The position numbers were made by a program, and so were the translations under genes. Under the pieces are notes generated by a model. That model searched no databases, was not told the origin of the DNA, and saw nothing but the letters and a program-made list of their open reading frames with translations. Positions 1-64,000 of a stretch of 64,000 nt of DNA are shown one piece after another. Source of the stretch: Knoellia locipacati. Its GTDB lineage: Bacteria; Actinomycetota; Actinomycetes; Actinomycetales; Dermatophilaceae. Position 1 is the first letter of the stretch, and each line of letters opens with the position of its first letter. The stretch spans positions 310,001 to 374,000 of the forward strand of contig NZ_BKBA01000008.1 in the NCBI RefSeq assembly GCF_007992835.1, read 5' to 3'.

Positions 1-52
1 CCCACCGGAGTCCCGCACTGGAGCAGTCGCCGCGCGGTGAGAGGATGACGCC

Positions 53-748
53 ATGAGCCGCGCCTCCCTCGACAAGCAACCGCGCGACGTCGCCGCGATG
101 TTCGACGACGTCGCCGAGAGGTACGACGTCACCAACGACGTGCTGTCCCTCGGCCAGGACCGCCTGTGGCGGCGTGCCGTCCTCAAGGCCGTCGACGCCA
201 AGCCGGGGGAGCGGGTCCTCGACATCGCCGCCGGCACGGGCACGTCGAGCGAGCCGTTCGCCGACACGGGCGTCCACGTCGTCCCCGCCGACTTCTCGCT
301 CGGCATGCTCCGCGTGGGCAAGGAGCGCCGCGACGACCTCGGCTTCACCGCCGCCGACGCGATGCGCCTGCCGTTCGCCGACGCGAGCTTCGACGCCGTG
401 ACGATGTCGTTCGGCCTGCGCAACGTCGCCGACATCGACGCCGCCCTGCGCGAGTTCGCGCGGGTGAGCAAGCCGGGTGGGCGCCTCGTCGTCTGCGAGT
501 TCAGCCAGCCGGTCAACGGCGCCTTCCGCAAGGTCTACAGCGAGTACCTCATGGAGGCGCTCCCGCGCGTGGCCCGCAAGGTGAGCTCCAACCCCGAGTC
601 CTACGTCTACCTCGCCGAGTCGATCCAGGCGTGGCCGGACCAGCGCGCGCTCGCGACCCGGGTCGCCGCGGCCGGCTGGGGGAGCGTCGAGTGGCGCAAC
701 CTCAGCGGTGGGATCGTCGCCCTGCACCGCGCCGTCAAGTCCGCCTGA
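53..748 (+). CDS. menG: Demethylmenaquinone methyltransferase
   Basis: Class I SAM-dependent methyltransferase of the UbiE/MenG family, 231 aa, the usual length. It should methylate demethylmenaquinone in the last step of menaquinone synthesis. The SAM-binding glycine motif LDIAAGTGT is at residues 56-64, preceded by the family segment [10 protein letters not shown] (16-25) and followed by the MSFGLRNV block near residue 120. The ATG at 53 follows a GAGAGGA purine run. It lies next to a geranylgeranyl-reductase-like gene and the nuo operon, consistent with supplying the quinone that complex I reduces. UbiE is excluded mainly because actinobacteria use menaquinone. Confidence 0.93.
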
Positions 749-820
749 GCGCCCCGAGAGGTCAACTTAGGGTCGCCTGAGTGAACCGCCCGGAATCGCC
801 TGCATAGAGTGGTCCGAAGT

Positions 821-838
821 TCGTGAAGGCTTTCACAA
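821..838. promoter_or_regulatory. Rex operator (redox-sensing repressor site)
   Basis: TCGTGAAGGCTTTCACAA matches the Rex consensus TTGTGAA-N4-TTCACAA at every fixed base but one (C for T at the second position). It ends 7 bases before the GTG start of the flavoprotein gene that leads the nuo operon, and lies just downstream of a possible -10 element (TGCATAGAGT, 801-810), so a bound repressor would block transcription. Rex is known to control nuo genes in Streptomyces and releases DNA when NADH is high. The rex gene itself is not in this window. Confidence 0.75.
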
Positions 839-845
839 GCAAGGT

Positions 846-2111
846 GTGTCGTTGAGTTTCGTGCCAGATGCCGCAGGCGTCGTCGTCATCGGAGCCGGCC
901 CGGCCGGTTCCGCTGCTGCGGCACACCTGAGCGCAGCCGGGTGCGACGTCCTCGTCCTCGAGCGCACGCCCGACGCCTCCGACCGGACCGGCGCCGCGGC
1001 GCTCACGCCCGCAGCCGTCCGCGAGCTCGAGGTCCTCGGCCTCGGTGAGGCCGACACCGCCGGCTGGCACCGCACCACCGGCGTCCGCTTCGTCGGCGGC
1101 GGCATGCGCCTCGCGCTCGCCTGGCCCGACGCCTCCGGCCGTCCGGCCCACGGCCTCGTCACCTCACGTTCCGTCCTCGACGAGACCCTCGTGTCGTATG
1201 CCGTCCGCTCCGGTGCGCGCGTCGTGCGCGGCACGGAGGTCACCGGGCTCACGCGCGACGCCGCCGGCCGCGTCGACGGCGTCGCCACCTCCGGCGGCGC
1301 CGTCCGCGCCGACCTCGTCATCGACGCCTCCGGCGCCACGTCCGTCTCTCACGAGGGCACGACGTCGCGTGGCGCCGTCGCCGTCACCGCCGACTTCGAG
1401 AGCCCCCGCCACACCGACGACCACGTCGAGTCGTGGCTGCGGCTGTCCGCCGGCGACGGCGCGCAGCTGCCCGGGCACGGCTGGATCGTCGGCCGCGGCG
1501 ACGGACACGTCAGCGTCGGTGTCGGCGCCCTCGCCGACGACACGACCGCGACCCCCGACGCCTGCGCCGGAGTCCTCCGCCAGTGGCTCACCGCGTTGCC
1601 CGCGAACTGGCAGCTCACCGAGTCGACGATGACCGGCCCCGTCTCCGGCGCCCGCCTCTCCACCGGCCGCCCCGCCTCGCCCCGATACGCCGACGGTGTC
1701 CTCGCCGTCGGTGACGCCGCGGCCGTCGCCAACCCGGTCACCGGCGAGGGCCTCGCCGCCGCCCTGACCTCCGCGCGCCTCGCCGCCGTCACCGTCGCCC
1801 GTGCCCTCGGGCACCCGGGTGAGGAGCAGCGCGAGGCCGAGCTCACGGCATACGACGCGGTGCTCGCCCGTGCGCTGGGAGGCCACCGGACCCTCGGACG
1901 CGCCGTCGCGCGACTCGCCGACCGCCCGCTCGTCACCCGGCTCGCGACGACGTGGGCCCTGCCGCACGAGCCGCTGATGTCGTTCGTCCTCACCCGCGCC
2001 ACCGCTCCCGCCCCTGCCCACGTTGAGACCGGCGTCACTCCCTCTACGATGGGGCCCGTGACCCGAGCCGCCGCACACCCTGGCACCGAAAGGGGAGTTG
2101 ACCAGCGATGA
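846..2111 (+). CDS. Geranylgeranyl reductase family FAD-dependent oxidoreductase
   Basis: FAD-dependent oxidoreductase of the geranylgeranyl reductase family, about 420 aa. The N-terminal Rossmann motif VVIGAGPAGSAAAAHL lies near residues 13-28, and the second FAD motif (DGVLAVGDAAAVANPVTGEG) is near residues 281-300. In mycobacteria a relative (MenJ) saturates one double bond of the menaquinone side chain; the position between menG and nuo supports the same role here, by inference. The start is uncertain: GTG at 846 sits almost on the AAGG box (841-844), while in-frame TTG at 852 has better spacing. The stop overlaps the nuoA start (ATGA). Confidence 0.85.
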   Translation: MSLSFVPDAAGVVVIGAGPAGSAAAAHLSAAGCDVLVLERTPDASDRTGAAALTPAAVRELEVLGLGEADTAGWHRTTGVRFVGGGMRLALAWPDASGRPAHGLVTSRSVLDETLVSYAVRSGARVVRGTEVTGLTRDAAGRVDGVATSGGAVRADLVIDASGATSVSHEGTTSRGAVAVTADFESPRHTDDHVESWLRLSAGDGAQLPGHGWIVGRGDGHVSVGVGALADDTTATPDACAGVLRQWLTALPANWQLTESTMTGPVSGARLSTGRPASPRYADGVLAVGDAAAVANPVTGEGLAAALTSARLAAVTVARALGHPGEEQREAELTAYDAVLARALGGHRTLGRAVARLADRPLVTRLATTWALPHEPLMSFVLTRATAPAPAHVETGVTPSTMGPVTRAAAHPGTERGVDQR

Positions 2112-2470
2112 GCAACCCCTACGTCCCGATCCTCTTCCTCCTGGCTCTCGGCTTCGTCTTCGCCGCCGGCTCGGTCTTCACCAGCCTCGTGGTCGGACCC
2201 AAGCGCTACAACCGCGCCAAGTCCGAGCCCTACGAGTGCGGCATCCAGCCGTCGCCGCGCGCCGAGGGTGGCGGCCGCGTGCCGATCAAGTACTTCCTCA
2301 CGGCGATGCTCTTCATCATCTTCGACATCGAGTCGGTGTTCCTCTACCCGTTCGCCGTCGCCTTCGACCAGCTCGGGCTCTTCGCGCTCGTCGAGATGGT
2401 CATGTTCATCATCACCGTCTTCGTCGCCTACGCCTACGTGTGGAAGCGCGGCGGTCTGGAGTGGGACTGA
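2108..2470 (+). CDS. nuoA: NADH-quinone oxidoreductase subunit A
   Basis: NuoA of respiratory complex I, 120 aa with three predicted membrane segments (about residues 7-29, 62-84, 90-112). The conserved loop KSEPYECGIQP holds the family cysteine, and FDIESVFLYP is the acidic motif of the second helix. It is the first gene of a complete nuoA-N set, and its ATG overlaps the preceding stop. A short 46-base gap separates it from nuoB. Confidence 0.97.
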   Translation: MSNPYVPILFLLALGFVFAAGSVFTSLVVGPKRYNRAKSEPYECGIQPSPRAEGGGRVPIKYFLTAMLFIIFDIESVFLYPFAVAFDQLGLFALVEMVMFIITVFVAYAYVWKRGGLEWD

Positions 2471-2516
2471 TGAGATTCGCCACCGCTGTGCCTGACCCGA
2501 CTGGAAGGGGTCTCTG

Positions 2517-3113
2517 ATGGGACTCGAGGAGAAGCTGCCCGCCGGCTTCGTGCTCACGACGCTCGAGAGCGTCGTCGGCTACATGCGCAAGGCCTCCATC
2601 TGGCCGGCGACGTTCGGCCTCGCCTGCTGCGCCATCGAGATGATGGCCGTCGGCACACCGGACTACGACATCGCCCGCTTCGGCATGGAGCGCTTCTCGG
2701 CGACGCCGCGCCAGGCCGACCTCATGATCGTGGCCGGACGCGTCTCCAACAAGATGGCGCCGGTCGTCCGCCAGGTCTACGACCAGATGCCCAACCCCAA
2801 GTGGGTCATCTCCATGGGTGTCTGCGCGAGCTCCGGCGGCATGTTCAACAACTACGCGATCGTCCAGGGCGTCGACCACATCATCCCGGTCGACATCTAC
2901 CTGCCGGGCTGCCCGCCGCGCCCCGAGATGCTGCTCAACGCGATCATCGAGCTGCACGACCAGATCCAGAACTCCAAGCTCGGCGTCAACCGGGTCGCCG
3001 CCGCACGAGCCGCCGAGGAGGCCGCCCTGCGCGCCGTCCCGACGTCGCTCATGCCCCCGACCCACGACCACGGCGCCCTCACCGCGACGCCCGGGAGGAA
3101 CCTCCTCGCATGA
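2517..3113 (+). CDS. nuoB: NADH-quinone oxidoreductase subunit B
   Basis: NuoB/PSST subunit, 198 aa, which carries the last iron-sulfur cluster (N2) before the quinone. All four ligands are present: the CC pair in [10 protein letters not shown], the cysteine in MGVCASSGG, and the one in LPGCPPRPE. The C-terminal tail of about 35 residues after the conserved core is polar. The ATG follows a strong GGAAGGGG box (2502-2510). The stop overlaps the nuoC start. Confidence 0.97.
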
Positions 3114-3885
3114 GCGACAAGCCAGCAGAGAAGGCCACCCCTCCCGAGCCCGTCACCGGCTCCGAGGACCTGCACGCCACCGACCTCGACGTCACCGAGG
3201 CCAACGCGTACGGCGACACGGCGCCCGTCCGGATCGGCGAGCGTCAGGGCATGTTCGGCCCGACCAAGGGCAGCGACACCACCGGCTACGGCGGCCTGCG
3301 CACCCCGATCCTCTTCCCGGGAGCGGCGCAGAAGCCCTACGGCGGCTACTTCGACGAGGTCACGGCCACGCTCGAGCAGGCGCTCGGCGACACGGGTGAC
3401 ACGGCATACGGCTCCGCCATCGAGCGGGTCGTCGTCGACCGCGGCGAGCTCACCCTCCACGTGCGGCGCGAGGCGCTGCCGACCGTCGCCCGCGCGATGC
3501 GCGACGACCCGGCCCTGCGCTTCGAGATCTGCACCGGCGTGTCCGGTGTGCACTACCCCGGCGAGGTCGGCCGCGAGCTGCACGCGGTCTACCACCTGCT
3601 CTCGATCACCCACAACCGTCGCGTCCGCCTCGAGGTGAGCGCGCCGGACTCCGACGCGACCATCCCGTCGGTCGTCGACACGTGGCCCGCTGCCGACTGG
3701 CACGAGCGCGAGACGTGGGACATGTTCGGGATCATCTTCGAGGGCCACCCGGCGCTGACCCGGATCCTCATGCCCGACGACTGGCCGGGCCACCCGCAGC
3801 GCAAGGACTATCCCCTGGGTGGAATCCCGGTGGAGTACAAGGGCGGCACCGTCCCGCCGCCCGACGAGCGGAGGTCGTACAACTG

Positions 3886-3886
<1 letters not shown>
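3110..3886 (+). CDS. nuoC: NADH-quinone oxidoreductase subunit C
   Basis: NuoC (30-kDa) subunit of the peripheral arm, 258 aa. The signature is [18 protein letters not shown] followed by [16 protein letters not shown] near the C terminus. About 85 residues of charged, probably disordered sequence precede the conserved domain, as in other actinobacteria. The start ATG overlaps the nuoB stop (ATGA). nuoC and nuoD are separate genes here, not the fused nuoCD of enterobacteria. Confidence 0.95.
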
Positions 3887-5297
<1,411 letters not shown>

Positions 5298-5298
<1 letters not shown>

Positions 5299-6491
5299 TG
5301 GAGCACTACGGATTGCAGACGGCCGCCGGGCACCTCACGGTGTCGCCGGAGTCCAAGGAGCCGTATGCCGCGGAGCAGCTCGCGCAGCTGCACGCGGACG
5401 CGGAGCTGGTGCTCGCCCGCTACCCGCAGAAGCGCTCGGCGCTGCTGCCCCTGCTGCACCTCGTCCAGTCTGTCGACGGCTACGTCACCGGTCGCGGCAT
5501 CGACTTCTGCGCCGAGGTCCTCGACCTCACCCGCGCCGAGGTCTCCGGTGTGGCGACGTTCTACACCCAGTACAAGCGCCACCCCAACGGTGAGTACACC
5601 GTCGGTGTCTGCACCAACACGCTCTGCGCGATCATGGGCGGCGACGAGATCTGGGACTCGGTCTCGGACCACCTCGGCATCGGCCACGACGAGACGACCG
5701 AGGACGGCAAGGTCACCCTCGAGCGCATCGAGTGCAACGCCGCGTGCGACTACGCCCCCGTCGTCATGGCCAACTGGGAGTTCTTCGACAACCAGACGCC
5801 GGAGTCGACCAACCAGCTCGTCGACGACCTGCGCTCCGGGGTCCCGGTCAAGCCGACCCGCGGCCCCGACTCGGTCTGCACCTTCAAGCAGATGTCGCGC
5901 GTCCTCGCCGGCTTCCACGATGGTCTCGCCGACCAGGGCGTCGGTGCCGGACCCGCCTCGCTGCGCGGCCTCGAGGTCGCCCACCAGAACGGCTGGGAGG
6001 CCCCCCGGGCCGACCAGGGTGGCGCCAAGGACGGCAGCGGCCAGGAGAGCGACACCCGGGCCAGCGCCGGCGGCGCTGCCGTCGAGGGCAAGGCCCCCGG
6101 ACGCCACAGCTCGACGGACACCCCCGCCAACGACGCCGACGAGAAGCCGGGTGGCAAGACCGCCACGAAGCCGGCGAAGAAGTCGGCCAAGAAGCCCGAG
6201 CAGCCGTCCACCGTCCAGGCGGAGGCCGAGCCGGCCTCGCTGTTCGACGACGGCGCCACGACCGCCGAGGCCGAGCCCAGGGGCGACGCCCCGCTCACCG
6301 GCACCCCCGCCGCCGCCTCCTCGCAGGGCGCGACGCCGCAGACCGGTGGCGACCGCCCGGAGGAGTTCGTCAGCTCCTACGGCGAGGACACGACCGCCCC
6401 CGGTGAGGACGCGGCCAAGGAGCCCGGCTCCACCGAGGCCACCAAGCGCAGGAAGCGCGAGAGCGGCAAGAACGGGAAGGACGACGCATGA
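5298..6491 (+). CDS. nuoE: NADH-quinone oxidoreductase subunit E with long C-terminal tail
   Basis: NuoE (24-kDa) subunit of the NADH module, 397 aa. The [2Fe-2S] ligands are in CTNTLC (about residues 107-112) and CNAACDYAP (about 147-155). The thioredoxin-like domain ends near residue 205. The remaining 190 or so residues are low-complexity, rich in Ala, Pro, Lys, Glu and Gly with AKKSAKKPE-like repeats, and probably disordered. E. coli NuoE is about 166 aa, so the tail more than doubles the protein. The start overlaps the nuoD stop. Confidence 0.94.
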
Positions 6492-7801
6492 GCACCACGC
6501 TGACCCCGATCCTCACGAAGTTCTGGGACGACCCCCAGAGCTGGACGCTCGAGACCTACGAGAAGAACGAGGGCTACCAGGCCCTGAAGAAGGCGCTCGC
6601 CATGGCGCCGGCCGACCTCGTCCAGATGACCAAGGACTCCGGTCTGCGTGGTCGTGGTGGCGCCGGCTTCCCCACCGGCATGAAGTGGGGCTTCCTGCCC
6701 CCGCCGGACGGCGGCCCCCGCTACCTCGTCGTCAACGCCGACGAGTCCGAGCCGGGCACCTGCAAGGACATCCCGCTCATGATGGCGGCCCCGCAGTTCC
6801 TCATCGAGGGCGTCGCGATCACGTCGTTCGCGATCGGCTGCAACCACGCCTTCATCTACCTGCGCGGTGAGGTCGTCCACGTCTACCGCCGCCTGCTGCG
6901 CGCGGTCGAGGAGGCCTACGCGGCCGGGCACCTCGGCAAGAACATCCACGGCTCGGGCTTCGACCTCGACGTCACCGTCCACGCGGGCGCCGGCGCCTAC
7001 ATCTGTGGTGAGGAGACCGCGCTCCTCGACAGCCTCGAGGGCCGTCGCGGACAGCCGCGCCTCAAGCCGCCGTTCCCCGCCGTCGCCGGGCTCTACGCCC
7101 GCCCGACCGTGGTCAACAACGTCGAGTCGATCGCGTCGGTCCCGCCGATCCTGCTCCACGGCTCCGAGTGGTTCGGCGACATGGGCACCGAGAAGTCGCA
7201 GGGCTTCGGCATCTTCAGCCTCTCGGGCCACGTCAAGAACCCCGGCCAGTACGAAGCACCGCTCGGCATCACGCTGCGCGAGCTGCTCGACATGGCCGGT
7301 GGCATGCGCGACCCCGACAAGGCGCTGAAGTTCTGGACCCCCGGCGGGTCCTCGACGCCGCTGTTCACGGCCGAGCACCTCGACACCCCGCTCGACTTCG
7401 AGTCGGTCGCCGCGGCCGGCTCGATGCTCGGCACCCGCGCCCTGCAGATCTTCGACGAGACGACCTGCGTCGTGCGCGCTGTCGACCGCTGGACCGACTT
7501 CTACAAGCACGAGTCCTGCGGCAAGTGCACCCCGTGCCGCGAGGGCACGTGGTGGCTCAAGCAGATCCTCGGCCGGCTCGAGCACGGGCAGGGGAGCGAG
7601 GAGGACCTCGACAAGCTCCTCGACATCTGCGACAACATCCTGGGCCGCAGCTTCTGCGCGCTCGGCGACGGTGCGACCAGCCCGATCACGAGCTCCATCC
7701 AGTACTTCCGCGACGAGTACCGCGCCCACCTCACCGAGGGCCGCTGCCCGTTCGACTCGCGTGAGTCCACGCTCTTCCACAAGGACCGAGTGACCGCATG
7801 A
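6488..7801 (+). CDS. nuoF: NADH-quinone oxidoreductase subunit F
   Basis: NuoF (51-kDa) subunit, 437 aa, which binds NADH, FMN and a [4Fe-4S] cluster and is the electron entry site. [10 protein letters not shown] (near residues 54-63) is the nucleotide-binding glycine motif, [12 protein letters not shown] the FMN-binding motif, and [12 protein letters not shown] with a later cysteine supplies the cluster ligands. The ATG overlaps the nuoE stop. It is full length. Confidence 0.98.
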
Positions 7802-10278
7802 CTGTGACCGACGACAAGAAGACGGCGACGACCGACAAGCCCGCCGTCGAGATGGTCGACCTCTCGATCGACGGCATCGACGTCTCCGTCCCCAAGAACA
7901 CCCTCGTCATCCGGGCGGCCGAGGAGGCCGGGATCGAGATCCCGCGCTTCTGCGACCACCCCCTCCTCGAGCCGGTCGGCGCCTGCCGCCAGTGCCTCGT
8001 CGAGGTCGCGACGCCGGGCCCCGACGGGACGCTGCGTCCGATGCCGAAGCCCCAGGCCTCGTGCACCATGACGGTCTCGCCCGGCATGGAGGTCAAGACC
8101 CAGCACAGCTCGCCCGTCGCCGACAAGGCGCAGCAGGGCGTCATGGAGCTTCTCCTCATCAACCACCCGCTCGACTGCCCGGTCTGCGACAAGGGCGGCG
8201 AGTGCCCCCTGCAGAACCAGGCGATGAGCAGCGGCCGTCCGGTGAGCCGCTTCGAGGACGTCAAGCGGACCTACCCCAAGCCGATCAACATCTCGAGCCA
8301 GGTCCTCCTCGACCGCGAGCGCTGCGTTCTCTGTGCGCGCTGCACCCGCTTCTCCGACCAGGTCGCCGGTGACCCGTTCATCGCCCTCGTCGAGCGTGGG
8401 GCGCTGCAGCAGGTCGGCATCTACGAGGAGAAGCCGTTCGAGTCGTACTTCTCCGGCAACACCGTCCAGATCTGCCCCGTGGGCGCGCTCACCGGTGCCG
8501 CCTACCGCTTCCGCGCCCGTCCGTTCGACCTCGTGTCGACGCCGAGCGTGTGCGAGCACTGCGCGGCCGGCTGCGCGACGCGCACCGACCACCGTCGTGG
8601 CTCGGTCCTGCGCCGCATGGCCGCCAACGACCCGGCGGTCAACGAGGAGTGGAACTGCGACAAGGGCCGCTGGGCCTTCCAGTACGCCACGACCCCCGCC
8701 CGCCTCGAGCTGCCGCTCGTGCGTGAGGACGGCGAGCTCCGCGTCGCCTCCTGGCGCGAGGCCCTCGAGGTCGCCGCCGCCGGGCTCAAGGCGGCCTCGG
8801 CCGCCGGTGTGCTCGTCGGTGGCCGCGTCAGCACCGAGGACGCCTACGCCTACGGCAAGTTCGCGCGCACGATCCTCGGCACCAACGACGTCGACTTCCG
8901 TGCGCGTCCGCACTCCGCCGAGGAGGCCGACTTCCTCGCCTCGAGCGTCGTGGCCACCGGTCCCGAAGGCGGCGCGGTCACCTACGCCGACCTCGAGTCG
9001 GCCAAGACCGTCGTCCTCGCGGGCTTCGAGCCCGAGGACGAGAGCCCGATCGTCTTCCTTCGCCTGCGCAAGGCGTCGCGCAAGTCCAAGACGGCCGTGT
9101 ATGCCGTGTCGCCCGTCGCGACCCGCGGCCTCGCCAAGGTGTCCGGTCGCCTCATCCCGACCGCGCCCGGCACCGAGCCCGAGGTCCTCGACGCCCTCGG
9201 CAAGGGCTCGGCCAGCGGTGCGCCCGGCGACGGCCCCGACACCGTGCGTGACGCCGCCGAGGCGCTGCGCGGCGAGGGCGCGATCATCCTCGTCGGCGAG
9301 CGTCTCGCGACCGTGCCCGGCGCCCTGAGCGCCGCCGCACGTCTGGCCGAGACCACCGGCGCCCGGCTCGCCTGGGTCCCGCGGCGTGCGGGGGAGCGCG
9401 GTGCCCTCGAGGCCGGCGCCTTCCCGACGCTGCTGCCCGGCGGACGCCCGGTCACCGACGCCGCGGCCCGTGCCGACGTCGCCACCGCATGGGGAGTCGT
9501 CGGCCTGCCCGATGCCGCCGGTCGTGACTCCGCCGCCATCCTCGAGGCCGCGCGCACCGGCAAGGTCGGCGCCCTCGTCGTCGGTGGCGTCGACCCGCTC
9601 GACTTCGGTCGCGCGGACGCCCTGCAGGCCTTCGAGAACACCTTCGTCGTCTCGCTCGAGATCCGCGAGTCCGCGGTCACCGCGCTCGCCGACGTCGTCC
9701 TGCCCGTCGCGGCCCACGCCGAGAAGGCCGGCAGCTTCGTCGACTGGGAGGGGCGCGTGCGTCCGTTCCAGCAGGCGATCGAGACCGGCTTCGTCAGCGA
9801 CCACCGAGCGCTCGACATGCTCGCCGACGAGCTCGGTGAGTTCCTCGGCTGCCGCACCGTCGGCGAGATCCGCTCCGAGATGGAGCGCATCGGCCCGGCC
9901 ACCGGCGCCCGGGTGGGCGCACCCAGCGTCGACGCCGGTGAGGTCCCCAGCGCCGAGGACGGGCACCTCGTCCTCGCGACGTGGCGCCACCTGCTCGACA
10001 AGGGCCTGCTCCAGGACGGCGAGCCGTTCCTCGCGGGCACCGCGCCGAAGGCCGCGGCCAAGGTCTCGCCGGTGACCGCCGACTCGCTCGGTGTCTCCGA
10101 CGGTGACGCCGTCACCGTCGTCGCCGGCGACTCGACCGTCACGGTCCCCGTCGCCGTCACCGACATGGCCGACCACGTCGTCTGGCTCCCGACCAACTCC
10201 GAGGGCTGTGACCTGCGGGGCACGCTCGCGGACGCCCCGGGCATCCGCGTCTCCGTCACCAAGGTGGACCAAGCATGA
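7798..10278 (+). CDS. nuoG: NADH-quinone oxidoreductase subunit G
   Basis: NuoG (75-kDa) subunit, 826 aa. The N-terminal ferredoxin-like [2Fe-2S] domain has [19 protein letters not shown]. Further cluster ligands are in [16 protein letters not shown] and [10 protein letters not shown], then a molybdopterin-oxidoreductase-like domain begins at [17 protein letters not shown]. The C-terminal half is Ala/Val/Gly-rich and less conserved, as in other actinobacterial NuoG. It overlaps nuoF and nuoH by four bases each, implying coupled translation. Confidence 0.97.
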
Positions 10279-11738
10279 GCACCCTTCTCAGCCTCCACGA
10301 GGCGGCCGGCACGTTCAGCGAGAGTGCGCTGCACGGCATACAGACGCTTGCTGCCGAAGGCAAGGACAACCCGCGGGCCGACTTCTCGGACACCCCGTGG
10401 TGGCTGTCGCTGGTCAAGGCGCTCATCATCTTCGTCTACCTGCTCGTCTCGACGCTCATGGTCATCTGGTTCGAGCGCCGGGTCATCGGCCGGATGCAGC
10501 AGCGCCCCGGGCCCAACCGCAACGGCCCGTTCGGCCTCCTGCAGACCCTCGCCGACGGCATGAAGGCGATGCTCAAGGAGGACAACACCCCCGCCAAGGC
10601 GGACCGGTTCGTCTTCACCCTGGCGCCGCTCATCACCGCGACGATGTGCTTCATCGGCTTCGCGATCATCCCGCTCGCGGGTGAGGTGAGCATGTTCGGG
10701 CACCGCACGCCGTTCCAGCTCGCCGACTCGCCGATCGCCGTGCTCTTCGTGCTCGCGATCGCCGGCATCGGCATCTACGGCGTCGTGCTCGCCGGCTGGT
10801 CCTCGGGCTCGCCCTACCCGCTCATGGGTGGCCTGCGCTCCTCGGCGCAGATGATCTCCTACGAGATCGCGATGGGCCTCTCGCTCGTCGCCGTCTTCCT
10901 CTACAGCGGCTCGATGTCGACCTCGCAGATCGTCGGCTCGCAGGGCAGCGTCTGGTACATCGTCCCGGCGTTCTTCAGCTTCTTCGTCTACGTCATCACG
11001 ATGGTCGGCGAGACCAACCGCCTGCCGTTCGACCTCGCCGAGGGCGAGGGCGAGCTCACCGGTGGCTTCCACACCGAGTACGGCTCGATGCGCTTCGCCA
11101 TGTTCTTCCTCGGCGAGTACATCAACATGTTCACCGTCGCGGCGCTGGCCACGACGATGTTCCTCGGTGGCTGGCAGGCGCCTCCCGGCATCGCCGCCAT
11201 CAACGACGGCATGTTCAACGAGGGCTGGTGGGGCCTGCTCTGGTTCACCATCAAGCTCTGGATGTTCATGTTCGTCTTCGTGTGGCTGCGCGGCTCGCTG
11301 CCCCGCACGCGCTACGACCAGTTCATGCGCTTCGGCTGGAAGTTCCTCATCCCGGCCACCCTCGGGTGGGTCGTGCTCGTGGCGTTCTTCCGCGGTGCGC
11401 AGAACGGCTGGTTCGGGGACGCCGCGCTCGAGATCGCCGGCCGCCGCTTCCCGGTGTCGTCGCTGGCGATCGTCGGGCTGGTCGCCGTCGGCGCGCTCGC
11501 CTTCGGCTGGTGGTGGGACAACCGCGCCATGGCCAGGGAGGCGGCCGCCAACGAGACCGCGCCCGAGGAGATCGACCCGTATGCCGGTGGGTTCGTCGTG
11601 CCGCCGCTGCCCGGTCAGCGTCTGCGCGAGACCGCCCGTGTCGGCGCGCCCGCGCTGCCCGAGGCCGACCCCGTGACCGAGAGGCCGAGCGGTCCTGCCG
11701 TGTTCGACTTCACCGACAAGGAGGCCCCTCGTGGCTGA
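10275..11738 (+). CDS. nuoH: NADH-quinone oxidoreductase subunit H
   Basis: NuoH, 487 aa, the membrane subunit that joins the peripheral arm to the proton pumps and completes the quinone cavity. Typical motifs are [32 protein letters not shown] and [24 protein letters not shown], with eight or so membrane segments. The C terminus carries about 80 extra polar residues beyond the usual end. ATG overlaps the nuoG stop. Confidence 0.97.
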
Positions 11739-12342
11739 CGACAAAAAGGGCGGGTTCCTCTCCGACCTCTTCGCCCCCGTGGGCGGCTTCGGGGTGACCT
11801 TCGCGACGATGTTCCGCAAGGTCGCCACGACCGAGTACCCCGAGGTGAAGCGCCCGACCGCGCAGCGCTTCCACGGCCGCCACCAGCTCAACCGTCACCC
11901 CGACGGTCTCGAGAAGTGCGTCGGCTGCGAGCTGTGCGCGTGGGCCTGCCCCGCGGACGCGATCCTCGTCGAGGGCGCCAACAACGACGACGCCTCGGGC
12001 CAGCGGTTCAGCCCTGGCGAGCGCTACGGCCGCGTCTACCAGATCAACTACCTGCGCTGCATCTTCTGCGGCCTGTGCATCGAGGCCTGCCCGACGCGCG
12101 CGCTGACGATGACCAACGAGTACGAGATCGCCGACAACAACCGCGCCGACCTCATCTTCACCAAGGAGCAGCTGCTCGCCCCGCTCCAGGGCGGCATGGT
12201 CCCGGCCCCGCACCCGATGGTGCAGGGCATGGAGGAGCGCGACTACTACCTGGGCAAGGTCTCGCAGGCCACGCCCGAGCAGAAGGAGTGGGCGCAGGCG
12301 CACCACGCCGGCGACCCGCAGACGCAGGAGGCCACGTCATGA
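11731..12342 (+). CDS. nuoI: NADH-quinone oxidoreductase subunit I
   Basis: NuoI, 203 aa, a ferredoxin-like protein with two [4Fe-4S] clusters passing electrons toward NuoB. Both ligand motifs are intact: [12 protein letters not shown] and [12 protein letters not shown]. The GTG start at 11731 lies within the last codons of nuoH (8-base overlap) and is preceded by AGGAGG at 11719-11724, which decides the start. Confidence 0.96.
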
Positions 12343-13142
12343 CCAGTGGTGGAGAAGCGATCCTCTTCTGGGTCCTCGCCCCCATGGCCGTCGCCGGCTC
12401 GCTCGGCCTCGTCTTCGCCCGCAAGGCCGTCCACGCCGCCCTCGGCATGGCGCTGACGATGATCGTCCTCGGCGTCTTCTACCTCGCCCAGGGCGCGGAC
12501 TTCCTCGGTGTCATCCAGATCTTCGTCTACACCGGCGCCGTGATGATGCTCTTCCTCTTCGTCGTCATGCTCGTCGGCGTCGACTCCTCGGACAGCATCG
12601 TCGAGACCCTCAAGGGACAGCGCGCCGCGACCGTCGTGCTCTCGCTCGGTCTCGGGGTCCTGCTCGCCGGGGCCCTCGGCCGCGTCACCATCGGCGACGC
12701 GCCGGCCGACAAGGTCCACGCGCTCAACGCCCAGAACGGCAACGTCTCCGGCGTCGCCGAGCTGATCTTCGGCCGCTACGTCTGGGTCTTCGAGGCCACC
12801 TCCGCCCTGCTCATCACCGCCGCGCTCGCCGCGATGGTGCTCGCCCACCGCGAGCGCCTCGGGTCGCGTCCGAGCCAGCGCGCCTGGTCCGAGCGCCGGA
12901 TCCGCTCCGGCGAGAACCTCGCCGGCCTGCCGGTGCCCGGTGTCTACGCCCGTCACAACGCGGTCGACACCCCGGCCCTGCTGCCCGACGGCTCGCCGAG
13001 CGAGCTCTCGGTCTCGCGCGTCCTCACCGCCCGCGACCAGGTCGGCAACGCCACCCCGTGGGTCGAGGCCGAGCGTGAGATCGAGCGCGACGTCTCGCAG
13101 GACCGTGACCGCGACGACGCCGCCAAGGAGGACCGGGCATGA
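12339..13142 (+). CDS. nuoJ: NADH-quinone oxidoreductase subunit J
   Basis: NuoJ, 267 aa, membrane subunit with five predicted helices in the first 170 residues and the motif [21 protein letters not shown]. The remaining 95 residues form a charged cytoplasmic tail, longer than in E. coli (184 aa). The ATG overlaps the nuoI stop; the stop overlaps the nuoK start. Confidence 0.95.
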
Positions 13143-13438
13143 GCCTGATCAACTACATCTACCTCGCGACGCTGCTCTTCGTCATCGGCGGCGCCACCGT
13201 CCTGACCCGTCGCAACGCGATCGTCGTGTTCATGGGCGTCGAGCTCATGCTCAACGCCGCCAACCTCGCGTTCGTCACCTTCGCCCGGCTGCACGGCAAC
13301 CTCGACGGGCAGGTCATCGCCCTGTTCGTCATGGTCGTCGCCGCGGCCGAGGTCGTCGTCGGTCTCGCCATCATCATGGCGATCTTCCGCGCCCGCCGGT
13401 CGGCCTCGGTCGACGATGCCAACCTCCTGAAGCTCTAA
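13139..13438 (+). CDS. nuoK: NADH-quinone oxidoreductase subunit K
   Basis: NuoK, 99 aa, a three-helix antiporter-like subunit (MrpC type). It contains the conserved glutamates in [13 protein letters not shown] and [12 protein letters not shown], which are needed for proton translocation. Its length is standard, unlike its paralogue in the second locus, which is extended at the C terminus. Confidence 0.97.
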
Positions 13439-13450
13439 GGGGCTGCACTC

Positions 13451-15403
13451 GTGAACTCATTGGCACTGCTCGCCGCGGAAGGTGAGGTGGCCTCGGCCAC
13501 CGGCATCACGGCATACGCATGGCTTCTCGTCCTCCTCCCGCTCGCGGGAGCCGGGCTCCTCCTCCTCGGAGGCAAGGCCACGAACGCCTGGGGCCACCTG
13601 CTCGCGACGGCCCTGTCCTGGGCCAGCTTCGTCGTCGGTCTCCTCGTGCTGCTCGCGATGGTCGGTCGCGGCCACGAGGAGCGCGCCGCCCACGTGGGGG
13701 GGTGGAACTTCATCCCCGCGGGGCAGTTCCAGCTCGAGACCGGGCTGCTCGTCGACCAGCTCTCGATCGCGTTCGTCCTGCTCATCACGTTCGTCGGGTC
13801 GCTCATCCACGTGTACTCGATCGGCTACATGGCGCACGACCCGAACCGGCGCAAGTTCTTCGCGTACCTCAACCTCTTCGTCGCATCCATGTTGTTGTTG
13901 GTGCTGGCCGACTCCTACCTCCTGCTGTTCGTCGGCTGGGAGGGCGTGGGTCTGGCGTCGTACCTGCTCATCGGCTTCTGGAACCACAACCCGGCGTACG
14001 CGACCGCGGCCAACAAGGCGTTCTTCGTCAACCGTGTCGGTGACGTCGGCATGTCGATCGCGATCATGCTCATGTTCGCGACGTTCGGCTCGGTCGACTT
14101 CGCCACCGTCCACGCGGGCGCGGCGGAGGCCGGCTCGACGACGATGACGGTCCTCGGGCTGCTGCTGCTCGTCGGCGCCTGCGCCAAGTCCGCGCAGTTC
14201 CCGCTGCAGTCGTGGCTGGGCGACGCCATGGCCGGTCCCACCCCGGTCTCGGCGCTCATCCACGCGGCGACCATGGTCACCGCCGGCGTCTACCTCGTCG
14301 TCCGGTCGCACTCGATCTTCGACGCCGCGCCCAACGCGCAGCTCGCCGTCGCCATCGTCGGTGCGATCACCCTGCTCTACGGCGCGATCGTCGGTTGCGC
14401 CAAGGACGACATCAAGAAAGCCCTCGCCGCCTCGACGATGAGCCAGATCGGCTACATGATGCTCGCCGCGGGTCTCGGCCCGGTCGGCTACGCCTTCGCG
14501 ATCTTCCACCTCATCACCCACGGCTTCTTCAAGGCCGGGATGTTCCTCGGCGCCGGCTCGGTCATGCACGGCATGAAGGACCGCGTCGACATGCGCGGCT
14601 TCGGTGGCCTGTCCGGGTTCATGAAGATCACCTGGGTGACCTTCGGCCTGGGCTGGCTCGCCATCCTCGGTGTCCCGCCGTTCTCGGGCTTCTGGTCCAA
14701 GGACAAGATCATCGAGGCCGCGTTCATCGGCGAGGGCTGGCGACCGTGGGTCTTCGGTGGCATCGCGATGATCGGCGCCGGGATCACCGCCTTCTACATG
14801 TCCCGCCTGTTCTTCATGACCTTCCACGGCAAGAAGCGCTGGGTCGACGAGCACGAGGACGCCGAGCGCGGGGTGCACCCGCACGAGTCGCCGCTCACCA
14901 TGACCGTCCCGATGATGGTGCTCGCCGTCGGCTCCGGCCTGCTCGGTCTCGTCCTGTCGTGGGGTGGCATGTTCACCCACTGGCTCGAGCCGGTCGTCGG
15001 CGCCCACGGTGAGGAGCACCCGGTCCTCGCGGTGCCCGTCATCATGGCGCTCACGCTGCTGCTCGTCGCCGGCGGCGCGGCCTACGCGTGGATGCTCTAC
15101 TGGCGCGACGAGGTCGCGGTCGTTGCACCGCGTGGCTCGCTCGTCACGCAGGCCGCTCGCGCCGACCTCTACCAGGACGCGATCAACGAGGGCCTGTTCA
15201 TGCGGCCCGGCACGCACCTCACCCGCGCGCTCGTCTTCACCGACGGCAAGGGTGTCGACGGTGTCGCCGGCTCGCTGGCCGCCATGATCGGTGGCGCGTC
15301 CTCGCGACTGCGCCGCGTCCAGACCGGCTACGCCCGGTCCTATGCCCTGACGATGCTCACCGGCGTCGTCGCCGTCCTCGGAGCCCTGTGGGTGATGAAC
15401 TGA
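13451..15403 (+). CDS. nuoL: NADH-quinone oxidoreductase subunit L
   Basis: NuoL, 650 aa, the distal antiporter-like proton-pumping subunit. Motifs include [48 protein letters not shown] and the lysine-bearing helix [18 protein letters not shown]. The GTG start at 13451 is preceded by TAAGGGG, whose first bases are the nuoK stop. About 15 membrane helices are predicted. It is complete. Confidence 0.97.
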
Positions 15404-16956
15404 TGTCCTTCCCCCTGCTCACCGTGATGATGGTCGTGCCGCTCGTCGGCGCGGCGGTCGTCTGGCTGCTGCCTGCGGGCTCCTCGCGGCTCGCGCGCCC
15501 GATCGCGCTGGCCACCTCACTCGTCACGCTCGTCCTGGCGCTGCTGGCCTGGGCGCGGTTCGACACCGGCAGCTCCGCCGGGCGCTACCAGCTCACCGAG
15601 ACGCACTCGTGGATCCCGCAGTTCGGTGTCTCCTACGCCCTCGGCGTCGACGGCATCGCGCTCTCGCTCATCGTCATGGCCGCGATCCTCACGCCGGTCT
15701 GTCTCCTCGCCGCGTGGAACGACCTCGAGGGCGACAGGGACGACGACGGCAGCGGTCGAAGGGAGAAGACCTACTTCGCGCTCATGCTCGTGCTCCTCAC
15801 CTTCATGGTGGGTGTCTTCGCGGCGCGCGACGTCTTCCTCTTCTACGTCTTCTTCGAGGCCATGCTCATCCCGGTCTACTTCCTGATCGGGCTCTTCGGT
15901 GGCCCGCGTCGGCAGTACGCCGCGGTGAAGTTCATCCTCTTCTCGCTCGTCGGCGGGCTCATCATGCTCGTCGCCGTCATCGCGCTGTACTTCCACGGCC
16001 CCGGTGGCGAGCAGGGCTTCCTCTACGAGGCGCTCGAGGGCAACGTCACCGGCTCCACCGCGACCCAGCGCTGGCTCTTCCTCGGCTTCTTCATCGCCTT
16101 CGCCATCAAGGCGCCGATGTGGCCGGTCCACACCTGGCTGCCCGACGCCGCCTCCGAGGCGCGCCCGGCCACGGCCGTGCTCCTTGTCGGCGTGCTCGAC
16201 AAGGTCGGCACCTTCGGGATGCTGCGCTTCTGCCTCGGGTTCTTCCCGGAGGCCTCGAAGTGGGCGACGCCCGTCGTCATCACCCTCGCGGTGATCTCGG
16301 TGATCTACGGCGCGCTGCTCGCCATCGGGTCGCGAGACATCATGCGGCTCATCGCGTTCACCTCGATCAGCCACTTCGGCTTCATCGTCATGGGCATCTT
16401 CGCGATGACCTCGACGGCCGGTGCCGGCTCGGCCCTCTACATGGTCAACCACGGGTTCTCGACCGCCGGGCTGTTCCTCATCGCCGGGTTCCTCGTCGCG
16501 CGCCACGGCTCGCAGCGGATCGCCGACTACGGCGGCTGGCAGCGGGTCACCCCGGTGCTCGCGGGCACGTTCCTCGTCGCCGGTCTGTCCTCGCTCGCCC
16601 TGCCGGGCCTGTCGTCCTACGTGTCCGAGTTCCTCGTGCTCGCCGGGACGTTCCAGCGCTACGAGTGGGCCGCGGCGATCGGGACGATCGGCATCGTGCT
16701 GGCCGCCCTCTACATCCTGCTGACCTACCAGCGCGTCTTCACCGGCCCGCGTCCGACGTTCGCCGAGGCGGCCGAGCCGCGTGACCTCGGCCTGCGCGAG
16801 AAGCTCGTGGTGGCACCGATCATCGCCTCCTTCCTGCTGCTCGGCTTCTTCCCGAAGCCGGTCCTCGACCTCGTCAACCCTGCCGTGAGCAAGACGCTCG
16901 AACTCGTCGGTGTCACTGATCCTGCGCCGACCAACGCCTCCGGGAGTGCCCAGTGA
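15403..16956 (+). CDS. nuoM: NADH-quinone oxidoreductase subunit M
   Basis: NuoM, 517 aa, second antiporter-like pump. The conserved acidic helix FYVFFEAMLIPVYFLIG and the segment KAPMWPVHTWLPDAASEARPATAVLL are present, as is the broken-helix region around RLIAFTSISHFGFI. The start ATG overlaps the nuoL stop by one base (TGATG) and the stop overlaps the nuoN GTG. Confidence 0.97.
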   Translation: MSFPLLTVMMVVPLVGAAVVWLLPAGSSRLARPIALATSLVTLVLALLAWARFDTGSSAGRYQLTETHSWIPQFGVSYALGVDGIALSLIVMAAILTPVCLLAAWNDLEGDRDDDGSGRREKTYFALMLVLLTFMVGVFAARDVFLFYVFFEAMLIPVYFLIGLFGGPRRQYAAVKFILFSLVGGLIMLVAVIALYFHGPGGEQGFLYEALEGNVTGSTATQRWLFLGFFIAFAIKAPMWPVHTWLPDAASEARPATAVLLVGVLDKVGTFGMLRFCLGFFPEASKWATPVVITLAVISVIYGALLAIGSRDIMRLIAFTSISHFGFIVMGIFAMTSTAGAGSALYMVNHGFSTAGLFLIAGFLVARHGSQRIADYGGWQRVTPVLAGTFLVAGLSSLALPGLSSYVSEFLVLAGTFQRYEWAAAIGTIGIVLAALYILLTYQRVFTGPRPTFAEAAEPRDLGLREKLVVAPIIASFLLLGFFPKPVLDLVNPAVSKTLELVGVTDPAPTNASGSAQ

Positions 16957-18527
16957 CCGCCGCCCTGACCGCCCTGCCGACGGCCTTCGAGGCTGTCAAG
17001 GTCGACTACGCCGCCGTCGGGCCGATGCTCGTCGTCGTCGCCGCCGCGCTCATCGGGGTGCTCGTCGAGGCGTTCGCGCCGCGGCTGCTGCGCCACACCA
17101 TCCAAGTCGTGCTCACCCTCACCGCGCTCGTCGTGGCGTTCGTCGTCCTCGTGCTCGTCTCGGTCGACCACCACGGCGTGACCGTCGGCGGCTCGATCGT
17201 CATCGACGGGCCGGCCCTGTTCATGCAGGGCTCGCTCCTCATCTTCGCGGTCCTCGGCATCCTCACGATGTCCGAGCGCTTCGGTGGCCGCTCGGCCGAC
17301 GCCTTCACCCCGATGGGTGCGGCCACGCCCGGCTCGCCGGCTGAGGCTGCGGCCGACCGTGCGGGCTATGCGACGTCGGAGGCCTTCCCGCTGACGATGT
17401 TCGCGGTGTTCGGCATGCTCATGTTCGTCTCGGCCAACGACCTCATCACGATGTTCGTCGCGCTCGAGGTCCTGTCGCTGCCGCTCTACGTCCTCACCGG
17501 GCTCGCCCGGCGTCGTCGCCTGCTCTCGCAGGAGGCGTCGCTCAAGTACTTCCTGCTCGGCGCGTTCTCGTCGGCCTTCTTCCTCTTCGGCGCGGCCCTG
17601 CTCTACGGGTATGCCGGGTCGTCCGACCTGTCGAAGATCGCCTCGGCGATCACGACGGCCAACGGCGACCTCGAGGGGCTGCTGCTCCCCGGTGTCGTCC
17701 TCACCCTCGTCGGCCTGCTCTTCAAGATCGGCGCCGTGCCGTTCCACTCGTGGACCCCGGACGCCTACCAGGGCGCCCCGAGCCCGGTCACCGGCTTCAT
17801 GGCCGCGGCGACCAAGCTCGCGGCCTTCGGTGCGATCCTGCGCCTGGCCTACGTCGGTCTGGAGGCCTCGCGTCTCGAGTGGCGCCTCGGCGTCGCGGCG
17901 ATCGCCGTCCTCACGATGGTCGTCGGCGCCGTCCTGTCGGTGACCCAGACCGACATCAAGCGGCTCCTGGCCTACTCGTCCGTCGCGCACGCCGGGTTCA
18001 TCCTCGTCGGCGTCCTGGCGTTCGACCGCACCGGTGTCTCCGGCGTGATGTTCTACCTCGTGGCCTACGGCCTCGCGACGATCGCGGCCTTCGCCATCGT
18101 GGCGCTGGTCCGCTCGGGCGGCTCCGAGGCGACGCACCTGTCCCAGTGGGCGGGCCTGGGGCGCAAGCACCCGGTCCTCGCCGGCATCTTCGCGCTGCTC
18201 CTGCTCGCCTTCGCGGGCATCCCGCTCACCTCCGGCTTCACCGCGAAGTTCGCGGCGTTCGCCCCGGCGATCGCGCACGGCGGGCTCGCGGGTGTCGTCA
18301 TGGTCGTCGTCGGTGTCCTCGCGTCGGCGGTCACGGCGTTCGTCTACTTCCGGCTCATCGTGCTCATGTACTTCACCGAGCCGACCGGTGACGACGTCGC
18401 CGCCCTCACGCCCTCGATCGCCTCGACGATCGCCATCACCGTCGGTGCCCTCGGCACCGTGATCCTCGGCATCGTCCCGGGCCCGATCCTCGACCTCGCC
18501 GGTCGGGTGTCGCAGTTCATCCAGTGA
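16953..18527 (+). CDS. nuoN: NADH-quinone oxidoreductase subunit N
   Basis: NuoN, 524 aa, third antiporter-like pump and last gene of the complete nuo set. Motifs: FVALEVLSLPLYVLTGL, KIGAVPFHSWTPDAYQGAPSPVTGFMA and DIKRLLAYSSVAHAGF. It starts at GTG in a GTGA overlap with nuoM, and its stop overlaps the next gene, so the polyprenyl synthase is probably co-transcribed. Confidence 0.97.
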   Translation: MTAALTALPTAFEAVKVDYAAVGPMLVVVAAALIGVLVEAFAPRLLRHTIQVVLTLTALVVAFVVLVLVSVDHHGVTVGGSIVIDGPALFMQGSLLIFAVLGILTMSERFGGRSADAFTPMGAATPGSPAEAAADRAGYATSEAFPLTMFAVFGMLMFVSANDLITMFVALEVLSLPLYVLTGLARRRRLLSQEASLKYFLLGAFSSAFFLFGAALLYGYAGSSDLSKIASAITTANGDLEGLLLPGVVLTLVGLLFKIGAVPFHSWTPDAYQGAPSPVTGFMAAATKLAAFGAILRLAYVGLEASRLEWRLGVAAIAVLTMVVGAVLSVTQTDIKRLLAYSSVAHAGFILVGVLAFDRTGVSGVMFYLVAYGLATIAAFAIVALVRSGGSEATHLSQWAGLGRKHPVLAGIFALLLLAFAGIPLTSGFTAKFAAFAPAIAHGGLAGVVMVVVGVLASAVTAFVYFRLIVLMYFTEPTGDDVAALTPSIASTIAITVGALGTVILGIVPGPILDLAGRVSQFIQ

Positions 18528-19510
18528 CGCTGGCACTGCCCGAGGTCTCGGCCGGGCTGCAGGAACGCCTCGTCGACGGGCTGGCCCGGGTCGAGGCCCT
18601 CATCGAGCAGCGCATCGACCACGACGACCCGTTCATCGCCGAGGCCAACGTCCACCTGCTCCGCGCCGGTGGCAAGCGGTTCCGCCCGATGCTCACCATC
18701 CTCGCCGCCGAGCTCGGCGACGGGGTCAACGACGACGTCGTCACGGCGGCGGCCGCGGTCGAGCTGACCCACCTCGCCTCGCTCTACCACGACGACGTCA
18801 TGGACGAGGCGGACCTGCGACGCGGGACGCCCACGGCCAACACGGCATACGGGAACTCCACGGCCATCCTCGTCGGCGACCTGCTCTTCGGGCACGCGTC
18901 GGCGCTCGTGGCCGAGCTCGGGGCCGAGGCCGTCCGCATCCAGGCCGAGACCTTCATCCGGCTGTGCACCGGCCAGATCCGCGACGACCGCCAGCCGCCC
19001 GAGGGCGAGGACTCCGGCGCCCACTACATGCGGGTGCTCGAGGACAAGACCGGCGTGCTCATCGCGACGGCGGCGCGCTACGGCGCGATGTTCTCGGGGT
19101 GCCCCGACGACGTCGTCGAGACGATGCGCGTCTACGGCGAGCGGCTCGGCATGGCGTTCCAGCTCGCCGACGACCTCATCGACATCGAGTCCAGCGAGGA
19201 GGAGCTCGGCAAGACGCCGGGCACCGACCTGCGCGAGGGCAAGCGCACGCTCGCCGTGCTCCACGCCCTGGCCTCCACCGCACCCGAGGACGCCCGCCTC
19301 CAGCAGCTGCTTCGCTCGGACCTGTCCGACGACGCCGAGCTCGCCGAGGCGCTGACGCTGCTGCGGGCCCACCCGGCACTCGCCCGCGCGCGCGACGAGA
19401 CGCGGGTCGTGGGGGAGCAGGCACAGGCGGCCCTGGTCGACCTGCCCGAGGGCGAGGCCAAGACGGCCCTGCTCGCGCTGGCGACGTCGGTCACCTCCCG
19501 CGCCTCCTGA
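18524..19510 (+). CDS. Polyprenyl diphosphate synthase
   Basis: Trans-prenyltransferase of the IspB/GrcC type, 328 aa, building the long isoprenoid side chain, here most likely for menaquinone. The two Asp-rich metal-binding motifs are DDVMD (residues 90-94) and DDLID (216-220); GKRFRPML and the downstream arginines (LRRG) are also present. The GTG start overlaps the nuoN stop. Together with menG and the flavoprotein at the front of the operon it makes a quinone-supply set around nuo. Chain length cannot be read with confidence. Confidence 0.9.
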   Translation: MTLALPEVSAGLQERLVDGLARVEALIEQRIDHDDPFIAEANVHLLRAGGKRFRPMLTILAAELGDGVNDDVVTAAAAVELTHLASLYHDDVMDEADLRRGTPTANTAYGNSTAILVGDLLFGHASALVAELGAEAVRIQAETFIRLCTGQIRDDRQPPEGEDSGAHYMRVLEDKTGVLIATAARYGAMFSGCPDDVVETMRVYGERLGMAFQLADDLIDIESSEEELGKTPGTDLREGKRTLAVLHALASTAPEDARLQQLLRSDLSDDAELAEALTLLRAHPALARARDETRVVGEQAQAALVDLPEGEAKTALLALATSVTSRAS

Positions 19511-19523
19511 CCCAAGTCCCCCT

Positions 19524-19605
19524 CCTTTCCCGCCCGAAGTGGGTTTCGTGCACTGGGCTCCGCCGCGGCGACGTGGCCCACTGCACCCTTCTCATGCCCA
19601 GTGTT
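19524..19605. repeat. Left inverted repeat of DUF559 cassette
   Basis: Bases 19524-19557 match the reverse complement of 20680-20713 at 32 of 34 positions. Similarity continues more weakly inward to 19605, where CTTCTCATGCCCAGTG matches the reverse complement of 20632-20648 at about 14 of 16 positions. The arm can also fold on itself (TGCACTGGGC at 19549-19558 with GCCCACTGCA at 19576-19585). It lies 14 bases after the polyprenyl synthase stop, so it may also serve as its terminator. Confidence 0.7.
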
Positions 19606-19697
19606 CGTCGTCCACAGCCGGTATGCCGTCCGCTCACCGTCCACAGTCCGCTCACCGTCGCTGGCGGGACCACATCTGAGCAGCCCACGCTGGCTGG

Positions 19698-20618
19698 ATG
19701 ACTGGACTTCCACCCGAACTCTGCGCCCTCGCCGCCAGCCAGCACGGGATGTTCACGACCGGGCAGGCGGCCCGGCTGGGCCTGGGTCGGCGCTCCCTCA
19801 TCGCGGCGGTGACCGCGGGCGAGCTCGTGCACCCGGGGCGAGGCCTGTATGCCGTCGCGCACCTCGTCGACCACGTCACGCCAGAGGCCTGGCACCGTCA
19901 CCTTGCCGCGGGTGCCATGCTCGTCTACCCGGACGCAGCCCTCTGCGGTGTCACGTCGGTGCTGGCCCACGGCATCGGCGTGTGGGGTTGCGACCTCGCC
20001 AAGCCCTCTCTCCGGCGGCCGATCCACCGGTCCACCGGGGTGACGTGCTTCCGGGTGCGTCGGTCCCGCGGTGCAGTCGTGGCCACCGAGTGGGGGCCGG
20101 CGTCCACCGTGGCGGACAGCCTCGTCCAGATGGCCGTCGACCACGGCATCGAACAGGGTGTGGTGAGCACCGACGCAGCCCTGCGTCAGGGACGTGTCAC
20201 CAAGGCCGACATCGATGAGTCGATCGACCGGTCGACGCGGGCTCCGGGGATCCACCGGGCCCGGTCGATGGCGGCCTTCGTCTGCGTGGAGCGTGAGTCG
20301 GCGGGGGAGAGCCGGTGCGGCTTCGCCCTCGAGCTGGCCGGCATACACGTCGTTCCCCAGGTCGAGATCCGGGACGCCTTCGGCAACCTCGTCGGTCGCG
20401 TCGACTTCCTCGTCGAAGGGACGACGGTCGTCGTGGAGTTCGACGGCAAGCTCAAGTTCGCGTCGGGCGACCCCGAGGTGCTGTGGGCGGAGAAGAAGCG
20501 CGAGGACCGGCTCCGGGCCCTCGGGTACACCGTTGTCCGCATCACGTGGGCCGACCTCGAACGCGGCACCGCCGTGGCCAAGGTGCGAGCTGCCCTGGCG
20601 ATGGCTGCCGCAGCCTGA
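19698..20618 (+). CDS. DUF559 domain protein with AbiEi-like N terminus
   Basis: A 306-residue protein. Residues 1-55 resemble the winged-helix start of AbiEi-type antitoxins (ASQHGMFTTGQAARLGLGRRSL...GLYAV). Residues 225-300 match the DUF559/Vsr-like nuclease fold: VDFLVEGTTVVVEFDG, then AEKKREDRLRALGYTVVRITWADL. Such proteins are common and often multi-copy in actinobacteria, with no settled function; DNA binding or cleavage is an inference. No toxin partner is adjacent. Start ATG at 19698 fits the domain, but no clear ribosome-binding site is seen. The gene is enclosed by the inverted repeat described at 19524 and 20632. Confidence 0.75.
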   Translation: MTGLPPELCALAASQHGMFTTGQAARLGLGRRSLIAAVTAGELVHPGRGLYAVAHLVDHVTPEAWHRHLAAGAMLVYPDAALCGVTSVLAHGIGVWGCDLAKPSLRRPIHRSTGVTCFRVRRSRGAVVATEWGPASTVADSLVQMAVDHGIEQGVVSTDAALRQGRVTKADIDESIDRSTRAPGIHRARSMAAFVCVERESAGESRCGFALELAGIHVVPQVEIRDAFGNLVGRVDFLVEGTTVVVEFDGKLKFASGDPEVLWAEKKREDRLRALGYTVVRITWADLERGTAVAKVRAALAMAAAA

Positions 20619-20631
20619 GGTGCCCCTCCCG

Positions 20632-20713
20632 GTGACTGGGCATGCGAAGCATGCACTGGGCGCCCCTGCCGCGCCCGGGCTCAGTGCACGGAACCCACTT
20701 CGGGCGGGAAAGG
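20632..20713. repeat. Right inverted repeat of DUF559 cassette
   Basis: Partner of the repeat at 19524. Bases 20680-20713 are the near-perfect arm; 20652-20661 (TGCACTGGGC) pairs with 20679-20688 (GCTCAGTGCA) as a local hairpin, the same design as the left arm. Total span from outer edge to outer edge is 1190 bases. It lies between convergent genes, so it may double as a terminator for the DUF559 gene and the MFS gene. Confidence 0.7.
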
Positions 20714-20736
20714 TGTTGCGGGGGAACCCGAGGCGG

Positions 20737-22083
20737 TCAGGTGGTGGGGGTGAGGAGGTCGCCGCGGCGGGGGATGGACAGCGCGATGACGACGCTGACG
20801 AAGCACAGCCCGGCCGCGAACAGCCACGCCGAGCTGTAGCTGCCCGACGACTGGCGCACCCACCCGGCGATCGAGGCACCGACCCCGGCGCCGACCATGT
20901 GCGACGCGAAGACCCACCCGAAGACGATGCCGGAGTCCGCGAGCCCGAAGTGCTGGCGGCACAGCGCCACCGTGGGCGGGACCGTCGCGACCCAGTCCAA
21001 CCCGTAGAACACGATGAAGACCCAGAGCGCCGGCTTCACGTCCGGCGCGAGCACGGCGTCGATGGCGAGCAGCGAGAGCCCGCGCCCGCCGTAGTAGACC
21101 GCGAGCAGCACCCGCGAGTCGACCCGGTCGGTGAGCCAGCCCGACGCCACCGTGCCGGCGATGTCGAAGATCCCCACGAGGGCGAGCAGCCCGGCAGCCG
21201 TCTGCGTCCCCATGCCGTGGTCGTGGGCGGCGGGGATGAAGTGCGTCTGGATGAGCCCGTTCGTCGACCAGCCGCAGACCCAGAAGGTGATGACGAGCGC
21301 CCAGAACGTCCACGAGCGGCTCACCCGGGCCAGGACGGCGACGGCGTTGCGCGCGGGGGCGATCGGCGGTCGGGCCGCGACGATCGCAGCCGCCTCGGCA
21401 GCCTCGCGCTCGGAGGCCTCGGTCGCGCCGAACGGCAGCAGCCCGCGGTCCGAGGGTCGGTCGGCCATGAGCAGCCCGATGAGGACCGACACGACGAGCG
21501 CGAGCACGGAGACCACGAGCGCCGCCGAGCGCCAGCCGTGCTGGGTCGCCGCCCACGCGATCGCGGGCAGGAAGACGAGCTGTCCGGTGGCGTTGGCCGC
21601 CGAGAAGATGCCGGTCACGAGCCCCCGGTGCGACACGAACCACCGGTTGGCGACGATCGCCCCGAAGACGAGCGCCATCGAGCCGGTGCCGATCCCGATG
21701 ACGAAGCCCCACAGCACCCAGAGCTGCCACGCCGAGGTCATGAGGGTCGTCGCCGCGCTGGCCAGCCCGACGGCGATGAGCGAGAACGTCGCCATCCGGC
21801 GCACCCCGAAGCGCTCCATGAGCGCGGCCGCGAACGGGGCGGTGAGCCCGTAGACGATGAGGTTGAGGCTGACCGCGCCCGAGGTCGTCGTGCGTGACCA
21901 CCCGAACTCGGCCTCCACCGGCTCGAGGAGGACACCGGTCGAGGAGCGGAACGCCGCGGCCGCGACGAGACCGGCCAGCGTCACGCCGGCCACGATCCAC
22001 GCGCGGTGGACGGGGCGCCGGGGTGGGTCGCCGGCGAACGGCTCGGAGGTGGCGCCCGCACCCAGGGCGACGTCGTCGGTCAT
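20737..22083 (-). CDS. MFS transporter
   Basis: Major facilitator superfamily permease, 448 aa, with about 12 predicted helices and a long central loop (near residues 205-245). The sequence between helices 2 and 3 (AALMERFGVRRMATFS) is the MFS motif A position. An N-terminal cytoplasmic stretch of about 30 residues precedes the first helix. It resembles monocarboxylate/oxalate-formate-type transporters in layout, but the substrate cannot be assigned. It diverges from the GlxA regulator at 22155, which may control it. Confidence 0.85.
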   Translation of the reverse strand: MTDDVALGAGATSEPFAGDPPRRPVHRAWIVAGVTLAGLVAAAAFRSSTGVLLEPVEAEFGWSRTTTSGAVSLNLIVYGLTAPFAAALMERFGVRRMATFSLIAVGLASAATTLMTSAWQLWVLWGFVIGIGTGSMALVFGAIVANRWFVSHRGLVTGIFSAANATGQLVFLPAIAWAATQHGWRSAALVVSVLALVVSVLIGLLMADRPSDRGLLPFGATEASEREAAEAAAIVAARPPIAPARNAVAVLARVSRSWTFWALVITFWVCGWSTNGLIQTHFIPAAHDHGMGTQTAAGLLALVGIFDIAGTVASGWLTDRVDSRVLLAVYYGGRGLSLLAIDAVLAPDVKPALWVFIVFYGLDWVATVPPTVALCRQHFGLADSGIVFGWVFASHMVGAGVGASIAGWVRQSSGSYSSAWLFAAGLCFVSVVIALSIPRRGDLLTPTT

Positions 22084-22119
22084 GGGGACGATCCTGACAT
22101 CCTGCTCAACCCTCGCCTA

Positions 22120-22135
22120 GTGGCAGGAACGCCAC
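22120..22135. promoter_or_regulatory. Candidate AraC/AdpA-type operator
   Basis: GTGGC-AGGAAC-GCCAC is a palindrome with a 6-base spacer in the intergenic region between the MFS gene and the GlxA-type regulator. TGGCAGGAAC agrees with the Streptomyces AdpA consensus TGGCSNGWWY at 9 of 10 positions, and AdpA is itself a DJ-1/AraC protein. Autoregulation or control of the MFS gene is an inference. Confidence 0.4.
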
Positions 22136-22154
22136 AATGTGCAAAGATCCAGCC

Positions 22155-23153
22155 ATGAGCCGGTCCAGCCGCCACTCCCCGCACCGCGTCGTCGTCCTCC
22201 TGCTCGAACCGCTCGTGGGCTACGACGCGACCATCCCGTCGGCCGTCCTCGGGTCCGCGAAGGACGCGCAGGACCGGCCGCTCTACGACGTCGCGATGGC
22301 GTCGCTCGACGGCGGACCGGTCACCACGACGACCGGCTATGCCGTGCTGCCCCACGGCGACGCGTCGCTCCTCGCGCGCGCCGACACCGTCATCGTGCCC
22401 GGCACGCGCATCCCCGGCCCGCGCCTCGAGGGTGTGGTCCCCGGCGACCTCGCCGCGGCCCTCGCGCGCATCCGCACGGGCACCCGGGTGGTGTCGATCT
22501 GCACCGGCGCCTACGTCCTCGCAGCGGCCGGCCTGCTCGACGGCCGGCGGGCGACGACCCACTGGCAGCACACCGAGATGTTCCGCGAGCTCTACCCGCA
22601 GGTCGACCTCGACGAGGACGTGCTCTTCACCGACGACGGCGACGTCCTCACCTCCGCGGGGCTCTCCGCGGGCGTCGACCTCTGCCTCCACCTGGTCCGG
22701 CGCGACCACGGCGCCGCCGTCGCCAACGACGTCGCCCGCTACTGCGTCGTCCCCCCGTGGCGCGACGGGGGACAGGCGCAGTTCATCGAGCGGCCGATCC
22801 CCGTCGTCGACGACGCGTCGACCTCGGCGGTGCGAGCCTGGGCGTCGGGGCACGTCGCCGACGACCTCTCCGTGCCCGCGCTGGCTCGCCGGGCCCGCAT
22901 GAGCGAGCGCACGTTCGCCCGCCGGTTCCGCGAGGAGACGGGTCTGACGCCCGCGGCATGGGTCACCCAGCAGCGGGTGCGCCAGGCCCAGCACCTGCTC
23001 GAGACAACCGATCTCACCGTCGACGACATCGCGACACGCGCCGGCTTCGGCACGGGTGCCTCGCTGCGCAAGCACTGTGCTGCCACGCTGGGGGTCTCAC
23101 CGCAGGCCTACCGCCGCACCTTCCGCGGCGCCGTCGAGAGCAGGAGCGCATGA
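22155..23153 (+). CDS. GlxA-family transcriptional regulator
   Basis: Regulator with an N-terminal DJ-1/PfpI (class I glutamine amidotransferase-like) domain (about residues 8-175) and a C-terminal AraC-type double helix-turn-helix (about 225-315: LSVPALARRARMSERTFARRFREETG and DDIATRAGFGTGASLRKHCAATLGVSPQAYRRTF). The DJ-1 domain keeps the nucleophile elbow ICTGAYVLAAAG. I chose the ATG at 22155 (MSRSSRHSPHRVVVLLL) over an in-frame ATG 18 bases upstream because it starts closer to the domain. It overlaps the next gene and probably regulates it. Confidence 0.85.
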   Translation: MSRSSRHSPHRVVVLLLEPLVGYDATIPSAVLGSAKDAQDRPLYDVAMASLDGGPVTTTTGYAVLPHGDASLLARADTVIVPGTRIPGPRLEGVVPGDLAAALARIRTGTRVVSICTGAYVLAAAGLLDGRRATTHWQHTEMFRELYPQVDLDEDVLFTDDGDVLTSAGLSAGVDLCLHLVRRDHGAAVANDVARYCVVPPWRDGGQAQFIERPIPVVDDASTSAVRAWASGHVADDLSVPALARRARMSERTFARRFREETGLTPAAWVTQQRVRQAQHLLETTDLTVDDIATRAGFGTGASLRKHCAATLGVSPQAYRRTFRGAVESRSA

Positions 23154-24331
23154 GCCGCCGCCGCCACAAGGACGAGTCGGGCGTCGACGTCGACGCGCTC
23201 GAGAGGGCGACCGCCGGGCTGCCCGCGCCGCTCGTCACCGTCGACCTCGACGCCTTCGACGCCAACGCCGACGACCTCGCCCGACGCGCGGCCGGTCGCC
23301 CGATCCGCGTCGCGAGCAAGTCCGTGCGCTGCCGCTCCCTGCTGCGTCGCGTCCTCGACCGTCCCGGCTTCGCCGGGGTGATGGCGTATGCCGTGCCCGA
23401 GGCGGTCTGGCTCGTGCGGCACGGCTTCACGGACGTCTTCGTGGCGTACCCGAGCGTCGACGCCGACTGGATCCGGTCGGTCGCCGAGGACGAGCACCTG
23501 CGCGACGAGATCACGCTCGCCGTCGACAGCGTCGAGCACGTGCGCCTGCTCACCGACCTGCTCGGCGTCGGCAGCGGCGTGCGCGTCGCCCTCGACGTCG
23601 ACTGCTCGCTGCGCGTCGGGCGCCTGCACCTCGGCGTGCGACGCTCGCCGTTGCGCACGCCGGCCGACGCGCTGGTGGTGACATGCGCTTCCCTCGACGC
23701 CGGGCTCCGGGTCGTGGGCCTGATGTTCTACGACGCCCAGGTCGCCGGGCTCCCCGACAAGGGGCCGCACCTCTCGACCCTCAAGAAGCGCAGCCTCGCC
23801 GACCTCGCCGAGCGCCGGGCGCCCCTCGTCGAGGCGGTGCGGGCCCTCACCGACCTCGACTTCGTCAACGGGGGCGGCACCGGCAGCCTCGGCCGCCTCG
23901 CCGCCGCCGACACCCTCACCGAGTTCGCGGCCGGCTCGGGGCTCTACGGCCCGACGCTCTTCGACGCCTACGACGACTTCACCCCGCGACCCGCCATGAC
24001 CTACGCCCTGCCCGTAGTGCGCCGGCCCGGGAAGGGGATCGTCACGGCATACAGCGGGGGTTACGTCGCGAGCGGCGAGCCCGGGTGGTCGCGCGTCCCG
24101 AGCCCCGTCAGCCGCGCGCTGACGCTCATCCGGAGCGAGGCGGCCGGCGAGGTCCAGACCCCGCTGCGGGGCAGCGCCGCCGACCGGATGGCCCCCGGCG
24201 ACCGGGTCTGGATGCGCGGGGCCAAGGCGGGCGAGCTGCTCGAGCGGTTCGACCACGTGCACCTCGTGCAGCAGGGACGGCTCGTCGAGACCGTGCCGAG
24301 CTATCGCGGAGAAGGGCAGAACTTCGGATGA
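23150..24331 (+). CDS. PLP-dependent amino acid deaminase/aldolase (alanine racemase fold)
   Basis: 393-aa enzyme with an alanine-racemase-type TIM barrel. TPLVTVDLDAFDANADDLARRA-like sequence followed by IRVASKSVRCRSLLR carries the expected PLP lysine (VASKS). It groups by eye with proteins called amino acid deaminase/aldolase or D-threonine aldolase-like rather than true alanine racemases. The substrate is unknown. It overlaps the GlxA regulator upstream and the lactone oxidase downstream by four bases each, so the three form one operon and may act in one catabolic route. Confidence 0.75.
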   Translation: MSRRRHKDESGVDVDALERATAGLPAPLVTVDLDAFDANADDLARRAAGRPIRVASKSVRCRSLLRRVLDRPGFAGVMAYAVPEAVWLVRHGFTDVFVAYPSVDADWIRSVAEDEHLRDEITLAVDSVEHVRLLTDLLGVGSGVRVALDVDCSLRVGRLHLGVRRSPLRTPADALVVTCASLDAGLRVVGLMFYDAQVAGLPDKGPHLSTLKKRSLADLAERRAPLVEAVRALTDLDFVNGGGTGSLGRLAAADTLTEFAAGSGLYGPTLFDAYDDFTPRPAMTYALPVVRRPGKGIVTAYSGGYVASGEPGWSRVPSPVSRALTLIRSEAAGEVQTPLRGSAADRMAPGDRVWMRGAKAGELLERFDHVHLVQQGRLVETVPSYRGEGQNFG

Positions 24332-25638
24332 GCGCGACGCCGAGCTGGAGCAACTGGGCCGGCAACGTCACGGCCTCACCGGCGCGGCTCGTCGAGCCGA
24401 GGTCGGTCGAGGACGTCGTCACCGCCGTCAAGCAGGCGGGCGAGCGCGGCCAGCGGGTGCGCGTCGTCGGTGCCGGGCACTCGTTCACACCGCTCGTCGC
24501 CACCGACGGGACGCTGCTGCGCCTCACCGCGCTGAGCGGGATCGTCGACGTCGACCTGGCCCGGCAGCGGGTGCGGGTCGCCGCCGGCACCCCGCTGCAC
24601 GTCCTCAACCCGCTGCTCGACGGTCTCGGTCTCGCGCTGCCCAACCTCGGCGACATCGACCGGCAGAGCATCGCCGGGGCCATCGCGACGGGCACCCACG
24701 GCACGGGGGTCCGGCATCAGGGGATCGCCGCCGCCGTCACCGGGCTGACTCTCGTGCTCGCCGACGGGTCGGTCGTCTCAGTGGACGACTCGCACGACCC
24801 GGACCTGTTCCGGGCGGCGACGGTCGGGCTCGGGGCGTTCGGTGTCGTCGTCGAGGTCGAGCTCCAGTGCGTGCCTGCGTTCCGGCTGCGCGCGCTCGAG
24901 TCACCGGGCCGGCTCGACGAGGTCGTGGAGGGCTACGAAAGTCTCATCGCCGAGCACGACCACGTCGACTTCCACTGGTTCCCGCACACCGACCGCGTCC
25001 TCCTCAAGCGCAACTCACGCGTCGACCATTCCGATCCCGGACGGCCGCAGCCCCGGTGGCGCGAGTGGCTCGACGAGGACCTGCTGAGCAACACCGTCTT
25101 CGAGGGCCTCAACCGGGCCGCCGCCGCGCGACCGGCGATCGTCCCTCGGCTCAACCAGGTGAGCGCCCGCGTGCTCGGCGCCAAGGAGTACACCGACACC
25201 TCGTGGCGCGTCTTCTGCACCTCGCGTGACGTGCGCTTCCGCGAGTCGGAGTATGCCGTCCCGCGCGCCTCCCTGCCCGCCGTCATCGCCGAGCTCCGCG
25301 AGTGGATCGACGGCCACGACGTGTCGCTGCCCTTCCCCGTCGAGGTGCGCTCGACGGGAGCCGACGACGTGTGGCTGTCGACGGCATACGAGCGGGAGAA
25401 CGCCTACGTCGCGGTCCACCAGTATCACCGGATGGACGACGGCGGAGTGTTCGCTGCCTTCGAGGCGATGGTGCGCGAGCACGCCGGGCGTCCGCACTGG
25501 GGCAAGCTGCACACGCTCGGGGCGCAGGAGCTGGCCCGCCACTACCCGAGGTTCGCGGAGGTGCAGCTGGTGCGCAACCGGGTCGACCCCGAGCGCCGGT
25601 TCGGCAACGCGCACCTCAGCCACGTGCTGGGTCCCTGA
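24328..25638 (+). CDS. D-arabinono-1,4-lactone oxidase family FAD enzyme
   Basis: 436 aa. The N-terminal FAD-binding domain (PCMH/VAO type) shows VRVVGAGHSFTPLVATDG and DIDRQSIAGAIATGTHGTG; the C-terminal aldonolactone-oxidase domain ends with LHTLGAQELARHYPRFAEVQLVRNRVDPERRFGN. Family members oxidise sugar lactones such as D-arabinono- or L-gulono-lactone. The linkage to an amino acid deaminase-like gene is unusual, and the true substrate may differ. Its ATG overlaps the previous stop. Confidence 0.85.
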   Translation: MSATPSWSNWAGNVTASPARLVEPRSVEDVVTAVKQAGERGQRVRVVGAGHSFTPLVATDGTLLRLTALSGIVDVDLARQRVRVAAGTPLHVLNPLLDGLGLALPNLGDIDRQSIAGAIATGTHGTGVRHQGIAAAVTGLTLVLADGSVVSVDDSHDPDLFRAATVGLGAFGVVVEVELQCVPAFRLRALESPGRLDEVVEGYESLIAEHDHVDFHWFPHTDRVLLKRNSRVDHSDPGRPQPRWREWLDEDLLSNTVFEGLNRAAAARPAIVPRLNQVSARVLGAKEYTDTSWRVFCTSRDVRFRESEYAVPRASLPAVIAELREWIDGHDVSLPFPVEVRSTGADDVWLSTAYERENAYVAVHQYHRMDDGGVFAAFEAMVREHAGRPHWGKLHTLGAQELARHYPRFAEVQLVRNRVDPERRFGNAHLSHVLGP

Positions 25639-25646
25639 CGCCGCTG

Positions 25647-25719
25647 TGCACTGCTGCGCTGGGGTGCAGCAGTGCACTGCCAGACTGTGCGCTGCTGCGC
25701 TGGGGTGCAGCAGTGCACA
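25647..25719. terminator. Two tandem hairpins between convergent genes
   Basis: Two direct copies of one hairpin. Arms TGCACTGCTGC / GCAGCAGTGCA (25647-25657, 25666-25676) and TGTGCGCTGCTGC / GCAGCAGTGCACA (25686-25698, 25707-25719) both surround the same loop GCTGGGGT. They lie between the lactone oxidase and rarD, which converge, so they are probably a bidirectional terminator that has been duplicated. Confidence 0.6.
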
Positions 25720-25765
25720 GCGCCGAGAGACCAAGCCAGCAGGCCAGCAGGTCGGCGGTCGGCGC

Positions 25766-26716
25766 TCAGGGGCAGGGGTCGGGCTCGAGGGCGGCGAGGC
25801 GGGTGCGCCGGTTGCTGCGCGCCTGGCGCAGCGAGTCGATCGACAGCAGCACCAGCGCCACCCAGACGATCGCGAAGCCGACCCACAGCGCGCCGGACAC
25901 GTGCTCACCGAGCACCAGCACGCCGATGAGCAGCTGCAGCATGGGCGTGAGGAACTGGATGAGCCCGATCGTCACCAGCGGGATGCGACGCGCCGCCGCG
26001 GCGAAGAACAGCAGCGGGATCGCCGTGACGACACCGGCCGCCACGAGCAGACCCGTGTGCCACCCACCGTGCGAGCCGAACGTCGTCGAGCCCTGCGCCG
26101 ACAGCCAGACGAGCACGCCGACCGCGACGGGCGCGAGCACCATCGTCTCGACGGTGAGCGAGTGCATCGCGTCGAGCGTGGCGCCGACCTTCTTCTTGAC
26201 GAGCCCGTAGAACGCGAACGAGAACGCGAGCGACACCGCGATCCACGGGAACTCGCCGCCGGCCACCGTGAGGTAGACGGCCGCCACCGCACCCACCGTC
26301 ACCGCTGCCCACTGCAGCGGTCGCAGCCGCTCGCGAAGCACGAGCACCCCCAGCGCGACCGTGACGATGGGGTTGAGGAAGTAGCCGAGCGCCGCGGCAT
26401 ACGTGCGTCCGGTGATGACCGCCAGCACGTAGATGACCCAGTTCGCCGCGATGAGCAGCGCCGCGATCGTCAGCCCCCCGAGGAGGCGGGGTCGCGCGGC
26501 CACCGTCCGCAGCCACCCGAAGTCGCGCCGCACGAGCAGTACGACCGCGCAGAACGCCAGCGTCCACAGGATCCGGTGCGCGAGGATCTCGAACGCGCCC
26601 GACGGCTTGAGGGCGTGGAAGTAGAGCGGGAAGAGTCCCCAGATGCCGTAGGCGAGGAAGGCGTATGCCGTCCCCCGCCTCAGCTCTGCGTCGTCACCCG
26701 CGAGGGGTGCGCTCAC
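25766..26716 (-). CDS. rarD: RarD-type EamA family transporter
   Basis: Membrane protein of the drug/metabolite transporter superfamily, 316 aa from the chosen start, with ten predicted helices in two EamA repeats. It begins RRGTAYAFLAYGIWGLFPLYFHAL, which is characteristic of RarD; E. coli RarD is 296 aa. I chose GTG at 26716 because the open frame upstream runs into the 3' end of korB and encodes a low-complexity repeat derived from the 18-bp tandem repeats. The substrate is unknown. Confidence 0.8.
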   Translation of the reverse strand: MSAPLAGDDAELRRGTAYAFLAYGIWGLFPLYFHALKPSGAFEILAHRILWTLAFCAVVLLVRRDFGWLRTVAARPRLLGGLTIAALLIAANWVIYVLAVITGRTYAAALGYFLNPIVTVALGVLVLRERLRPLQWAAVTVGAVAAVYLTVAGGEFPWIAVSLAFSFAFYGLVKKKVGATLDAMHSLTVETMVLAPVAVGVLVWLSAQGSTTFGSHGGWHTGLLVAAGVVTAIPLLFFAAAARRIPLVTIGLIQFLTPMLQLLIGVLVLGEHVSGALWVGFAIVWVALVLLSIDSLRQARSNRRTRLAALEPDPCP

Positions 26717-26722
26717 GCCCCG

Positions 26723-26776
26723 GTCACCCGAGGGTCCAGCGTCACCCGAACGTCCAGCGTCACCCGACGGTCCAGG
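26723..26776. repeat. Three tandem 18-bp repeats at the korB end
   Basis: Three adjacent copies of GTCACCCGANNGTCCAGS (26723-26740, 26741-26758, 26759-26776). The third copy contains the korB stop codon and its last codons on the minus strand; the other two lie in the short gap before rarD. This looks like a slippage expansion of the gene's 3' end. Confidence 0.75.
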
Positions 26777-27868
26777 TGTCGCGACCACGCAGCAGGGCGG
26801 CGAGGTCGTCGTCGGTCGCGGGGCCACCGGCGGTGTCGACGGCCGCCCGGACCTGGGCGCGCACACCGTCGTCGTAGGTCGGGCGCGAGACCGAGCGGAA
26901 GATGCCCATGGGGACGTGCGTCATCTCGGGGGTGTTGAGCCGCGAGAGCGCGAACGCCTGGCTCGGGTCCTCGGCGCCGGCGTCGTGGACGACGACCTCG
27001 GCACCCTCCGGGAGCGAGTCCGCAGCGACGAACTCCTGGCGACCTCCCGGCATACGGACGAGGGTCTTGCGGTCGTCCTCGGGACCGACCTGCACCGGCT
27101 CGCCGTCGAGGAGGTGCACGATGCGCGCCTCCTGCTGCGTGCGGTCCTTGATGAGCTCGAACGCGCCGTCGTTGAAGATCGGGCAGTTCTGGTAGATCTC
27201 GACGAGCGAGGTGCCGCGGTGCTCGGCGGCGGCGCGCAGGATCGCGGTGAGGTGCTTGCGGTCGCTGTCCATGGTGCGCGCGACGAACGTCGCCTCGGCA
27301 CCGAGCGCGAGCGACACCGGGTTGAACGGCTGGTCCACCGACCCGAGCGGCGAGGACTTCGTCACTTGGCCGACGCGCGACGTGGGGGAGTACTGGCCCT
27401 TGGTCAGTCCGTAGATCTCGTTGTTGAACAGCAGGATCGTCATGTTGACGTTGCGGCGCAGCGCGTGGATGAGGTGGTTGCCACCGATCGACAGCGCGTC
27501 GCCGTCACCGGTGACGACCCAGACGTTCTGGTCGGGCCGCGAGGTCGCCAGACCGGTGGCGATCGCCGGCGCGCGCCCGTGGATCGAGTGCATGCCGTAG
27601 GTGTCGAGGTAGTACGGGAAGCGCGAGGAGCAGCCGATGCCCGAGACGAAGGTGATGTTCTCGCGCTTGAGCCCCAGCTCGGGCAGGAACGACTGGACCG
27701 CGGCGAGGATGGCGTAGTCGCCGCACCCGGGGCACCAGCGCACCTCCTGGTCGGAGGTGAACTCCTTCTTGGTCTGTGCGGGTGCGTCCGGGGCCAGCAG
27801 GGGTATGCCGGCCAGCCCGCTCGGGCGCGCGGCCGCGCCGTTGCTCGTGGTCGGGTGGTCGATGGTGG

Positions 27869-27872
<4 letters not shown>
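26760..27872 (-). CDS. korB: 2-oxoglutarate:ferredoxin oxidoreductase, beta subunit
   Basis: 370 aa TPP-binding beta subunit. The [4Fe-4S]/TPP region RWCPGCGDYAIL starts near residue 47, followed by FVSGIGCSSRFPYYL, and the TPP/Mg motif GDGDALSIGGNH-(N)-NNEIYGLTKGQ. It decarboxylates 2-oxoglutarate together with KorA and reduces ferredoxin. The GTG start at 27872 has GAGGAG upstream and overlaps the korA stop (GTGA). The C-terminal end of the protein is altered by tandem repeats. Confidence 0.93.
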
Positions 27873-29737
<1,865 letters not shown>

Positions 29738-29931
29738 GAACACCTGACTCGAGAGACGTCGGTCGGGACGCGTGCGTCGTGTCCCGACGTGGTGTCCCCA
29801 TCGTACGACCGAGGTAAGGCAAGGCTATGGAGGTGTCCATGCACGCCCCGTTGCCGGGGAGCTCTCCCCATTGCCCGGGCAGGGGAGGGCTGACAGGCTG
29901 GCGCCGGGGACACACACGACGGGGGGTGCAG

Positions 29932-30231
29932 ATGGCGTACGAGGTCGAGATCAAGGACCTGCGCGACTCGGCGAAGGCTGCTCGGACGGCTGCCACCGAG
30001 GTCGCGCGCCAGACGCCGGGCAGCCACCTCACCGGCGCGGGCACCGGCATGCCCGGCGCCGCCAGCATCGCGGTCATGGCGCGGGTGAGCTCGGGGTGGA
30101 CCACCGAGCTGTCCGACTGGGCCAAGGCGGCTCGCGGCTACGGAAGCACGTTGGACACCAACGCCGACCAGTACGAGCTCGACGACGAGGCCGCCCGTGA
30201 CGCGTTCGGGCCCCTCGGCCAGGGGCGGTGA
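29932..30231 (+). CDS. WXG100/EspC-like small protein
   Basis: 99 aa, starting MAYEVEIKDLRDSAKAARTAATEVARQ, largely helical with a Gly/Ala-rich middle, one central tryptophan and the C-terminal YGSTLDTNADQYELDDEAARDAFG. Size, helical pattern and partner gene suggest the ESX/type VII EspC- or WXG100-like families, but the match is by pattern only. The ATG follows GGGGGG at 29921. The stop is three bases before the DUF1023 hydrolase, so they are translationally linked. No type VII secretion ATPase is in the window. Confidence 0.65.
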   Translation: MAYEVEIKDLRDSAKAARTAATEVARQTPGSHLTGAGTGMPGAASIAVMARVSSGWTTELSDWAKAARGYGSTLDTNADQYELDDEAARDAFGPLGQGR

Positions 30232-30234
30232 CGA

Positions 30235-31962
30235 GTGCCCCTGACCTGGTCCGACATCACGGCGTGGAGGCACGAGCCACTCGCCACCGCCGAGCGCGAG
30301 CTGCGCACCACGCGACGCGACCTGCTCGACCTCGCCGACGAGCTGGCGACGATGGGCCTTCCCAGGAACTGGACCGGCGACGCCGCCGAGACCTCAGGCA
30401 CCCGTCTCGGCACGGTCGCCGACGACCTCCGCGACGTCGTCGCGGAGGTGTCCGCGGCATACACCGCGGTCTGTGACGCGGCGGACGGTGTCCTCGGCGT
30501 CGTGGGTGCCGTGGACCAGGCGAAGGAGTACGCCCGCCTCAGCTCCCTGACGATCAGCGCCTCCGGTGTGGTCACGACCAACGAGCTCCTCGTATGCCGT
30601 GTCGACGACACCGAGGAGGACGTCGAGGCCCGCCGTGCCCGGCAGGCCCAGGTCGACGAGTGCGTCACCCGGATCTCCGAGGCCCTGCGCAAGGCCGCGG
30701 ACGTGGACGCGGACCTCTCCGCCGTCCTCACGAGCATCGAGCGGGGCCGGATCGACGGTGGCAAGGGCACGCTCGCGCAGGCCTCGGCGATCGGCGAGGT
30801 GGAGGGCGACCTCAGCGTGCTCGAGCCGCCGCAGGGCGGCTCCCCGACCCAGAACGCCGCGTGGTGGGCGACGCTCTCGCCGGACGAGCGCGCCCTCGTC
30901 ATCGCCCTGCACCCCGGGTGGATCGGCAATCGCGACGGCATCGACGCCACGTCGCGGGACCTGGCCAACCGCAACCTCCTCGACACGCGCCGCACCCACG
31001 TCACGTCGAGGCTCGCCGAGCTCGAGGCCGGCTTCGTGAGGGCCGACGGCACCCTCGACCCGGTCTTCTACCAGGACCACATCGACGAGTACACCGACCT
31101 CAAGGAGGAGCAGGGAGCGATCGCCACACTCGACGAGATGCTCGCGCGTCCCGGTGAGCACCAGCTCATCGGTGTGGACTTCACGACGCCTCGCACGCAG
31201 GCGATCGTCGCCAACGGCAACGTCGACACCGCCGATCACGTCGCCGTCTTCACTCCCGGGCTGACCTCCACCGTCGAGGGCATGGGCGGCTACGACTCCT
31301 CCATGGCTCAGCTGAGGCTCCGCACCGAGGAGGAGCTGTTCAACCGCGGAGAGTCGGGGACGGTCGCGACGGTGACGTGGCTCGACTACCAGGCGCCGCA
31401 GTGGGGCACGACGTTCGCCGGTGACTCCGTGGCCCTCTCGGGGTCCGCCGAGGACGGCGGCCGTGACCTCGCGGCGTACTTCACCGGCCTCAACGCCTCC
31501 CGGCTGGAGGACCCCGACCTCACCGCGCTCGGCCACTCCTACGGTTCGACGACGACGGGCTACTCGCTCCAGCACGAGGGCACGGGTGTCGACCGCGCCG
31601 TCTTCTTCGGCTCCCCGGGGCTGGGGACGAGCGACCTCGGTGACCTGCACCTGCCCGAGGGGAACGCCTACTACGCGGAGGCCAAGTGGGACCCGGTCGG
31701 CGACCTCGGCCGGTTCGGCAGCGACCCCACCGGTCTCGACGGGATGAACCACCTCGAGACCGGCGACGGCCAGTCCGCGGACGGACGCTCCTGGCACGGT
31801 GTCACGGGCCACTCCGACTACCTCCAGGACGGCTCGACGAGCCAGTACTCGATGGCGCAGGTCGTGGGCGGCCACCCGGACGACGTCATCGAGGGCCACA
31901 ATGTGGGCTTCTGGACCGACCCGCTCGACGCCCAGCCGTGGTGGCCGGGGTTCCTCAAGTGA
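30235..31962 (+). CDS. DUF1023 alpha/beta hydrolase with helical N terminus
   Basis: 575 aa. Residues 1-200 are helical and WXG100-like (RELRTTRRDLLDLADELATMG...NWTGDAAE). The C-terminal part is a DUF1023 alpha/beta hydrolase with the nucleophile elbow GHSYGS (Ser about 435) and a later HSDYL near residue 528 that probably holds the catalytic His. Proteins of this shape are common in actinobacteria and are suspected substrates of type VII or related export. GTG start at 30235, preceded by GGGGCGG. The function is unproven. Confidence 0.75.
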   Translation: MPLTWSDITAWRHEPLATAERELRTTRRDLLDLADELATMGLPRNWTGDAAETSGTRLGTVADDLRDVVAEVSAAYTAVCDAADGVLGVVGAVDQAKEYARLSSLTISASGVVTTNELLVCRVDDTEEDVEARRARQAQVDECVTRISEALRKAADVDADLSAVLTSIERGRIDGGKGTLAQASAIGEVEGDLSVLEPPQGGSPTQNAAWWATLSPDERALVIALHPGWIGNRDGIDATSRDLANRNLLDTRRTHVTSRLAELEAGFVRADGTLDPVFYQDHIDEYTDLKEEQGAIATLDEMLARPGEHQLIGVDFTTPRTQAIVANGNVDTADHVAVFTPGLTSTVEGMGGYDSSMAQLRLRTEEELFNRGESGTVATVTWLDYQAPQWGTTFAGDSVALSGSAEDGGRDLAAYFTGLNASRLEDPDLTALGHSYGSTTTGYSLQHEGTGVDRAVFFGSPGLGTSDLGDLHLPEGNAYYAEAKWDPVGDLGRFGSDPTGLDGMNHLETGDGQSADGRSWHGVTGHSDYLQDGSTSQYSMAQVVGGHPDDVIEGHNVGFWTDPLDAQPWWPGFLK

Positions 31963-31976
31963 AAGGCGACGACCCG

Positions 31977-32555
31977 ATGACCGGCCATCGCCGCACTCCG
32001 ACCGACCGACGACGCCCCGGGGCACGGGTCGCGACGAGGGCAGTCGTGGTCGTCGCCGCCGTCCTGGCCCTGCTTCCCGGGTGCACCGGGGGAGCCGGCG
32101 ACACCCCCAAGACAGGAGACCCAGTGGACGCACGACAGCAGCTCGACTCGCGTCGCAGCGAGGCCGAGGCCAAACGAGACAACCTCGCCCTCCTCACCGA
32201 GGTCCGTGAGGCCCTGAGCCAGGTCAATCCAGCTCTGAAGTGGCGCACCCCCGAGCCCGCCGTCGACTCCGGCTCCCTGTGCAAGGAGCCCTTCGACGCG
32301 GTCGACGGCGCCGGGACGCTCAACCTCACCGCCGGTGGAGCGTTCGGTGCGATCCCCGACGCCGACTGGCCGCGCGCGTGGGCGGCGGTCAAGGAGGTCG
32401 CGGCCAAGCGTGGCTACGGCGACGAGCACACCCTCAAGGACGAGCCGGGTGCCCACCAGATGTCGGTCTACGACAAGGACGGTTCCGAGCTGTCGGTCGG
32501 CACGAACGTCAACACCGTGGCGACGATCTACGGAGCCTGCTACCTCACCAAGTGA
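31977..32555 (+). CDS. Putative lipoprotein linked to DUF1023 hydrolase
   Basis: 192 aa. A twin-arginine-like basic start and hydrophobic stretch (VVVVAAVLALLPGC) ends in a lipobox LPGC, giving a lipid-anchored cysteine near residue 41. The mature part has two further cysteines (LCKEPF and GACYL) that could pair. It is the third gene of the WXG100-like/DUF1023 operon. I chose ATG 31977, which has AAGG upstream; GTG 31959, overlapping the previous stop, is possible. It may be a partner, inhibitor or sensor of the hydrolase (inference only). Confidence 0.6.
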   Translation: MTGHRRTPTDRRRPGARVATRAVVVVAAVLALLPGCTGGAGDTPKTGDPVDARQQLDSRRSEAEAKRDNLALLTEVREALSQVNPALKWRTPEPAVDSGSLCKEPFDAVDGAGTLNLTAGGAFGAIPDADWPRAWAAVKEVAAKRGYGDEHTLKDEPGAHQMSVYDKDGSELSVGTNVNTVATIYGACYLTK

Positions 32556-32606
32556 GGCACCGCGACAGCCCGACTAGGTCTACGCAGGCATGCGCCGGGC
32601 ACGGGA

Positions 32607-32646
32607 AGGCGTGGCGCCCCCCCGGGATTCGGGTGACGCCACGCCT
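32607..32646. terminator. Terminator between convergent genes
   Basis: Perfect 10-bp arms AGGCGTGGCG (32607-32616) and CGCCACGCCT (32637-32646) with a 20-base loop, between the lipoprotein gene and the convergent small secreted protein gene. Probably a bidirectional terminator. Confidence 0.65.
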
Positions 32647-32660
32647 CGTCAAGGTCTGGG

Positions 32661-33026
32661 TCAGGCCGGGCGGTGCCCCGACGCGTGCGGGTGACGGTGC
32701 CGCGTCGTGACGAGGGCCGCGCCCGCGAGCGCTGCCGCGCCGAGCACGACGACGCCGAGCTGTCCCGGCTCGAGACCGAGCAGGCCTCCCTCGACGTGGA
32801 GGTCGGGGATCGAGGCCGGAGCGCTGCGGGGGACCGTGGTGGTGCCGGCGCCCTGGCAGGCGGCCCGGTCCTCGGGGACGACGTTGCGGCAGGAGGCCGA
32901 CGAGGTGGTGCCGGGGAGGGCGTCCCCGGGGCCGATGTCCTTGGCCGACGTGGGGCCGGCGAGGAGGAGCAGGCCGAGCAGCGATCCTCCGACAGCTGCG
33001 GTGCCCCGTGCGAGGTGAGTGTTCAC
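32661..33026 (-). CDS. Small secreted protein with C-terminal membrane anchor
   Basis: 121 aa. Signal peptide at 1-28 (cleavage likely after AGPTSA), a short Cys/Pro/Thr-rich middle with two cysteines (ASCRNVV, AACQGAG), a hydrophobic helix about residues 83-106, and a His/Arg-rich cytoplasmic tail. The layout resembles LPxTG wall proteins but there is no proper sorting motif before the helix. GTG at 33026 is chosen because GGAAGG lies seven bases upstream. It diverges from the LuxR-type regulator, with a perfect palindrome between them. Function unknown. Confidence 0.65.
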
Positions 33027-33127
33027 GGTGTGTCCTTCCATCGGTGGGGATCTCTGTGCCAACGACGTTAGGGACGCGGCCGAGCCGGCACCTGACCAGG
33101 ACTGGCGACCTCCGCAGTGCCGCTGGC

Positions 33128-33145
33128 ATGGCCAGATCTGGCCAT
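33128..33145. promoter_or_regulatory. Perfect 18-bp palindrome, candidate operator
   Basis: ATGGCCAGATCTGGCCAT is an uninterrupted palindrome about 100 bases upstream of the secreted protein start and 75 bases upstream of the regulator start. Its place between divergent genes and its symmetry suggest a binding site for the dimeric LuxR-type regulator. Confidence 0.5.
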
Positions 33146-33219
33146 CTTCGGAGCGAGGTGAGCGTGCGCCACCGTGCGGTTCGGGCGAGTGCCGCACCAC
33201 GGCATACGACGGGCCTACC

Positions 33220-36147
33220 GTGGGTGACGTGGAGCGGTGGACGCCCCCAGACCTCCCGGCCCGATGGCGGGTCCACGCCAGCCCGTTCGTGGGCCGGCGC
33301 GCGGAGTTCCGCGCCCTCGAGGAGGCGTGGGCCGCCGTGGAGTCGGGGGTCGCCCAGGTCGTCTTCCTCGAGGGTGAGGCCGGCGCGGGCAAGTCCCGCT
33401 TCATCGCGGAGGCCGGCCGGATCCTGCACGCCCACGGTGCGGCCGTCCTGCTCGGGTCGTGCGTGGCCGAGGGTGGGGCGCCCTACCAACCGTTCGTCGG
33501 TCCGGTCGAGGCGCTGACGTCGGCGGTTCTGGCAGGTGAGCTCGCGGAGGTGCCCGGTGACGGGGGGACGGCACTCGCCCAGCTCCTGGGCACCCTCGTC
33601 GGGACCGGCGCGGCCATCGGGTCCTCGCGCCCCCCGACGACCCGTGAGCTCCACGCGGCGCTCGTCACGGCGCTGCGAGCCGCTGCCCGGGAGCGCCCGG
33701 TCCTGGTCGTCCTCGAGGACCTGCACTGGGCCGGTGCCACCTCACTCGAGCTGCTGTCCCACGTGGCCCGGCACACCGGCGACGTCCGGCTGCTGTGCCT
33801 GGCGTCGTACCGCAGCACGGCCCCCGACCGGTCGGCGCCGCTGGCCGGCGCGGTCGCCGAGCTCCACCGGCTCGAGGGCGTGAGCAGGGTCCGGCTCTCC
33901 CCGCTCACCGAGGGCGACGTCGCGGAGTACGTCACGGCGCGCACCGGCGCACCTCCCGACAGGGCGCGTGCGGTGGCGCCGTTGCTGCTCGAGCGCACGG
34001 GCGGCAACCCGTTCTACCTGCGCGAGGTCGTCAGGGACCTCGTGGACGCCGGGGGCGATGGCCTCGCGCACCTCGGCTCCGGTGAGCTGCCGACGCCGCA
34101 GACGGTGCGCGACCTGTATGCCGGTCGCCTGGGGCGGCTGGGGACCGGCACCCGCCGGCTCGTGGAGGTCGCGGCGGTCGTCGGGGACGAGGTGCCCGTC
34201 GAGCTCCTCGCCCGCGTGGCAGGGCAGGACGTGGACGAGACGCTCGAGGGCCTGGGCCAGGCAGAGATGGCCGGCCTGCTGCGGAACCTCGCGGGTGACG
34301 GGTCGCGCGTCGCCTTCGACCACGTCCTCTGCCGGCAGTCCGTGCTGGACCTCATGCCCCGCAGCGACCTGCTCCACCTCCACGTCGACGTCGCGCGAGC
34401 CCTCGAGGCGGGCCCCTCGTCGGTGCCCAACCGGGTCGAGCGCATCGCCCACCACTACGCACGTGCCGAGGTCCTGGGACACCGCCGCGAGGCCGTGCAC
34501 TACCTCACCGAGGCGGCGTCGGTGGCCCGTGCCCGGCTGGCGCACCACGAGGCGGGGCAGGCCCTCGCCCGGGCGGCCGAGCTCGCCGACGACGACGCCG
34601 ACCGTGACGACCTGCGCCTGCTCGCGGCGGAGTCGTTCCGGGCCGCGGGTGACTTCGCAGCGGCGTGCGACCTCGACCGGGCGGTGGCGGCGCAGGGCAG
34701 CCAGCGCGACCGGCTCCGCGCGGCCGTCGCCTTCGAGGGTGCGACCTGGCGCATCGGGGACCTGGGGTTCGAGGCGGCGGACCTGCTCGCCACCACCCTG
34801 GGCCAGGCCGACGTCGCGGAGACCGACCCGTTGCGGATCGCCGCCGTCGCGAGCCTGGGTCGGGCGCTGACGTTCACGGGTGACTTCGACCGCGGACGCG
34901 AGGTCTGCGCCCGGGCCATCGAGCTGGCCACCGCGTCCGGTGACCGCGCGACCCTGGCCCACGCCGTGGAGTGCAGCATCATCATGAACGTGCGGCCCCG
35001 GACCGCTCCGGAGCAACGGCCCCGGTGCGAGGAGCTCGTCCGTCTCGGCACCGCCGGGGGCGAGTCCGAGTGGGTCTTCAACGGTGCCTCGATCCTCGCG
35101 CTCGTCGCCCACCTCGTGGGTGACGCGGAGCAGTACGAGCGGTCCCACGCGGACCTGGTGCGGGCCGCGGCGGCGAGCGGCGAGCCGTTCTTCCAGGTCC
35201 AGTCCTCGTGCTTCGAGTGGGTCCGGGCCTTCGTCCGGGGTGACCTCGCCCGGGCTGAGGCGATCGGGGAGGAGCTCCTGCAGGCCCACCGCGTCGGCAC
35301 CCGGGCCGAGCTCACCGAGCGGCTGTCGGTGCAGACCTTCGTCCTGCGCAGGGAGCAGGGACGGCTCGGGGAGGTCGCACCGTTCATCTCCGGGAACGAG
35401 TCCGTCGAGCAGCACTGGACCCCGGGGCTGCTGGCCCTCTATGTCGAGCTCGGTCTGCGCGAGCCGGCCCGCCGGGTGCTCGACTGGCTCGTCGAGCAGG
35501 ACCTGGCCCGGTTCGTGGCTTCGCCCACGTGGCCGGCGACGATCGCCTTCGTCACCGAGGCGGCGGTCTGGCTGCGCCACCGACCCGCCGCGGACCGGCT
35601 GCGTGAGGCGGCGGAGGAGTACGCCGGGCACAACCTCACCGTCGGGCCGATGCTCGCCGCCTTCGGCTCCGCCGACCGCTACCTCGGGATGCTCGAGTCG
35701 ACCCTGGGCCGCCCCGGGGCCGAGGGCCTGCTGCGGTCGGCGATCGAGATGGACGGCCGGATGGGCGCCCCGCTCTTCGTGGCCTATGACGCCGTCGCGC
35801 TCGTCGAGCACCTCCGTCGCTCGGGGGCCGGACCCACGGCGCTCGAGGTGGCCCGCCACGACGCCTCGGCACGCGTCGGCGCCCTGCACTCGCCGAGGCT
35901 CACCGCGAGCCTGGAGCGCGTCGTGCCACCTCGTCGCCGGGCCGACGGGCTGACCCCTCGCGAGGTCGAGGTGCTGCGGCTGCTCGCGCAGGGCCTGAGC
36001 AACCGGGCGCTCGCCGAGGAGCTCTTCATCAGCGAGAACACCGTGACCAACCACGTGCGCTCGATCCTCATGAAGACCGGCGTGACGAACCGGACCATGG
36101 CGTCGAGGTATGCCGCCGAGCACGGCCTGCTCGACCCCGGCCCCTGA
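33220..36147 (+). CDS. Large ATP-binding LuxR-type regulator (LAL-like)
   Basis: 975 aa from the chosen start. N-terminal AAA/STAND ATPase: FVGRRAEF, Walker A GEAGAGKS (residues 52-59), Walker [12 protein letters not shown] near residue 160. A long helical TPR-like middle follows. The C-terminal LuxR helix-turn-helix is [36 protein letters not shown] (about 910-945). Such regulators sense an unknown inducer and activate nearby genes. The start is uncertain: GTG 33220 or GTG 33229, neither with a clear ribosome-binding site. Confidence 0.88.
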
Positions 36148-36164
36148 GCGGGTGTCCGGCCGGG
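36136..36164. terminator. Hairpin at the end of the LuxR-type gene
   Basis: CCCGGCC (36136-36142) pairs with GGCCGGG (36158-36164) across the stop codon of the regulator, and it sits immediately before the end of the convergent DUF4242 gene. Probable shared terminator. Confidence 0.45.
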
Positions 36165-36166
36165 TC

Positions 36167-36451
36167 TCAGCCCACGGACTCCCGGATGTCGTGGCTCGCG
36201 CCGTCAGGCGTGAGGGTGTGCGTCACCTCGACGATGACGTCCGCGGGGACGCCGGCGCGCTCGGCGGCGCGCAGGATCGCCTCTGCAGAGTCGGCCTCGT
36301 AGAGGCAGAACGTCCTGCGACGGTCCGCGGACAGGAACGAGTAGAGCCAGCGCACGTGCTCGTCGTCGTTGATCTCACGGAGCTCACGCGCGTCCTCGGG
36401 CTGGAGGTCGAGCCGGTCGGCGAACTGGCGCTCGATCATGAAGATGGCCAT
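36167..36451 (-). CDS. DUF4242 domain protein
   Basis: 94 aa, matching the DUF4242 (SCO4226-like, proposed nickel-binding) family: short ferredoxin-like fold with FMIERQF, RWLYSFLSADRRRTFCLYEADSAEAILRAAERAGVPADVIVEV. Family members use a loop with His and Asp residues for metal binding. The gene stands alone, convergent with the LuxR-type regulator and divergent from the second nuo locus. The physiological role is unknown. Confidence 0.75.
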   Translation of the reverse strand: MAIFMIERQFADRLDLQPEDARELREINDDEHVRWLYSFLSADRRRTFCLYEADSAEAILRAAERAGVPADVIVEVTHTLTPDGASHDIRESVG

Positions 36452-36556
36452 GACCCTCCTCTCTGCGCTCGCAGTCTAGGCCCGGGACGCGACCGCGCGG
36501 GTGGTCATTTCGGTGCAGCCCGTCCGGTTCGGGTGCGGCTCGCTAAGGTGACCTGC

Positions 36557-36916
36557 ATGACCGGATACGTGGCGGCGGCAGCGGTGCTGGCCACCGGCAT
36601 GCTGCTCGTCATCGCGGCCATGGGTGCCCGTGTCCTGCTCGCGCCGCGCGCCGCGACGCCGGCCAAGCTCACGACCTACGAGTCCGGTGTGGACCCGGTC
36701 GGGCAGGGCTGGGCGCAGAGCCAGGTGCGCTACCTCTCCTACGCCTTCCTCTACGTCGTCTTCGCCGTCGACGCCGTCTATCTCTTCCCGTGGGCCTACG
36801 TCCTGCGTGATGCCGACCTCGGTGTCGCCTCGCTCGTCGAGATCGCGGTGTTCATCGGGATCATCGTCGTCGGGCTGCTCCACGCCGCCCGGCGCGGGCT
36901 GCTGCGATGGACGTGA
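36557..36916 (+). CDS. nuoA: NADH-quinone oxidoreductase subunit A, second locus
   Basis: 119 aa NuoA paralogue with three helices. The loop [41 protein letters not shown] keeps the acidic helix motif ([11 protein letters not shown]), but ESGVDP has glycine where NuoA normally has the conserved cysteine (ECG), which is lost. First gene of the second, partial nuo locus; no operator like the Rex site precedes it. Nearest downstream gene is nuoB of the same locus, 4 bases later. Confidence 0.9.
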
Positions 36917-36920
36917 TCGC

Positions 36921-37580
36921 ATGAGTGACGTGAGCGACGTGACCCACGACCGGTCCGTGCCGCTGCCGATGCCCCGCGTCGGCCCCGTGGGCGAGCACGC
37001 GCCGAAGCCGATCCGTGTCGTCCTCAACTGGGGCCGGCGCTACTCGCTGTGGGTGTTCAACTTCGGGCTGGCCTGCTGCGCCATCGAGTTCATCGCCGCG
37101 TCGATGGGCCGGCACGACTTCATCCGCCTCGGGGTCATCCCGTTCGCGCCCGGGCCACGCCAGGCCGACCTCATGGTCGTCTCGGGGACGGTCACCGACA
37201 AGATGGCCCCCGCCATCCGGCGCCTCTACGACCAGATGCCCGAGCCCAAGTACGTCATCTCGTTCGGTGCGTGCTCCAACTCCGGTGGGCCGTACTGGGA
37301 CTCGTACTCCGTGACCAAGGGCGTGGACCAGCTCATCCCCGTCGACGTCTACGTCCCGGGCTGCCCGCCGCGACCCGAGGCCCTGCTGCACGGCATCATC
37401 CGGCTCCAGGAACAGATCGCCGGCGAGCGCCTCTCCGGCCGGGCGATCGCCGAGCGCCTCGGTGGCGCCGGACGGCTCGGTCCGGCCGACGGCGAGGGCG
37501 CCGCGGCCCCCCGCTACACCGCCCACCGCACGGGGTCCGCCGCCGAGGTGACGCGCGCTCGCGTCGAGCCGCCTCGGTGA
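36921..37580 (+). CDS. nuoB: NADH-quinone oxidoreductase subunit B, second locus
   Basis: 219 aa NuoB paralogue. The four cluster ligands are intact: [18 protein letters not shown] and VPGCPPRPE, so it can carry cluster N2. About 35 extra N-terminal residues and a polar C-terminal tail of about 50 residues distinguish it from the copy at 2517. It is followed, with stop-start overlap, by a small membrane protein rather than nuoC. Confidence 0.93.
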
Positions 37581-38011
37581 TGCTCGTCGCCCTCGGGCTG
37601 CTCGCGTTCGTCATCGAGTTCGCCTTCATGGTGGGCGTGTTCATGCTCGCGTCCGGCAGCGTCGGCGGGGGAGTGGCGGGCAGCCTGCTTGGCGTCCTCG
37701 CGGTCGTCGTCGTCGCTGCGCTGTGGGGACTGTTCCTCGCTCCTCGGGCGAGACACCGACTGCCCAAGCTGCCGCGGGCGCTCGTGGCCGGGGGCGCCGT
37801 CGCCTCCGTCGGGGCCGGGCTGCTCGGCCAAGGGCACCAGCGCTTCGGTCTCGTGCTGCTCGGGGCCGGGCTCGTCCTCGTCGCGGCCCAGATCGCCCTC
37901 GACGACGGCCTGCCCGCGCCGCCGCCGCAGCGTCGACGGGCTCGCGGGGAGGCCGGGGACGCCCCGGAGACACGGCGCTCACGCCGGCGTCAGCGCTCGC
38001 GACGACGATGA
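37580..38011 (+). CDS. YrdB-like (DUF2568) small membrane protein
   Basis: 143 aa with four predicted helices in the first 110 residues, a WGLFLAPRARHRLP segment typical of DUF2568/YrdB, and a very basic Arg-rich C terminus. The ATG overlaps the nuoB stop (TGATG), so it is translated with the second nuo locus. The family has no known function; a link to complex I is only positional. Confidence 0.65.
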   Translation: MLVALGLLAFVIEFAFMVGVFMLASGSVGGGVAGSLLGVLAVVVVAALWGLFLAPRARHRLPKLPRALVAGGAVASVGAGLLGQGHQRFGLVLLGAGLVLVAAQIALDDGLPAPPPQRRRARGEAGDAPETRRSRRRQRSRRR

Positions 38012-38424
38012 GCGCCCAGCGGGAGCCCAAGACGTGCGCGGCGTGCGGTCGACGGATCGAGTGGCGCAAGAAGTGGGAGAGGGACTGGGACCAGGTCCGC
38101 TACTGCTCGGCCGCCTGCCGTCGCCGAGGCGTCGGTGCCGTCGACCGGGCTCTGGAGGGCTCGATCCTCGACCTGCTCGGCAACCGGGCGGCCGGCGCGA
38201 CGATCTGCCCGTCCGAGGCGGCGCGGGCGGTGGCGGCGTCTGACGACGGCTCGGGTGCAGGCCCTGGTGCGCAGGAGTGGCGAGCCCTCATGGAGCCGGC
38301 CCGCCGCGCCGCCCGTCGGCTCGTCGACGCGGGCGAGGTCGAGATCGTCCAGGGCGGCAAGGTCGTCGACCCGTCGACGGCCAAGGGGCCGATCAGGGTG
38401 CGGCGCGTCCACGGCCGCGGCTGA
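38008..38424 (+). CDS. DUF2256/DUF3253 zinc-finger-like protein
   Basis: 138 aa. The N-terminal CAACGRRIEWRKKWERDWDQVRYCSAAC has the four-cysteine arrangement of DUF2256; the rest, with a winged-helix-like EWRALMEPARRAARRLVDAGEVEIVQGG...GPIRVRR, fits DUF3253. ATG overlaps the preceding stop. Function unknown; nucleic-acid binding is possible. Fused proteins of this type are widespread. Confidence 0.75.
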   Translation: MSAQREPKTCAACGRRIEWRKKWERDWDQVRYCSAACRRRGVGAVDRALEGSILDLLGNRAAGATICPSEAARAVAASDDGSGAGPGAQEWRALMEPARRAARRLVDAGEVEIVQGGKVVDPSTAKGPIRVRRVHGRG

Positions 38425-38520
38425 CCACGCACGCCGCGGGACGGCATACGCACGACGTCCGCGACCGTGGTCGCGAAGCCGACCAGCACTGCGGACGCAA
38501 AGGTTCGCTACCCGCAGGTA

Positions 38521-38538
38521 AGAACTTGGCAAAGTTCT
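38521..38538. promoter_or_regulatory. Inverted repeat upstream of SGNH hydrolase
   Basis: AGAACTT-GGCA-AAGTTCT, perfect 7-bp arms, adjoins the CRP-like site and lies about 66 bases before the hydrolase start. Candidate operator for an unidentified regulator. Confidence 0.4.
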
Positions 38539-38553
38539 GTGACGGGGGTCACT
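38538..38553. promoter_or_regulatory. CRP-like site
   Basis: TGTGACGGGGGTCACT matches the CRP-family consensus TGTGA-N6-TCACA except for the last base. It is upstream of the SGNH hydrolase gene, so expression of the secreted esterase may respond to cAMP. The regulator is not in the window. Confidence 0.5.
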
Positions 38554-38603
38554 GCCCGGCCCTAGGTTGCGAGCACCAGTCCTGCCACCCATGGGAGATG
38601 TCA

Positions 38604-39653
38604 ATGACGACAGTTCGAGCGTTGGGCCTGATCGCCGCGGGAGCCGCCGCGACCAGCCTCGTGATCAGTGCCGCGCCTGCACAGGCCGCCAGTTTCTATG
38701 TCGCCCTGGGCGACTCCTACTCCTCGGGGACCGGCACCCGCAGCTACATCGCTGACGGCACCTCCTGCCAGCGCTCGACCTCGGCCTACCCCTCGCTCAT
38801 CGCGGCGTCCAAGGGGCTGGCCCTCAACTTCCGCGCCTGCTCGGGCGCCACCATCCCCGACGTCACCAACACCCAGCTCAGCGCCCTCACGTCGTCGACG
38901 ACCCACGTGACGCTCTCGGTGGGCGGCAACGACGCCGGGTTCGCCGACGTGCTCACCGAGTGCGCCATGCCCGGCTGGGCGAGCAACTGCAACGGCGCGA
39001 TCGACACCGCCCAGAGCTTCGTCAACAACGTGCTGCCGGGCCGGCTCTCGACGCTGTACACGTCGATCCGGAGCAAGGCGCCCAACGCCAAGGTCGTCAT
39101 CGTCGGCTACCCGCGCATCTTCCAGGGTGAGGACTGCAACGCCCTCACGTGGTTCTCGCCGGCCGAGGAGACCCGTCTCAACGCGATGGCGGACCTGCTC
39201 AACAGCAAGACGGCGGCCGCTGCGAGCGCCAAGGGCTTCAGCTTCGCGAACCCGACGTCGCGCTTCATCGGCCACGCCGTGTGCGACGACGTCGAGTGGC
39301 TCAACGGCCTCTCGAACCCGATCAGCGAGAGCTACCACCCCAACAAGCCGGGCCACGCGAGCGGCTACGCGCCCACGGTGAGCACGCCGCTCACCGGCAG
39401 CGCGTTCCGCCTCACCTCGGCGACGTCGAAGCGTGCGGCCGCCAGTGCCGATCGCCTTGCGGCGCAGCAGCGCTCGTATGCCGTCCAGGACGCCTCGATC
39501 ACGCCGAAGGAGTTCCGCACGCCGAACCTTCGGACGGCCGCGGTCAAGGCCGCTGCGGCACGCGCCGGTGTCGACCTGTCCTCGCGGGCGAGCATCGACG
39601 CCGCCGACCGCGTCTGGTCCGCCCGCCAGGCGAAGCAGGCCGCGACCCGCTGA
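38604..39653 (+). CDS. Secreted SGNH/GDSL hydrolase
   Basis: 349 aa. A signal peptide runs to AAPAQA (about residue 29). The SGNH blocks are all visible: GDSYSSGTG (Ser nucleophile), the glycine block FRACSGATIPD, VGGNDAGF (Asn), and HPNKPGHASGY (catalytic His). Likely an extracellular esterase or lipase related to the Streptomyces Rig lipases. About 80 extra residues follow the His block. ATG 38604 has GGGAG six bases upstream; ATG 38598 is directly adjacent to that box. It interrupts the second nuo locus. Confidence 0.88.
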   Translation: MTTVRALGLIAAGAAATSLVISAAPAQAASFYVALGDSYSSGTGTRSYIADGTSCQRSTSAYPSLIAASKGLALNFRACSGATIPDVTNTQLSALTSSTTHVTLSVGGNDAGFADVLTECAMPGWASNCNGAIDTAQSFVNNVLPGRLSTLYTSIRSKAPNAKVVIVGYPRIFQGEDCNALTWFSPAEETRLNAMADLLNSKTAAAASAKGFSFANPTSRFIGHAVCDDVEWLNGLSNPISESYHPNKPGHASGYAPTVSTPLTGSAFRLTSATSKRAAASADRLAAQQRSYAVQDASITPKEFRTPNLRTAAVKAAAARAGVDLSSRASIDAADRVWSARQAKQAATR

Positions 39654-39659
39654 CCACCA

Positions 39660-39721
39660 CGACTTCTTGCCCCGTTGGGACGCCGAGCGCCAGCGAGGTG
39701 TCCCAACGGGGCAAGAAGTCG
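39660..39721. repeat. Dispersed hairpin element, copy 1
   Basis: Perfect 22-bp arms (39660-39681 and 39700-39721) around an 18-base loop rich in GAGCGCCAGCGA. It is almost the reverse complement of the element at 63524, with the same arms and a loop matching in the opposite orientation. It sits in the short gap between the SGNH hydrolase and nuoC and may act as a terminator. Confidence 0.75.
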
Positions 39722-39748
39722 GACCAGCTGTCGGTCTAGGGTGACGAC

Positions 39749-40315
39749 GTGAGCACCGACGTGAGCACCGACGAGCTGCACGACGTGGCGCCGGCCGACT
39801 GGCACGGGGCCGTCGCGGCCGCGCACGCGACCGGGTTCACGTTCTTCGACTGGCTCAGCGCCGTCGACCGCACCTACGACGAGGCGGCGCCCGGCTACGA
39901 CGTGGTGCTCAGGGCCCTCGCCCTCCAGCGCCGCGACTCGGTGACGGGTGACCAGGTCGCGGGAGTGCACGGCATACGGATCGCGACGCGGGTCCCCGAG
40001 GGTGCCTCGCTCGCCTCGGTGACCGACGTGTATGCCGGCGCGGCCTGGCACGAGCGCGAGACGCACGAGATGTTCGGGGTCGAGTTCGAGGGGTTCGACG
40101 ACGGGTCCGGGTCCGGGCTGCGGCCGCTGCTCCTGCCCGACGGCTTCGAGGGGACGCCGCTGCGCAAGTCCTTCGTCCTCGCCGCGCGCGCGTCGAAGCA
40201 GTGGCCCGGTGGCAAGGAGCCGGGTGAGGGCCACGACTCCGCGAAGTCGCCGTCGCGCCGCCGCGTGCAGGCGCCCGGGGTGCCCGACCCGTCCTGGGGA
40301 CCGCGCGAGTCCTGA
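39749..40315 (+). CDS. nuoC: NADH-quinone oxidoreductase subunit C, second locus
   Basis: 188 aa NuoC-like protein. The key block AWHERETHEMFGVEFEGF is preserved, and the later RPLLLPDGFEGTPLRKSF resembles the NuoC C-terminal motif. Starts at GTG 39749; the first 12 bases are directly repeated, so GTG 39761 is an alternative start. It stands apart from nuoB by 2.2 kb and is followed by minus-strand genes instead of nuoD. Confidence 0.85.
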   Translation: MSTDVSTDELHDVAPADWHGAVAAAHATGFTFFDWLSAVDRTYDEAAPGYDVVLRALALQRRDSVTGDQVAGVHGIRIATRVPEGASLASVTDVYAGAAWHERETHEMFGVEFEGFDDGSGSGLRPLLLPDGFEGTPLRKSFVLAARASKQWPGGKEPGEGHDSAKSPSRRRVQAPGVPDPSWGPRES

Positions 40316-40316
40316 C

Positions 40317-41834
40317 TCACTCGGGCTCGTTGGGGGTCGTGCCGCCGAGCCGGTAGGGCGTCGTCACCCCCTCGTACACGAGGTGGGCGAGCAGCCCCTC
40401 GCGGGCGTGGGGGAGGTTGTGGCAGTGGTCCATCCAGATGCCGGGGTTGTCGGCGACGAACGCGACCTCGTAGCGCACGCCGACCGGGACCTCGAGCGAG
40501 TCGGTCCACCACGGGCTGCCCGTGGCCTTCACACCGTTGCGTGAGAGCACGACGACGTGGTGCCCGTGCAGGTGCATCGGGTGGGTCTCGTTGCTGCGGT
40601 TGAGGATCTCCATCCGCACGACGTCGCCCTCGGTGACGGTGAACATCGGGATGTTCGGGTAGAGCTTGCCGTTGACCGACCACCACACGCCCGGGCGACC
40701 CTTGACGAAGCCGGGCCGCCGACCGATCGAGTACGCGAACGTCCGGTCGGGCCGGTCCGGGTCGAACTCCAGCGGCGTCGGCGAGCCGTAGGTCAGCAGG
40801 TCGACCGAGGCCTTGGGTCGAGGGGTCGGGGGCGTCGTCGACCCGGCCGGCCCCACGACGAGCGAGGCGCCGCTCAGCTCGACGCGGACGGCGCTCGTCG
40901 CCGGCACCTCGACGAGGAGGTCGGCCCGCCCGCCCGCGGGGACGACGTAGGCGCGGCCCTCGACCTCGCCCGGCGCGTTGACGTCGGTACCGTCGACCGC
41001 GACGACCCGGTATGCCGCACCGCTCACCCAGAGCGGCGCGACGCCGGCGTCGGTGTTGACGACGCGGACGCGCACCCGGGTGCCGGGCGCGGCGTCGACG
41101 TGCTGCTCGCCGACGCGGCCGTTGATGGTGCGCCTGCCGCCGTAGGTGTGGGAGAGGGCGACGACGTCGGTGGGGGCCGGCGACGCGCCCGCGCTCTTCG
41201 GTGTGATGACGACGGCCCCGAGCAGGCCCTTGCGCACCTGCTCGTGCGAGACCTGGTGCGAGTGGTACCAGTACGTGCCGGCCTGCGCGGCGACGAACCG
41301 GTAGGTGCGCGACTGCCCCGGGTGCACCGCGTCCTGCGTGACCCCGGCGACGCCGTCCTCGGCATTGGGCACGTCGAGCCCGTGCCAGTGCAGCGTCGTG
41401 CCACCGGGCACCGACTCGTTGACGAGCGTCACCTCGACGAGGTCGTCCTGGGTCGCGCGGATCACGGGCCCCGGGGAGGTGCCGTTGAGGGTGATGCCGG
41501 GGACGGTGGTGCCGGGCGCGATCGTGATCCGGCCGGTCGCGGCGACGAGCCGGACGGTGACGTCCGCGGGTCCCTTCTCCTTCTCGACGAGGTCCTTGAC
41601 CGACACCGTGTCGACGTCGGCGCCGGGCAGTCCGTGCCCGCTCCCGTGACCACCGGCGGCGGCCACGATCCCCGGCTCGTGGACCCCCAGGTCCATGACC
41701 GACCACGAGTCGGGCATCCGGCTGGCGTTCCACATCCAGAGCAGGGGGAGCGTGACGACGAGCGTCGCGACAAGGGCCAGCAGGAGTGCCAGCCGGCCCT
41801 TGTCGCGAGGTGGGGCGTCGTCAGGCGATGACAC
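40317..41834 (-). CDS. Multicopper oxidase
   Basis: 505 aa from the chosen start. An N-terminal membrane helix (LLLALVATLVVTLPLLWMW) anchors or exports it. Copper ligand motifs: HWHGLDVPNAEDG, YWYHSHQ, HPMHLHGHHVVVL and MDHCHNLPHAREGL, which together form the type 1 and trinuclear sites. Layout fits laccase-like or metal-oxidising enzymes. GTG 41834 overlaps the neighbouring membrane gene by 14 bases and has GAGGGA upstream; GTG 41870 is an alternative. It lies where nuoD would be expected in the second nuo locus. Confidence 0.88.
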   Translation of the reverse strand: MSSPDDAPPRDKGRLALLLALVATLVVTLPLLWMWNASRMPDSWSVMDLGVHEPGIVAAAGGHGSGHGLPGADVDTVSVKDLVEKEKGPADVTVRLVAATGRITIAPGTTVPGITLNGTSPGPVIRATQDDLVEVTLVNESVPGGTTLHWHGLDVPNAEDGVAGVTQDAVHPGQSRTYRFVAAQAGTYWYHSHQVSHEQVRKGLLGAVVITPKSAGASPAPTDVVALSHTYGGRRTINGRVGEQHVDAAPGTRVRVRVVNTDAGVAPLWVSGAAYRVVAVDGTDVNAPGEVEGRAYVVPAGGRADLLVEVPATSAVRVELSGASLVVGPAGSTTPPTPRPKASVDLLTYGSPTPLEFDPDRPDRTFAYSIGRRPGFVKGRPGVWWSVNGKLYPNIPMFTVTEGDVVRMEILNRSNETHPMHLHGHHVVVLSRNGVKATGSPWWTDSLEVPVGVRYEVAFVADNPGIWMDHCHNLPHAREGLLAHLVYEGVTTPYRLGGTTPNEPE

Positions 41835-42306
41835 GTTCCCTCGGGACGTCGGACGTCGTCGCGTCGCCACCGACGAGACGGCGCGACCGCCAGAACGTCC
41901 ACACGGCCGACGTGAAGAGGAGCAGAGCGTTGATCCCGTGCAGCGCCCCGAGGACCGGGAAGCTGTGGCCCATGAGGCCCAGGGTCACCTGGAGCAGGAC
42001 GAGACCGAGGACGATGGCTCCCCACTTGACGCCACCGGGGACCTTCGCGAAGAACGACGACACGAGGAGGAGGAGGGCGAGGAGCGGGATGACGAACATC
42101 CCGTTCATGCCGTGGAGGACGAAGGCGATGAACTCCGAGAAGGGGGCGTCGCCGCTGTCGAACGCGGCCTCCATCCCTGCCTTGTCGATGACGCCACCGT
42201 CCTCGATGTACTTCCCCATCCCGGCGTCGCCGTAGACGATGAATGACGCTTGGAGCATGACTTCGACGGCGATCAGGCCGGCGAGCACGCGGTAGACGTT
42301 CCGCAT
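41821..42306 (-). CDS. Four-helix membrane protein (DUF6220-like)
   Basis: 161 aa with four predicted helices. Histidines lie inside or next to helices (FVLHGMNGMF, MGHSFPVLGALHGINALLLF), which could bind heme, as in small cytochrome-like membrane proteins; this is inference. The sequence recalls DUF6220 by eye. ATG 42306 is chosen because AAAGG precedes it. It is co-transcribed with the multicopper oxidase downstream, so the two may form a copper-dependent oxidase unit. Confidence 0.6.
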   Translation of the reverse strand: MRNVYRVLAGLIAVEVMLQASFIVYGDAGMGKYIEDGGVIDKAGMEAAFDSGDAPFSEFIAFVLHGMNGMFVIPLLALLLLVSSFFAKVPGGVKWGAIVLGLVLLQVTLGLMGHSFPVLGALHGINALLLFTSAVWTFWRSRRLVGGDATTSDVPRERVIA

Positions 42307-42518
42307 GTTGGAGCCTTTCTGACAGGGCCCGGCCGAGACGACGTCACTGCCGCGCCGCGAGAACTGCGTGTAGTGGTGCCCGTGCGATGTGGTGAGGCTC
42401 CGGCTCAACCACCGATCCATGGTCCCGCCGAGGCCCCCGACTGTCCGCTCATCAGCCAAAAATGGCCCTTCCGGGCGGCGCCCACCATGGGGTGCCGGTC
42501 CCAACTAGGCTGCCTCCG

Positions 42519-43475
42519 ATGAGCGTGCTCGAGGTCGTGGTGAGGTCGGTGGCCGTCCTGGCCGCCTTCCTCGTGTTCCCCCTCCTCGTCGGCCAGGCCG
42601 AGCACAAGCTCATGGCGCACATGCAGGGCCGGCTCGGACCGATGTATGCCGGTGGCTTCCACGGCTGGGCCCAGCTCGTCGCCGACGGGGTGAAGTTCGT
42701 CCAGAAGGAGGACATCACCCCGCGCGCGGCCGACCGCACGGTCTTCCGGATCGCACCCTTCGTCGCGCTCGTGCCCTACCTGCTGGCGCTCGGTGTCCTC
42801 CCGCTCCAGTCGGGGGTGGCCGGGGTCGACGTCCCCGCCAGCGCCGTCCTCGTCCTCGCGGCGACGAGCGTCGGCGCCCTCGGCACGCTCATGGCCGGGT
42901 GGGCGAGCGCCAACAAGTACGCCCTCCTCGGTGCGCTCCGCTCCGCCGCCCAGCTCGTGTCCTACGAGCTGCCGCTGGTCCTCGCCGTCGCGTCCGCGTG
43001 CCTGGCCGCCGGCACCCTGAGCCTGTCCGGCGTCGTCGCGGCGTGGAGCCCGTGGTGGCTGCTCTGGCAGCTCCCCGGGATGCTCGTCTTCCTCGTCGCC
43101 GCGCTCGCCGAGCTGCAGCGCCCGCCGTTCGACATGCCGATCGCGGACGCCGAGCTCGTCATGGGCCCGTGGACCGAGTACACCGGGCTGCGGTTCGCCT
43201 TCTTCCTCCTCGCCGAGTACGCCGGGATCGTCGTCTTCTCGGTCCTCTTCGCCGTGCTCTGGCTCGGCGGCTGGCGCGGCCCGTTCGACGAGCACCTCGG
43301 CTGGCTGTGGACCCTGCTCAAGGGGTTCGTCGTCGCCGTCCTCGTCATCTGGTTCCGCGTCGCCTGGCCGCGCATGCGCGAGGACCAGCTCCAGCGTCTG
43401 GCGTGGCTCTTCCTCCTTCCCCTGGCCCTGATCCAGCTGGCCCTCACCGGAATTGGCGTGGTGATGACGCAATGA
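42519..43475 (+). CDS. nuoH: NADH-quinone oxidoreductase subunit H, second locus
   Basis: 318 aa NuoH paralogue, close to the usual length and without the extra tail of the first copy. Conserved blocks: [17 protein letters not shown] and [37 protein letters not shown], with about eight helices. Start ATG 42519 was preferred over an in-frame ATG further upstream. A new run of nuo genes begins here, with nuoI overlapping its stop. Confidence 0.95.
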
Positions 43476-44032
43476 ACGACGAGACCAAGCGCAACGGACC
43501 GACGAACAAGGGACTGCTGCCCGGCATACTCAAAGGTCTGGCGACGACCGCGAAGACGGCCACGCGCACGACGCACACGCACGAGTACCCCGACGTCGCG
43601 CCCGACCTGCCACCGCGCAGCCGCGGCGTCATCGCGCTGCTCGAGGAGAACTGCACGAGCTGCATGCTCTGCGCCCGCGAGTGCCCGGACTGGTGCATCT
43701 ACATCGACTCGCACAAGGAGACGGTCCCTGCGACGACCGAGGGTGGGCGCGACCGGCAGCGCAACGTCCTCGACAACTTCTCGATCGACTTCTCGCTCTG
43801 CATGTACTGCGGGATCTGCATCGAGGTGTGCCCGTTCGACGCGCTCTTCTGGAGCCCGCAGTTCGAGTACGCCGAGACCGACATCCGCGACCTGCTCCAC
43901 GACAAGGAGCGGCTCGGCGGCTGGATGGAGACCGTGCCGCCGCCGCCCGCGCTCGACGAGCGCGCGGCCGAGCCGGCCGAGGTTGCCGCCGCGAACAAAC
44001 CTGCCCGTATGCCGCGGGGTCGCGCCACATGA
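43472..44032 (+). CDS. nuoI: NADH-quinone oxidoreductase subunit I, second locus
   Basis: 186 aa NuoI paralogue. Both [4Fe-4S] motifs are intact: [12 protein letters not shown] and [12 protein letters not shown], so it could still transfer electrons. The C-terminal tail is Pro/Ala-rich. ATG overlaps the nuoH stop. Because nuoE, nuoF and nuoG are missing here, this protein may receive electrons from ferredoxin (inference). Confidence 0.94.
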
Positions 44033-44556
44033 CCTCTCTCGACCTCGCGTTCGCGGCCTGCGGACTGCTCGCCGTCGTGGCGGGTCTGCTGGCGGTGACG
44101 ACCCGGCAGGTAGTGCACGCCGCCCTGTGGCTCGTCGTCGCGCTGCTCGGGGTCGCGGGGTGCCTGCTCGTGCTCGGTCACGAGCTCGTGGCGCTGGTGC
44201 TCGTCCTCGTCTATGTCGGCGCGATCGTCGTCCTCGTCCTCTTCGCGCTCATGCTGACCCGCGCGCCCATCGGCCCGGATCTCGCGCACGCGGTGCCGTG
44301 GTGGCGCCGGGTGCTCGCGGGGCTGGCCGGTGCCGCGACGACCGGGCTGCTGCTCGCGGCGCTGCTGCCGCTCGCCGGCGAGGCGGTGGAGCGCCGCGAG
44401 GTCGCGAACGCCGCGGTCGCCACCGAGCTCTTCGGCACGTGGGTGTGGCCCTTCGAGGCGCTGTCGGTGCTGCTGCTCGCCGCCCTCGTCGCCGCCCTCG
44501 CCGTCTCGCGTGGCGCCGGTGTCGACACCTCGAGGGGCGGGGGTGGTGCCGCGTGA
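44029..44556 (+). CDS. nuoJ: NADH-quinone oxidoreductase subunit J, second locus
   Basis: 175 aa NuoJ paralogue with five helices; [19 protein letters not shown] is the conserved third-helix segment. It lacks the long tail of the first copy. It overlaps nuoI and nuoK by four bases at each end. Confidence 0.92.
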
Positions 44557-44948
44557 TCCACCTCGCCGGTCCCTATGTCGTCGCCGCCCTGCTCGTCGGG
44601 CTCGGCGTCATGGGTGTGCTCGTGCGTCGCAACGCCGTGCTGCTGCTCATCGGCGTCGAGCTCATCCTCTCGGGCTCGCTCGTGCTGCTCGTCGCGTCGG
44701 GTGCCACGTCGGCGTCGCGGTGGGAGGCGTCGAGCATCCTGCCGCTCTTCGTCATCACCATCGCCGCGGCCGAGGTCGTCGTGGCGCTCGCGGTCATCCT
44801 CACGGCGTTCCGGCTGCGTGGCTCGATCGACCTCGACGAGCCCTTGGACGAGCGACTGATTGCCCCACCGCGAGGCCCTCGCTCCGCTCCCGCCTCGCGA
44901 TGGGGCAATCAGTCGGGGGTCGGGGCGAGTGGGGGTGAGGGGGCATGA
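44553..44948 (+). CDS. nuoK: NADH-quinone oxidoreductase subunit K, second locus, extended C terminus
   Basis: 131 aa, while NuoK is normally about 100. The first 97 residues are a normal three-helix NuoK with both glutamates (GVELILSGSL, AAAEVVVALAV). The final stretch, about residues 100-121, is encoded by a hairpin repeat (44854-44914), and the gene then runs into the nuoL start. GTG start overlaps the nuoJ stop. Confidence 0.92.
   Translation: MIHLAGPYVVAALLVGLGVMGVLVRRNAVLLLIGVELILSGSLVLLVASGATSASRWEASSILPLFVITIAAAEVVVALAVILTAFRLRGSIDLDEPLDERLIAPPRGPRSAPASRWGNQSGVGASGGEGA
44854..44914. repeat. Dispersed hairpin element, copy 3, inside nuoK
   Basis: Arms 44854-44875 and 44893-44914 (22 bp, one mismatch) around a 17-base loop with CTCGCTCCGCTC. 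It shares size, arm length, the TTGCCCC/GGGGCAA core and loop pattern with the elements at 39660 and 63524. It is read through as coding sequence at the end of the second-locus nuoK. Confidence 0.7.
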
Positions 44949-46807
44949 ACGGCGCCCTGTGGGTCGCCCACCTTCTCGTCGGGATCCCCGTCCTCGCCTC
45001 GGTCCTCACGCTCGCGCTGCGTCGCACACCGGCGCTCGCCGCCCTCGTCGCGACCGGCGCCGGGCTGGTGTCGGTCGTCGTGTCCTTCGTGGGGATGGCC
45101 GTCGCACCGACCCGTGGCGTGAACCTCCTCCAGCTCCGTGAGCCGCTGCGCGTGGGTTCGATCGAGATGCCGTTCGAGCTCGGGTCGGGTCCGTCGACGG
45201 TCGCCGTCGCCGCCGTCGTCGCGGTCGTCGCCGCAGCAGTCCTCGTCTTCACCCGCTGGTACCTCGCCGACGACGACCGCCTGGCCCAGTTCGCCGCCAC
45301 GGTCCTGCTCTTCACCGCCGCGATGATGCTCGTCGTCCACGCCCGCGACCTCGTCCTCACCCTCGTCGGGTGGGAGGTCATGGGGTGGTGCTCCTACCTC
45401 CTCATCGGCCACTGGTCGCGCAAGGAGTCCGCACGCCGCGCCGCGCACAAGGCGTTCCTCGTGACGCGGGTGGCCGACATCGCCTTCGTGCTCGGCATCG
45501 TCATCCTCGCCGCCGGTGCCGGCTCGACCGGTCTCGACGCCGTCGTCGCCCACTGGTCCGAAGGGGGCGTCGAGCCGTGGGTGCGCAGCCTCGCCCTCGC
45601 GTTCGTGGTCATCGGCGTCCTCGGCAAGTCGGCGCAGTTCCCGTTCCAGGACTGGCTCCCCGACGCCATGGAGGGCCCGACGCCTGCCTCGGCACTCATC
45701 CACGCGGCGACGATGGTCGCCGCTGGCACGGTCGTCCTCGCCCAGCTCTTCGAGGTGCTCGTCGTCGCCGACGGCGCGCGGTGGCTGCTCGGGCTCGCGA
45801 CCGCCGTGACGATGGTCGGCGCCGCCGTCCTCGCCCTCGGGCAGTCCGACCTCAAGCGCCTCCTCGCGTGGTCGACCGTGAGCCAGGTCGCGATCATGCT
45901 GTCCGCGCTCGCGACGACGACGAAGGAGCTCGGCCCCGACCCGGCGCTGTTCCACCTCTGGTCGCACGCAGTCTTCAAGTCGCTGCTCTTCCTCACGATC
46001 GGGTGGCTCTCCGTCGTCGCCGGCTCGACGCTCGCGGTCGCCCTGCGCGGCAGCGCCAACGTCCACCAGCTCGCCCGGGTGGCGTGGCTCTTCGGGCTGC
46101 TCGCCCTCGCCGGCGCACCCTTCGTCGTCGGTGGGCTCTCCAAGGAGCACGTCATCACCACGGCCTACGAGGGCGCGATCGGCGCCGGCGGACCCGGCGT
46201 CATCGTCCTTGCGGCGCTGCTCGTCACGGTCGTCCTCACCGCCGCCTACGCGACCCGCGCCCACCTCGTCGTCGCTGCCGCGCTGCCCGACGGCGAGTCC
46301 CTCGACGACGAAGCCCGTATGCCGTCCGCCCCCGTCATCGTCGCCCTGGCCGTCCTCACCGTGGTCACCGTCGTCGGTGGGTTGGTGCTGCTCACGGGAC
46401 TGTTCGACATCCACGGCGTCTCCCCATGGTGGATGCTGCTCACCGTCGTGCTCATCCTCATCGGGGGCGGCACCGTCTGGTCGGCGCGCAGCCGGACGAC
46501 CGACGGCGACCCGCGCGACGCCTTCGTCCGCACCCCGCGCCAGCGCGCCCTGGCCGACGGTGGCCTCGGGTTCGACACGGCATACCGACGGGTCGTCGTG
46601 ACACCGGTGCTGGGACTGGCCCGTGTCGTCGCGTTCCTCGACCGCGAGGTCGTCGACGGCTACGTCCGTGGAGCGGCGGCGTCGGCCGGCATCGCCGGCT
46701 GGCTCACCGAGCGCGGTCACCGTCGTGAGGCCGCCTCGGGCGGCGTCGCGCTCGTCGCCCTCGGGCTCCTCGTCGCGGCCGGGACGGCGGTGCTCGCGTG
46801 GCGCTGA
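44945..46807 (+). CDS. nuoL: NADH-quinone oxidoreductase subunit L, second locus
   Basis: 620 aa NuoL paralogue with about 15 helices. [49 protein letters not shown] and [18 protein letters not shown] hold the pump residues. The C-terminal portion after residue 480 diverges from the first copy. ATG overlaps the nuoK stop; its own stop lies within nuoM. Confidence 0.95.
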   Translation: MNGALWVAHLLVGIPVLASVLTLALRRTPALAALVATGAGLVSVVVSFVGMAVAPTRGVNLLQLREPLRVGSIEMPFELGSGPSTVAVAAVVAVVAAAVLVFTRWYLADDDRLAQFAATVLLFTAAMMLVVHARDLVLTLVGWEVMGWCSYLLIGHWSRKESARRAAHKAFLVTRVADIAFVLGIVILAAGAGSTGLDAVVAHWSEGGVEPWVRSLALAFVVIGVLGKSAQFPFQDWLPDAMEGPTPASALIHAATMVAAGTVVLAQLFEVLVVADGARWLLGLATAVTMVGAAVLALGQSDLKRLLAWSTVSQVAIMLSALATTTKELGPDPALFHLWSHAVFKSLLFLTIGWLSVVAGSTLAVALRGSANVHQLARVAWLFGLLALAGAPFVVGGLSKEHVITTAYEGAIGAGGPGVIVLAALLVTVVLTAAYATRAHLVVAAALPDGESLDDEARMPSAPVIVALAVLTVVTVVGGLVLLTGLFDIHGVSPWWMLLTVVLILIGGGTVWSARSRTTDGDPRDAFVRTPRQRALADGGLGFDTAYRRVVVTPVLGLARVVAFLDREVVDGYVRGAAASAGIAGWLTERGHRREAASGGVALVALGLLVAAGTAVLAWR

Positions 46808-48309
46808 TCCTCATGTTGCTCGTGCCCGGCGCCGTCGGGCTGTGGCTCGTCACCGGTGGCCGGGCGCTCGCGCCGTCGACCGCGCGGCTCGTCGCCCTCG
46901 TCGCTGCCTCCGTGGGCGGCGCAGCGGCCGTCGCAGCGACCGTGATGCGCCCCGTCGTCGACCGTGCGTGGATCCCCGACCTCGGGGTGCGGTGGCACTT
47001 CGAGGTCGACGGGGTGAGCGCCCCGCTCGTCGTCCTCACCGCCGTCATCGGCGTCCTCGTCGTCGCCCACGCGTTCGTCGAGCAGCCGTGGGCCGACGCG
47101 CCCGGCAGCGGCAGTGCCGCGACCTATCTCGGTGCTCTGCTGCTCGTCGTGGCGGGTGCGCTCGCGGCCTTCTCGGCCCGCGACGCCGTGCTCTTCTTCC
47201 TCGCGTTCGAGGTCGTCCTCGTGCCGATGTGGGTGCTCATCAGCCGCTACGGCGACCGCCACGGCGCCGCGGCCCGTGCGGACGCGTCGGCGCGGTTCAT
47301 CCTCTACACCGCCGTCGGCTCGACGCTCATGCTCGTCGGGATCCTGCTCCTCGTGACGCGGGCCGGGACGGCCGACCTCGGCGAGCTGCCGTCGGCGGCG
47401 GCCGGGCTGGGCCTCGGCGAGCAGACGACGATCGCGCTGCTCCTCACCCTCGGCCTCGCCGTCAAGGTCCCCGTTTTCCCGCTGCACACCTGGCTGCCCG
47501 CCGCGCACACGACCGCGCCCACCGCGGGCTCGGTGCTGCTCGCCGCCGTCCTCCTCAAGCTCGGCACCTACGGCCTCGTCCGGCTCCCCATCGCCAACGT
47601 GCCCGACGGGTTCGCCCGCATCGCGCCGGTGCTCGCCATCGCGGGGGTCGTCGGCATCCTGTGGGGAGGCCTCATCTGCCTCGTCGAGCGCGACCTCAAG
47701 CGGCTCATCGCCTTCTCGTCGGTGGCGCACATGGGCTTCGTCGTCCTCGCCCTCGCCTCGGGCACCGAGACCGGGCTCCAGGCGGCGCTCATCGGCAACA
47801 TCGCGCACGGCGTCATCTCGGCCCTGCTCTTCGTCATCGTCGGCGGCCTCAAGCACCGCTGGGGATCGGTCGACCTCGCCGTCGTCCGCCCCGCCCTGCG
47901 CGAGGTGTCGCCCCGGCTCGGGTTCGCGCTCATCCTCGGGCTGGCCGCCGGCCTGGGCCTGCCCGGCCTCGCCGGGTTCTGGGGCGAGTTCCTCGCCCTC
48001 CTCGCCGCGTGGAATCCGGCCCACCACACCGGGATCCTGCGCACCTGCGCCGTCATCGCCGCCGTGGGCGCGGCGCTGGCTGCGGCCTACTCGCTGCGCG
48101 TCGCTCGGGTCGTCTGGGTGGGTGACGCCGTGCCGGACGACGTCGCCGGCGACCCGGACGCCGCTCCCTCGACCCCGGACGCGCGCTCCGTCGAGCTCGC
48201 CGTCATGGGTGTGCTCGGCACCGCGGTCGTCGCCATCGGCGTCGCGCCCTTCCTCGTGCTGTCGGTGACGGCCGACGCGGTCACCGCCCTCGTCGGAGGC
48301 GGCCGATGA
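46798..48309 (+). CDS. nuoM: NADH-quinone oxidoreductase subunit M, second locus
   Basis: 503 aa NuoM paralogue. Acidic helix FFLAFEVVLVPMWVLISRYG, then KVPVFPLHTWLPAAHTTAPTAGSVLLAAVLLKLGTYG, and RDLKRLIAFSSVAHMGFV. The GTG start overlaps nuoL by 10 bases. It is complete and appears functional. Confidence 0.95.
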   Translation: MALILMLLVPGAVGLWLVTGGRALAPSTARLVALVAASVGGAAAVAATVMRPVVDRAWIPDLGVRWHFEVDGVSAPLVVLTAVIGVLVVAHAFVEQPWADAPGSGSAATYLGALLLVVAGALAAFSARDAVLFFLAFEVVLVPMWVLISRYGDRHGAAARADASARFILYTAVGSTLMLVGILLLVTRAGTADLGELPSAAAGLGLGEQTTIALLLTLGLAVKVPVFPLHTWLPAAHTTAPTAGSVLLAAVLLKLGTYGLVRLPIANVPDGFARIAPVLAIAGVVGILWGGLICLVERDLKRLIAFSSVAHMGFVVLALASGTETGLQAALIGNIAHGVISALLFVIVGGLKHRWGSVDLAVVRPALREVSPRLGFALILGLAAGLGLPGLAGFWGEFLALLAAWNPAHHTGILRTCAVIAAVGAALAAAYSLRVARVVWVGDAVPDDVAGDPDAAPSTPDARSVELAVMGVLGTAVVAIGVAPFLVLSVTADAVTALVGGGR

Positions 48310-49757
48310 CGCTCCAGATGCAGTGGAGCCTGCTCCTGCCCGTCCTCCTCCCGGTCGCCGCGATGGTCCTCGTCCTCGTCGTCGACGCGGTCGCGCCGCG
48401 TGCCCGCCTCGCCGCACCCGTCATCGGGGCGTTCGGCCTCGTCGGGGGAGCGGTCACGGCCCTGCCCGGGCTCGTCGCCACCGGCCCACGCCTCACGCTC
48501 TGCACCCCGGCGCCTGACGGTCGCTGCCTCTGGGACGGCGGCCCGCTCGCGAGCACCCTCCAGGTGGCGGCGCTGCTCGCGACCCTCGCCGTGCTCGCCC
48601 TCATGTCGATCCGGCGGGCGGGCGTCATCGAGGTCGTCCTGCTCCTCGCCTCGGCGAGCGGCGCCGCCGCGGTCGTCGCCTCGCGCGACCTCGGCACCTG
48701 GCTCATCACCCTCGAGCTGGCCACGCTGCCCGTCATCGCGCTCGTCGCCTGGCGCGACCGGCGCGCCGCCGCCCACGGAGCCCTCACGCTGCTCACGACG
48801 TCGCTCGTGTCGTTCGGGCTGCTCGTCCTCGGCACGGCGCTCTGGGTCACGGCGACCGGAGACCCCACCCTCACCGGTCAGTCGCTGGCCGCTGCGTGGG
48901 AGGCCCCCGAGACCCGCACCCTCGCCGGGCTCGCGACGGTCGTGCTCCTCGCCGGGCTCGCGTTCAAGCTCTCGGCGGTGCCGTTCCACGCCTGGACGCC
49001 CACGACGCTGACGTCCGGCCCGCTGCCGGTGTCGGCGCTGCTCGCCTCGGCCTCCAAGCTCGCCGCCGTCGGCGCCCTCGTCGTCGTCCTCGCGCCCTAC
49101 GACGCCGTCGTGGGCGGGCGCCCCGGTCCGCACGTCGTCGTCTCCGCCCTCGTCGTCCTCACCGTCGCCTCGATGCTCGTCGGCACCGTCATGGCGCTGC
49201 GCCAGAGCGAGGTCGTCCGCCTCCTCGCGTGGTCCACCGTCGCCCAGGCCGGCTGGATCCTCCTGCCCCTGACGGCGCTCACGGTCGCCGGCCGTCAGGC
49301 TGCCGCGGCCTACGCCCTCGTGTATGCCGTGGCCAGCCTCGTCGCGTTCGCTGCGGTCCGCGCCGTCCACGGATGGCGCGTCGAGGACGGCCGGGAGCTC
49401 ACGGCATACCGCGGTCTGCTCCGACGCGACCCGGTCGCGGGAGGGACGCTGGCCCTGGCGCTGCTCGTCCTCGCCGGGCTGCCGCCGGGGGTCATCGGGC
49501 TCGTCGCCAAGGTCGTCGCGCTGCGCCCGGCCGTCGCAGCGGGGCTGTGGCCCGTCGCGCTCGTGGCGGTGGTCGCCGCGGTCCTCGGGATCGCGGTCTA
49601 CGTGCGCTGGTTCGCGGTGCTGTTCGGTGAGCCCGAGGCTGGTGCACCGGCCCGCCCGCGGTCGCGCCGGGCGAGCCTCGCGGTCGCCGTCGTCGGTGCC
49701 GCGGTCCTCGTCGTGACGAGCGTGCTCCCGCAGCTGCTCGTCGGGCTGGTCTCATGA
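48306..49757 (+). CDS. nuoN: NADH-quinone oxidoreductase subunit N, second locus
   Basis: 483 aa NuoN paralogue, the last gene of the second locus. [48 protein letters not shown] and [18 protein letters not shown] are the typical pump helices. The lysine-bearing broken helix seen in the first copy reads SEVVRLL here instead of DIKRLL, so one ionisable residue is replaced. Confidence 0.92.
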
Positions 49758-49767
49758 TGGTTGTCGC

Positions 49768-49794
49768 GGAACGTTTCTGCCGAGGTCGAGCGTT
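49768..49794 (+). promoter_or_regulatory. Possible ECF sigma promoter before htpX
   Basis: GGAAC (49768-49772) and CGTT (49791-49794) are 18 bases apart, the layout of SigE/SigH-type stress promoters. Transcription would begin near the ATG at 49804, giving a nearly leaderless message and placing the GGAGGA box outside it, which argues against this as the only promoter. Confidence 0.35.
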
Positions 49795-49803
49795 GGAGGA
49801 GAC

Positions 49804-50691
49804 ATGCACAACCATTTCAACGGCCTGAAGACCGCCGGTCTCTTCGGGCTCATCTTCGGTCTGCTGCTCGCCCTCGGCTGGGCTGCGGCGATCTACTTCA
49901 ACAGCAGCGTCTTCATCCTCGTCTTCGCCCTCATCGGTGTGGCGGTGACGTTCTACTCGTACTGGAACAGCGACAAGCTCGCCATCAAGGCGATGCACGC
50001 GTTCCCGGTGAGCGAGACCGAGGCGCCGGCGATGTACCGGATCGTCCGCGAGCTCTCGACCAAGGCCGGCCAGCCGATGCCGCGCCTCTACATCTCGCCG
50101 ACCGAGGCGCCCAACGCGTTCGCGACCGGTCGCAACCCGCAGAACGCCGCCGTCTGCTGCACCCAGGGGATCCTCCAGCTGCTCGACGAGCGCGAGCTGC
50201 GCGGCGTCCTCGGCCATGAGCTCATGCACGTCTACAACCGCGACATCCTCACCGGCTCCGTCGCCGCGGCCATCGCCGGCGTCATCAGCACCGTCGGCCA
50301 GATGCTCTCGTTCAGCGCGATGTTCGGCGGCAACCGCGACAACGACAACCCCGGTGGCGCGATCGCCGGCCTCGCCATGGCGTTCATCGCCCCGATCGCC
50401 GCGATGTTCATCCAGCTCGCCATCTCGCGCACCCGTGAGTACGACGCCGACGAGGACGGCGCCACCCTCACCGGCGACCCGCTGGCCCTCGCGTCGGCGC
50501 TGGCCAAGCTCGAGGCCGGGGTGTCCCGGGCGCCGCTCGCGCCCAACAAGGACCTCGTCAACGCGAGCCACATGATGATCGCCAACCCGTTCCGCGCACA
50601 GGACATCTCCCGCCTCATGGCGACGCACCCGCCGATGGCCGACCGCATCGCCCGCCTCCAGGGCATGGCGACGGGCTACCGCCCGAACTGA
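49804..50691 (+). CDS. htpX: HtpX-type membrane zinc metalloprotease
   Basis: M48 family protease, 295 aa. Two N-terminal helices (about 10-55), zinc motif HELMH at residues 138-142, two more hydrophobic segments ([37 protein letters not shown]), and the third ligand in [13 protein letters not shown]. HtpX degrades misfolded membrane proteins under stress. GGAGGA precedes the ATG. In Mycobacterium htpX directly follows the polyprenyl synthase; here the two are 30 kb apart. Confidence 0.95.
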
Positions 50692-50782
50692 CCCGCCCTC
50701 CCGCTGGCGACGGCCCGGGTCCGGTGACACGCTGGAAGGCGTGACCCGGACCCGGGCCGCCGTACGTTCCCAGGAGGTCGGC

Positions 50783-51349
50783 GTGACGCACAAGGTCGGA
50801 TATCTCATCGGAAGCCTGTCCAAGGACTCGATCAACCGGGTCCTCAGCCAGTGCCTCATCGCCGTCGCACCCGACGACCTCGAGTTCACCGAGATCCCCA
50901 TCGGTGACCTCCCGCTCTACAACCGGGACCTCGACGACGCCTACCCGGCGGAGGCCACGGCGCTCAAGGACGCGATCGCCGCCTCGGACGCCCTGCTGTT
51001 CATCACGCCGGAGTACAACCGCTCCATCCCCGGCGCGCTCAAGAACGCCATCGACTGGGCCTCGCGACCGTGGGGGCAGAACTCGTTCGACCACGTCCCC
51101 GCGGGCGTCATCGGCGCCTCGGTCGGGGCCATCGGCACGGCGCTCGGGCAGCAGTCGCTGCGTGGGTGCCTGAGCTTCTGCAATGCCCGCCAGATGACGG
51201 CGCCGGAGGCCTACATCCAGTTCGACCCCGAGGTCTACCTCGCCAGCGGCGAGGTGACCGACGCGGACTCGAAGGCGTTCCTCACGGCCTACATGGCCGA
51301 GTTCCGCGACCACGTCGAGCGCGTGCTCACGGTCCTCCCGCGCGGCTGA
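50783..51349 (+). CDS. NADPH-dependent FMN reductase
   Basis: 188 aa flavodoxin-like protein. GSLSKDSINR binds the FMN phosphate and TPEYNRSIPGALKNAIDW is the family signature, as in ChrR/azoreductase-type enzymes. It reduces quinones, chromate or other acceptors; the natural substrate is unknown. GTG 50783 is chosen because AGGAGG lies five bases upstream. Confidence 0.88.
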   Translation: MTHKVGYLIGSLSKDSINRVLSQCLIAVAPDDLEFTEIPIGDLPLYNRDLDDAYPAEATALKDAIAASDALLFITPEYNRSIPGALKNAIDWASRPWGQNSFDHVPAGVIGASVGAIGTALGQQSLRGCLSFCNARQMTAPEAYIQFDPEVYLASGEVTDADSKAFLTAYMAEFRDHVERVLTVLPRG

Positions 51350-51406
51350 CCCCGGCTCGGCCGCGACCCCTGACGGACGGCCCCGGCCGTGTGACACCAT
51401 CGCGGC

Positions 51407-53869
51407 GTGCCATCTCTGACTCGCGACGAAGCCCGGCAGCGGGCGCAGCTCATCTCCGTCCAGCGCATGGAGGTCGACCTCGACCTCGACCGCGGCACGG
51501 AGCACTTCGGGTCCAGCACCCGGATCACGTTCTCCTGCAGCGCTCCTGGCAGCGCGACGTTCCTCGACCTGCGCGCGGTGAGCGTCGAGACCATCGAGCT
51601 CAACGGCATACCGGTCGACCCGGCCGCGGTCGTCGACGGGCGGCTGCCGCTCGCGGACCTCGGGGCCGACAACGTCGTCGAGGTCCGGTCGACGATGGCC
51701 TACTCGCGCGACGGCCAGGGGCTGCACCGCAGCACCGACCCGGCCGACGGCGAGGACTACGTCTACGGCCACCTCTTCCTCGACGCGGCCCCCACGGTCT
51801 TCGCGTGCTTCGACCAGCCGGACCTCAAGGCGTCGTATGCCGTGTCCGTCCGCGCGCCCCAGGAGTGGGTCGTCCTCGGCAACGGCCGCGCGACGCGGAC
51901 CGCGCCGGGCCAGTGGGACCTCAGCGAGACGCTGCCGCTCGCGACGTACTTCGTCACCGTCTGCGCCGGGCCCTACGTCTCGGTCCACGACGAGCACGAC
52001 GGCATCCCGCTCGGCATCCACGCCCGCCGCAGCCTCCAGCGCGAGCTCGAGGCGCACGGGCCGCAGATGTTCGAGGTGACGAAGCAGTCGTTCGACCACT
52101 ACCACCGCACCTTCGACGTCCGGTACCCGTTCGGCGACTACGACCAGGTCTTCGTGCCCGAGTTCAACGCCGGGGCGATGGAGAACCCCGGCTGCGTGAC
52201 CTTCCGCGACCAGATGCTCTTCCGCGGTGCTGCCACGCGCCAGGAGGTCATGCAGCGGAGCAACACCATCGCGCACGAGATGGCGCACATGTGGTTCGGC
52301 GACCTCGTGACGATGCGCTGGTGGGACGACCTCTGGCTCAACGAGTCGTTCGCCGAGTTCATGGCCTACACCGCCACCTCGCGGGCGACCGAGTTCACCG
52401 ACAGCTGGGTCGAGTTCGGCATCTCGCGCAAGCAGTGGGGCTACGCCGCCGAGCGGGCGCCCTCGACCCACCCGGTCGCCGGCTCGCCCGCACCGGACGC
52501 CCAGAGTGCCCTCGCGAACTTCGACGGCATCTCCTACGCCAAGGGCGCCTCCGTCCTGCGCCAGCTCGTCGCCCACATCGGCGAGGAGGCGTTCAACGCC
52601 GGTGTCACCGCCTACCTCCGCTCGCACGAGCACTCCAACGGCGAGCTCTCCGAGTTCCTCGCGACGATGGAGGAGGCGCACGGCTCCTCGCTCGCCGACT
52701 GGAGCGCGGCGTGGCTCGAGACCGCCGGTGTCGACGTCCTCGCCCTCGACCGCGACGGCACGCTGACCCGCACCACCCCGCAGGCCCACCCCGCCGACCG
52801 CTCGCACGCGCTCGACGTCGCCGGCTTCGACGACGGCGCCGAGGTCTTCCGCACCCGGCTCACCCTCGACACCGCGTCCGCCACCGTCGACGGGGTGCAG
52901 CGCGAGGCTGCCCTCCTCGTGCCCAACGCCGGCGACCTGACCTGGGCCCAGGTCGACCTCGACGCCGAGTCGCTCGCCGCCCTGCCGAGGGAGCTGCCCC
53001 GGCTCGACGACTCGATCGCCCGCTCGGTGCTGTGGGGCGCCGTTCTCACCGGTGTCTACCGCGCGAGCGTCGACCCTGCGGTCGCCCTTGACGTCTTCAC
53101 CGCTGCCTGGCCGCACGAGAGCGACGACGCCCTCATGTCGCGGGTGGCGCTCGCCTTCACCGACCGGCTCGTGCCGCAGTTCCTGCCACCGGAGGGTGTC
53201 GCAGGGGCCAGGGCACGTCTCGCCAACGCCGCCCTCACGACGTTCGAGGTCGCCGAGCCCGGCTCGGACCGTGCCCTCGTCGCGGCCCGCGTCCTCGCCG
53301 CCACGACGACGGACGAGGCGCGGCTCGAGGCCTGGGTCTCCGGCCGGTCGCTGCCGACCGAGCTCGAGCACGACTCCGACTTCCGCTGGATCGTGCTCCA
53401 GACCATGGCCCGTCTCGGCCTCGCCGACGAGCACCGCATTGCCGCGGTCGAGGCCGACGACACGACCCTTTCGGGACGCCTCGCCGGACTGGCCGCGCGA
53501 GCGGCGCGACCTGGCACGCGCGAGAAGGCATGGGCCTGGTCCGAGATCTCCGGCAACCGCGAACGCTCCAACTACGAGCTCAACGCCCTCGCGACCGGGT
53601 TCTGGTCCAGCGGCTCCCTCGAGGACCTGCGCCCGTATGCCGCGCGCTACGTCGCGGACATCCCTCGCCTCGCGGAGTGGCTCGGGGCCGACGCGCTCGA
53701 CCGGGTGGCGACGCTGGCCTTCCCCTCGCGCATCGTCGAGACCGAGACGGTGGCTCTCGTGCGGGCCGCGATGGAGCGTCCGGACGTCACGTCCGGCGTG
53801 CGCCGCTCGATGGGCGACGAGCTGAGCAAGCTCGAGGAGGCGCTGGCCTCACGCTCCCGCTGGAGCTGA
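51407..53869 (+). CDS. pepN: Aminopeptidase N
   Basis: M1 family zinc aminopeptidase, 820 aa. The GAMEN exopeptidase motif (NAGAMENPG) precedes the zinc site HEMAH (290-294) with the third ligand Glu313 in WLNESFAEF. A helical ERAP1-like C-terminal domain occupies the last 350 residues. It removes N-terminal residues from peptides in the cytoplasm. GTG start; full length for the actinobacterial type. Confidence 0.95.
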   Translation: MPSLTRDEARQRAQLISVQRMEVDLDLDRGTEHFGSSTRITFSCSAPGSATFLDLRAVSVETIELNGIPVDPAAVVDGRLPLADLGADNVVEVRSTMAYSRDGQGLHRSTDPADGEDYVYGHLFLDAAPTVFACFDQPDLKASYAVSVRAPQEWVVLGNGRATRTAPGQWDLSETLPLATYFVTVCAGPYVSVHDEHDGIPLGIHARRSLQRELEAHGPQMFEVTKQSFDHYHRTFDVRYPFGDYDQVFVPEFNAGAMENPGCVTFRDQMLFRGAATRQEVMQRSNTIAHEMAHMWFGDLVTMRWWDDLWLNESFAEFMAYTATSRATEFTDSWVEFGISRKQWGYAAERAPSTHPVAGSPAPDAQSALANFDGISYAKGASVLRQLVAHIGEEAFNAGVTAYLRSHEHSNGELSEFLATMEEAHGSSLADWSAAWLETAGVDVLALDRDGTLTRTTPQAHPADRSHALDVAGFDDGAEVFRTRLTLDTASATVDGVQREAALLVPNAGDLTWAQVDLDAESLAALPRELPRLDDSIARSVLWGAVLTGVYRASVDPAVALDVFTAAWPHESDDALMSRVALAFTDRLVPQFLPPEGVAGARARLANAALTTFEVAEPGSDRALVAARVLAATTTDEARLEAWVSGRSLPTELEHDSDFRWIVLQTMARLGLADEHRIAAVEADDTTLSGRLAGLAARAARPGTREKAWAWSEISGNRERSNYELNALATGFWSSGSLEDLRPYAARYVADIPRLAEWLGADALDRVATLAFPSRIVETETVALVRAAMERPDVTSGVRRSMGDELSKLEEALASRSRWS

Positions 53870-53922
53870 GACCGGCGCCCCCTCGCCCCCTCCCGGGGTC
53901 GCCTGGTCGGAGGTGGCTCCGA

Positions 53923-54813
53923 TCAGAGGGCGACCCTGGCCGAGATCTGGTCGGCGTAGGCCCGCTCGCCCGCAGCGTTCGGGTGGACCGGGACGTAGTT
54001 GAGCGACCCGGCGAGCGGCTCGACCCAGCGCACCCACGGCAGCTGGCACGCGTCGCGACCGGCGGACGGCGCCCACATGTCGACGAAGGTCGCACCGTTG
54101 TCGGCGGCCGCCTGCTTGAGCGCGGCGTTGAGGGTCTGCTCGATGCCGTTGACGTAGGGCACGTCACCGGTCGCGATCGGCATCTTCGCGAAGCAGCCGG
54201 TGGTGGGCGGGAGGATCTGCGGGTAGCCCGGGACGACGATCCGCGCCTGGGGTGCGCGCGCCTTCGCGGCGGCGATGGCGGCACGGACGGCGGGATAGGT
54301 CTTGGTGCGGATCGTGTCGGCGTAGGACGAGCCGTAGGTGTCCTTGCAGGGGCTGCCCTGGCCCGCGGTGCCGAGCCCGGCCGTCGCGCACTGCCGGATG
54401 ATGCTCGTGAAGACGCTGGAGTCGTTGCCGCCGATCCCGATGGTGACGAGGCGGGCCGCGGGGGTGACGGCGTCGAGCTGCGGGGTGACGCCGGTGAACT
54501 GGGACGTCGTGAAGTCGCTGGTGTCGGCGCCGCCGCAGGTGACGTCGGTGAGCGCGCGGCCGCTGCGCTGGGCGAGGAGCTTGGGGTAGTTGAGCGCCGA
54601 CTGGGTGCACTGCGGGTTCGCCGTGGGGCTCAGCGGGAGGACGCCGGAGCCGGCGGAGAAGCTGTCACCGAGGGCGACGTAGGGGCCGGCGGGGACACGG
54701 GGACCGGTGGTTGCTCCCGTGGCGGCCAGGGCCGGGCTCGCGAGCCCGAGGGCGAGGGTCGCGCCGGCGGCGCTGGTGAGGGCGGCGAGGGCGAGGGCGG
54801 GGCGGCGGCGCAT
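53923..54813 (-). CDS. Secreted SGNH/GDSL hydrolase
   Basis: 296 aa. Signal peptide to ASPALA (about residue 30); GDSFSAGSG with the Ser nucleophile, CGGADTSDF, IGGNDSSVF and a final VPVHPNAAGERAYADQI with the catalytic His. Six cysteines could form disulfides, as in Streptomyces SGNH lipases. It differs from the hydrolase at 38604, which lacks this pattern. ATG start. Confidence 0.88.
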   Translation of the reverse strand: MRRRPALALAALTSAAGATLALGLASPALAATGATTGPRVPAGPYVALGDSFSAGSGVLPLSPTANPQCTQSALNYPKLLAQRSGRALTDVTCGGADTSDFTTSQFTGVTPQLDAVTPAARLVTIGIGGNDSSVFTSIIRQCATAGLGTAGQGSPCKDTYGSSYADTIRTKTYPAVRAAIAAAKARAPQARIVVPGYPQILPPTTGCFAKMPIATGDVPYVNGIEQTLNAALKQAAADNGATFVDMWAPSAGRDACQLPWVRWVEPLAGSLNYVPVHPNAAGERAYADQISARVAL

Positions 54814-54942
54814 GTGAACTCCGTTGTTCGGCGGCGTTGGTTACCTCCACGTAACCAGAAATCGCGCCGCCGTGACGCGCCAGGGTGGCGCCGATCACGT
54901 CCCGGCCCCACGGCATACGCACGCACGTCCGGAGGCAAACGC

Positions 54943-54997
54943 GAGGGTCCGGAGGGGAACGTTCCCTCCGGACCCTCAAGCTCCCCGCACGGGGAGC
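54943..54997. terminator. Two hairpins downstream of yajQ
   Basis: A long hairpin at 54943-54977 (14-bp stem, GAGGGTCCGGAGGG with CCTCCGGACCCTC) is followed by GCTCCCC-GCAC-GGGGAGC (54980-54997). Both lie downstream of yajQ, which reads on the minus strand, and upstream of the SGNH hydrolase, so they are probably the yajQ terminator. Confidence 0.55.
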
Positions 54998-55015
54998 ACA
55001 AGCTGAGGCGCTCGC

Positions 55016-55510
55016 TCAGCGGTAGTTCGTGTACTGCAGCGCCACGTCGAGGTCGGCGCCGCTGAGCATCCGCTGCACGGCCTGCAGGTCGTCGCGCGAC
55101 TTGCTCGACACGCGCAGCTCGTCACCCTGGATCTGCGACTTCACGCCCTTGGGGCCCTCGTCGCGGATGAGCTTGTTGATCTTCTTGGCGTTCTCGGTCG
55201 AAATGCCCTGCTTGAGCGGCACGTCAAGCTTGTACTCCTTGCCCGACAGGCGCGGCCCACCCTCGGGCATGTCGAGGTGCTTGAGCGAGACCTTGCGCTT
55301 GACGAGCCAGGTCTGGACGACGTCGAGGACGGCGAGGCAGCGCTCCTCGGAGTTGGCCTGCATGGAGATCGACTCACCGGACAGCTCGACCTTGGCGCCG
55401 ACGTTCTTGAAGTCGTAGCGGTTCGCGACCTCCTTGGCCGCAGCGTTGACCGCGTTGGCGATCTCCTGCTTGTCGTAGTTGCTCACGATGTCCATGGAGC
55501 TGTCCGCCAC
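55016..55510 (-). CDS. yajQ: YajQ family nucleotide-binding protein
   Basis: 164 aa, family UPF0234/YajQ (E. coli 163 aa), some members of which bind cyclic di-GMP. SMDIVSNYDKQEIANAVNAAAKEVANRYDFKNV is the typical start, and the end DLDVALQYTNYR is the family signature. GTG 55510 is chosen with GGAGGA just upstream. It neighbours htpX in Mycobacterium too, as I recall. Confidence 0.92.
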   Translation of the reverse strand: MADSSMDIVSNYDKQEIANAVNAAAKEVANRYDFKNVGAKVELSGESISMQANSEERCLAVLDVVQTWLVKRKVSLKHLDMPEGGPRLSGKEYKLDVPLKQGISTENAKKINKLIRDEGPKGVKSQIQGDELRVSSKSRDDLQAVQRMLSGADLDVALQYTNYR

Positions 55511-55596
55511 GGGTCCTCCTCGTTCGGGTGCCCCGGGGGCGTGCGGGGGCACGGTTTCGTTGTTGCGTGGTTGGCTTGCTATCCTTCCACGCGCAC

Positions 55597-55680
55597 GGCG
55601 GGTTGCCCGAGCGGCCAATGGGAGTGGACTGTAAATCCATCGCGAAAGCTTCGAAGGTTCGAATCCTTCACCCGCCACCA
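55597..55680 (+). tRNA. tRNA-Tyr (GTA)
   Basis: 84-base class II tRNA with an extended variable arm. Acceptor arms GGCGGGT (55597) and ACCCGCC (55670-55676) pair, the anticodon GTA is at 55631-55633, GGTTCGAATCC is the T arm, and CCA is encoded. The organism uses TAC for nearly all tyrosine codons. Confidence 0.95.
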
Positions 55681-55687
55681 GTGCTTG

Positions 55688-55722
55688 GAAGGCCCCTGAC
55701 CGGTATGCCGGTCGGGGGCCTT
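55688..55722 (+). terminator. Terminator of tRNA-Tyr
   Basis: A strong hairpin with about 16-bp arms, running GAAGGCCCC...GGGGGCCTTC, immediately downstream of the tRNA. Its loop contains the recurrent octamer GTATGCCG (55703-55710). It also lies just past the end of the convergent glycosidase gene. Confidence 0.75.
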
Positions 55723-55732
55723 CGTCATCCCC

Positions 55733-57646
55733 TCACCGTGCGCTCTGCGTGGGGGAGCCGGTGGCGGAGTGTGCGGGGCCGCGGTCCAGCGTGAGGGCGG
55801 TGTTGATGAGGCCCACGTGGCTGAACGCCTGTGGGGTGTTGCCGAGGTGGCGCCGGGCCACCGGGTCCCACTCCTCGCTGAGCAGGCCGACGTCGTTGCG
55901 GACCTCGAGCAGGCGCTCGAACAGCTCGCGGGCCTCGTCCGTGCGGCCGGTCAGGGCGAGCGCGTCGGCGAGCCAGAAGCTGCACGCGAGGAACGCGCCC
56001 TCGTCCCCGGGGAGGCCGTCGACCGTGCCGTGCTCCCCGGTCGGGTCCGCGTCGGTGCGGTAGCGCAGCACGAACCCGTCTTGGCAGAGCTCTCGGCGCA
56101 CGGCGTCGACGGTGCCGACCACCCTGGGGTCCTCGGGTGGGAGGAACCCGACGCGGGGGATGAGCAGGAGTGCGGCGTCGAGACCGCGGGATCCGTAGTA
56201 CTGGGTGAACGTGTTCCGCTCCGCGTCGAAGCCGCGCTCGCAGACCTCGTCGTGGATGGCGTCGCGGGTGGCCCGCCACCGGTCCAGCGGGGCGCTCAGC
56301 CCGGAGCGTTCGGCGGTACTGATCATCCGGTCGAGCCCGACCCAGGCCATGACCTTGGAGTGCACGAAGTGCTGGCGTGGGCCGCGCACCTCCCACAGCG
56401 AGCTGTCCTTCTCGCGCCATACGCTCTCGAGGTGGTCGGTGAGCAGGCACTGCAGGGTCCAGGCGTCGTCGTCACCGGCGAGGCCGGCCTCGCGTGCGCT
56501 GTGCAGTCCGTCGAGGAGCTCGCCGTAGACGTCGAGCTGGAACTGTCCGGCCGCCTCGTTGCCCACGCGCACGGGCCGCGACCCCTCGTAACCCGGGAGC
56601 CACTCCAGCTCGGTCTCCGCGAGACGGCGACGGCCGGTGAGCGAGTACATGATCTGCAGGTCCTTGGGGTCGCCCGCGACCGCCCGCAGCAGCCAGTCGC
56701 GCCACGCCTTCGCCTCGTCGGTGTAGCCACCGCCGGTGAGGGCCTGGAGCGTGAACGCGGCGTCGCGCAGCCAGCAGTAGCGGTAGTCCCAGTTGCGGGG
56801 GCCGCCGACCTGCTCGGGCAGCGACGTGGTGGCGGCCGCGGCGATGCCACCGCTCGGTGCGTAGGTGAGGGACTTGAGGACCAGCAGGGAGCGACGCACC
56901 GCCGCGCCGTAGCGGCCGTCGTAGGTGCAGTGCCCGACCCACTCGCTCCAGTAGCGGTCGGTGTCCGCGAGGGCCCGCTCGGGGTCGTAGCGGCGCGGCT
57001 CCGGCTCGTACGACGGCGCCCAGGTGAGCACGAAGGGGATCCGGTCGCCGGCGCCGACCGAGATCTCGGCCCGGCTGCGCAGGTTCTCGCCGCGCAGCGC
57101 CACCGGGGTGTCGAGCCACAGGGAGTCCGGGCCGGCCACCGCGACCCAGCGTCCACCCGAGTGGCGCACCCACGGCACGACCCGTCCGTAGTCGAAGCGA
57201 ACGACGAGCTCGACGCCCATCTCGACCCGGCCGCTCACGCCCTCGACGATCCGCACGATGTCGGGCTGGGTCTGGCGCACCGGCATGAAGTCGATGACCC
57301 GGACCGTGCCCTCGTCGGTCTCCCACAACGTCTCGAGGACCATCGTGTCGTCGCGGTAGGCCCGGTGGGTGCAGACGCCGCCCGCGAGCGGGGCGATCCG
57401 CCAGCGTCCGGCCTCGGGCCCGCCGAGCAGGGCGGCGAACGACGCGGAGGAGTCGAAGCGGGGCAGGCACAGCCAGTCCATCGACCCGTCGCGGCCGATG
57501 AGCGCGGCAGTCTGGAGGTCCGACACCACGGCGTAGTCCTCGATCCGGGACGGTGGTGCACCGGGCCAGAGGTCGGTGGGCTCGTCCGCGCCGCTCTCCG
57601 CCTCGCGCGTCCCGCGGGCCTCGCGCCCCTTGCGCGTCTCGCGCAT
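55733..57646 (-). CDS. Glycoside hydrolase family 15 protein (trehalase/glucoamylase-like)
   Basis: 637 aa. An N-terminal beta-domain is followed by a six-hairpin helical toroid with GGPRNWDYRYCWLRDAAFTLQAL and WLPGYEGSRPVRVGNEAAGQFQLDVYGE, which contain the active-site acids of GH15. Mycobacterial relatives hydrolyse trehalose. ATG 57646 is chosen because AGAGG lies five bases upstream; a longer frame exists upstream. The enzyme lacks an obvious signal peptide, so it is cytoplasmic. Confidence 0.88.
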   Translation of the reverse strand: MRETRKGREARGTREAESGADEPTDLWPGAPPSRIEDYAVVSDLQTAALIGRDGSMDWLCLPRFDSSASFAALLGGPEAGRWRIAPLAGGVCTHRAYRDDTMVLETLWETDEGTVRVIDFMPVRQTQPDIVRIVEGVSGRVEMGVELVVRFDYGRVVPWVRHSGGRWVAVAGPDSLWLDTPVALRGENLRSRAEISVGAGDRIPFVLTWAPSYEPEPRRYDPERALADTDRYWSEWVGHCTYDGRYGAAVRRSLLVLKSLTYAPSGGIAAAATTSLPEQVGGPRNWDYRYCWLRDAAFTLQALTGGGYTDEAKAWRDWLLRAVAGDPKDLQIMYSLTGRRRLAETELEWLPGYEGSRPVRVGNEAAGQFQLDVYGELLDGLHSAREAGLAGDDDAWTLQCLLTDHLESVWREKDSSLWEVRGPRQHFVHSKVMAWVGLDRMISTAERSGLSAPLDRWRATRDAIHDEVCERGFDAERNTFTQYYGSRGLDAALLLIPRVGFLPPEDPRVVGTVDAVRRELCQDGFVLRYRTDADPTGEHGTVDGLPGDEGAFLACSFWLADALALTGRTDEARELFERLLEVRNDVGLLSEEWDPVARRHLGNTPQAFSHVGLINTALTLDRGPAHSATGSPTQSAR

Positions 57647-57774
57647 CTCGACCTCTCGCTCGTCGCCGTCCGGTCCCTGCAACCTACCCAGCGCACACCC
57701 GGGGTGAGGCCCAACGACGTCGACGGCCACGATCCGGGGTAGAACTGCTGTCGACCCGTGAGAGGACGTGGCAC

Positions 57775-58524
57775 ATGCCCGTGTGGGCTCAGGCTGGACT
57801 GTGGGGGCTGCTCGCGGGCGGTGCGCTCGTCGTCGGCGCCGCCGTGGCGTGGTTCGTGCGCGTCCCGCAGCGGGTCGTCGCGACGATCATGGCGTTCGGC
57901 GCCGGCGTCCTCATCTCGGCGCTCTCGTTCGACCTCGTCGACGAGGCCCAGCGGACCGGCGGGCTCGTGCCGACCGCCCTGGGCTTCCTCGGGGGCGCGG
58001 TCATCTATGTCGCCGCCAACGTCCTCCTCTCCAAGCGCGGGGCCCGGCACCGCAAGCGCTCGCACGAGATCCAGGGCTCCGAGGACGAGACGCCCGGCAG
58101 CGGCGCGGCGATCGCCATCGGCGCCCTGCTCGACGGCATCCCGGAGTCGATCGTCCTCGGGCTGACCCTGCTCACCGGCGAGGGTGTGGGCATCGCGGTG
58201 TTCATCGCGATCTTCCTGTCGAACCTGCCCGAGGGTCTCTCGAGCGCTGCCGGCATGAAGGCCTCGCACCGCAGCGCGCGCTACGTCTTCGGCGTCTGGG
58301 GCGCCATCGCCGTGGCCAGCGGTCTGGCGGGGCTCCTCGGCGTCCTGCTGCTCGAGGGCGCGTCCCCCGAGACCGTCGCCGCCATCACGGCGCTCGCGGC
58401 CGGTGCGATCCTCGCGATGGTCGCCGACACGATGATCCCCGAGGCCTTCGAGAAGACCCACCTGTATGCCGGTCTCGCCGCGACGGTCGGCTTCCTCACC
58501 GCGTTCGTCATCGGCCACGCCTAG
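57775..58524 (+). CDS. ZIP family metal transporter
   Basis: 249 aa with eight predicted helices. The family metal motif is visible in helices 4-5: GALLDGIPESIVLG and FIAIFLSNLPEGLSSA (normally H/N-x-x-P-E). The variable loop contains HRKRSHE, a typical His-rich metal loop between helices 3 and 4. Likely zinc or another divalent cation. ATG with GAGAGGA upstream; divergent from the GH15 gene. Confidence 0.88.
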   Translation: MPVWAQAGLWGLLAGGALVVGAAVAWFVRVPQRVVATIMAFGAGVLISALSFDLVDEAQRTGGLVPTALGFLGGAVIYVAANVLLSKRGARHRKRSHEIQGSEDETPGSGAAIAIGALLDGIPESIVLGLTLLTGEGVGIAVFIAIFLSNLPEGLSSAAGMKASHRSARYVFGVWGAIAVASGLAGLLGVLLLEGASPETVAAITALAAGAILAMVADTMIPEAFEKTHLYAGLAATVGFLTAFVIGHA

Positions 58525-58533
58525 GCGCCACCG

Positions 58534-59667
58534 TCAGGGCGTGAGGATCTGCCGGACCTCGGTCCCCGCGTGCAGCCGGTCCAGCGCCGCGTTGACGTCG
58601 TCGAGGGGCACCGAGCGTGAGGTGACGAGGGCATCGGCAGGCAGGACCCCGGCGGCATACAGGGCGAACAGGCGCGGCAGGTCGCGGCGCGGGACCGACG
58701 AGCCCATGTAGGAGCCGAGGATCGACTTCTCCTCGCCGACGAGCGACGCGATGGGGACCGAGATCTGGTGCCGCGGGTGGGGGAGCCCCGCGACGACGAT
58801 GCGTCCGCCGCTGCGCGTCGCGGCGTATGCCGTCGCGAGCGCGCCCGGGTGCCCGGCCGCCTCGATCGCGACGGTCACGCCACCCCGGGTCAGCTCGCGA
58901 AGGTGCTCGACGGCGTCGTCGCCGGCGAGGACGCCGTGCGTCGCGCCGACCGCCGTGGCGGCGTCGAGCTTGGCCGGCACGGTGTCGACGGCGATGACGG
59001 GGTGGGCCCCGGCGAGGGCGGCCGCCATGACGGCGGAGATCCCGACGCCACCGAGCCCGATGACGGCGACGGCCTCGCCCGGGCGCACGACCGCGGTGTT
59101 GAGGACCGCGCCGGCCCCGGTGAGGACGGCGCACCCGAAGACCGCCGCCACGTCGAGCGGCACCTCGTCGGGGACGGGCACGAGCGAGCGCGGGGAGACG
59201 ACGGTGAGCTCCGTGAACGCCGAGACGCCGAGGTGGTGGTGGAGCTCGGCGCCGGACGCGTCGCGGAACGGGCGTCGGCCGGTGACGAGCCGTGCCTCGC
59301 GGTTGGCGGCCTGGGCGTCGGCGCACCGCACCGGGTGGCCACCGGCGCAGTCGGCGCAGTGGCCGCAGGAGGGTACGTAGGAGCAGACGACCCGGTCGCC
59401 GGGCGCGACGTCGGTGACGCCGGCACCGACCTCCTCGACGACACCGGCCGCCTCGTGCCCGAGCACCATCGGCAGCGGGCGGGGACGGTCGCCGTTGACG
59501 ACCGACAGGTCGGAGTGGCACAGGCCCGCGGCGGTGATCCGCACGAGCACCTCGCCGGGACCGGGCGGCTGGAGCGTGACCTCCTCGACGCTGAGCGGGG
59601 CCGACCGGGCGAACGGCTGGTCGTCGGTGGACCGGCGCAGCACGGCCGCCCTCGTCGTGATCGTCAT
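58534..59667 (-). CDS. Zinc-dependent alcohol dehydrogenase
   Basis: 377 aa medium-chain dehydrogenase/reductase. CHSDLSV and GHEAAGVVEEVG carry catalytic zinc ligands; CGHCADCAGGHPVRC holds the structural zinc; GLGGVGISAV is the NAD-binding Rossmann motif. FGCAVLTGAGAVLN is typical of class III-like/ arylalcohol dehydrogenases. GGAAGG precedes ATG 59667. Substrate not assignable. Confidence 0.9.
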   Translation of the reverse strand: MTITTRAAVLRRSTDDQPFARSAPLSVEEVTLQPPGPGEVLVRITAAGLCHSDLSVVNGDRPRPLPMVLGHEAAGVVEEVGAGVTDVAPGDRVVCSYVPSCGHCADCAGGHPVRCADAQAANREARLVTGRRPFRDASGAELHHHLGVSAFTELTVVSPRSLVPVPDEVPLDVAAVFGCAVLTGAGAVLNTAVVRPGEAVAVIGLGGVGISAVMAAALAGAHPVIAVDTVPAKLDAATAVGATHGVLAGDDAVEHLRELTRGGVTVAIEAAGHPGALATAYAATRSGGRIVVAGLPHPRHQISVPIASLVGEEKSILGSYMGSSVPRRDLPRLFALYAAGVLPADALVTSRSVPLDDVNAALDRLHAGTEVRQILTP

Positions 59668-59712
59668 CGCTGCCTTCCGCCGGTACGGGCTGGGTCGGAC
59701 CCCATTGTCCCC

Positions 59713-59731
59713 ACAGAACCTTCTGCAGAAC
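59713..59731. promoter_or_regulatory. Palindromic site between divergent genes
   Basis: TTCTGCAGAA, a perfect 10-bp palindrome, is flanked by CAGAACC on the left and CC on the right, giving a partial repeat. It lies between the alcohol dehydrogenase and the MocA-like gene and could bind a regulator of either. Confidence 0.3.
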
Positions 59732-59769
59732 CCCTTCGCACCGTCCGCGCCGGATGGCACAGTGTGCGG

Positions 59770-60360
59770 ATGGCTGACGGAGGGGTCGCCGGGCTCGTGC
59801 TCGCGGCAGGCGCGGGACGGCGCATGGGGGGACCCAAGGCGCTGCTGCGCCTCACGCCGTCGGGCCCGTCGCTCGTCGAGACCGCGGTGACCCGCCTGCA
59901 CGACGCAGGGGTGGGCGACGTCCACGTCGTCGTCGGCTCGGCGGCCGAACAGGTGACCCAGCGGGTCGAGCGGGCCGGCGGCATCGTCGTCGCGGCGACC
60001 GACTGGGCCGAAGGCATGGGCGCCTCGCTGCGCCGGGGTCTCGAGGCACTGACCGACACCGGTGCGGACGCTGCGCTGCTCATGCTCGTGGACCTGCCCG
60101 ACGTGGTCGCCGAGGTCCACGCCCGGCTCCTCGAGGCGGCCGACGACGAGGGTGAGCTCACGGCGGCACTGGTGCGGGCGGCATACGACGGTCTGCCCGG
60201 ACACCCCGTCCTCCTCGGCCGCGCGCACTGGGCCGCGGTGCGCGAGAGCGCGGTCGGCGACTCGGGCGCTCGCGACTACTTCAGGGCCCAGCGGCCGAGG
60301 CTCGTCGAGTGCTCGGACCTCGCGACCGGGCGGGACATCGACAGGCCCGCTGACGTCTGA
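59770..60360 (+). CDS. MocA-like nucleotidyltransferase
   Basis: 196 aa. LAAGAGRRMGGPKALL is the NTP-transferase signature of the MobA/MocA group, and LLMLVDLPDV contains the metal-binding Asp. Such enzymes attach a nucleotide to the molybdenum cofactor for xanthine dehydrogenase/CO dehydrogenase-type enzymes. It is next to CoxD-, CoxE- and XdhC-like genes, supporting this role. Confidence 0.85.
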   Translation: MADGGVAGLVLAAGAGRRMGGPKALLRLTPSGPSLVETAVTRLHDAGVGDVHVVVGSAAEQVTQRVERAGGIVVAATDWAEGMGASLRRGLEALTDTGADAALLMLVDLPDVVAEVHARLLEAADDEGELTAALVRAAYDGLPGHPVLLGRAHWAAVRESAVGDSGARDYFRAQRPRLVECSDLATGRDIDRPADV

Positions 60361-60371
60361 TCGGGCGGCGT

Positions 60372-61277
60372 GTGACGATGCTCCGTATGGATCTCGCCCC
60401 TGCCACTGCTGCGGACCTGCGCACGGCGCTCGAGGGCACCGGCTACCTCGTCGACGACGAGCTCGCGACGATCGCGTGGCTCGCGACCCGGCTGTCGCGT
60501 CCGCTGCTCCTCGAGGGTGAGCCCGGCACCGGCAAGACCGCGCTCGCCGAGGCGCTCGCGCTCGCGGCCGGCGTCCCGCTCATCCGGCTCCAGTGCCATG
60601 AGGGGATCGACGCGAGCCAGGCGCTCTACGACTGGGACTTCCCGCGCCAGATCCTCCACCTGCGCGCGGTCGAGGCGGTGGACGCGGGTGAGGGCAGGGG
60701 CTCGCTCGACGAGGTCGAAGCCGGGCTGTTCGAGGAGCGCTTCCTCGTCGCGCGACCGATCCTGCGGGCGCTTCGTGAGGCGCCGGCGGTCCTGCTCGTC
60801 GACGAGATCGACCGGGCTGACGACGAGTTCGAGGCGTTCCTGCTCGAGGTCCTGTCGACGTGGCAGGTGAGCATCCCCGAGCTCGGGACGGTGCGCGCGA
60901 CCGTGCCCCCGCTCGTCGTCCTCACGTCCAACCGCACCCGCGAGGTGCACGACGCGCTCAAGCGGCGCTGTCTCTACCACTGGCTCGAGCACCCCTCTCT
61001 CGAGCGGGAGCTCGCCATCGTGCGCTCCCGGGCGCCCGAGGTGTCCGAGGCGCTGGCCGAGCAGGTCGTGCGCGCCGTGCACGCCGTCCGCGAGGACCCC
61101 GAGCTGCTCAAGCCGCCCGGTGTCGCCGAGACCCTCGACTGGGCGCGCGCCCTGCACGAGCTGGGGGTGCGCGACCTCGACACCGCCTCAGCGGCAGCGT
61201 CGCTCGGTGTGGCCGTGAAGTACCGCGAGGACTCCGAGCGGGTGCGTGCCTCGCTCGACCGGATCCTCGGCCGGTGA
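60372..61277 (+). CDS. MoxR-type AAA ATPase, CoxD-like
   Basis: 301 aa. Walker A GEPGTGKT (about residue 50), Walker B LLVDEIDRA, sensor motif VVLTSNRTREVHDALKRRC. CoxD-type ATPases act with CoxE VWA proteins in maturing the active site of aerobic CO dehydrogenase. Start uncertain: GTG 60372, ATG 60378 or ATG 60387. The next gene begins four bases after the stop. Confidence 0.88.
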   Translation: MTMLRMDLAPATAADLRTALEGTGYLVDDELATIAWLATRLSRPLLLEGEPGTGKTALAEALALAAGVPLIRLQCHEGIDASQALYDWDFPRQILHLRAVEAVDAGEGRGSLDEVEAGLFEERFLVARPILRALREAPAVLLVDEIDRADDEFEAFLLEVLSTWQVSIPELGTVRATVPPLVVLTSNRTREVHDALKRRCLYHWLEHPSLERELAIVRSRAPEVSEALAEQVVRAVHAVREDPELLKPPGVAETLDWARALHELGVRDLDTASAAASLGVAVKYREDSERVRASLDRILGR

Positions 61278-61281
61278 GGTC

Positions 61282-62409
61282 GTGACACCCTCTCGGCCCG
61301 TCGTTCGGCCCGCCGACGAGGTCCTCCTCGGCTTCGCTCGTGCCCTGCGGGCTGCCGGTGTGGCCGTGACCGCAGACCGCGAGCGCACCTGGCTGCTCGC
61401 CGCCGCCACCGTCGGTCTCGAGGACCAGGCGGGCGTGTATGCCGCGGGGCGGGCCACGCTCTGCGGCTCGCCTGCCGACCTCGAGAGGTACGACCTCGTG
61501 TATGCCGTGTGGTTCGGTGCCCAACGTCCCGCGGCTGCACGCCGGGCGCCGTCTCGCCCCCCGACGACGATGGCCGACCTGCGTGACGGCCGCGACGGTG
61601 ACGGCTCTGACGAGGGTGAGGAGCTCGACGCGGACGACGTGCGGGCTCGGGCCAGTGCCACGGAGGTGTTGCGGCACAGGGACATCGCCTCGATGTCGGC
61701 CCGTGAGCGAGCCGCCCTGGCGCGGATGTTCGCGACCCTGCGCCCGCGCCCGCCGCGACGCCGCACCCACCGCACGTCCCCGTCGAGGCGGGGCCGGGTC
61801 GACGCCCGCGCGACGCTGCGCGAGATGGTCCGACGGCACGGCGAGCCCGGGCCGGTCCGGCGGCGCCGTCGTGCCGAGCGGCCGCGCCGGGTCGTCGTCC
61901 TGCTCGACGTCTCCGGCTCGATGAGTGCCTACGCCGACGCGTTGCTCCGCCTCGCGCACGCGTGGTGCCGGACGCCCGGTCCCGTCGAGGTCTTCACCCT
62001 CGGCACGCGGCTCACCCACGTCACGGCGGCGCTGCACCAGCGCGACCCCGACCGCGCCCTCGTCGCCGCCGGGCTCACGATCCCCGACTGGTCGGGTGGC
62101 ACGCGTCTCGCCGACGGACTCAAGGCGTTCCTCGACCGCTGGGGGAGGCGTGGCATGGCCCGCGGTGCCGTCGTGGTCCTCGTGAGCGACGGGTGGGAGC
62201 GGGGCGACCCCGAGGGCCTCGCCGAGCAGATGCGCCGCCTGCACGCGCTGGCCCACCACGTCGTCTGGGCGAACCCGCACCGCGGGCACGACGCCTACGA
62301 GCCGGTGCAGCAGGGCATCGTCGCGGCCCTGCCGTACGTTGACTCCTTCGTCGCGGGTCACTCGATGGCCGCGTTCGCCGAGCTGCTGGAGGTCGTCGCC
62401 GATGCGTGA
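61282..62409 (+). CDS. VWA domain protein, CoxE-like
   Basis: 375 aa. A C-terminal von Willebrand A domain with the MIDAS motif LLDVSGSMS (DxSxS) and a later DGWERGDPEG. The N-terminal half resembles CoxE. A strongly basic Arg-rich linker precedes the VWA domain. GTG start at 61282. Works with the preceding ATPase in metallocofactor insertion, by family knowledge. Confidence 0.85.
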   Translation: MTPSRPVVRPADEVLLGFARALRAAGVAVTADRERTWLLAAATVGLEDQAGVYAAGRATLCGSPADLERYDLVYAVWFGAQRPAAARRAPSRPPTTMADLRDGRDGDGSDEGEELDADDVRARASATEVLRHRDIASMSARERAALARMFATLRPRPPRRRTHRTSPSRRGRVDARATLREMVRRHGEPGPVRRRRRAERPRRVVVLLDVSGSMSAYADALLRLAHAWCRTPGPVEVFTLGTRLTHVTAALHQRDPDRALVAAGLTIPDWSGGTRLADGLKAFLDRWGRRGMARGAVVVLVSDGWERGDPEGLAEQMRRLHALAHHVVWANPHRGHDAYEPVQQGIVAALPYVDSFVAGHSMAAFAELLEVVADA

Positions 62410-63517
62410 GGTGCTGCGCGAGCTGCGCGACTGGTGGGAGGCGGGTGAGCCCGTGGCGCTGGCGACGGTCGTCGACACGTTCAGCTCGTCACCGCGCCCG
62501 CCCGGTGCCGCGATGCTCGTCGGGCCCGACGCCACCGTCGTCGGCTCGGTGTCCGGAGGGTGCGTCGAGGGTGCCGTCTACGAGGTCGGGCAGTCCGTCC
62601 TGGCCTCTGCCACAGCAGAGCTCGCGCACTACGGCATCGCCGACAGCACGGCATACAGCGTGGGTCTGTCGTGCGGCGGAGAGCTCGACGTCTTCGTCGA
62701 GCGGGTCGACCGTGAGAGCTTCTCCGAGCTGGGCGGTGTCGCCGACGACATCGACGCCGGGCGCCCTGTCGCCGTCGCCACCGTCGTCGCACACCCGGAC
62801 CCGACATGGGTGGGGCGCCGGCTCGTCGTCAGGCCGGACTCGGTGGTGGGCGAGCTCGGCAGCGACCGCGCCCACGACGCCGTCACCGACGACGCCCGCG
62901 GACTGCTCGACCACGGCACGACCGAGACCCTGACCTACGGACCCGACGGCGAGCGACGCGGTGAGGGGATGCGGGTCTTCGTCGCGTCGTACGCACCGAA
63001 GCCGCGAATGATCGTCTTCGGCGCCATCGACTTCGCGGCGGCGGTCGCCGAGATGGGTGCCTTCCTCGGGTATGCCGTGACCGTGTGCGACGCGCGCCCG
63101 GTCTTCGCGACGGCGGCGCGGCTGCCGGCGGCGGACGAGGTGGTCGTTGCCTGGCCGCACGCCTACCTGCGTGACGAGGCGGCTGCGGGGCGGGTCGACG
63201 GGCGCACGGTGCTGTGCGTGCTCACCCACGACCCCAAGTTCGACGTGCCCCTGCTCGAGGTGGCGCTCCGGCTGCCTGCCGTCGCCTACATCGGGGCGAT
63301 GGGCTCGCGCCGCACCCACGACGACCGGATGCGGCACCTGCGCGAGGCGGGGCTCACCGAGACCGAGCTGTCGCGGCTGTCGTCACCGATCGGGCTCGAC
63401 CTCGGCGGGCGCACCCCGCAGGAGACGGCGGTGTCGATCGCCGCCGAGATCGTCGCGCTCCGGTGGGGCGGGGCGGGCGACCGGCTCACCGAGCGACAGG
63501 GCCCGATCCACACCTGA
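62402..63517 (+). CDS. xdhC: XdhC/CoxI family maturation factor
   Basis: 371 aa. An N-terminal XdhC_CoxI domain (WWEAGEPVALATVVDTFSSSPRPPGAAMLV...GSVSGGCVEGAVYE) and a C-terminal Rossmann domain with YIGAMGSRRTHDDRMRHL and GLDLGGRTPQETAVSIAAEIVALR. The protein delivers sulfurated molybdenum cofactor to its target. The cluster is missing structural dehydrogenase genes within the window. It overlaps the VWA gene by 8 bases. Confidence 0.9.
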   Translation: MREVLRELRDWWEAGEPVALATVVDTFSSSPRPPGAAMLVGPDATVVGSVSGGCVEGAVYEVGQSVLASATAELAHYGIADSTAYSVGLSCGGELDVFVERVDRESFSELGGVADDIDAGRPVAVATVVAHPDPTWVGRRLVVRPDSVVGELGSDRAHDAVTDDARGLLDHGTTETLTYGPDGERRGEGMRVFVASYAPKPRMIVFGAIDFAAAVAEMGAFLGYAVTVCDARPVFATAARLPAADEVVVAWPHAYLRDEAAAGRVDGRTVLCVLTHDPKFDVPLLEVALRLPAVAYIGAMGSRRTHDDRMRHLREAGLTETELSRLSSPIGLDLGGRTPQETAVSIAAEIVALRWGGAGDRLTERQGPIHT

Positions 63518-63523
63518 TCACCC

Positions 63524-63588
63524 TCGACTTCTTGCCCCGTTGGGACAGGCTCGCTGGCGCTCGCTGTCCCGACGGGGCAAGAAGTCGA
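63524..63588. repeat. Dispersed hairpin element, copy 2
   Basis: Arms 63524-63547 and 63565-63588 (24 bp, one G:T-type mismatch) with a 17-base loop GGCTCGCTGGCGCTCGC. The arm sequence is identical to copy 1 at 39660 for 22 bases, and the loop is nearly the reverse complement of that loop. It lies between xdhC and a convergent small gene, seven bases past the xdhC stop. Confidence 0.75.
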
Positions 63589-63591
63589 ATG

Positions 63592-63789
63592 TCAGGCGGC
63601 GCGGTCGTAGGCGTCGAGGTCGTGCAGGACGCGACGGCTGTCGGCGTCGTGGTCGACGTGGTGGCGGAAGTCGTCGGACCACGGGGCGACCCGCTGGCGA
63701 CGGTTGTTGCGCTCGAGTGCCCAGACGAAGAGGGCGGTGAGGACGAGCGCGGGGACGAGGGGGACGAGGTTCTCGATGAAGGTGCTCAT
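63592..63789 (-). CDS. Small membrane protein
   Basis: 65 aa with one hydrophobic helix (LVPLVPALVLTALFVWAL) and a charged C-terminal half rich in Arg, Asp and His. ATG with CTTGTGCC upstream and no clear ribosome-binding site. The length and hydrophobic pattern are its main support; function unknown. Confidence 0.5.
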   Translation of the reverse strand: MSTFIENLVPLVPALVLTALFVWALERNNRRQRVAPWSDDFRHHVDHDADSRRVLHDLDAYDRAA

Positions 63790-63817
63790 GGCACAAGTTT
63801 GATGCCCGACCACATCC

Positions 63818-63862
63818 TGCCACGAGTGGCAGACCTGCCCCTCTTGCACAAGATGCTGCCAC
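63818..63862. promoter_or_regulatory. Candidate GlxA/AraC-type operator
   Basis: TGCCAC-GA-GTGGCA (63818-63831) is a near-perfect palindrome, and a further TGCCAC half-site lies at 63857-63862, just before the GlxA-type gene. The same half-site (GTGGC/GCCAC) is found in front of the other GlxA gene at 22120. Confidence 0.4.
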
Positions 63863-63879
63863 GCTGTCATGCTGCAGGG

Positions 63880-64000
63880 ATGGCCCTCCGCTCCGTCGCC
63901 GTCGTGCTCCAGGATCCCGTCGCGATGTTCGAGTTCGGTGTCCTGTCCGAGGTGTTCGGCATCGACCGCACCGACGACGGCGTGCCGCCCTTCGACTTCC
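63880..64000 (+). CDS. GlxA-family regulator (partial, cut by window end)
   Basis: The first 40 residues, MALRSVAVVLQDPVAMFEFG..., match the beginning of a DJ-1/PfpI domain of GlxA-type AraC regulators (VAVVLQDPVAMFEFGVLSEVFG). The rest, including any helix-turn-helix, is beyond the window. It resembles the gene at 22155 in overall type, but not closely in sequence. Confidence 0.75.
   Translation, partial: MALRSVAVVLQDPVAMFEFGVLSEVFGIDRTDDGVPPFDF

What the first reader, a model, noticed from the sequence alone, without database searches (positions are those of the whole stretch)
1196..63077. Overabundant octamer GTATGCCG selected at the DNA level
About 52 copies were counted by eye, roughly one per 1.2 kb, with both orientations common (30 versus 22). 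At about 72% GC the base frequencies predict about two in 128 kb of both strands. Copies fall in different codon phases: x-TAT-GCC, xCG-GCA-TAC, GGC-ATA, CGT-ATG-CCG and GTA-TGC-CGT. They thus force rare codons such as TAT, GCA and ATA: the ATA isoleucine codons I noticed (10334, 20339, 27803, 39970, 43522, 51604) all lie in this motif. Copies also occur outside genes. Protein sequence cannot explain this. Density and two-strand balance resemble Haemophilus or Neisseria uptake sequences more than KOPS; a Chi-type or modification-linked sequence is also possible. The extended form GTATGCCGT is most common.
Basis: partly seen in the sequence, partly recalled or inferred. Interest (0 to 1): 0.88.

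Follow-up and report, generated by a model that had tools for sequence, protein, structure and literature searches.

The report
Uptake-sequence-like DNA tags in actinobacteria
An eight-letter DNA word recurs about once per 1.3 kb in this actinobacterium, inside and outside genes, and relatives carry other words in the same way; it looks like a self-recognition tag for taking up DNA, a trait known to me only from two families of Gram-negative bacteria.

Summary
The window holds 52 GTATGCCG (30 + 22). In 454 kb of the contig there are 342, against 11.3 after synonymous-codon shuffling, with no strand bias; the assembly has 1,408 GTATGCCGT against 15 of the reversed word. All six codon phases and intergenic DNA are enriched, 13 neighbour pairs under 60 bp apart are inverted (2 are not), and codons in the motif are conserved at synonymous sites.

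Other genera carry other words: GGATGCCG (7 genomes) or CGAAGGGG (7 genomes). One genus carries GTATGCCG and GGATGCCG in inverse amounts. A second family carries GGATGCCG or CGGATGCC, and two Demequina strains carry GGACGATGC (1,494 and 1,294 copies). The host has comEA, comEC and tad pilus genes.

Best explanation: DNA-uptake-sequence-like tags with dialects, used by a Tad-pilus competence system. Anatomy is shown; uptake and receptor are inferred and untested. Com and tad genes are near universal, so they do not predict the word. Chi and KOPS are contradicted by lack of polarity and of RecC. A methylation/repair-driven HIP-like sequence is the main rival.

The parts
1196..1203 (+). GTATGCCG
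1846..1853 (-). GTATGCCG
3402..3409 (-). GTATGCCG
5363..5370 (+). GTATGCCG
9099..9106 (+). GTATGCCG
10334..10341 (-). GTATGCCG
11579..11586 (+). GTATGCCG
13509..13516 (-). GTATGCCG
17609..17616 (+). GTATGCCG
18843..18850 (-). GTATGCCG
19621..19628 (+). GTATGCCG
19847..19854 (+). GTATGCCG
20339..20346 (-). GTATGCCG
23386..23393 (+). GTATGCCG
24045..24052 (-). GTATGCCG
25251..25258 (+). GTATGCCG
25382..25389 (-). GTATGCCG
26395..26402 (-). GTATGCCG
26663..26670 (+). GTATGCCG
27048..27055 (-). GTATGCCG
27803..27810 (+). GTATGCCG
28550..28557 (+). GTATGCCG
30455..30462 (-). GTATGCCG
30592..30599 (+). GTATGCCG
33200..33207 (-). GTATGCCG
34116..34123 (+). GTATGCCG
36108..36115 (+). GTATGCCG
38442..38449 (-). 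GTATGCCG
39476..39483 (+). GTATGCCG
39970..39977 (-). GTATGCCG
   Evidence: opposite to 40030, 60 bp apart, genic
40030..40037 (+). GTATGCCG
   Evidence: opposite to 39970, 60 bp apart, genic
41010..41017 (+). GTATGCCG
42644..42651 (+). GTATGCCG
43522..43529 (-). GTATGCCG
44007..44014 (+). GTATGCCG
46317..46324 (+). GTATGCCG
46578..46585 (-). GTATGCCG
49322..49329 (+). GTATGCCG
49402..49409 (-). GTATGCCG
51604..51611 (-). GTATGCCG
51835..51842 (+). GTATGCCG
53635..53642 (+). GTATGCCG
54911..54918 (-). GTATGCCG
55703..55710 (+). GTATGCCG
58464..58471 (+). GTATGCCG
58653..58660 (-). GTATGCCG
58825..58832 (+). GTATGCCG
60179..60186 (-). GTATGCCG
61437..61444 (+). GTATGCCG
61500..61507 (+). GTATGCCG
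62649..62656 (-). GTATGCCG
63070..63077 (+). GTATGCCG

Best explanation
GTATGCCG (often followed by T) is a DNA-uptake-sequence-like self tag of a naturally competent actinobacterium. A surface receptor of the competence machine, probably a pilin or pilus-tip protein of a Tad/Flp pilus or another factor acting before ComEA/ComEC, binds DNA carrying the word, so DNA of close kin is taken up and recombined in preference. Fragments that gain the word by point mutation are transferred more often, so the word accumulates to about one per 1.3 kb, mostly where the protein can bear it and between genes, where some inverted pairs form hairpins. When receptor specificity shifts, a new word (GGATGCCG, CGAAGGGG, and in other families CGGATGCC or GGACGATGC) replaces the old one: dialects. 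Shown: abundance, both-strand balance, all-phase and intergenic enrichment, hairpins, synonymous conservation, dialects, presence of comEA, comEC and tad genes. Inferred: competence, uptake, the receptor, molecular drive.
For: Density one per 1.33 kb (342 in 454 kb), close to the Neisseria and Haemophilus figures that I recall. No strand bias in any of nine full 50-kb bins, e.g. 14:14 where genes run 46:7. Intergenic 1.67/kb vs 0.62/kb genic. 13 opposite-orientation neighbour pairs under 60 bp against 2 same-orientation pairs; spacing CV 0.83 vs 0.99 for uniform random placement, 0 of 2000 simulations as even. Of 9 intergenic pairs in the 454 kb, 6 have perfect arms of 13-25 bp; of 4 pairs in or partly in genes, none exceeds 11. 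Flanks not conserved beyond T at +9, so copies were not transposed. In 7 same-genus relatives 170 of 225 site-by-relative pairs keep the exact word, against 29-52% of genic background 8-mers; GCA kept 56 of 63 inside vs 57 of 270 outside; GCC 87 of 91 vs 3714 of 5811. One-base dialect GGATGCCG in 7 of 119 genomes at 2,099-4,480 copies, the other 112 at 241-1,336, with intergenic excess and hairpins in the two sampled; genus g44 has both words in inverse amounts. Further words in f19 and Demequina. comEC in 115 of 119 genomes, comEA beside comEC in 18 of 20 loci looked at, T2SSE-family ATPases in 118 of 119. In M. luteus tad genes and comEC are required for transformation (PMC4322843, passages). 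USS/DUS in terminator hairpins: PMC1852404 (passages); DUS dialects and a genome with two dialects: PMC3630211 (passages).
Against: No uptake or competence experiment exists here. comEC and T2SSE ATPases are near universal in the family, so they do not predict the word. No receptor was found; type IVa pilus PilM is in 5 of 119 genomes and not in this one, so the Neisseria type of receptor system is absent. Two motif-rich genomes, G079 and G067, lack flp and tadE beside tadA in my gene calls. None of the 24 one-mismatch neighbours is over-represented and some are depleted (GTACGCCG 31 vs 65, GTATGCGG 0 vs 10); a loose uptake bias would be expected to leave near-matches. 21 of 53 genera have none of the three words in the genomes sampled. 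CGAAGGGG is unrelated in sequence to GTATGCCG. That the hairpins are terminators is weak: in the 454 kb only 0-4 T stand in the 12 bases after either side of a hairpin (expected 1.7), convergent gaps are no richer (1.60/kb) than tandem (1.64) or divergent ones (1.83), and density is 2.81/kb in the 60 bp after stops against 1.78/kb before starts. In G158 (f19) all 7 close inverted pairs lie in genes.
Confidence: 0.64

Rival explanations
1. A HIP-like iterated sequence: a DNA methyltransferase with a coupled mismatch-repair bias creates and keeps the word, as has been proposed for HIP1 of cyanobacteria, and a change of methyltransferase changes the word.
For: HIP sequences also are replaced by alternate words in some genomes, with a matching methyltransferase (PMC4390886, abstract). 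The motif is sharply defined and its one-mismatch neighbours are not enriched, some depleted, as a conversion process would give. G075 carries a real palindrome CGCCGTACGGCG.
Against: GTATGCCG, GGATGCCG, CGAAGGGG and GGACGATGC are not palindromes. Inverted pairs form intergenic hairpins in four sampled family genomes (G000, G033, G024, G044), which methylation does not explain. Intergenic density is 2.7 times the genic one.
Confidence: 0.17
2. A binding site for a chromosome-organising or nucleoid protein that needs a site every kilobase or so on either strand.
For: Over-regular spacing, balance of strands, enrichment between genes.
Against: Inverted hairpin pairs and one-base dialect changes between and within genera are not known to me for such proteins; 21 of 53 genera of the family have none of the three words.
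Confidence: 0.13
3. A Chi-type recombination hotspot or KOPS/AIMS-type polarity signal.
For: Overabundant octamer; Chi is also an octamer (recalled).
Against: 168 forward and 174 reverse on one contig, balanced in every full 50-kb bin. RecC is absent from all 5 own-genus genomes searched and, over the family, is in 24 of 71 genomes with one of the three words and 23 of 48 without (the weak sub-cut-off hit G010 not counted). AddAB- or AdnAB-type nucleases were not profiled.
Confidence: 0.03
4. A by-product of favoured dipeptides and codons.
For: Tyr-Ala and Ala-Tyr phases hold 193 of 246 genic copies.
Against: Codon shuffles that keep protein and codon usage give 11.3; intergenic 92 vs 1.4 and rare phases are enriched; the motif forces rare ATA, TAT and GCA codons and these are conserved.
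Confidence: 0.01

Closest known systems
DUS of Neisseriaceae (receptor ComP, type IVa pilus)
   Same: Non-palindromic short word, about one per kb (recalled), both strands, inverted pairs forming hairpins, one-base dialects, two dialects in one genome.
   Different: Unrelated sequence, actinobacteria, Tad instead of type IVa pilus genes, no known receptor, uptake not tested, hairpins without a clear T tract.
USS of Pasteurellaceae
   Same: Density (recalled), hairpins (PMC1852404, passages), a preferred reading frame (PMC2346458, abstract).
   Different: No extended flanking consensus seen here; different phylum and machinery.
HIP1 and alternate HIPs of cyanobacteria
   Same: Very many copies kept at DNA level, alternate words in related lineages.
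   Different: HIPs are palindromes linked to methyltransferases; these words are not palindromes, and methyltransferases were not profiled here.
Flp/Tad-pilus-dependent transformation of Micrococcus luteus
   Same: comEA, comEC and tad genes of the same kind are present in this genome and family.
   Different: The term 'uptake sequence' occurs 0 times in the main text of PMC4322843.

Membership tests
DNA uptake sequences (DUS/USS) | Short word, hundreds to thousands of copies, both strands, beyond codon expectation | tested here: met
DNA uptake sequences (DUS/USS) | Intergenic enrichment and inverted pairs forming hairpins | tested here: met
   four sampled family genomes
DNA uptake sequences (DUS/USS) | Hairpins act as transcription terminators | tested here: inconclusive
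   no T tract in the own genome, no excess in convergent gaps, modest excess after stops; termination itself not testable
DNA uptake sequences (DUS/USS) | Competence machinery in the genome | tested here: met
   comEC, comEA, T2SSE ATPase, T2SSF and TadE in own genome; second tad locus with DUF4244 Flp read in relative G003, not read in the own genome
DNA uptake sequences (DUS/USS) | Machinery co-occurs with the word | tested here: inconclusive
   comEC 115 of 119, T2SSE 118 of 119: near universal, cannot discriminate
DNA uptake sequences (DUS/USS) | Sequence-specific uptake or transformation | not testable with these tools
   needs culture
DNA uptake sequences (DUS/USS) | Dedicated receptor (ComP-like minor pilin on a type IVa pilus) | tested here: not met
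   PilM_2 in 5 of 119, not in own genome; ComP itself was not searched for, and no Tad-type receptor was identified. Hence I claim it works like a DUS, not that it is a neisserial-type DUS system
DNA uptake sequences (DUS/USS) | Dialects in related lineages | tested here: met
Chi (RecBCD) | Orientation polarity and RecBCD | tested here: not met
KOPS / AIMS | Strand polarity along the replichore | tested here: not met
   one 454-kb stretch of one contig; origin not located
HIP | Palindromic word | tested here: not met
   sequence itself
HIP | Cognate orphan methyltransferase | not tested
   no methylation data; methyltransferases not profiled

The most novel reading that the evidence does not exclude
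DNA uptake specificity by sequence tags evolved in Gram-positive actinobacteria: several families carry their own tags and dialects, read by a Tad-pilus competence machine with a still unknown receptor, and one genus is caught in the middle of a dialect switch. This would be an independent origin, or a far wider spread, of a trait known to me only from Neisseriaceae and Pasteurellaceae.
Probability: 0.58. Interest if true: 0.95.

Novelty: new variant of a known kind. Interest (0 to 1): 0.88.

Why it matters
If true, species-specific transformation by sequence tags is not a Gram-negative peculiarity. It would predict natural competence in many actinobacterial genera (32 of the 53 genera sampled in one family carry one of three words), help in getting DNA into them, and offer many replicate dialects with which to find the receptor and to test how such tags arise and switch. 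Even under the HIP-like rival, iterated non-palindromic words with dialects in actinobacteria would be unexplained.

Tried and rejected
Presence/absence profiling: comEC, PilM, T2SSE ATPases and RecC over 119 family genomes; none follows the motif. Comparison by eye of tad loci of 18 genomes showed no gene present only in motif-rich genomes; not a systematic test. High-order Markov scores in the window alone do not single the octamer out, because its 7-mers are inflated too. GTACGCCG in G047 and G055 was first taken as a third dialect; it is enriched in several phases but hardly between genes in the 80-kb samples (3 vs 0.6 and 2 vs 0.7) and is better written GTACGNCG, so I keep it apart. G009's GGATGCCG excess (27 vs 7, intergenic 2 vs 0.6) is not convincing. 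Of the other motif-poor genera sampled, none gave a convincing word. Survey of other families: 22 samples of 20 kb or less from 14 families, 2 clear hits, both f19, and one weaker (G128); 6 further samples were dropped because their first contig was short, G134 with 13 kb among them. A third f19 genome, G239, is weak in 20 kb (CGGATGCC 13 vs 2.5, GGATGCCG 10 vs 4.0). Survey of named loci: 41 of the 50 given were long enough; hits L083, L084, L085, weak L086. In one search one of 13 handles (L128) was not held and not searched. In the conservation test 7 of 8 same-genus relatives were used; G003 was left out. Two-genome conservation with L083 was too small to tell (4 of 7 vs 0.30). Literature: searches showed no report of an uptake sequence in actinobacteria among the listings that I read; the library is open-access only, and listings were capped.


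Full report
What was checked. The window (C8:310001-374000 of a 3.59-Mb, 19-contig assembly) has 30 + 22 copies of GTATGCCG. The whole assembly has 712 + 696 GTATGCCGT against 6 + 9 of the reversed word. I read 454 kb of the same contig and found 342 GTATGCCG, 168 forward and 174 reverse. TATGCC occurs 372 times there and 358 of these are TATGCCG, so the hexamer hardly exists outside the motif. Shuffling synonymous codons among all called genes (protein and codon usage kept) and resampling intergenic DNA by first-order Markov gives 11.3, sd 3.5, highest 21 in 20 shuffles.

Anatomy. Core GTATGCCG; after TATGCCG comes T in 53%, and G precedes it in 96%; other flank positions carry under 0.25 bit, so the copies are not pieces of a longer repeat. 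None of 24 one-base variants is over-represented; GTACGCCG (31 vs 65) and GTATGCGG (0 vs 10) are depleted. Copies lie in all six phases, most in G|TAT|GCC|G (105) and CG|GCA|TAC (88), and between genes at 1.67/kb against 0.62/kb in genes. Under 60 bp apart, 13 neighbour pairs are opposite and 2 same. Nine of the 13 are intergenic, and 6 of these 9 have perfect arms of 13-25 bp, e.g. C8:67422 with 25-bp arms and a 4-base loop; the 4 others, in or partly in genes, have arms of 8-11. No such intergenic hairpin lies in the window itself. I could not show that they terminate transcription: T counts in the 12 bases beside them are 0-4 (expected 1.7), and convergent gaps are not richer than others. 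Spacing is more even than uniform random (CV 0.83 vs 0.99, 0 of 2000 simulations). No full 50-kb bin shows strand bias.

Selection on DNA. In 7 of the 8 same-genus relatives (G003 left out), aligned to 30-51 kb of the window at 83-90% identity, 170 of 225 motif-by-relative pairs are exact, against 29-52% for other genic 8-mers. Where the amino acid is kept, the codon is kept more often inside the motif: GCA 56 of 63 vs 57 of 270, GCC 87 of 91 vs 3714 of 5811, TAT 79 of 92 vs 38 of 68, TAC 60 of 63 vs 1344 of 1539. Pairs share ancestry, so these are not independent counts. ATA: 21 of 22 in the motif.

Distribution. All 9 genus genomes are rich, 885-1,469 copies of GTATGCCGT. In 119 family genomes, 61 (28 of 53 genera) have at least 100 copies and at least twice the control, 46 have under 40, 12 lie between (the thresholds are mine). 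None of 273 genomes of 19 other families of the order reaches 100 of this exact nonamer; the highest has 44, its control 45.

Dialects. Motif-poor genera were sampled. Two, G033 and G024, have GGATGCCG as the top word (74 vs 11.7 and 58 vs 10.3 in 80 kb), with intergenic excess 25 vs 0.8 and 12 vs 0.7 and three intergenic inverted pairs each. G044 has CGAAGGGG (54 vs 2.8 in 60 kb, intergenic 28 vs 0.7, eight intergenic inverted pairs). Whole-genome counts are bimodal: GGATGCCG 2,099-4,480 in 7 of 119 (g17, g26, g44) and 241-1,336 in the other 112, G009 being the highest of these and the next 1,040; CGAAGGGG 1,813-3,180 in 7 of 119 (g37, g38) and 87-396 in the other 112. The four g44 genomes carry both words: GTATGCCGT 462, 436, 163, 132 with GGATGCCG 2195, 2099, 4480, 3619, an inverse relation that reads as a switch in progress; one of the four is only 83% complete. 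In all, 71 of 119 genomes and 32 of 53 genera have one of the three words.

Wider. An unbiased score that asks for excess in several phases recovers the motif, or its one-base shift, in 6 of 7 motif-rich 20-kb controls (G079 failed). Applied elsewhere it found GGACGATG(C) in both Demequina loci; whole-genome counts of GGACGATGC are 1,494 and 1,294 against 14 and 13 reversed, and 61-143 in the 10 other genomes of that call; in 121 kb of D. pelophila 62 vs 6.1, intergenic 22 vs 0.3, one intergenic inverted pair. In f19, G158 has GGATGCCG 103 vs 16 in 60 kb (intergenic 11 vs 0.5; its seven close inverted pairs all in genes), G142 has CGGATGCC 36 vs about 5-6 with two intergenic inverted pairs, and G239 is weak. 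The names of f1 and f19 were not given; from MAG PHYC1 and recall I think f1 is near Phycicoccus/Dermatophilaceae, unproved.

Machinery. The own genome has comEC (PF03772, lactamase domain) beside comEA (SLBB and HHH) on C17, and a tad cluster on C2 (T2SSE, T2SSF, TadE). A second tad locus (T2SSE, DUF4244 Flp, TadE-like, Tad-like; the last two just under Pfam's cut-offs) was read in the relative G003 and, in varying completeness, in other genera; G079 and G067, both motif-rich, lack flp and tadE there in my gene calls. In M. luteus two tad clusters and comEC serve transformation (PMC4322843, passages).

Mechanism. Uptake bias plus recombination accounts for point-mutational origin, even spread, tolerance-driven placement, dialects and the presence of com and tad genes. 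The main gap is the lack of any discriminating gene: com and tad-type genes are near universal in the family. A methylation/repair origin like that proposed for HIP1 (PMC4390886, abstract) could also give alternate words and the depletion of near-matches; non-palindromy and hairpins speak against it. Chi and KOPS fail on polarity and, for RecBCD, on RecC.

Verdict. I rate the uptake-sequence reading at 0.64, works-like rather than member-of, since the type IVa pilus system of Neisseria is absent and uptake is untested.

Noticed in passing
L055:9063-11458 (G075): comEC appears split over two frames in G075, a motif-poor genome in a genus with motif-rich members; assembly error or real frameshift not decided.
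   Followed up: no
L055, L079, L080 (G075): Palindrome CGCCGTACGGCG occurs five times in 60 kb as overlapping GTACGGCG pairs, HIP-like.
   Followed up: partly
L051, L072-L074, L179 (G047); L054, L069-L071, L180 (G055): GTACGNCG words (GTACGCCG, GTACGACG) enriched in several phases, not clearly between genes; perhaps a looser dialect.
   Followed up: partly
L086 (Nocardioides sp. Iso805N): GTACGCCG 20 times in 21 kb, expectation 5.1; similar to G047 and G055.
   Followed up: no
L047 about 7902-8200 (G026): Interspersed inverted repeats with ACCGGCGT/ACGCCGGT in clusters, REP-like.
   Followed up: no
G023 and G070 genomes: The reversed control word TGCCGTATG is commoner (154, 180) than the motif (49, 55); unexplained.
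   Followed up: no
L212 (G128, family f7): CGCCTCGG 23 vs 5.8 in 20 kb with several phases enriched; possible further word.
   Followed up: no
L175 (G034): GTATGACG 10 vs 1.1, 4 intergenic, beside GTATGCCG 14 vs 1.3: this genus may tolerate a second base at position 6.
   Followed up: no
L173:623-2080 (G079): A gene that looks to me like a cytosine DNA methyltransferase lies near a tad locus that lacks flp/tadE in my gene calls; recognition by eye only.
   Followed up: no
window 53-18527: Respiratory complex I (nuo) gene run and neighbouring quinone-type genes, named by eye from translations; ordinary.
   Followed up: no
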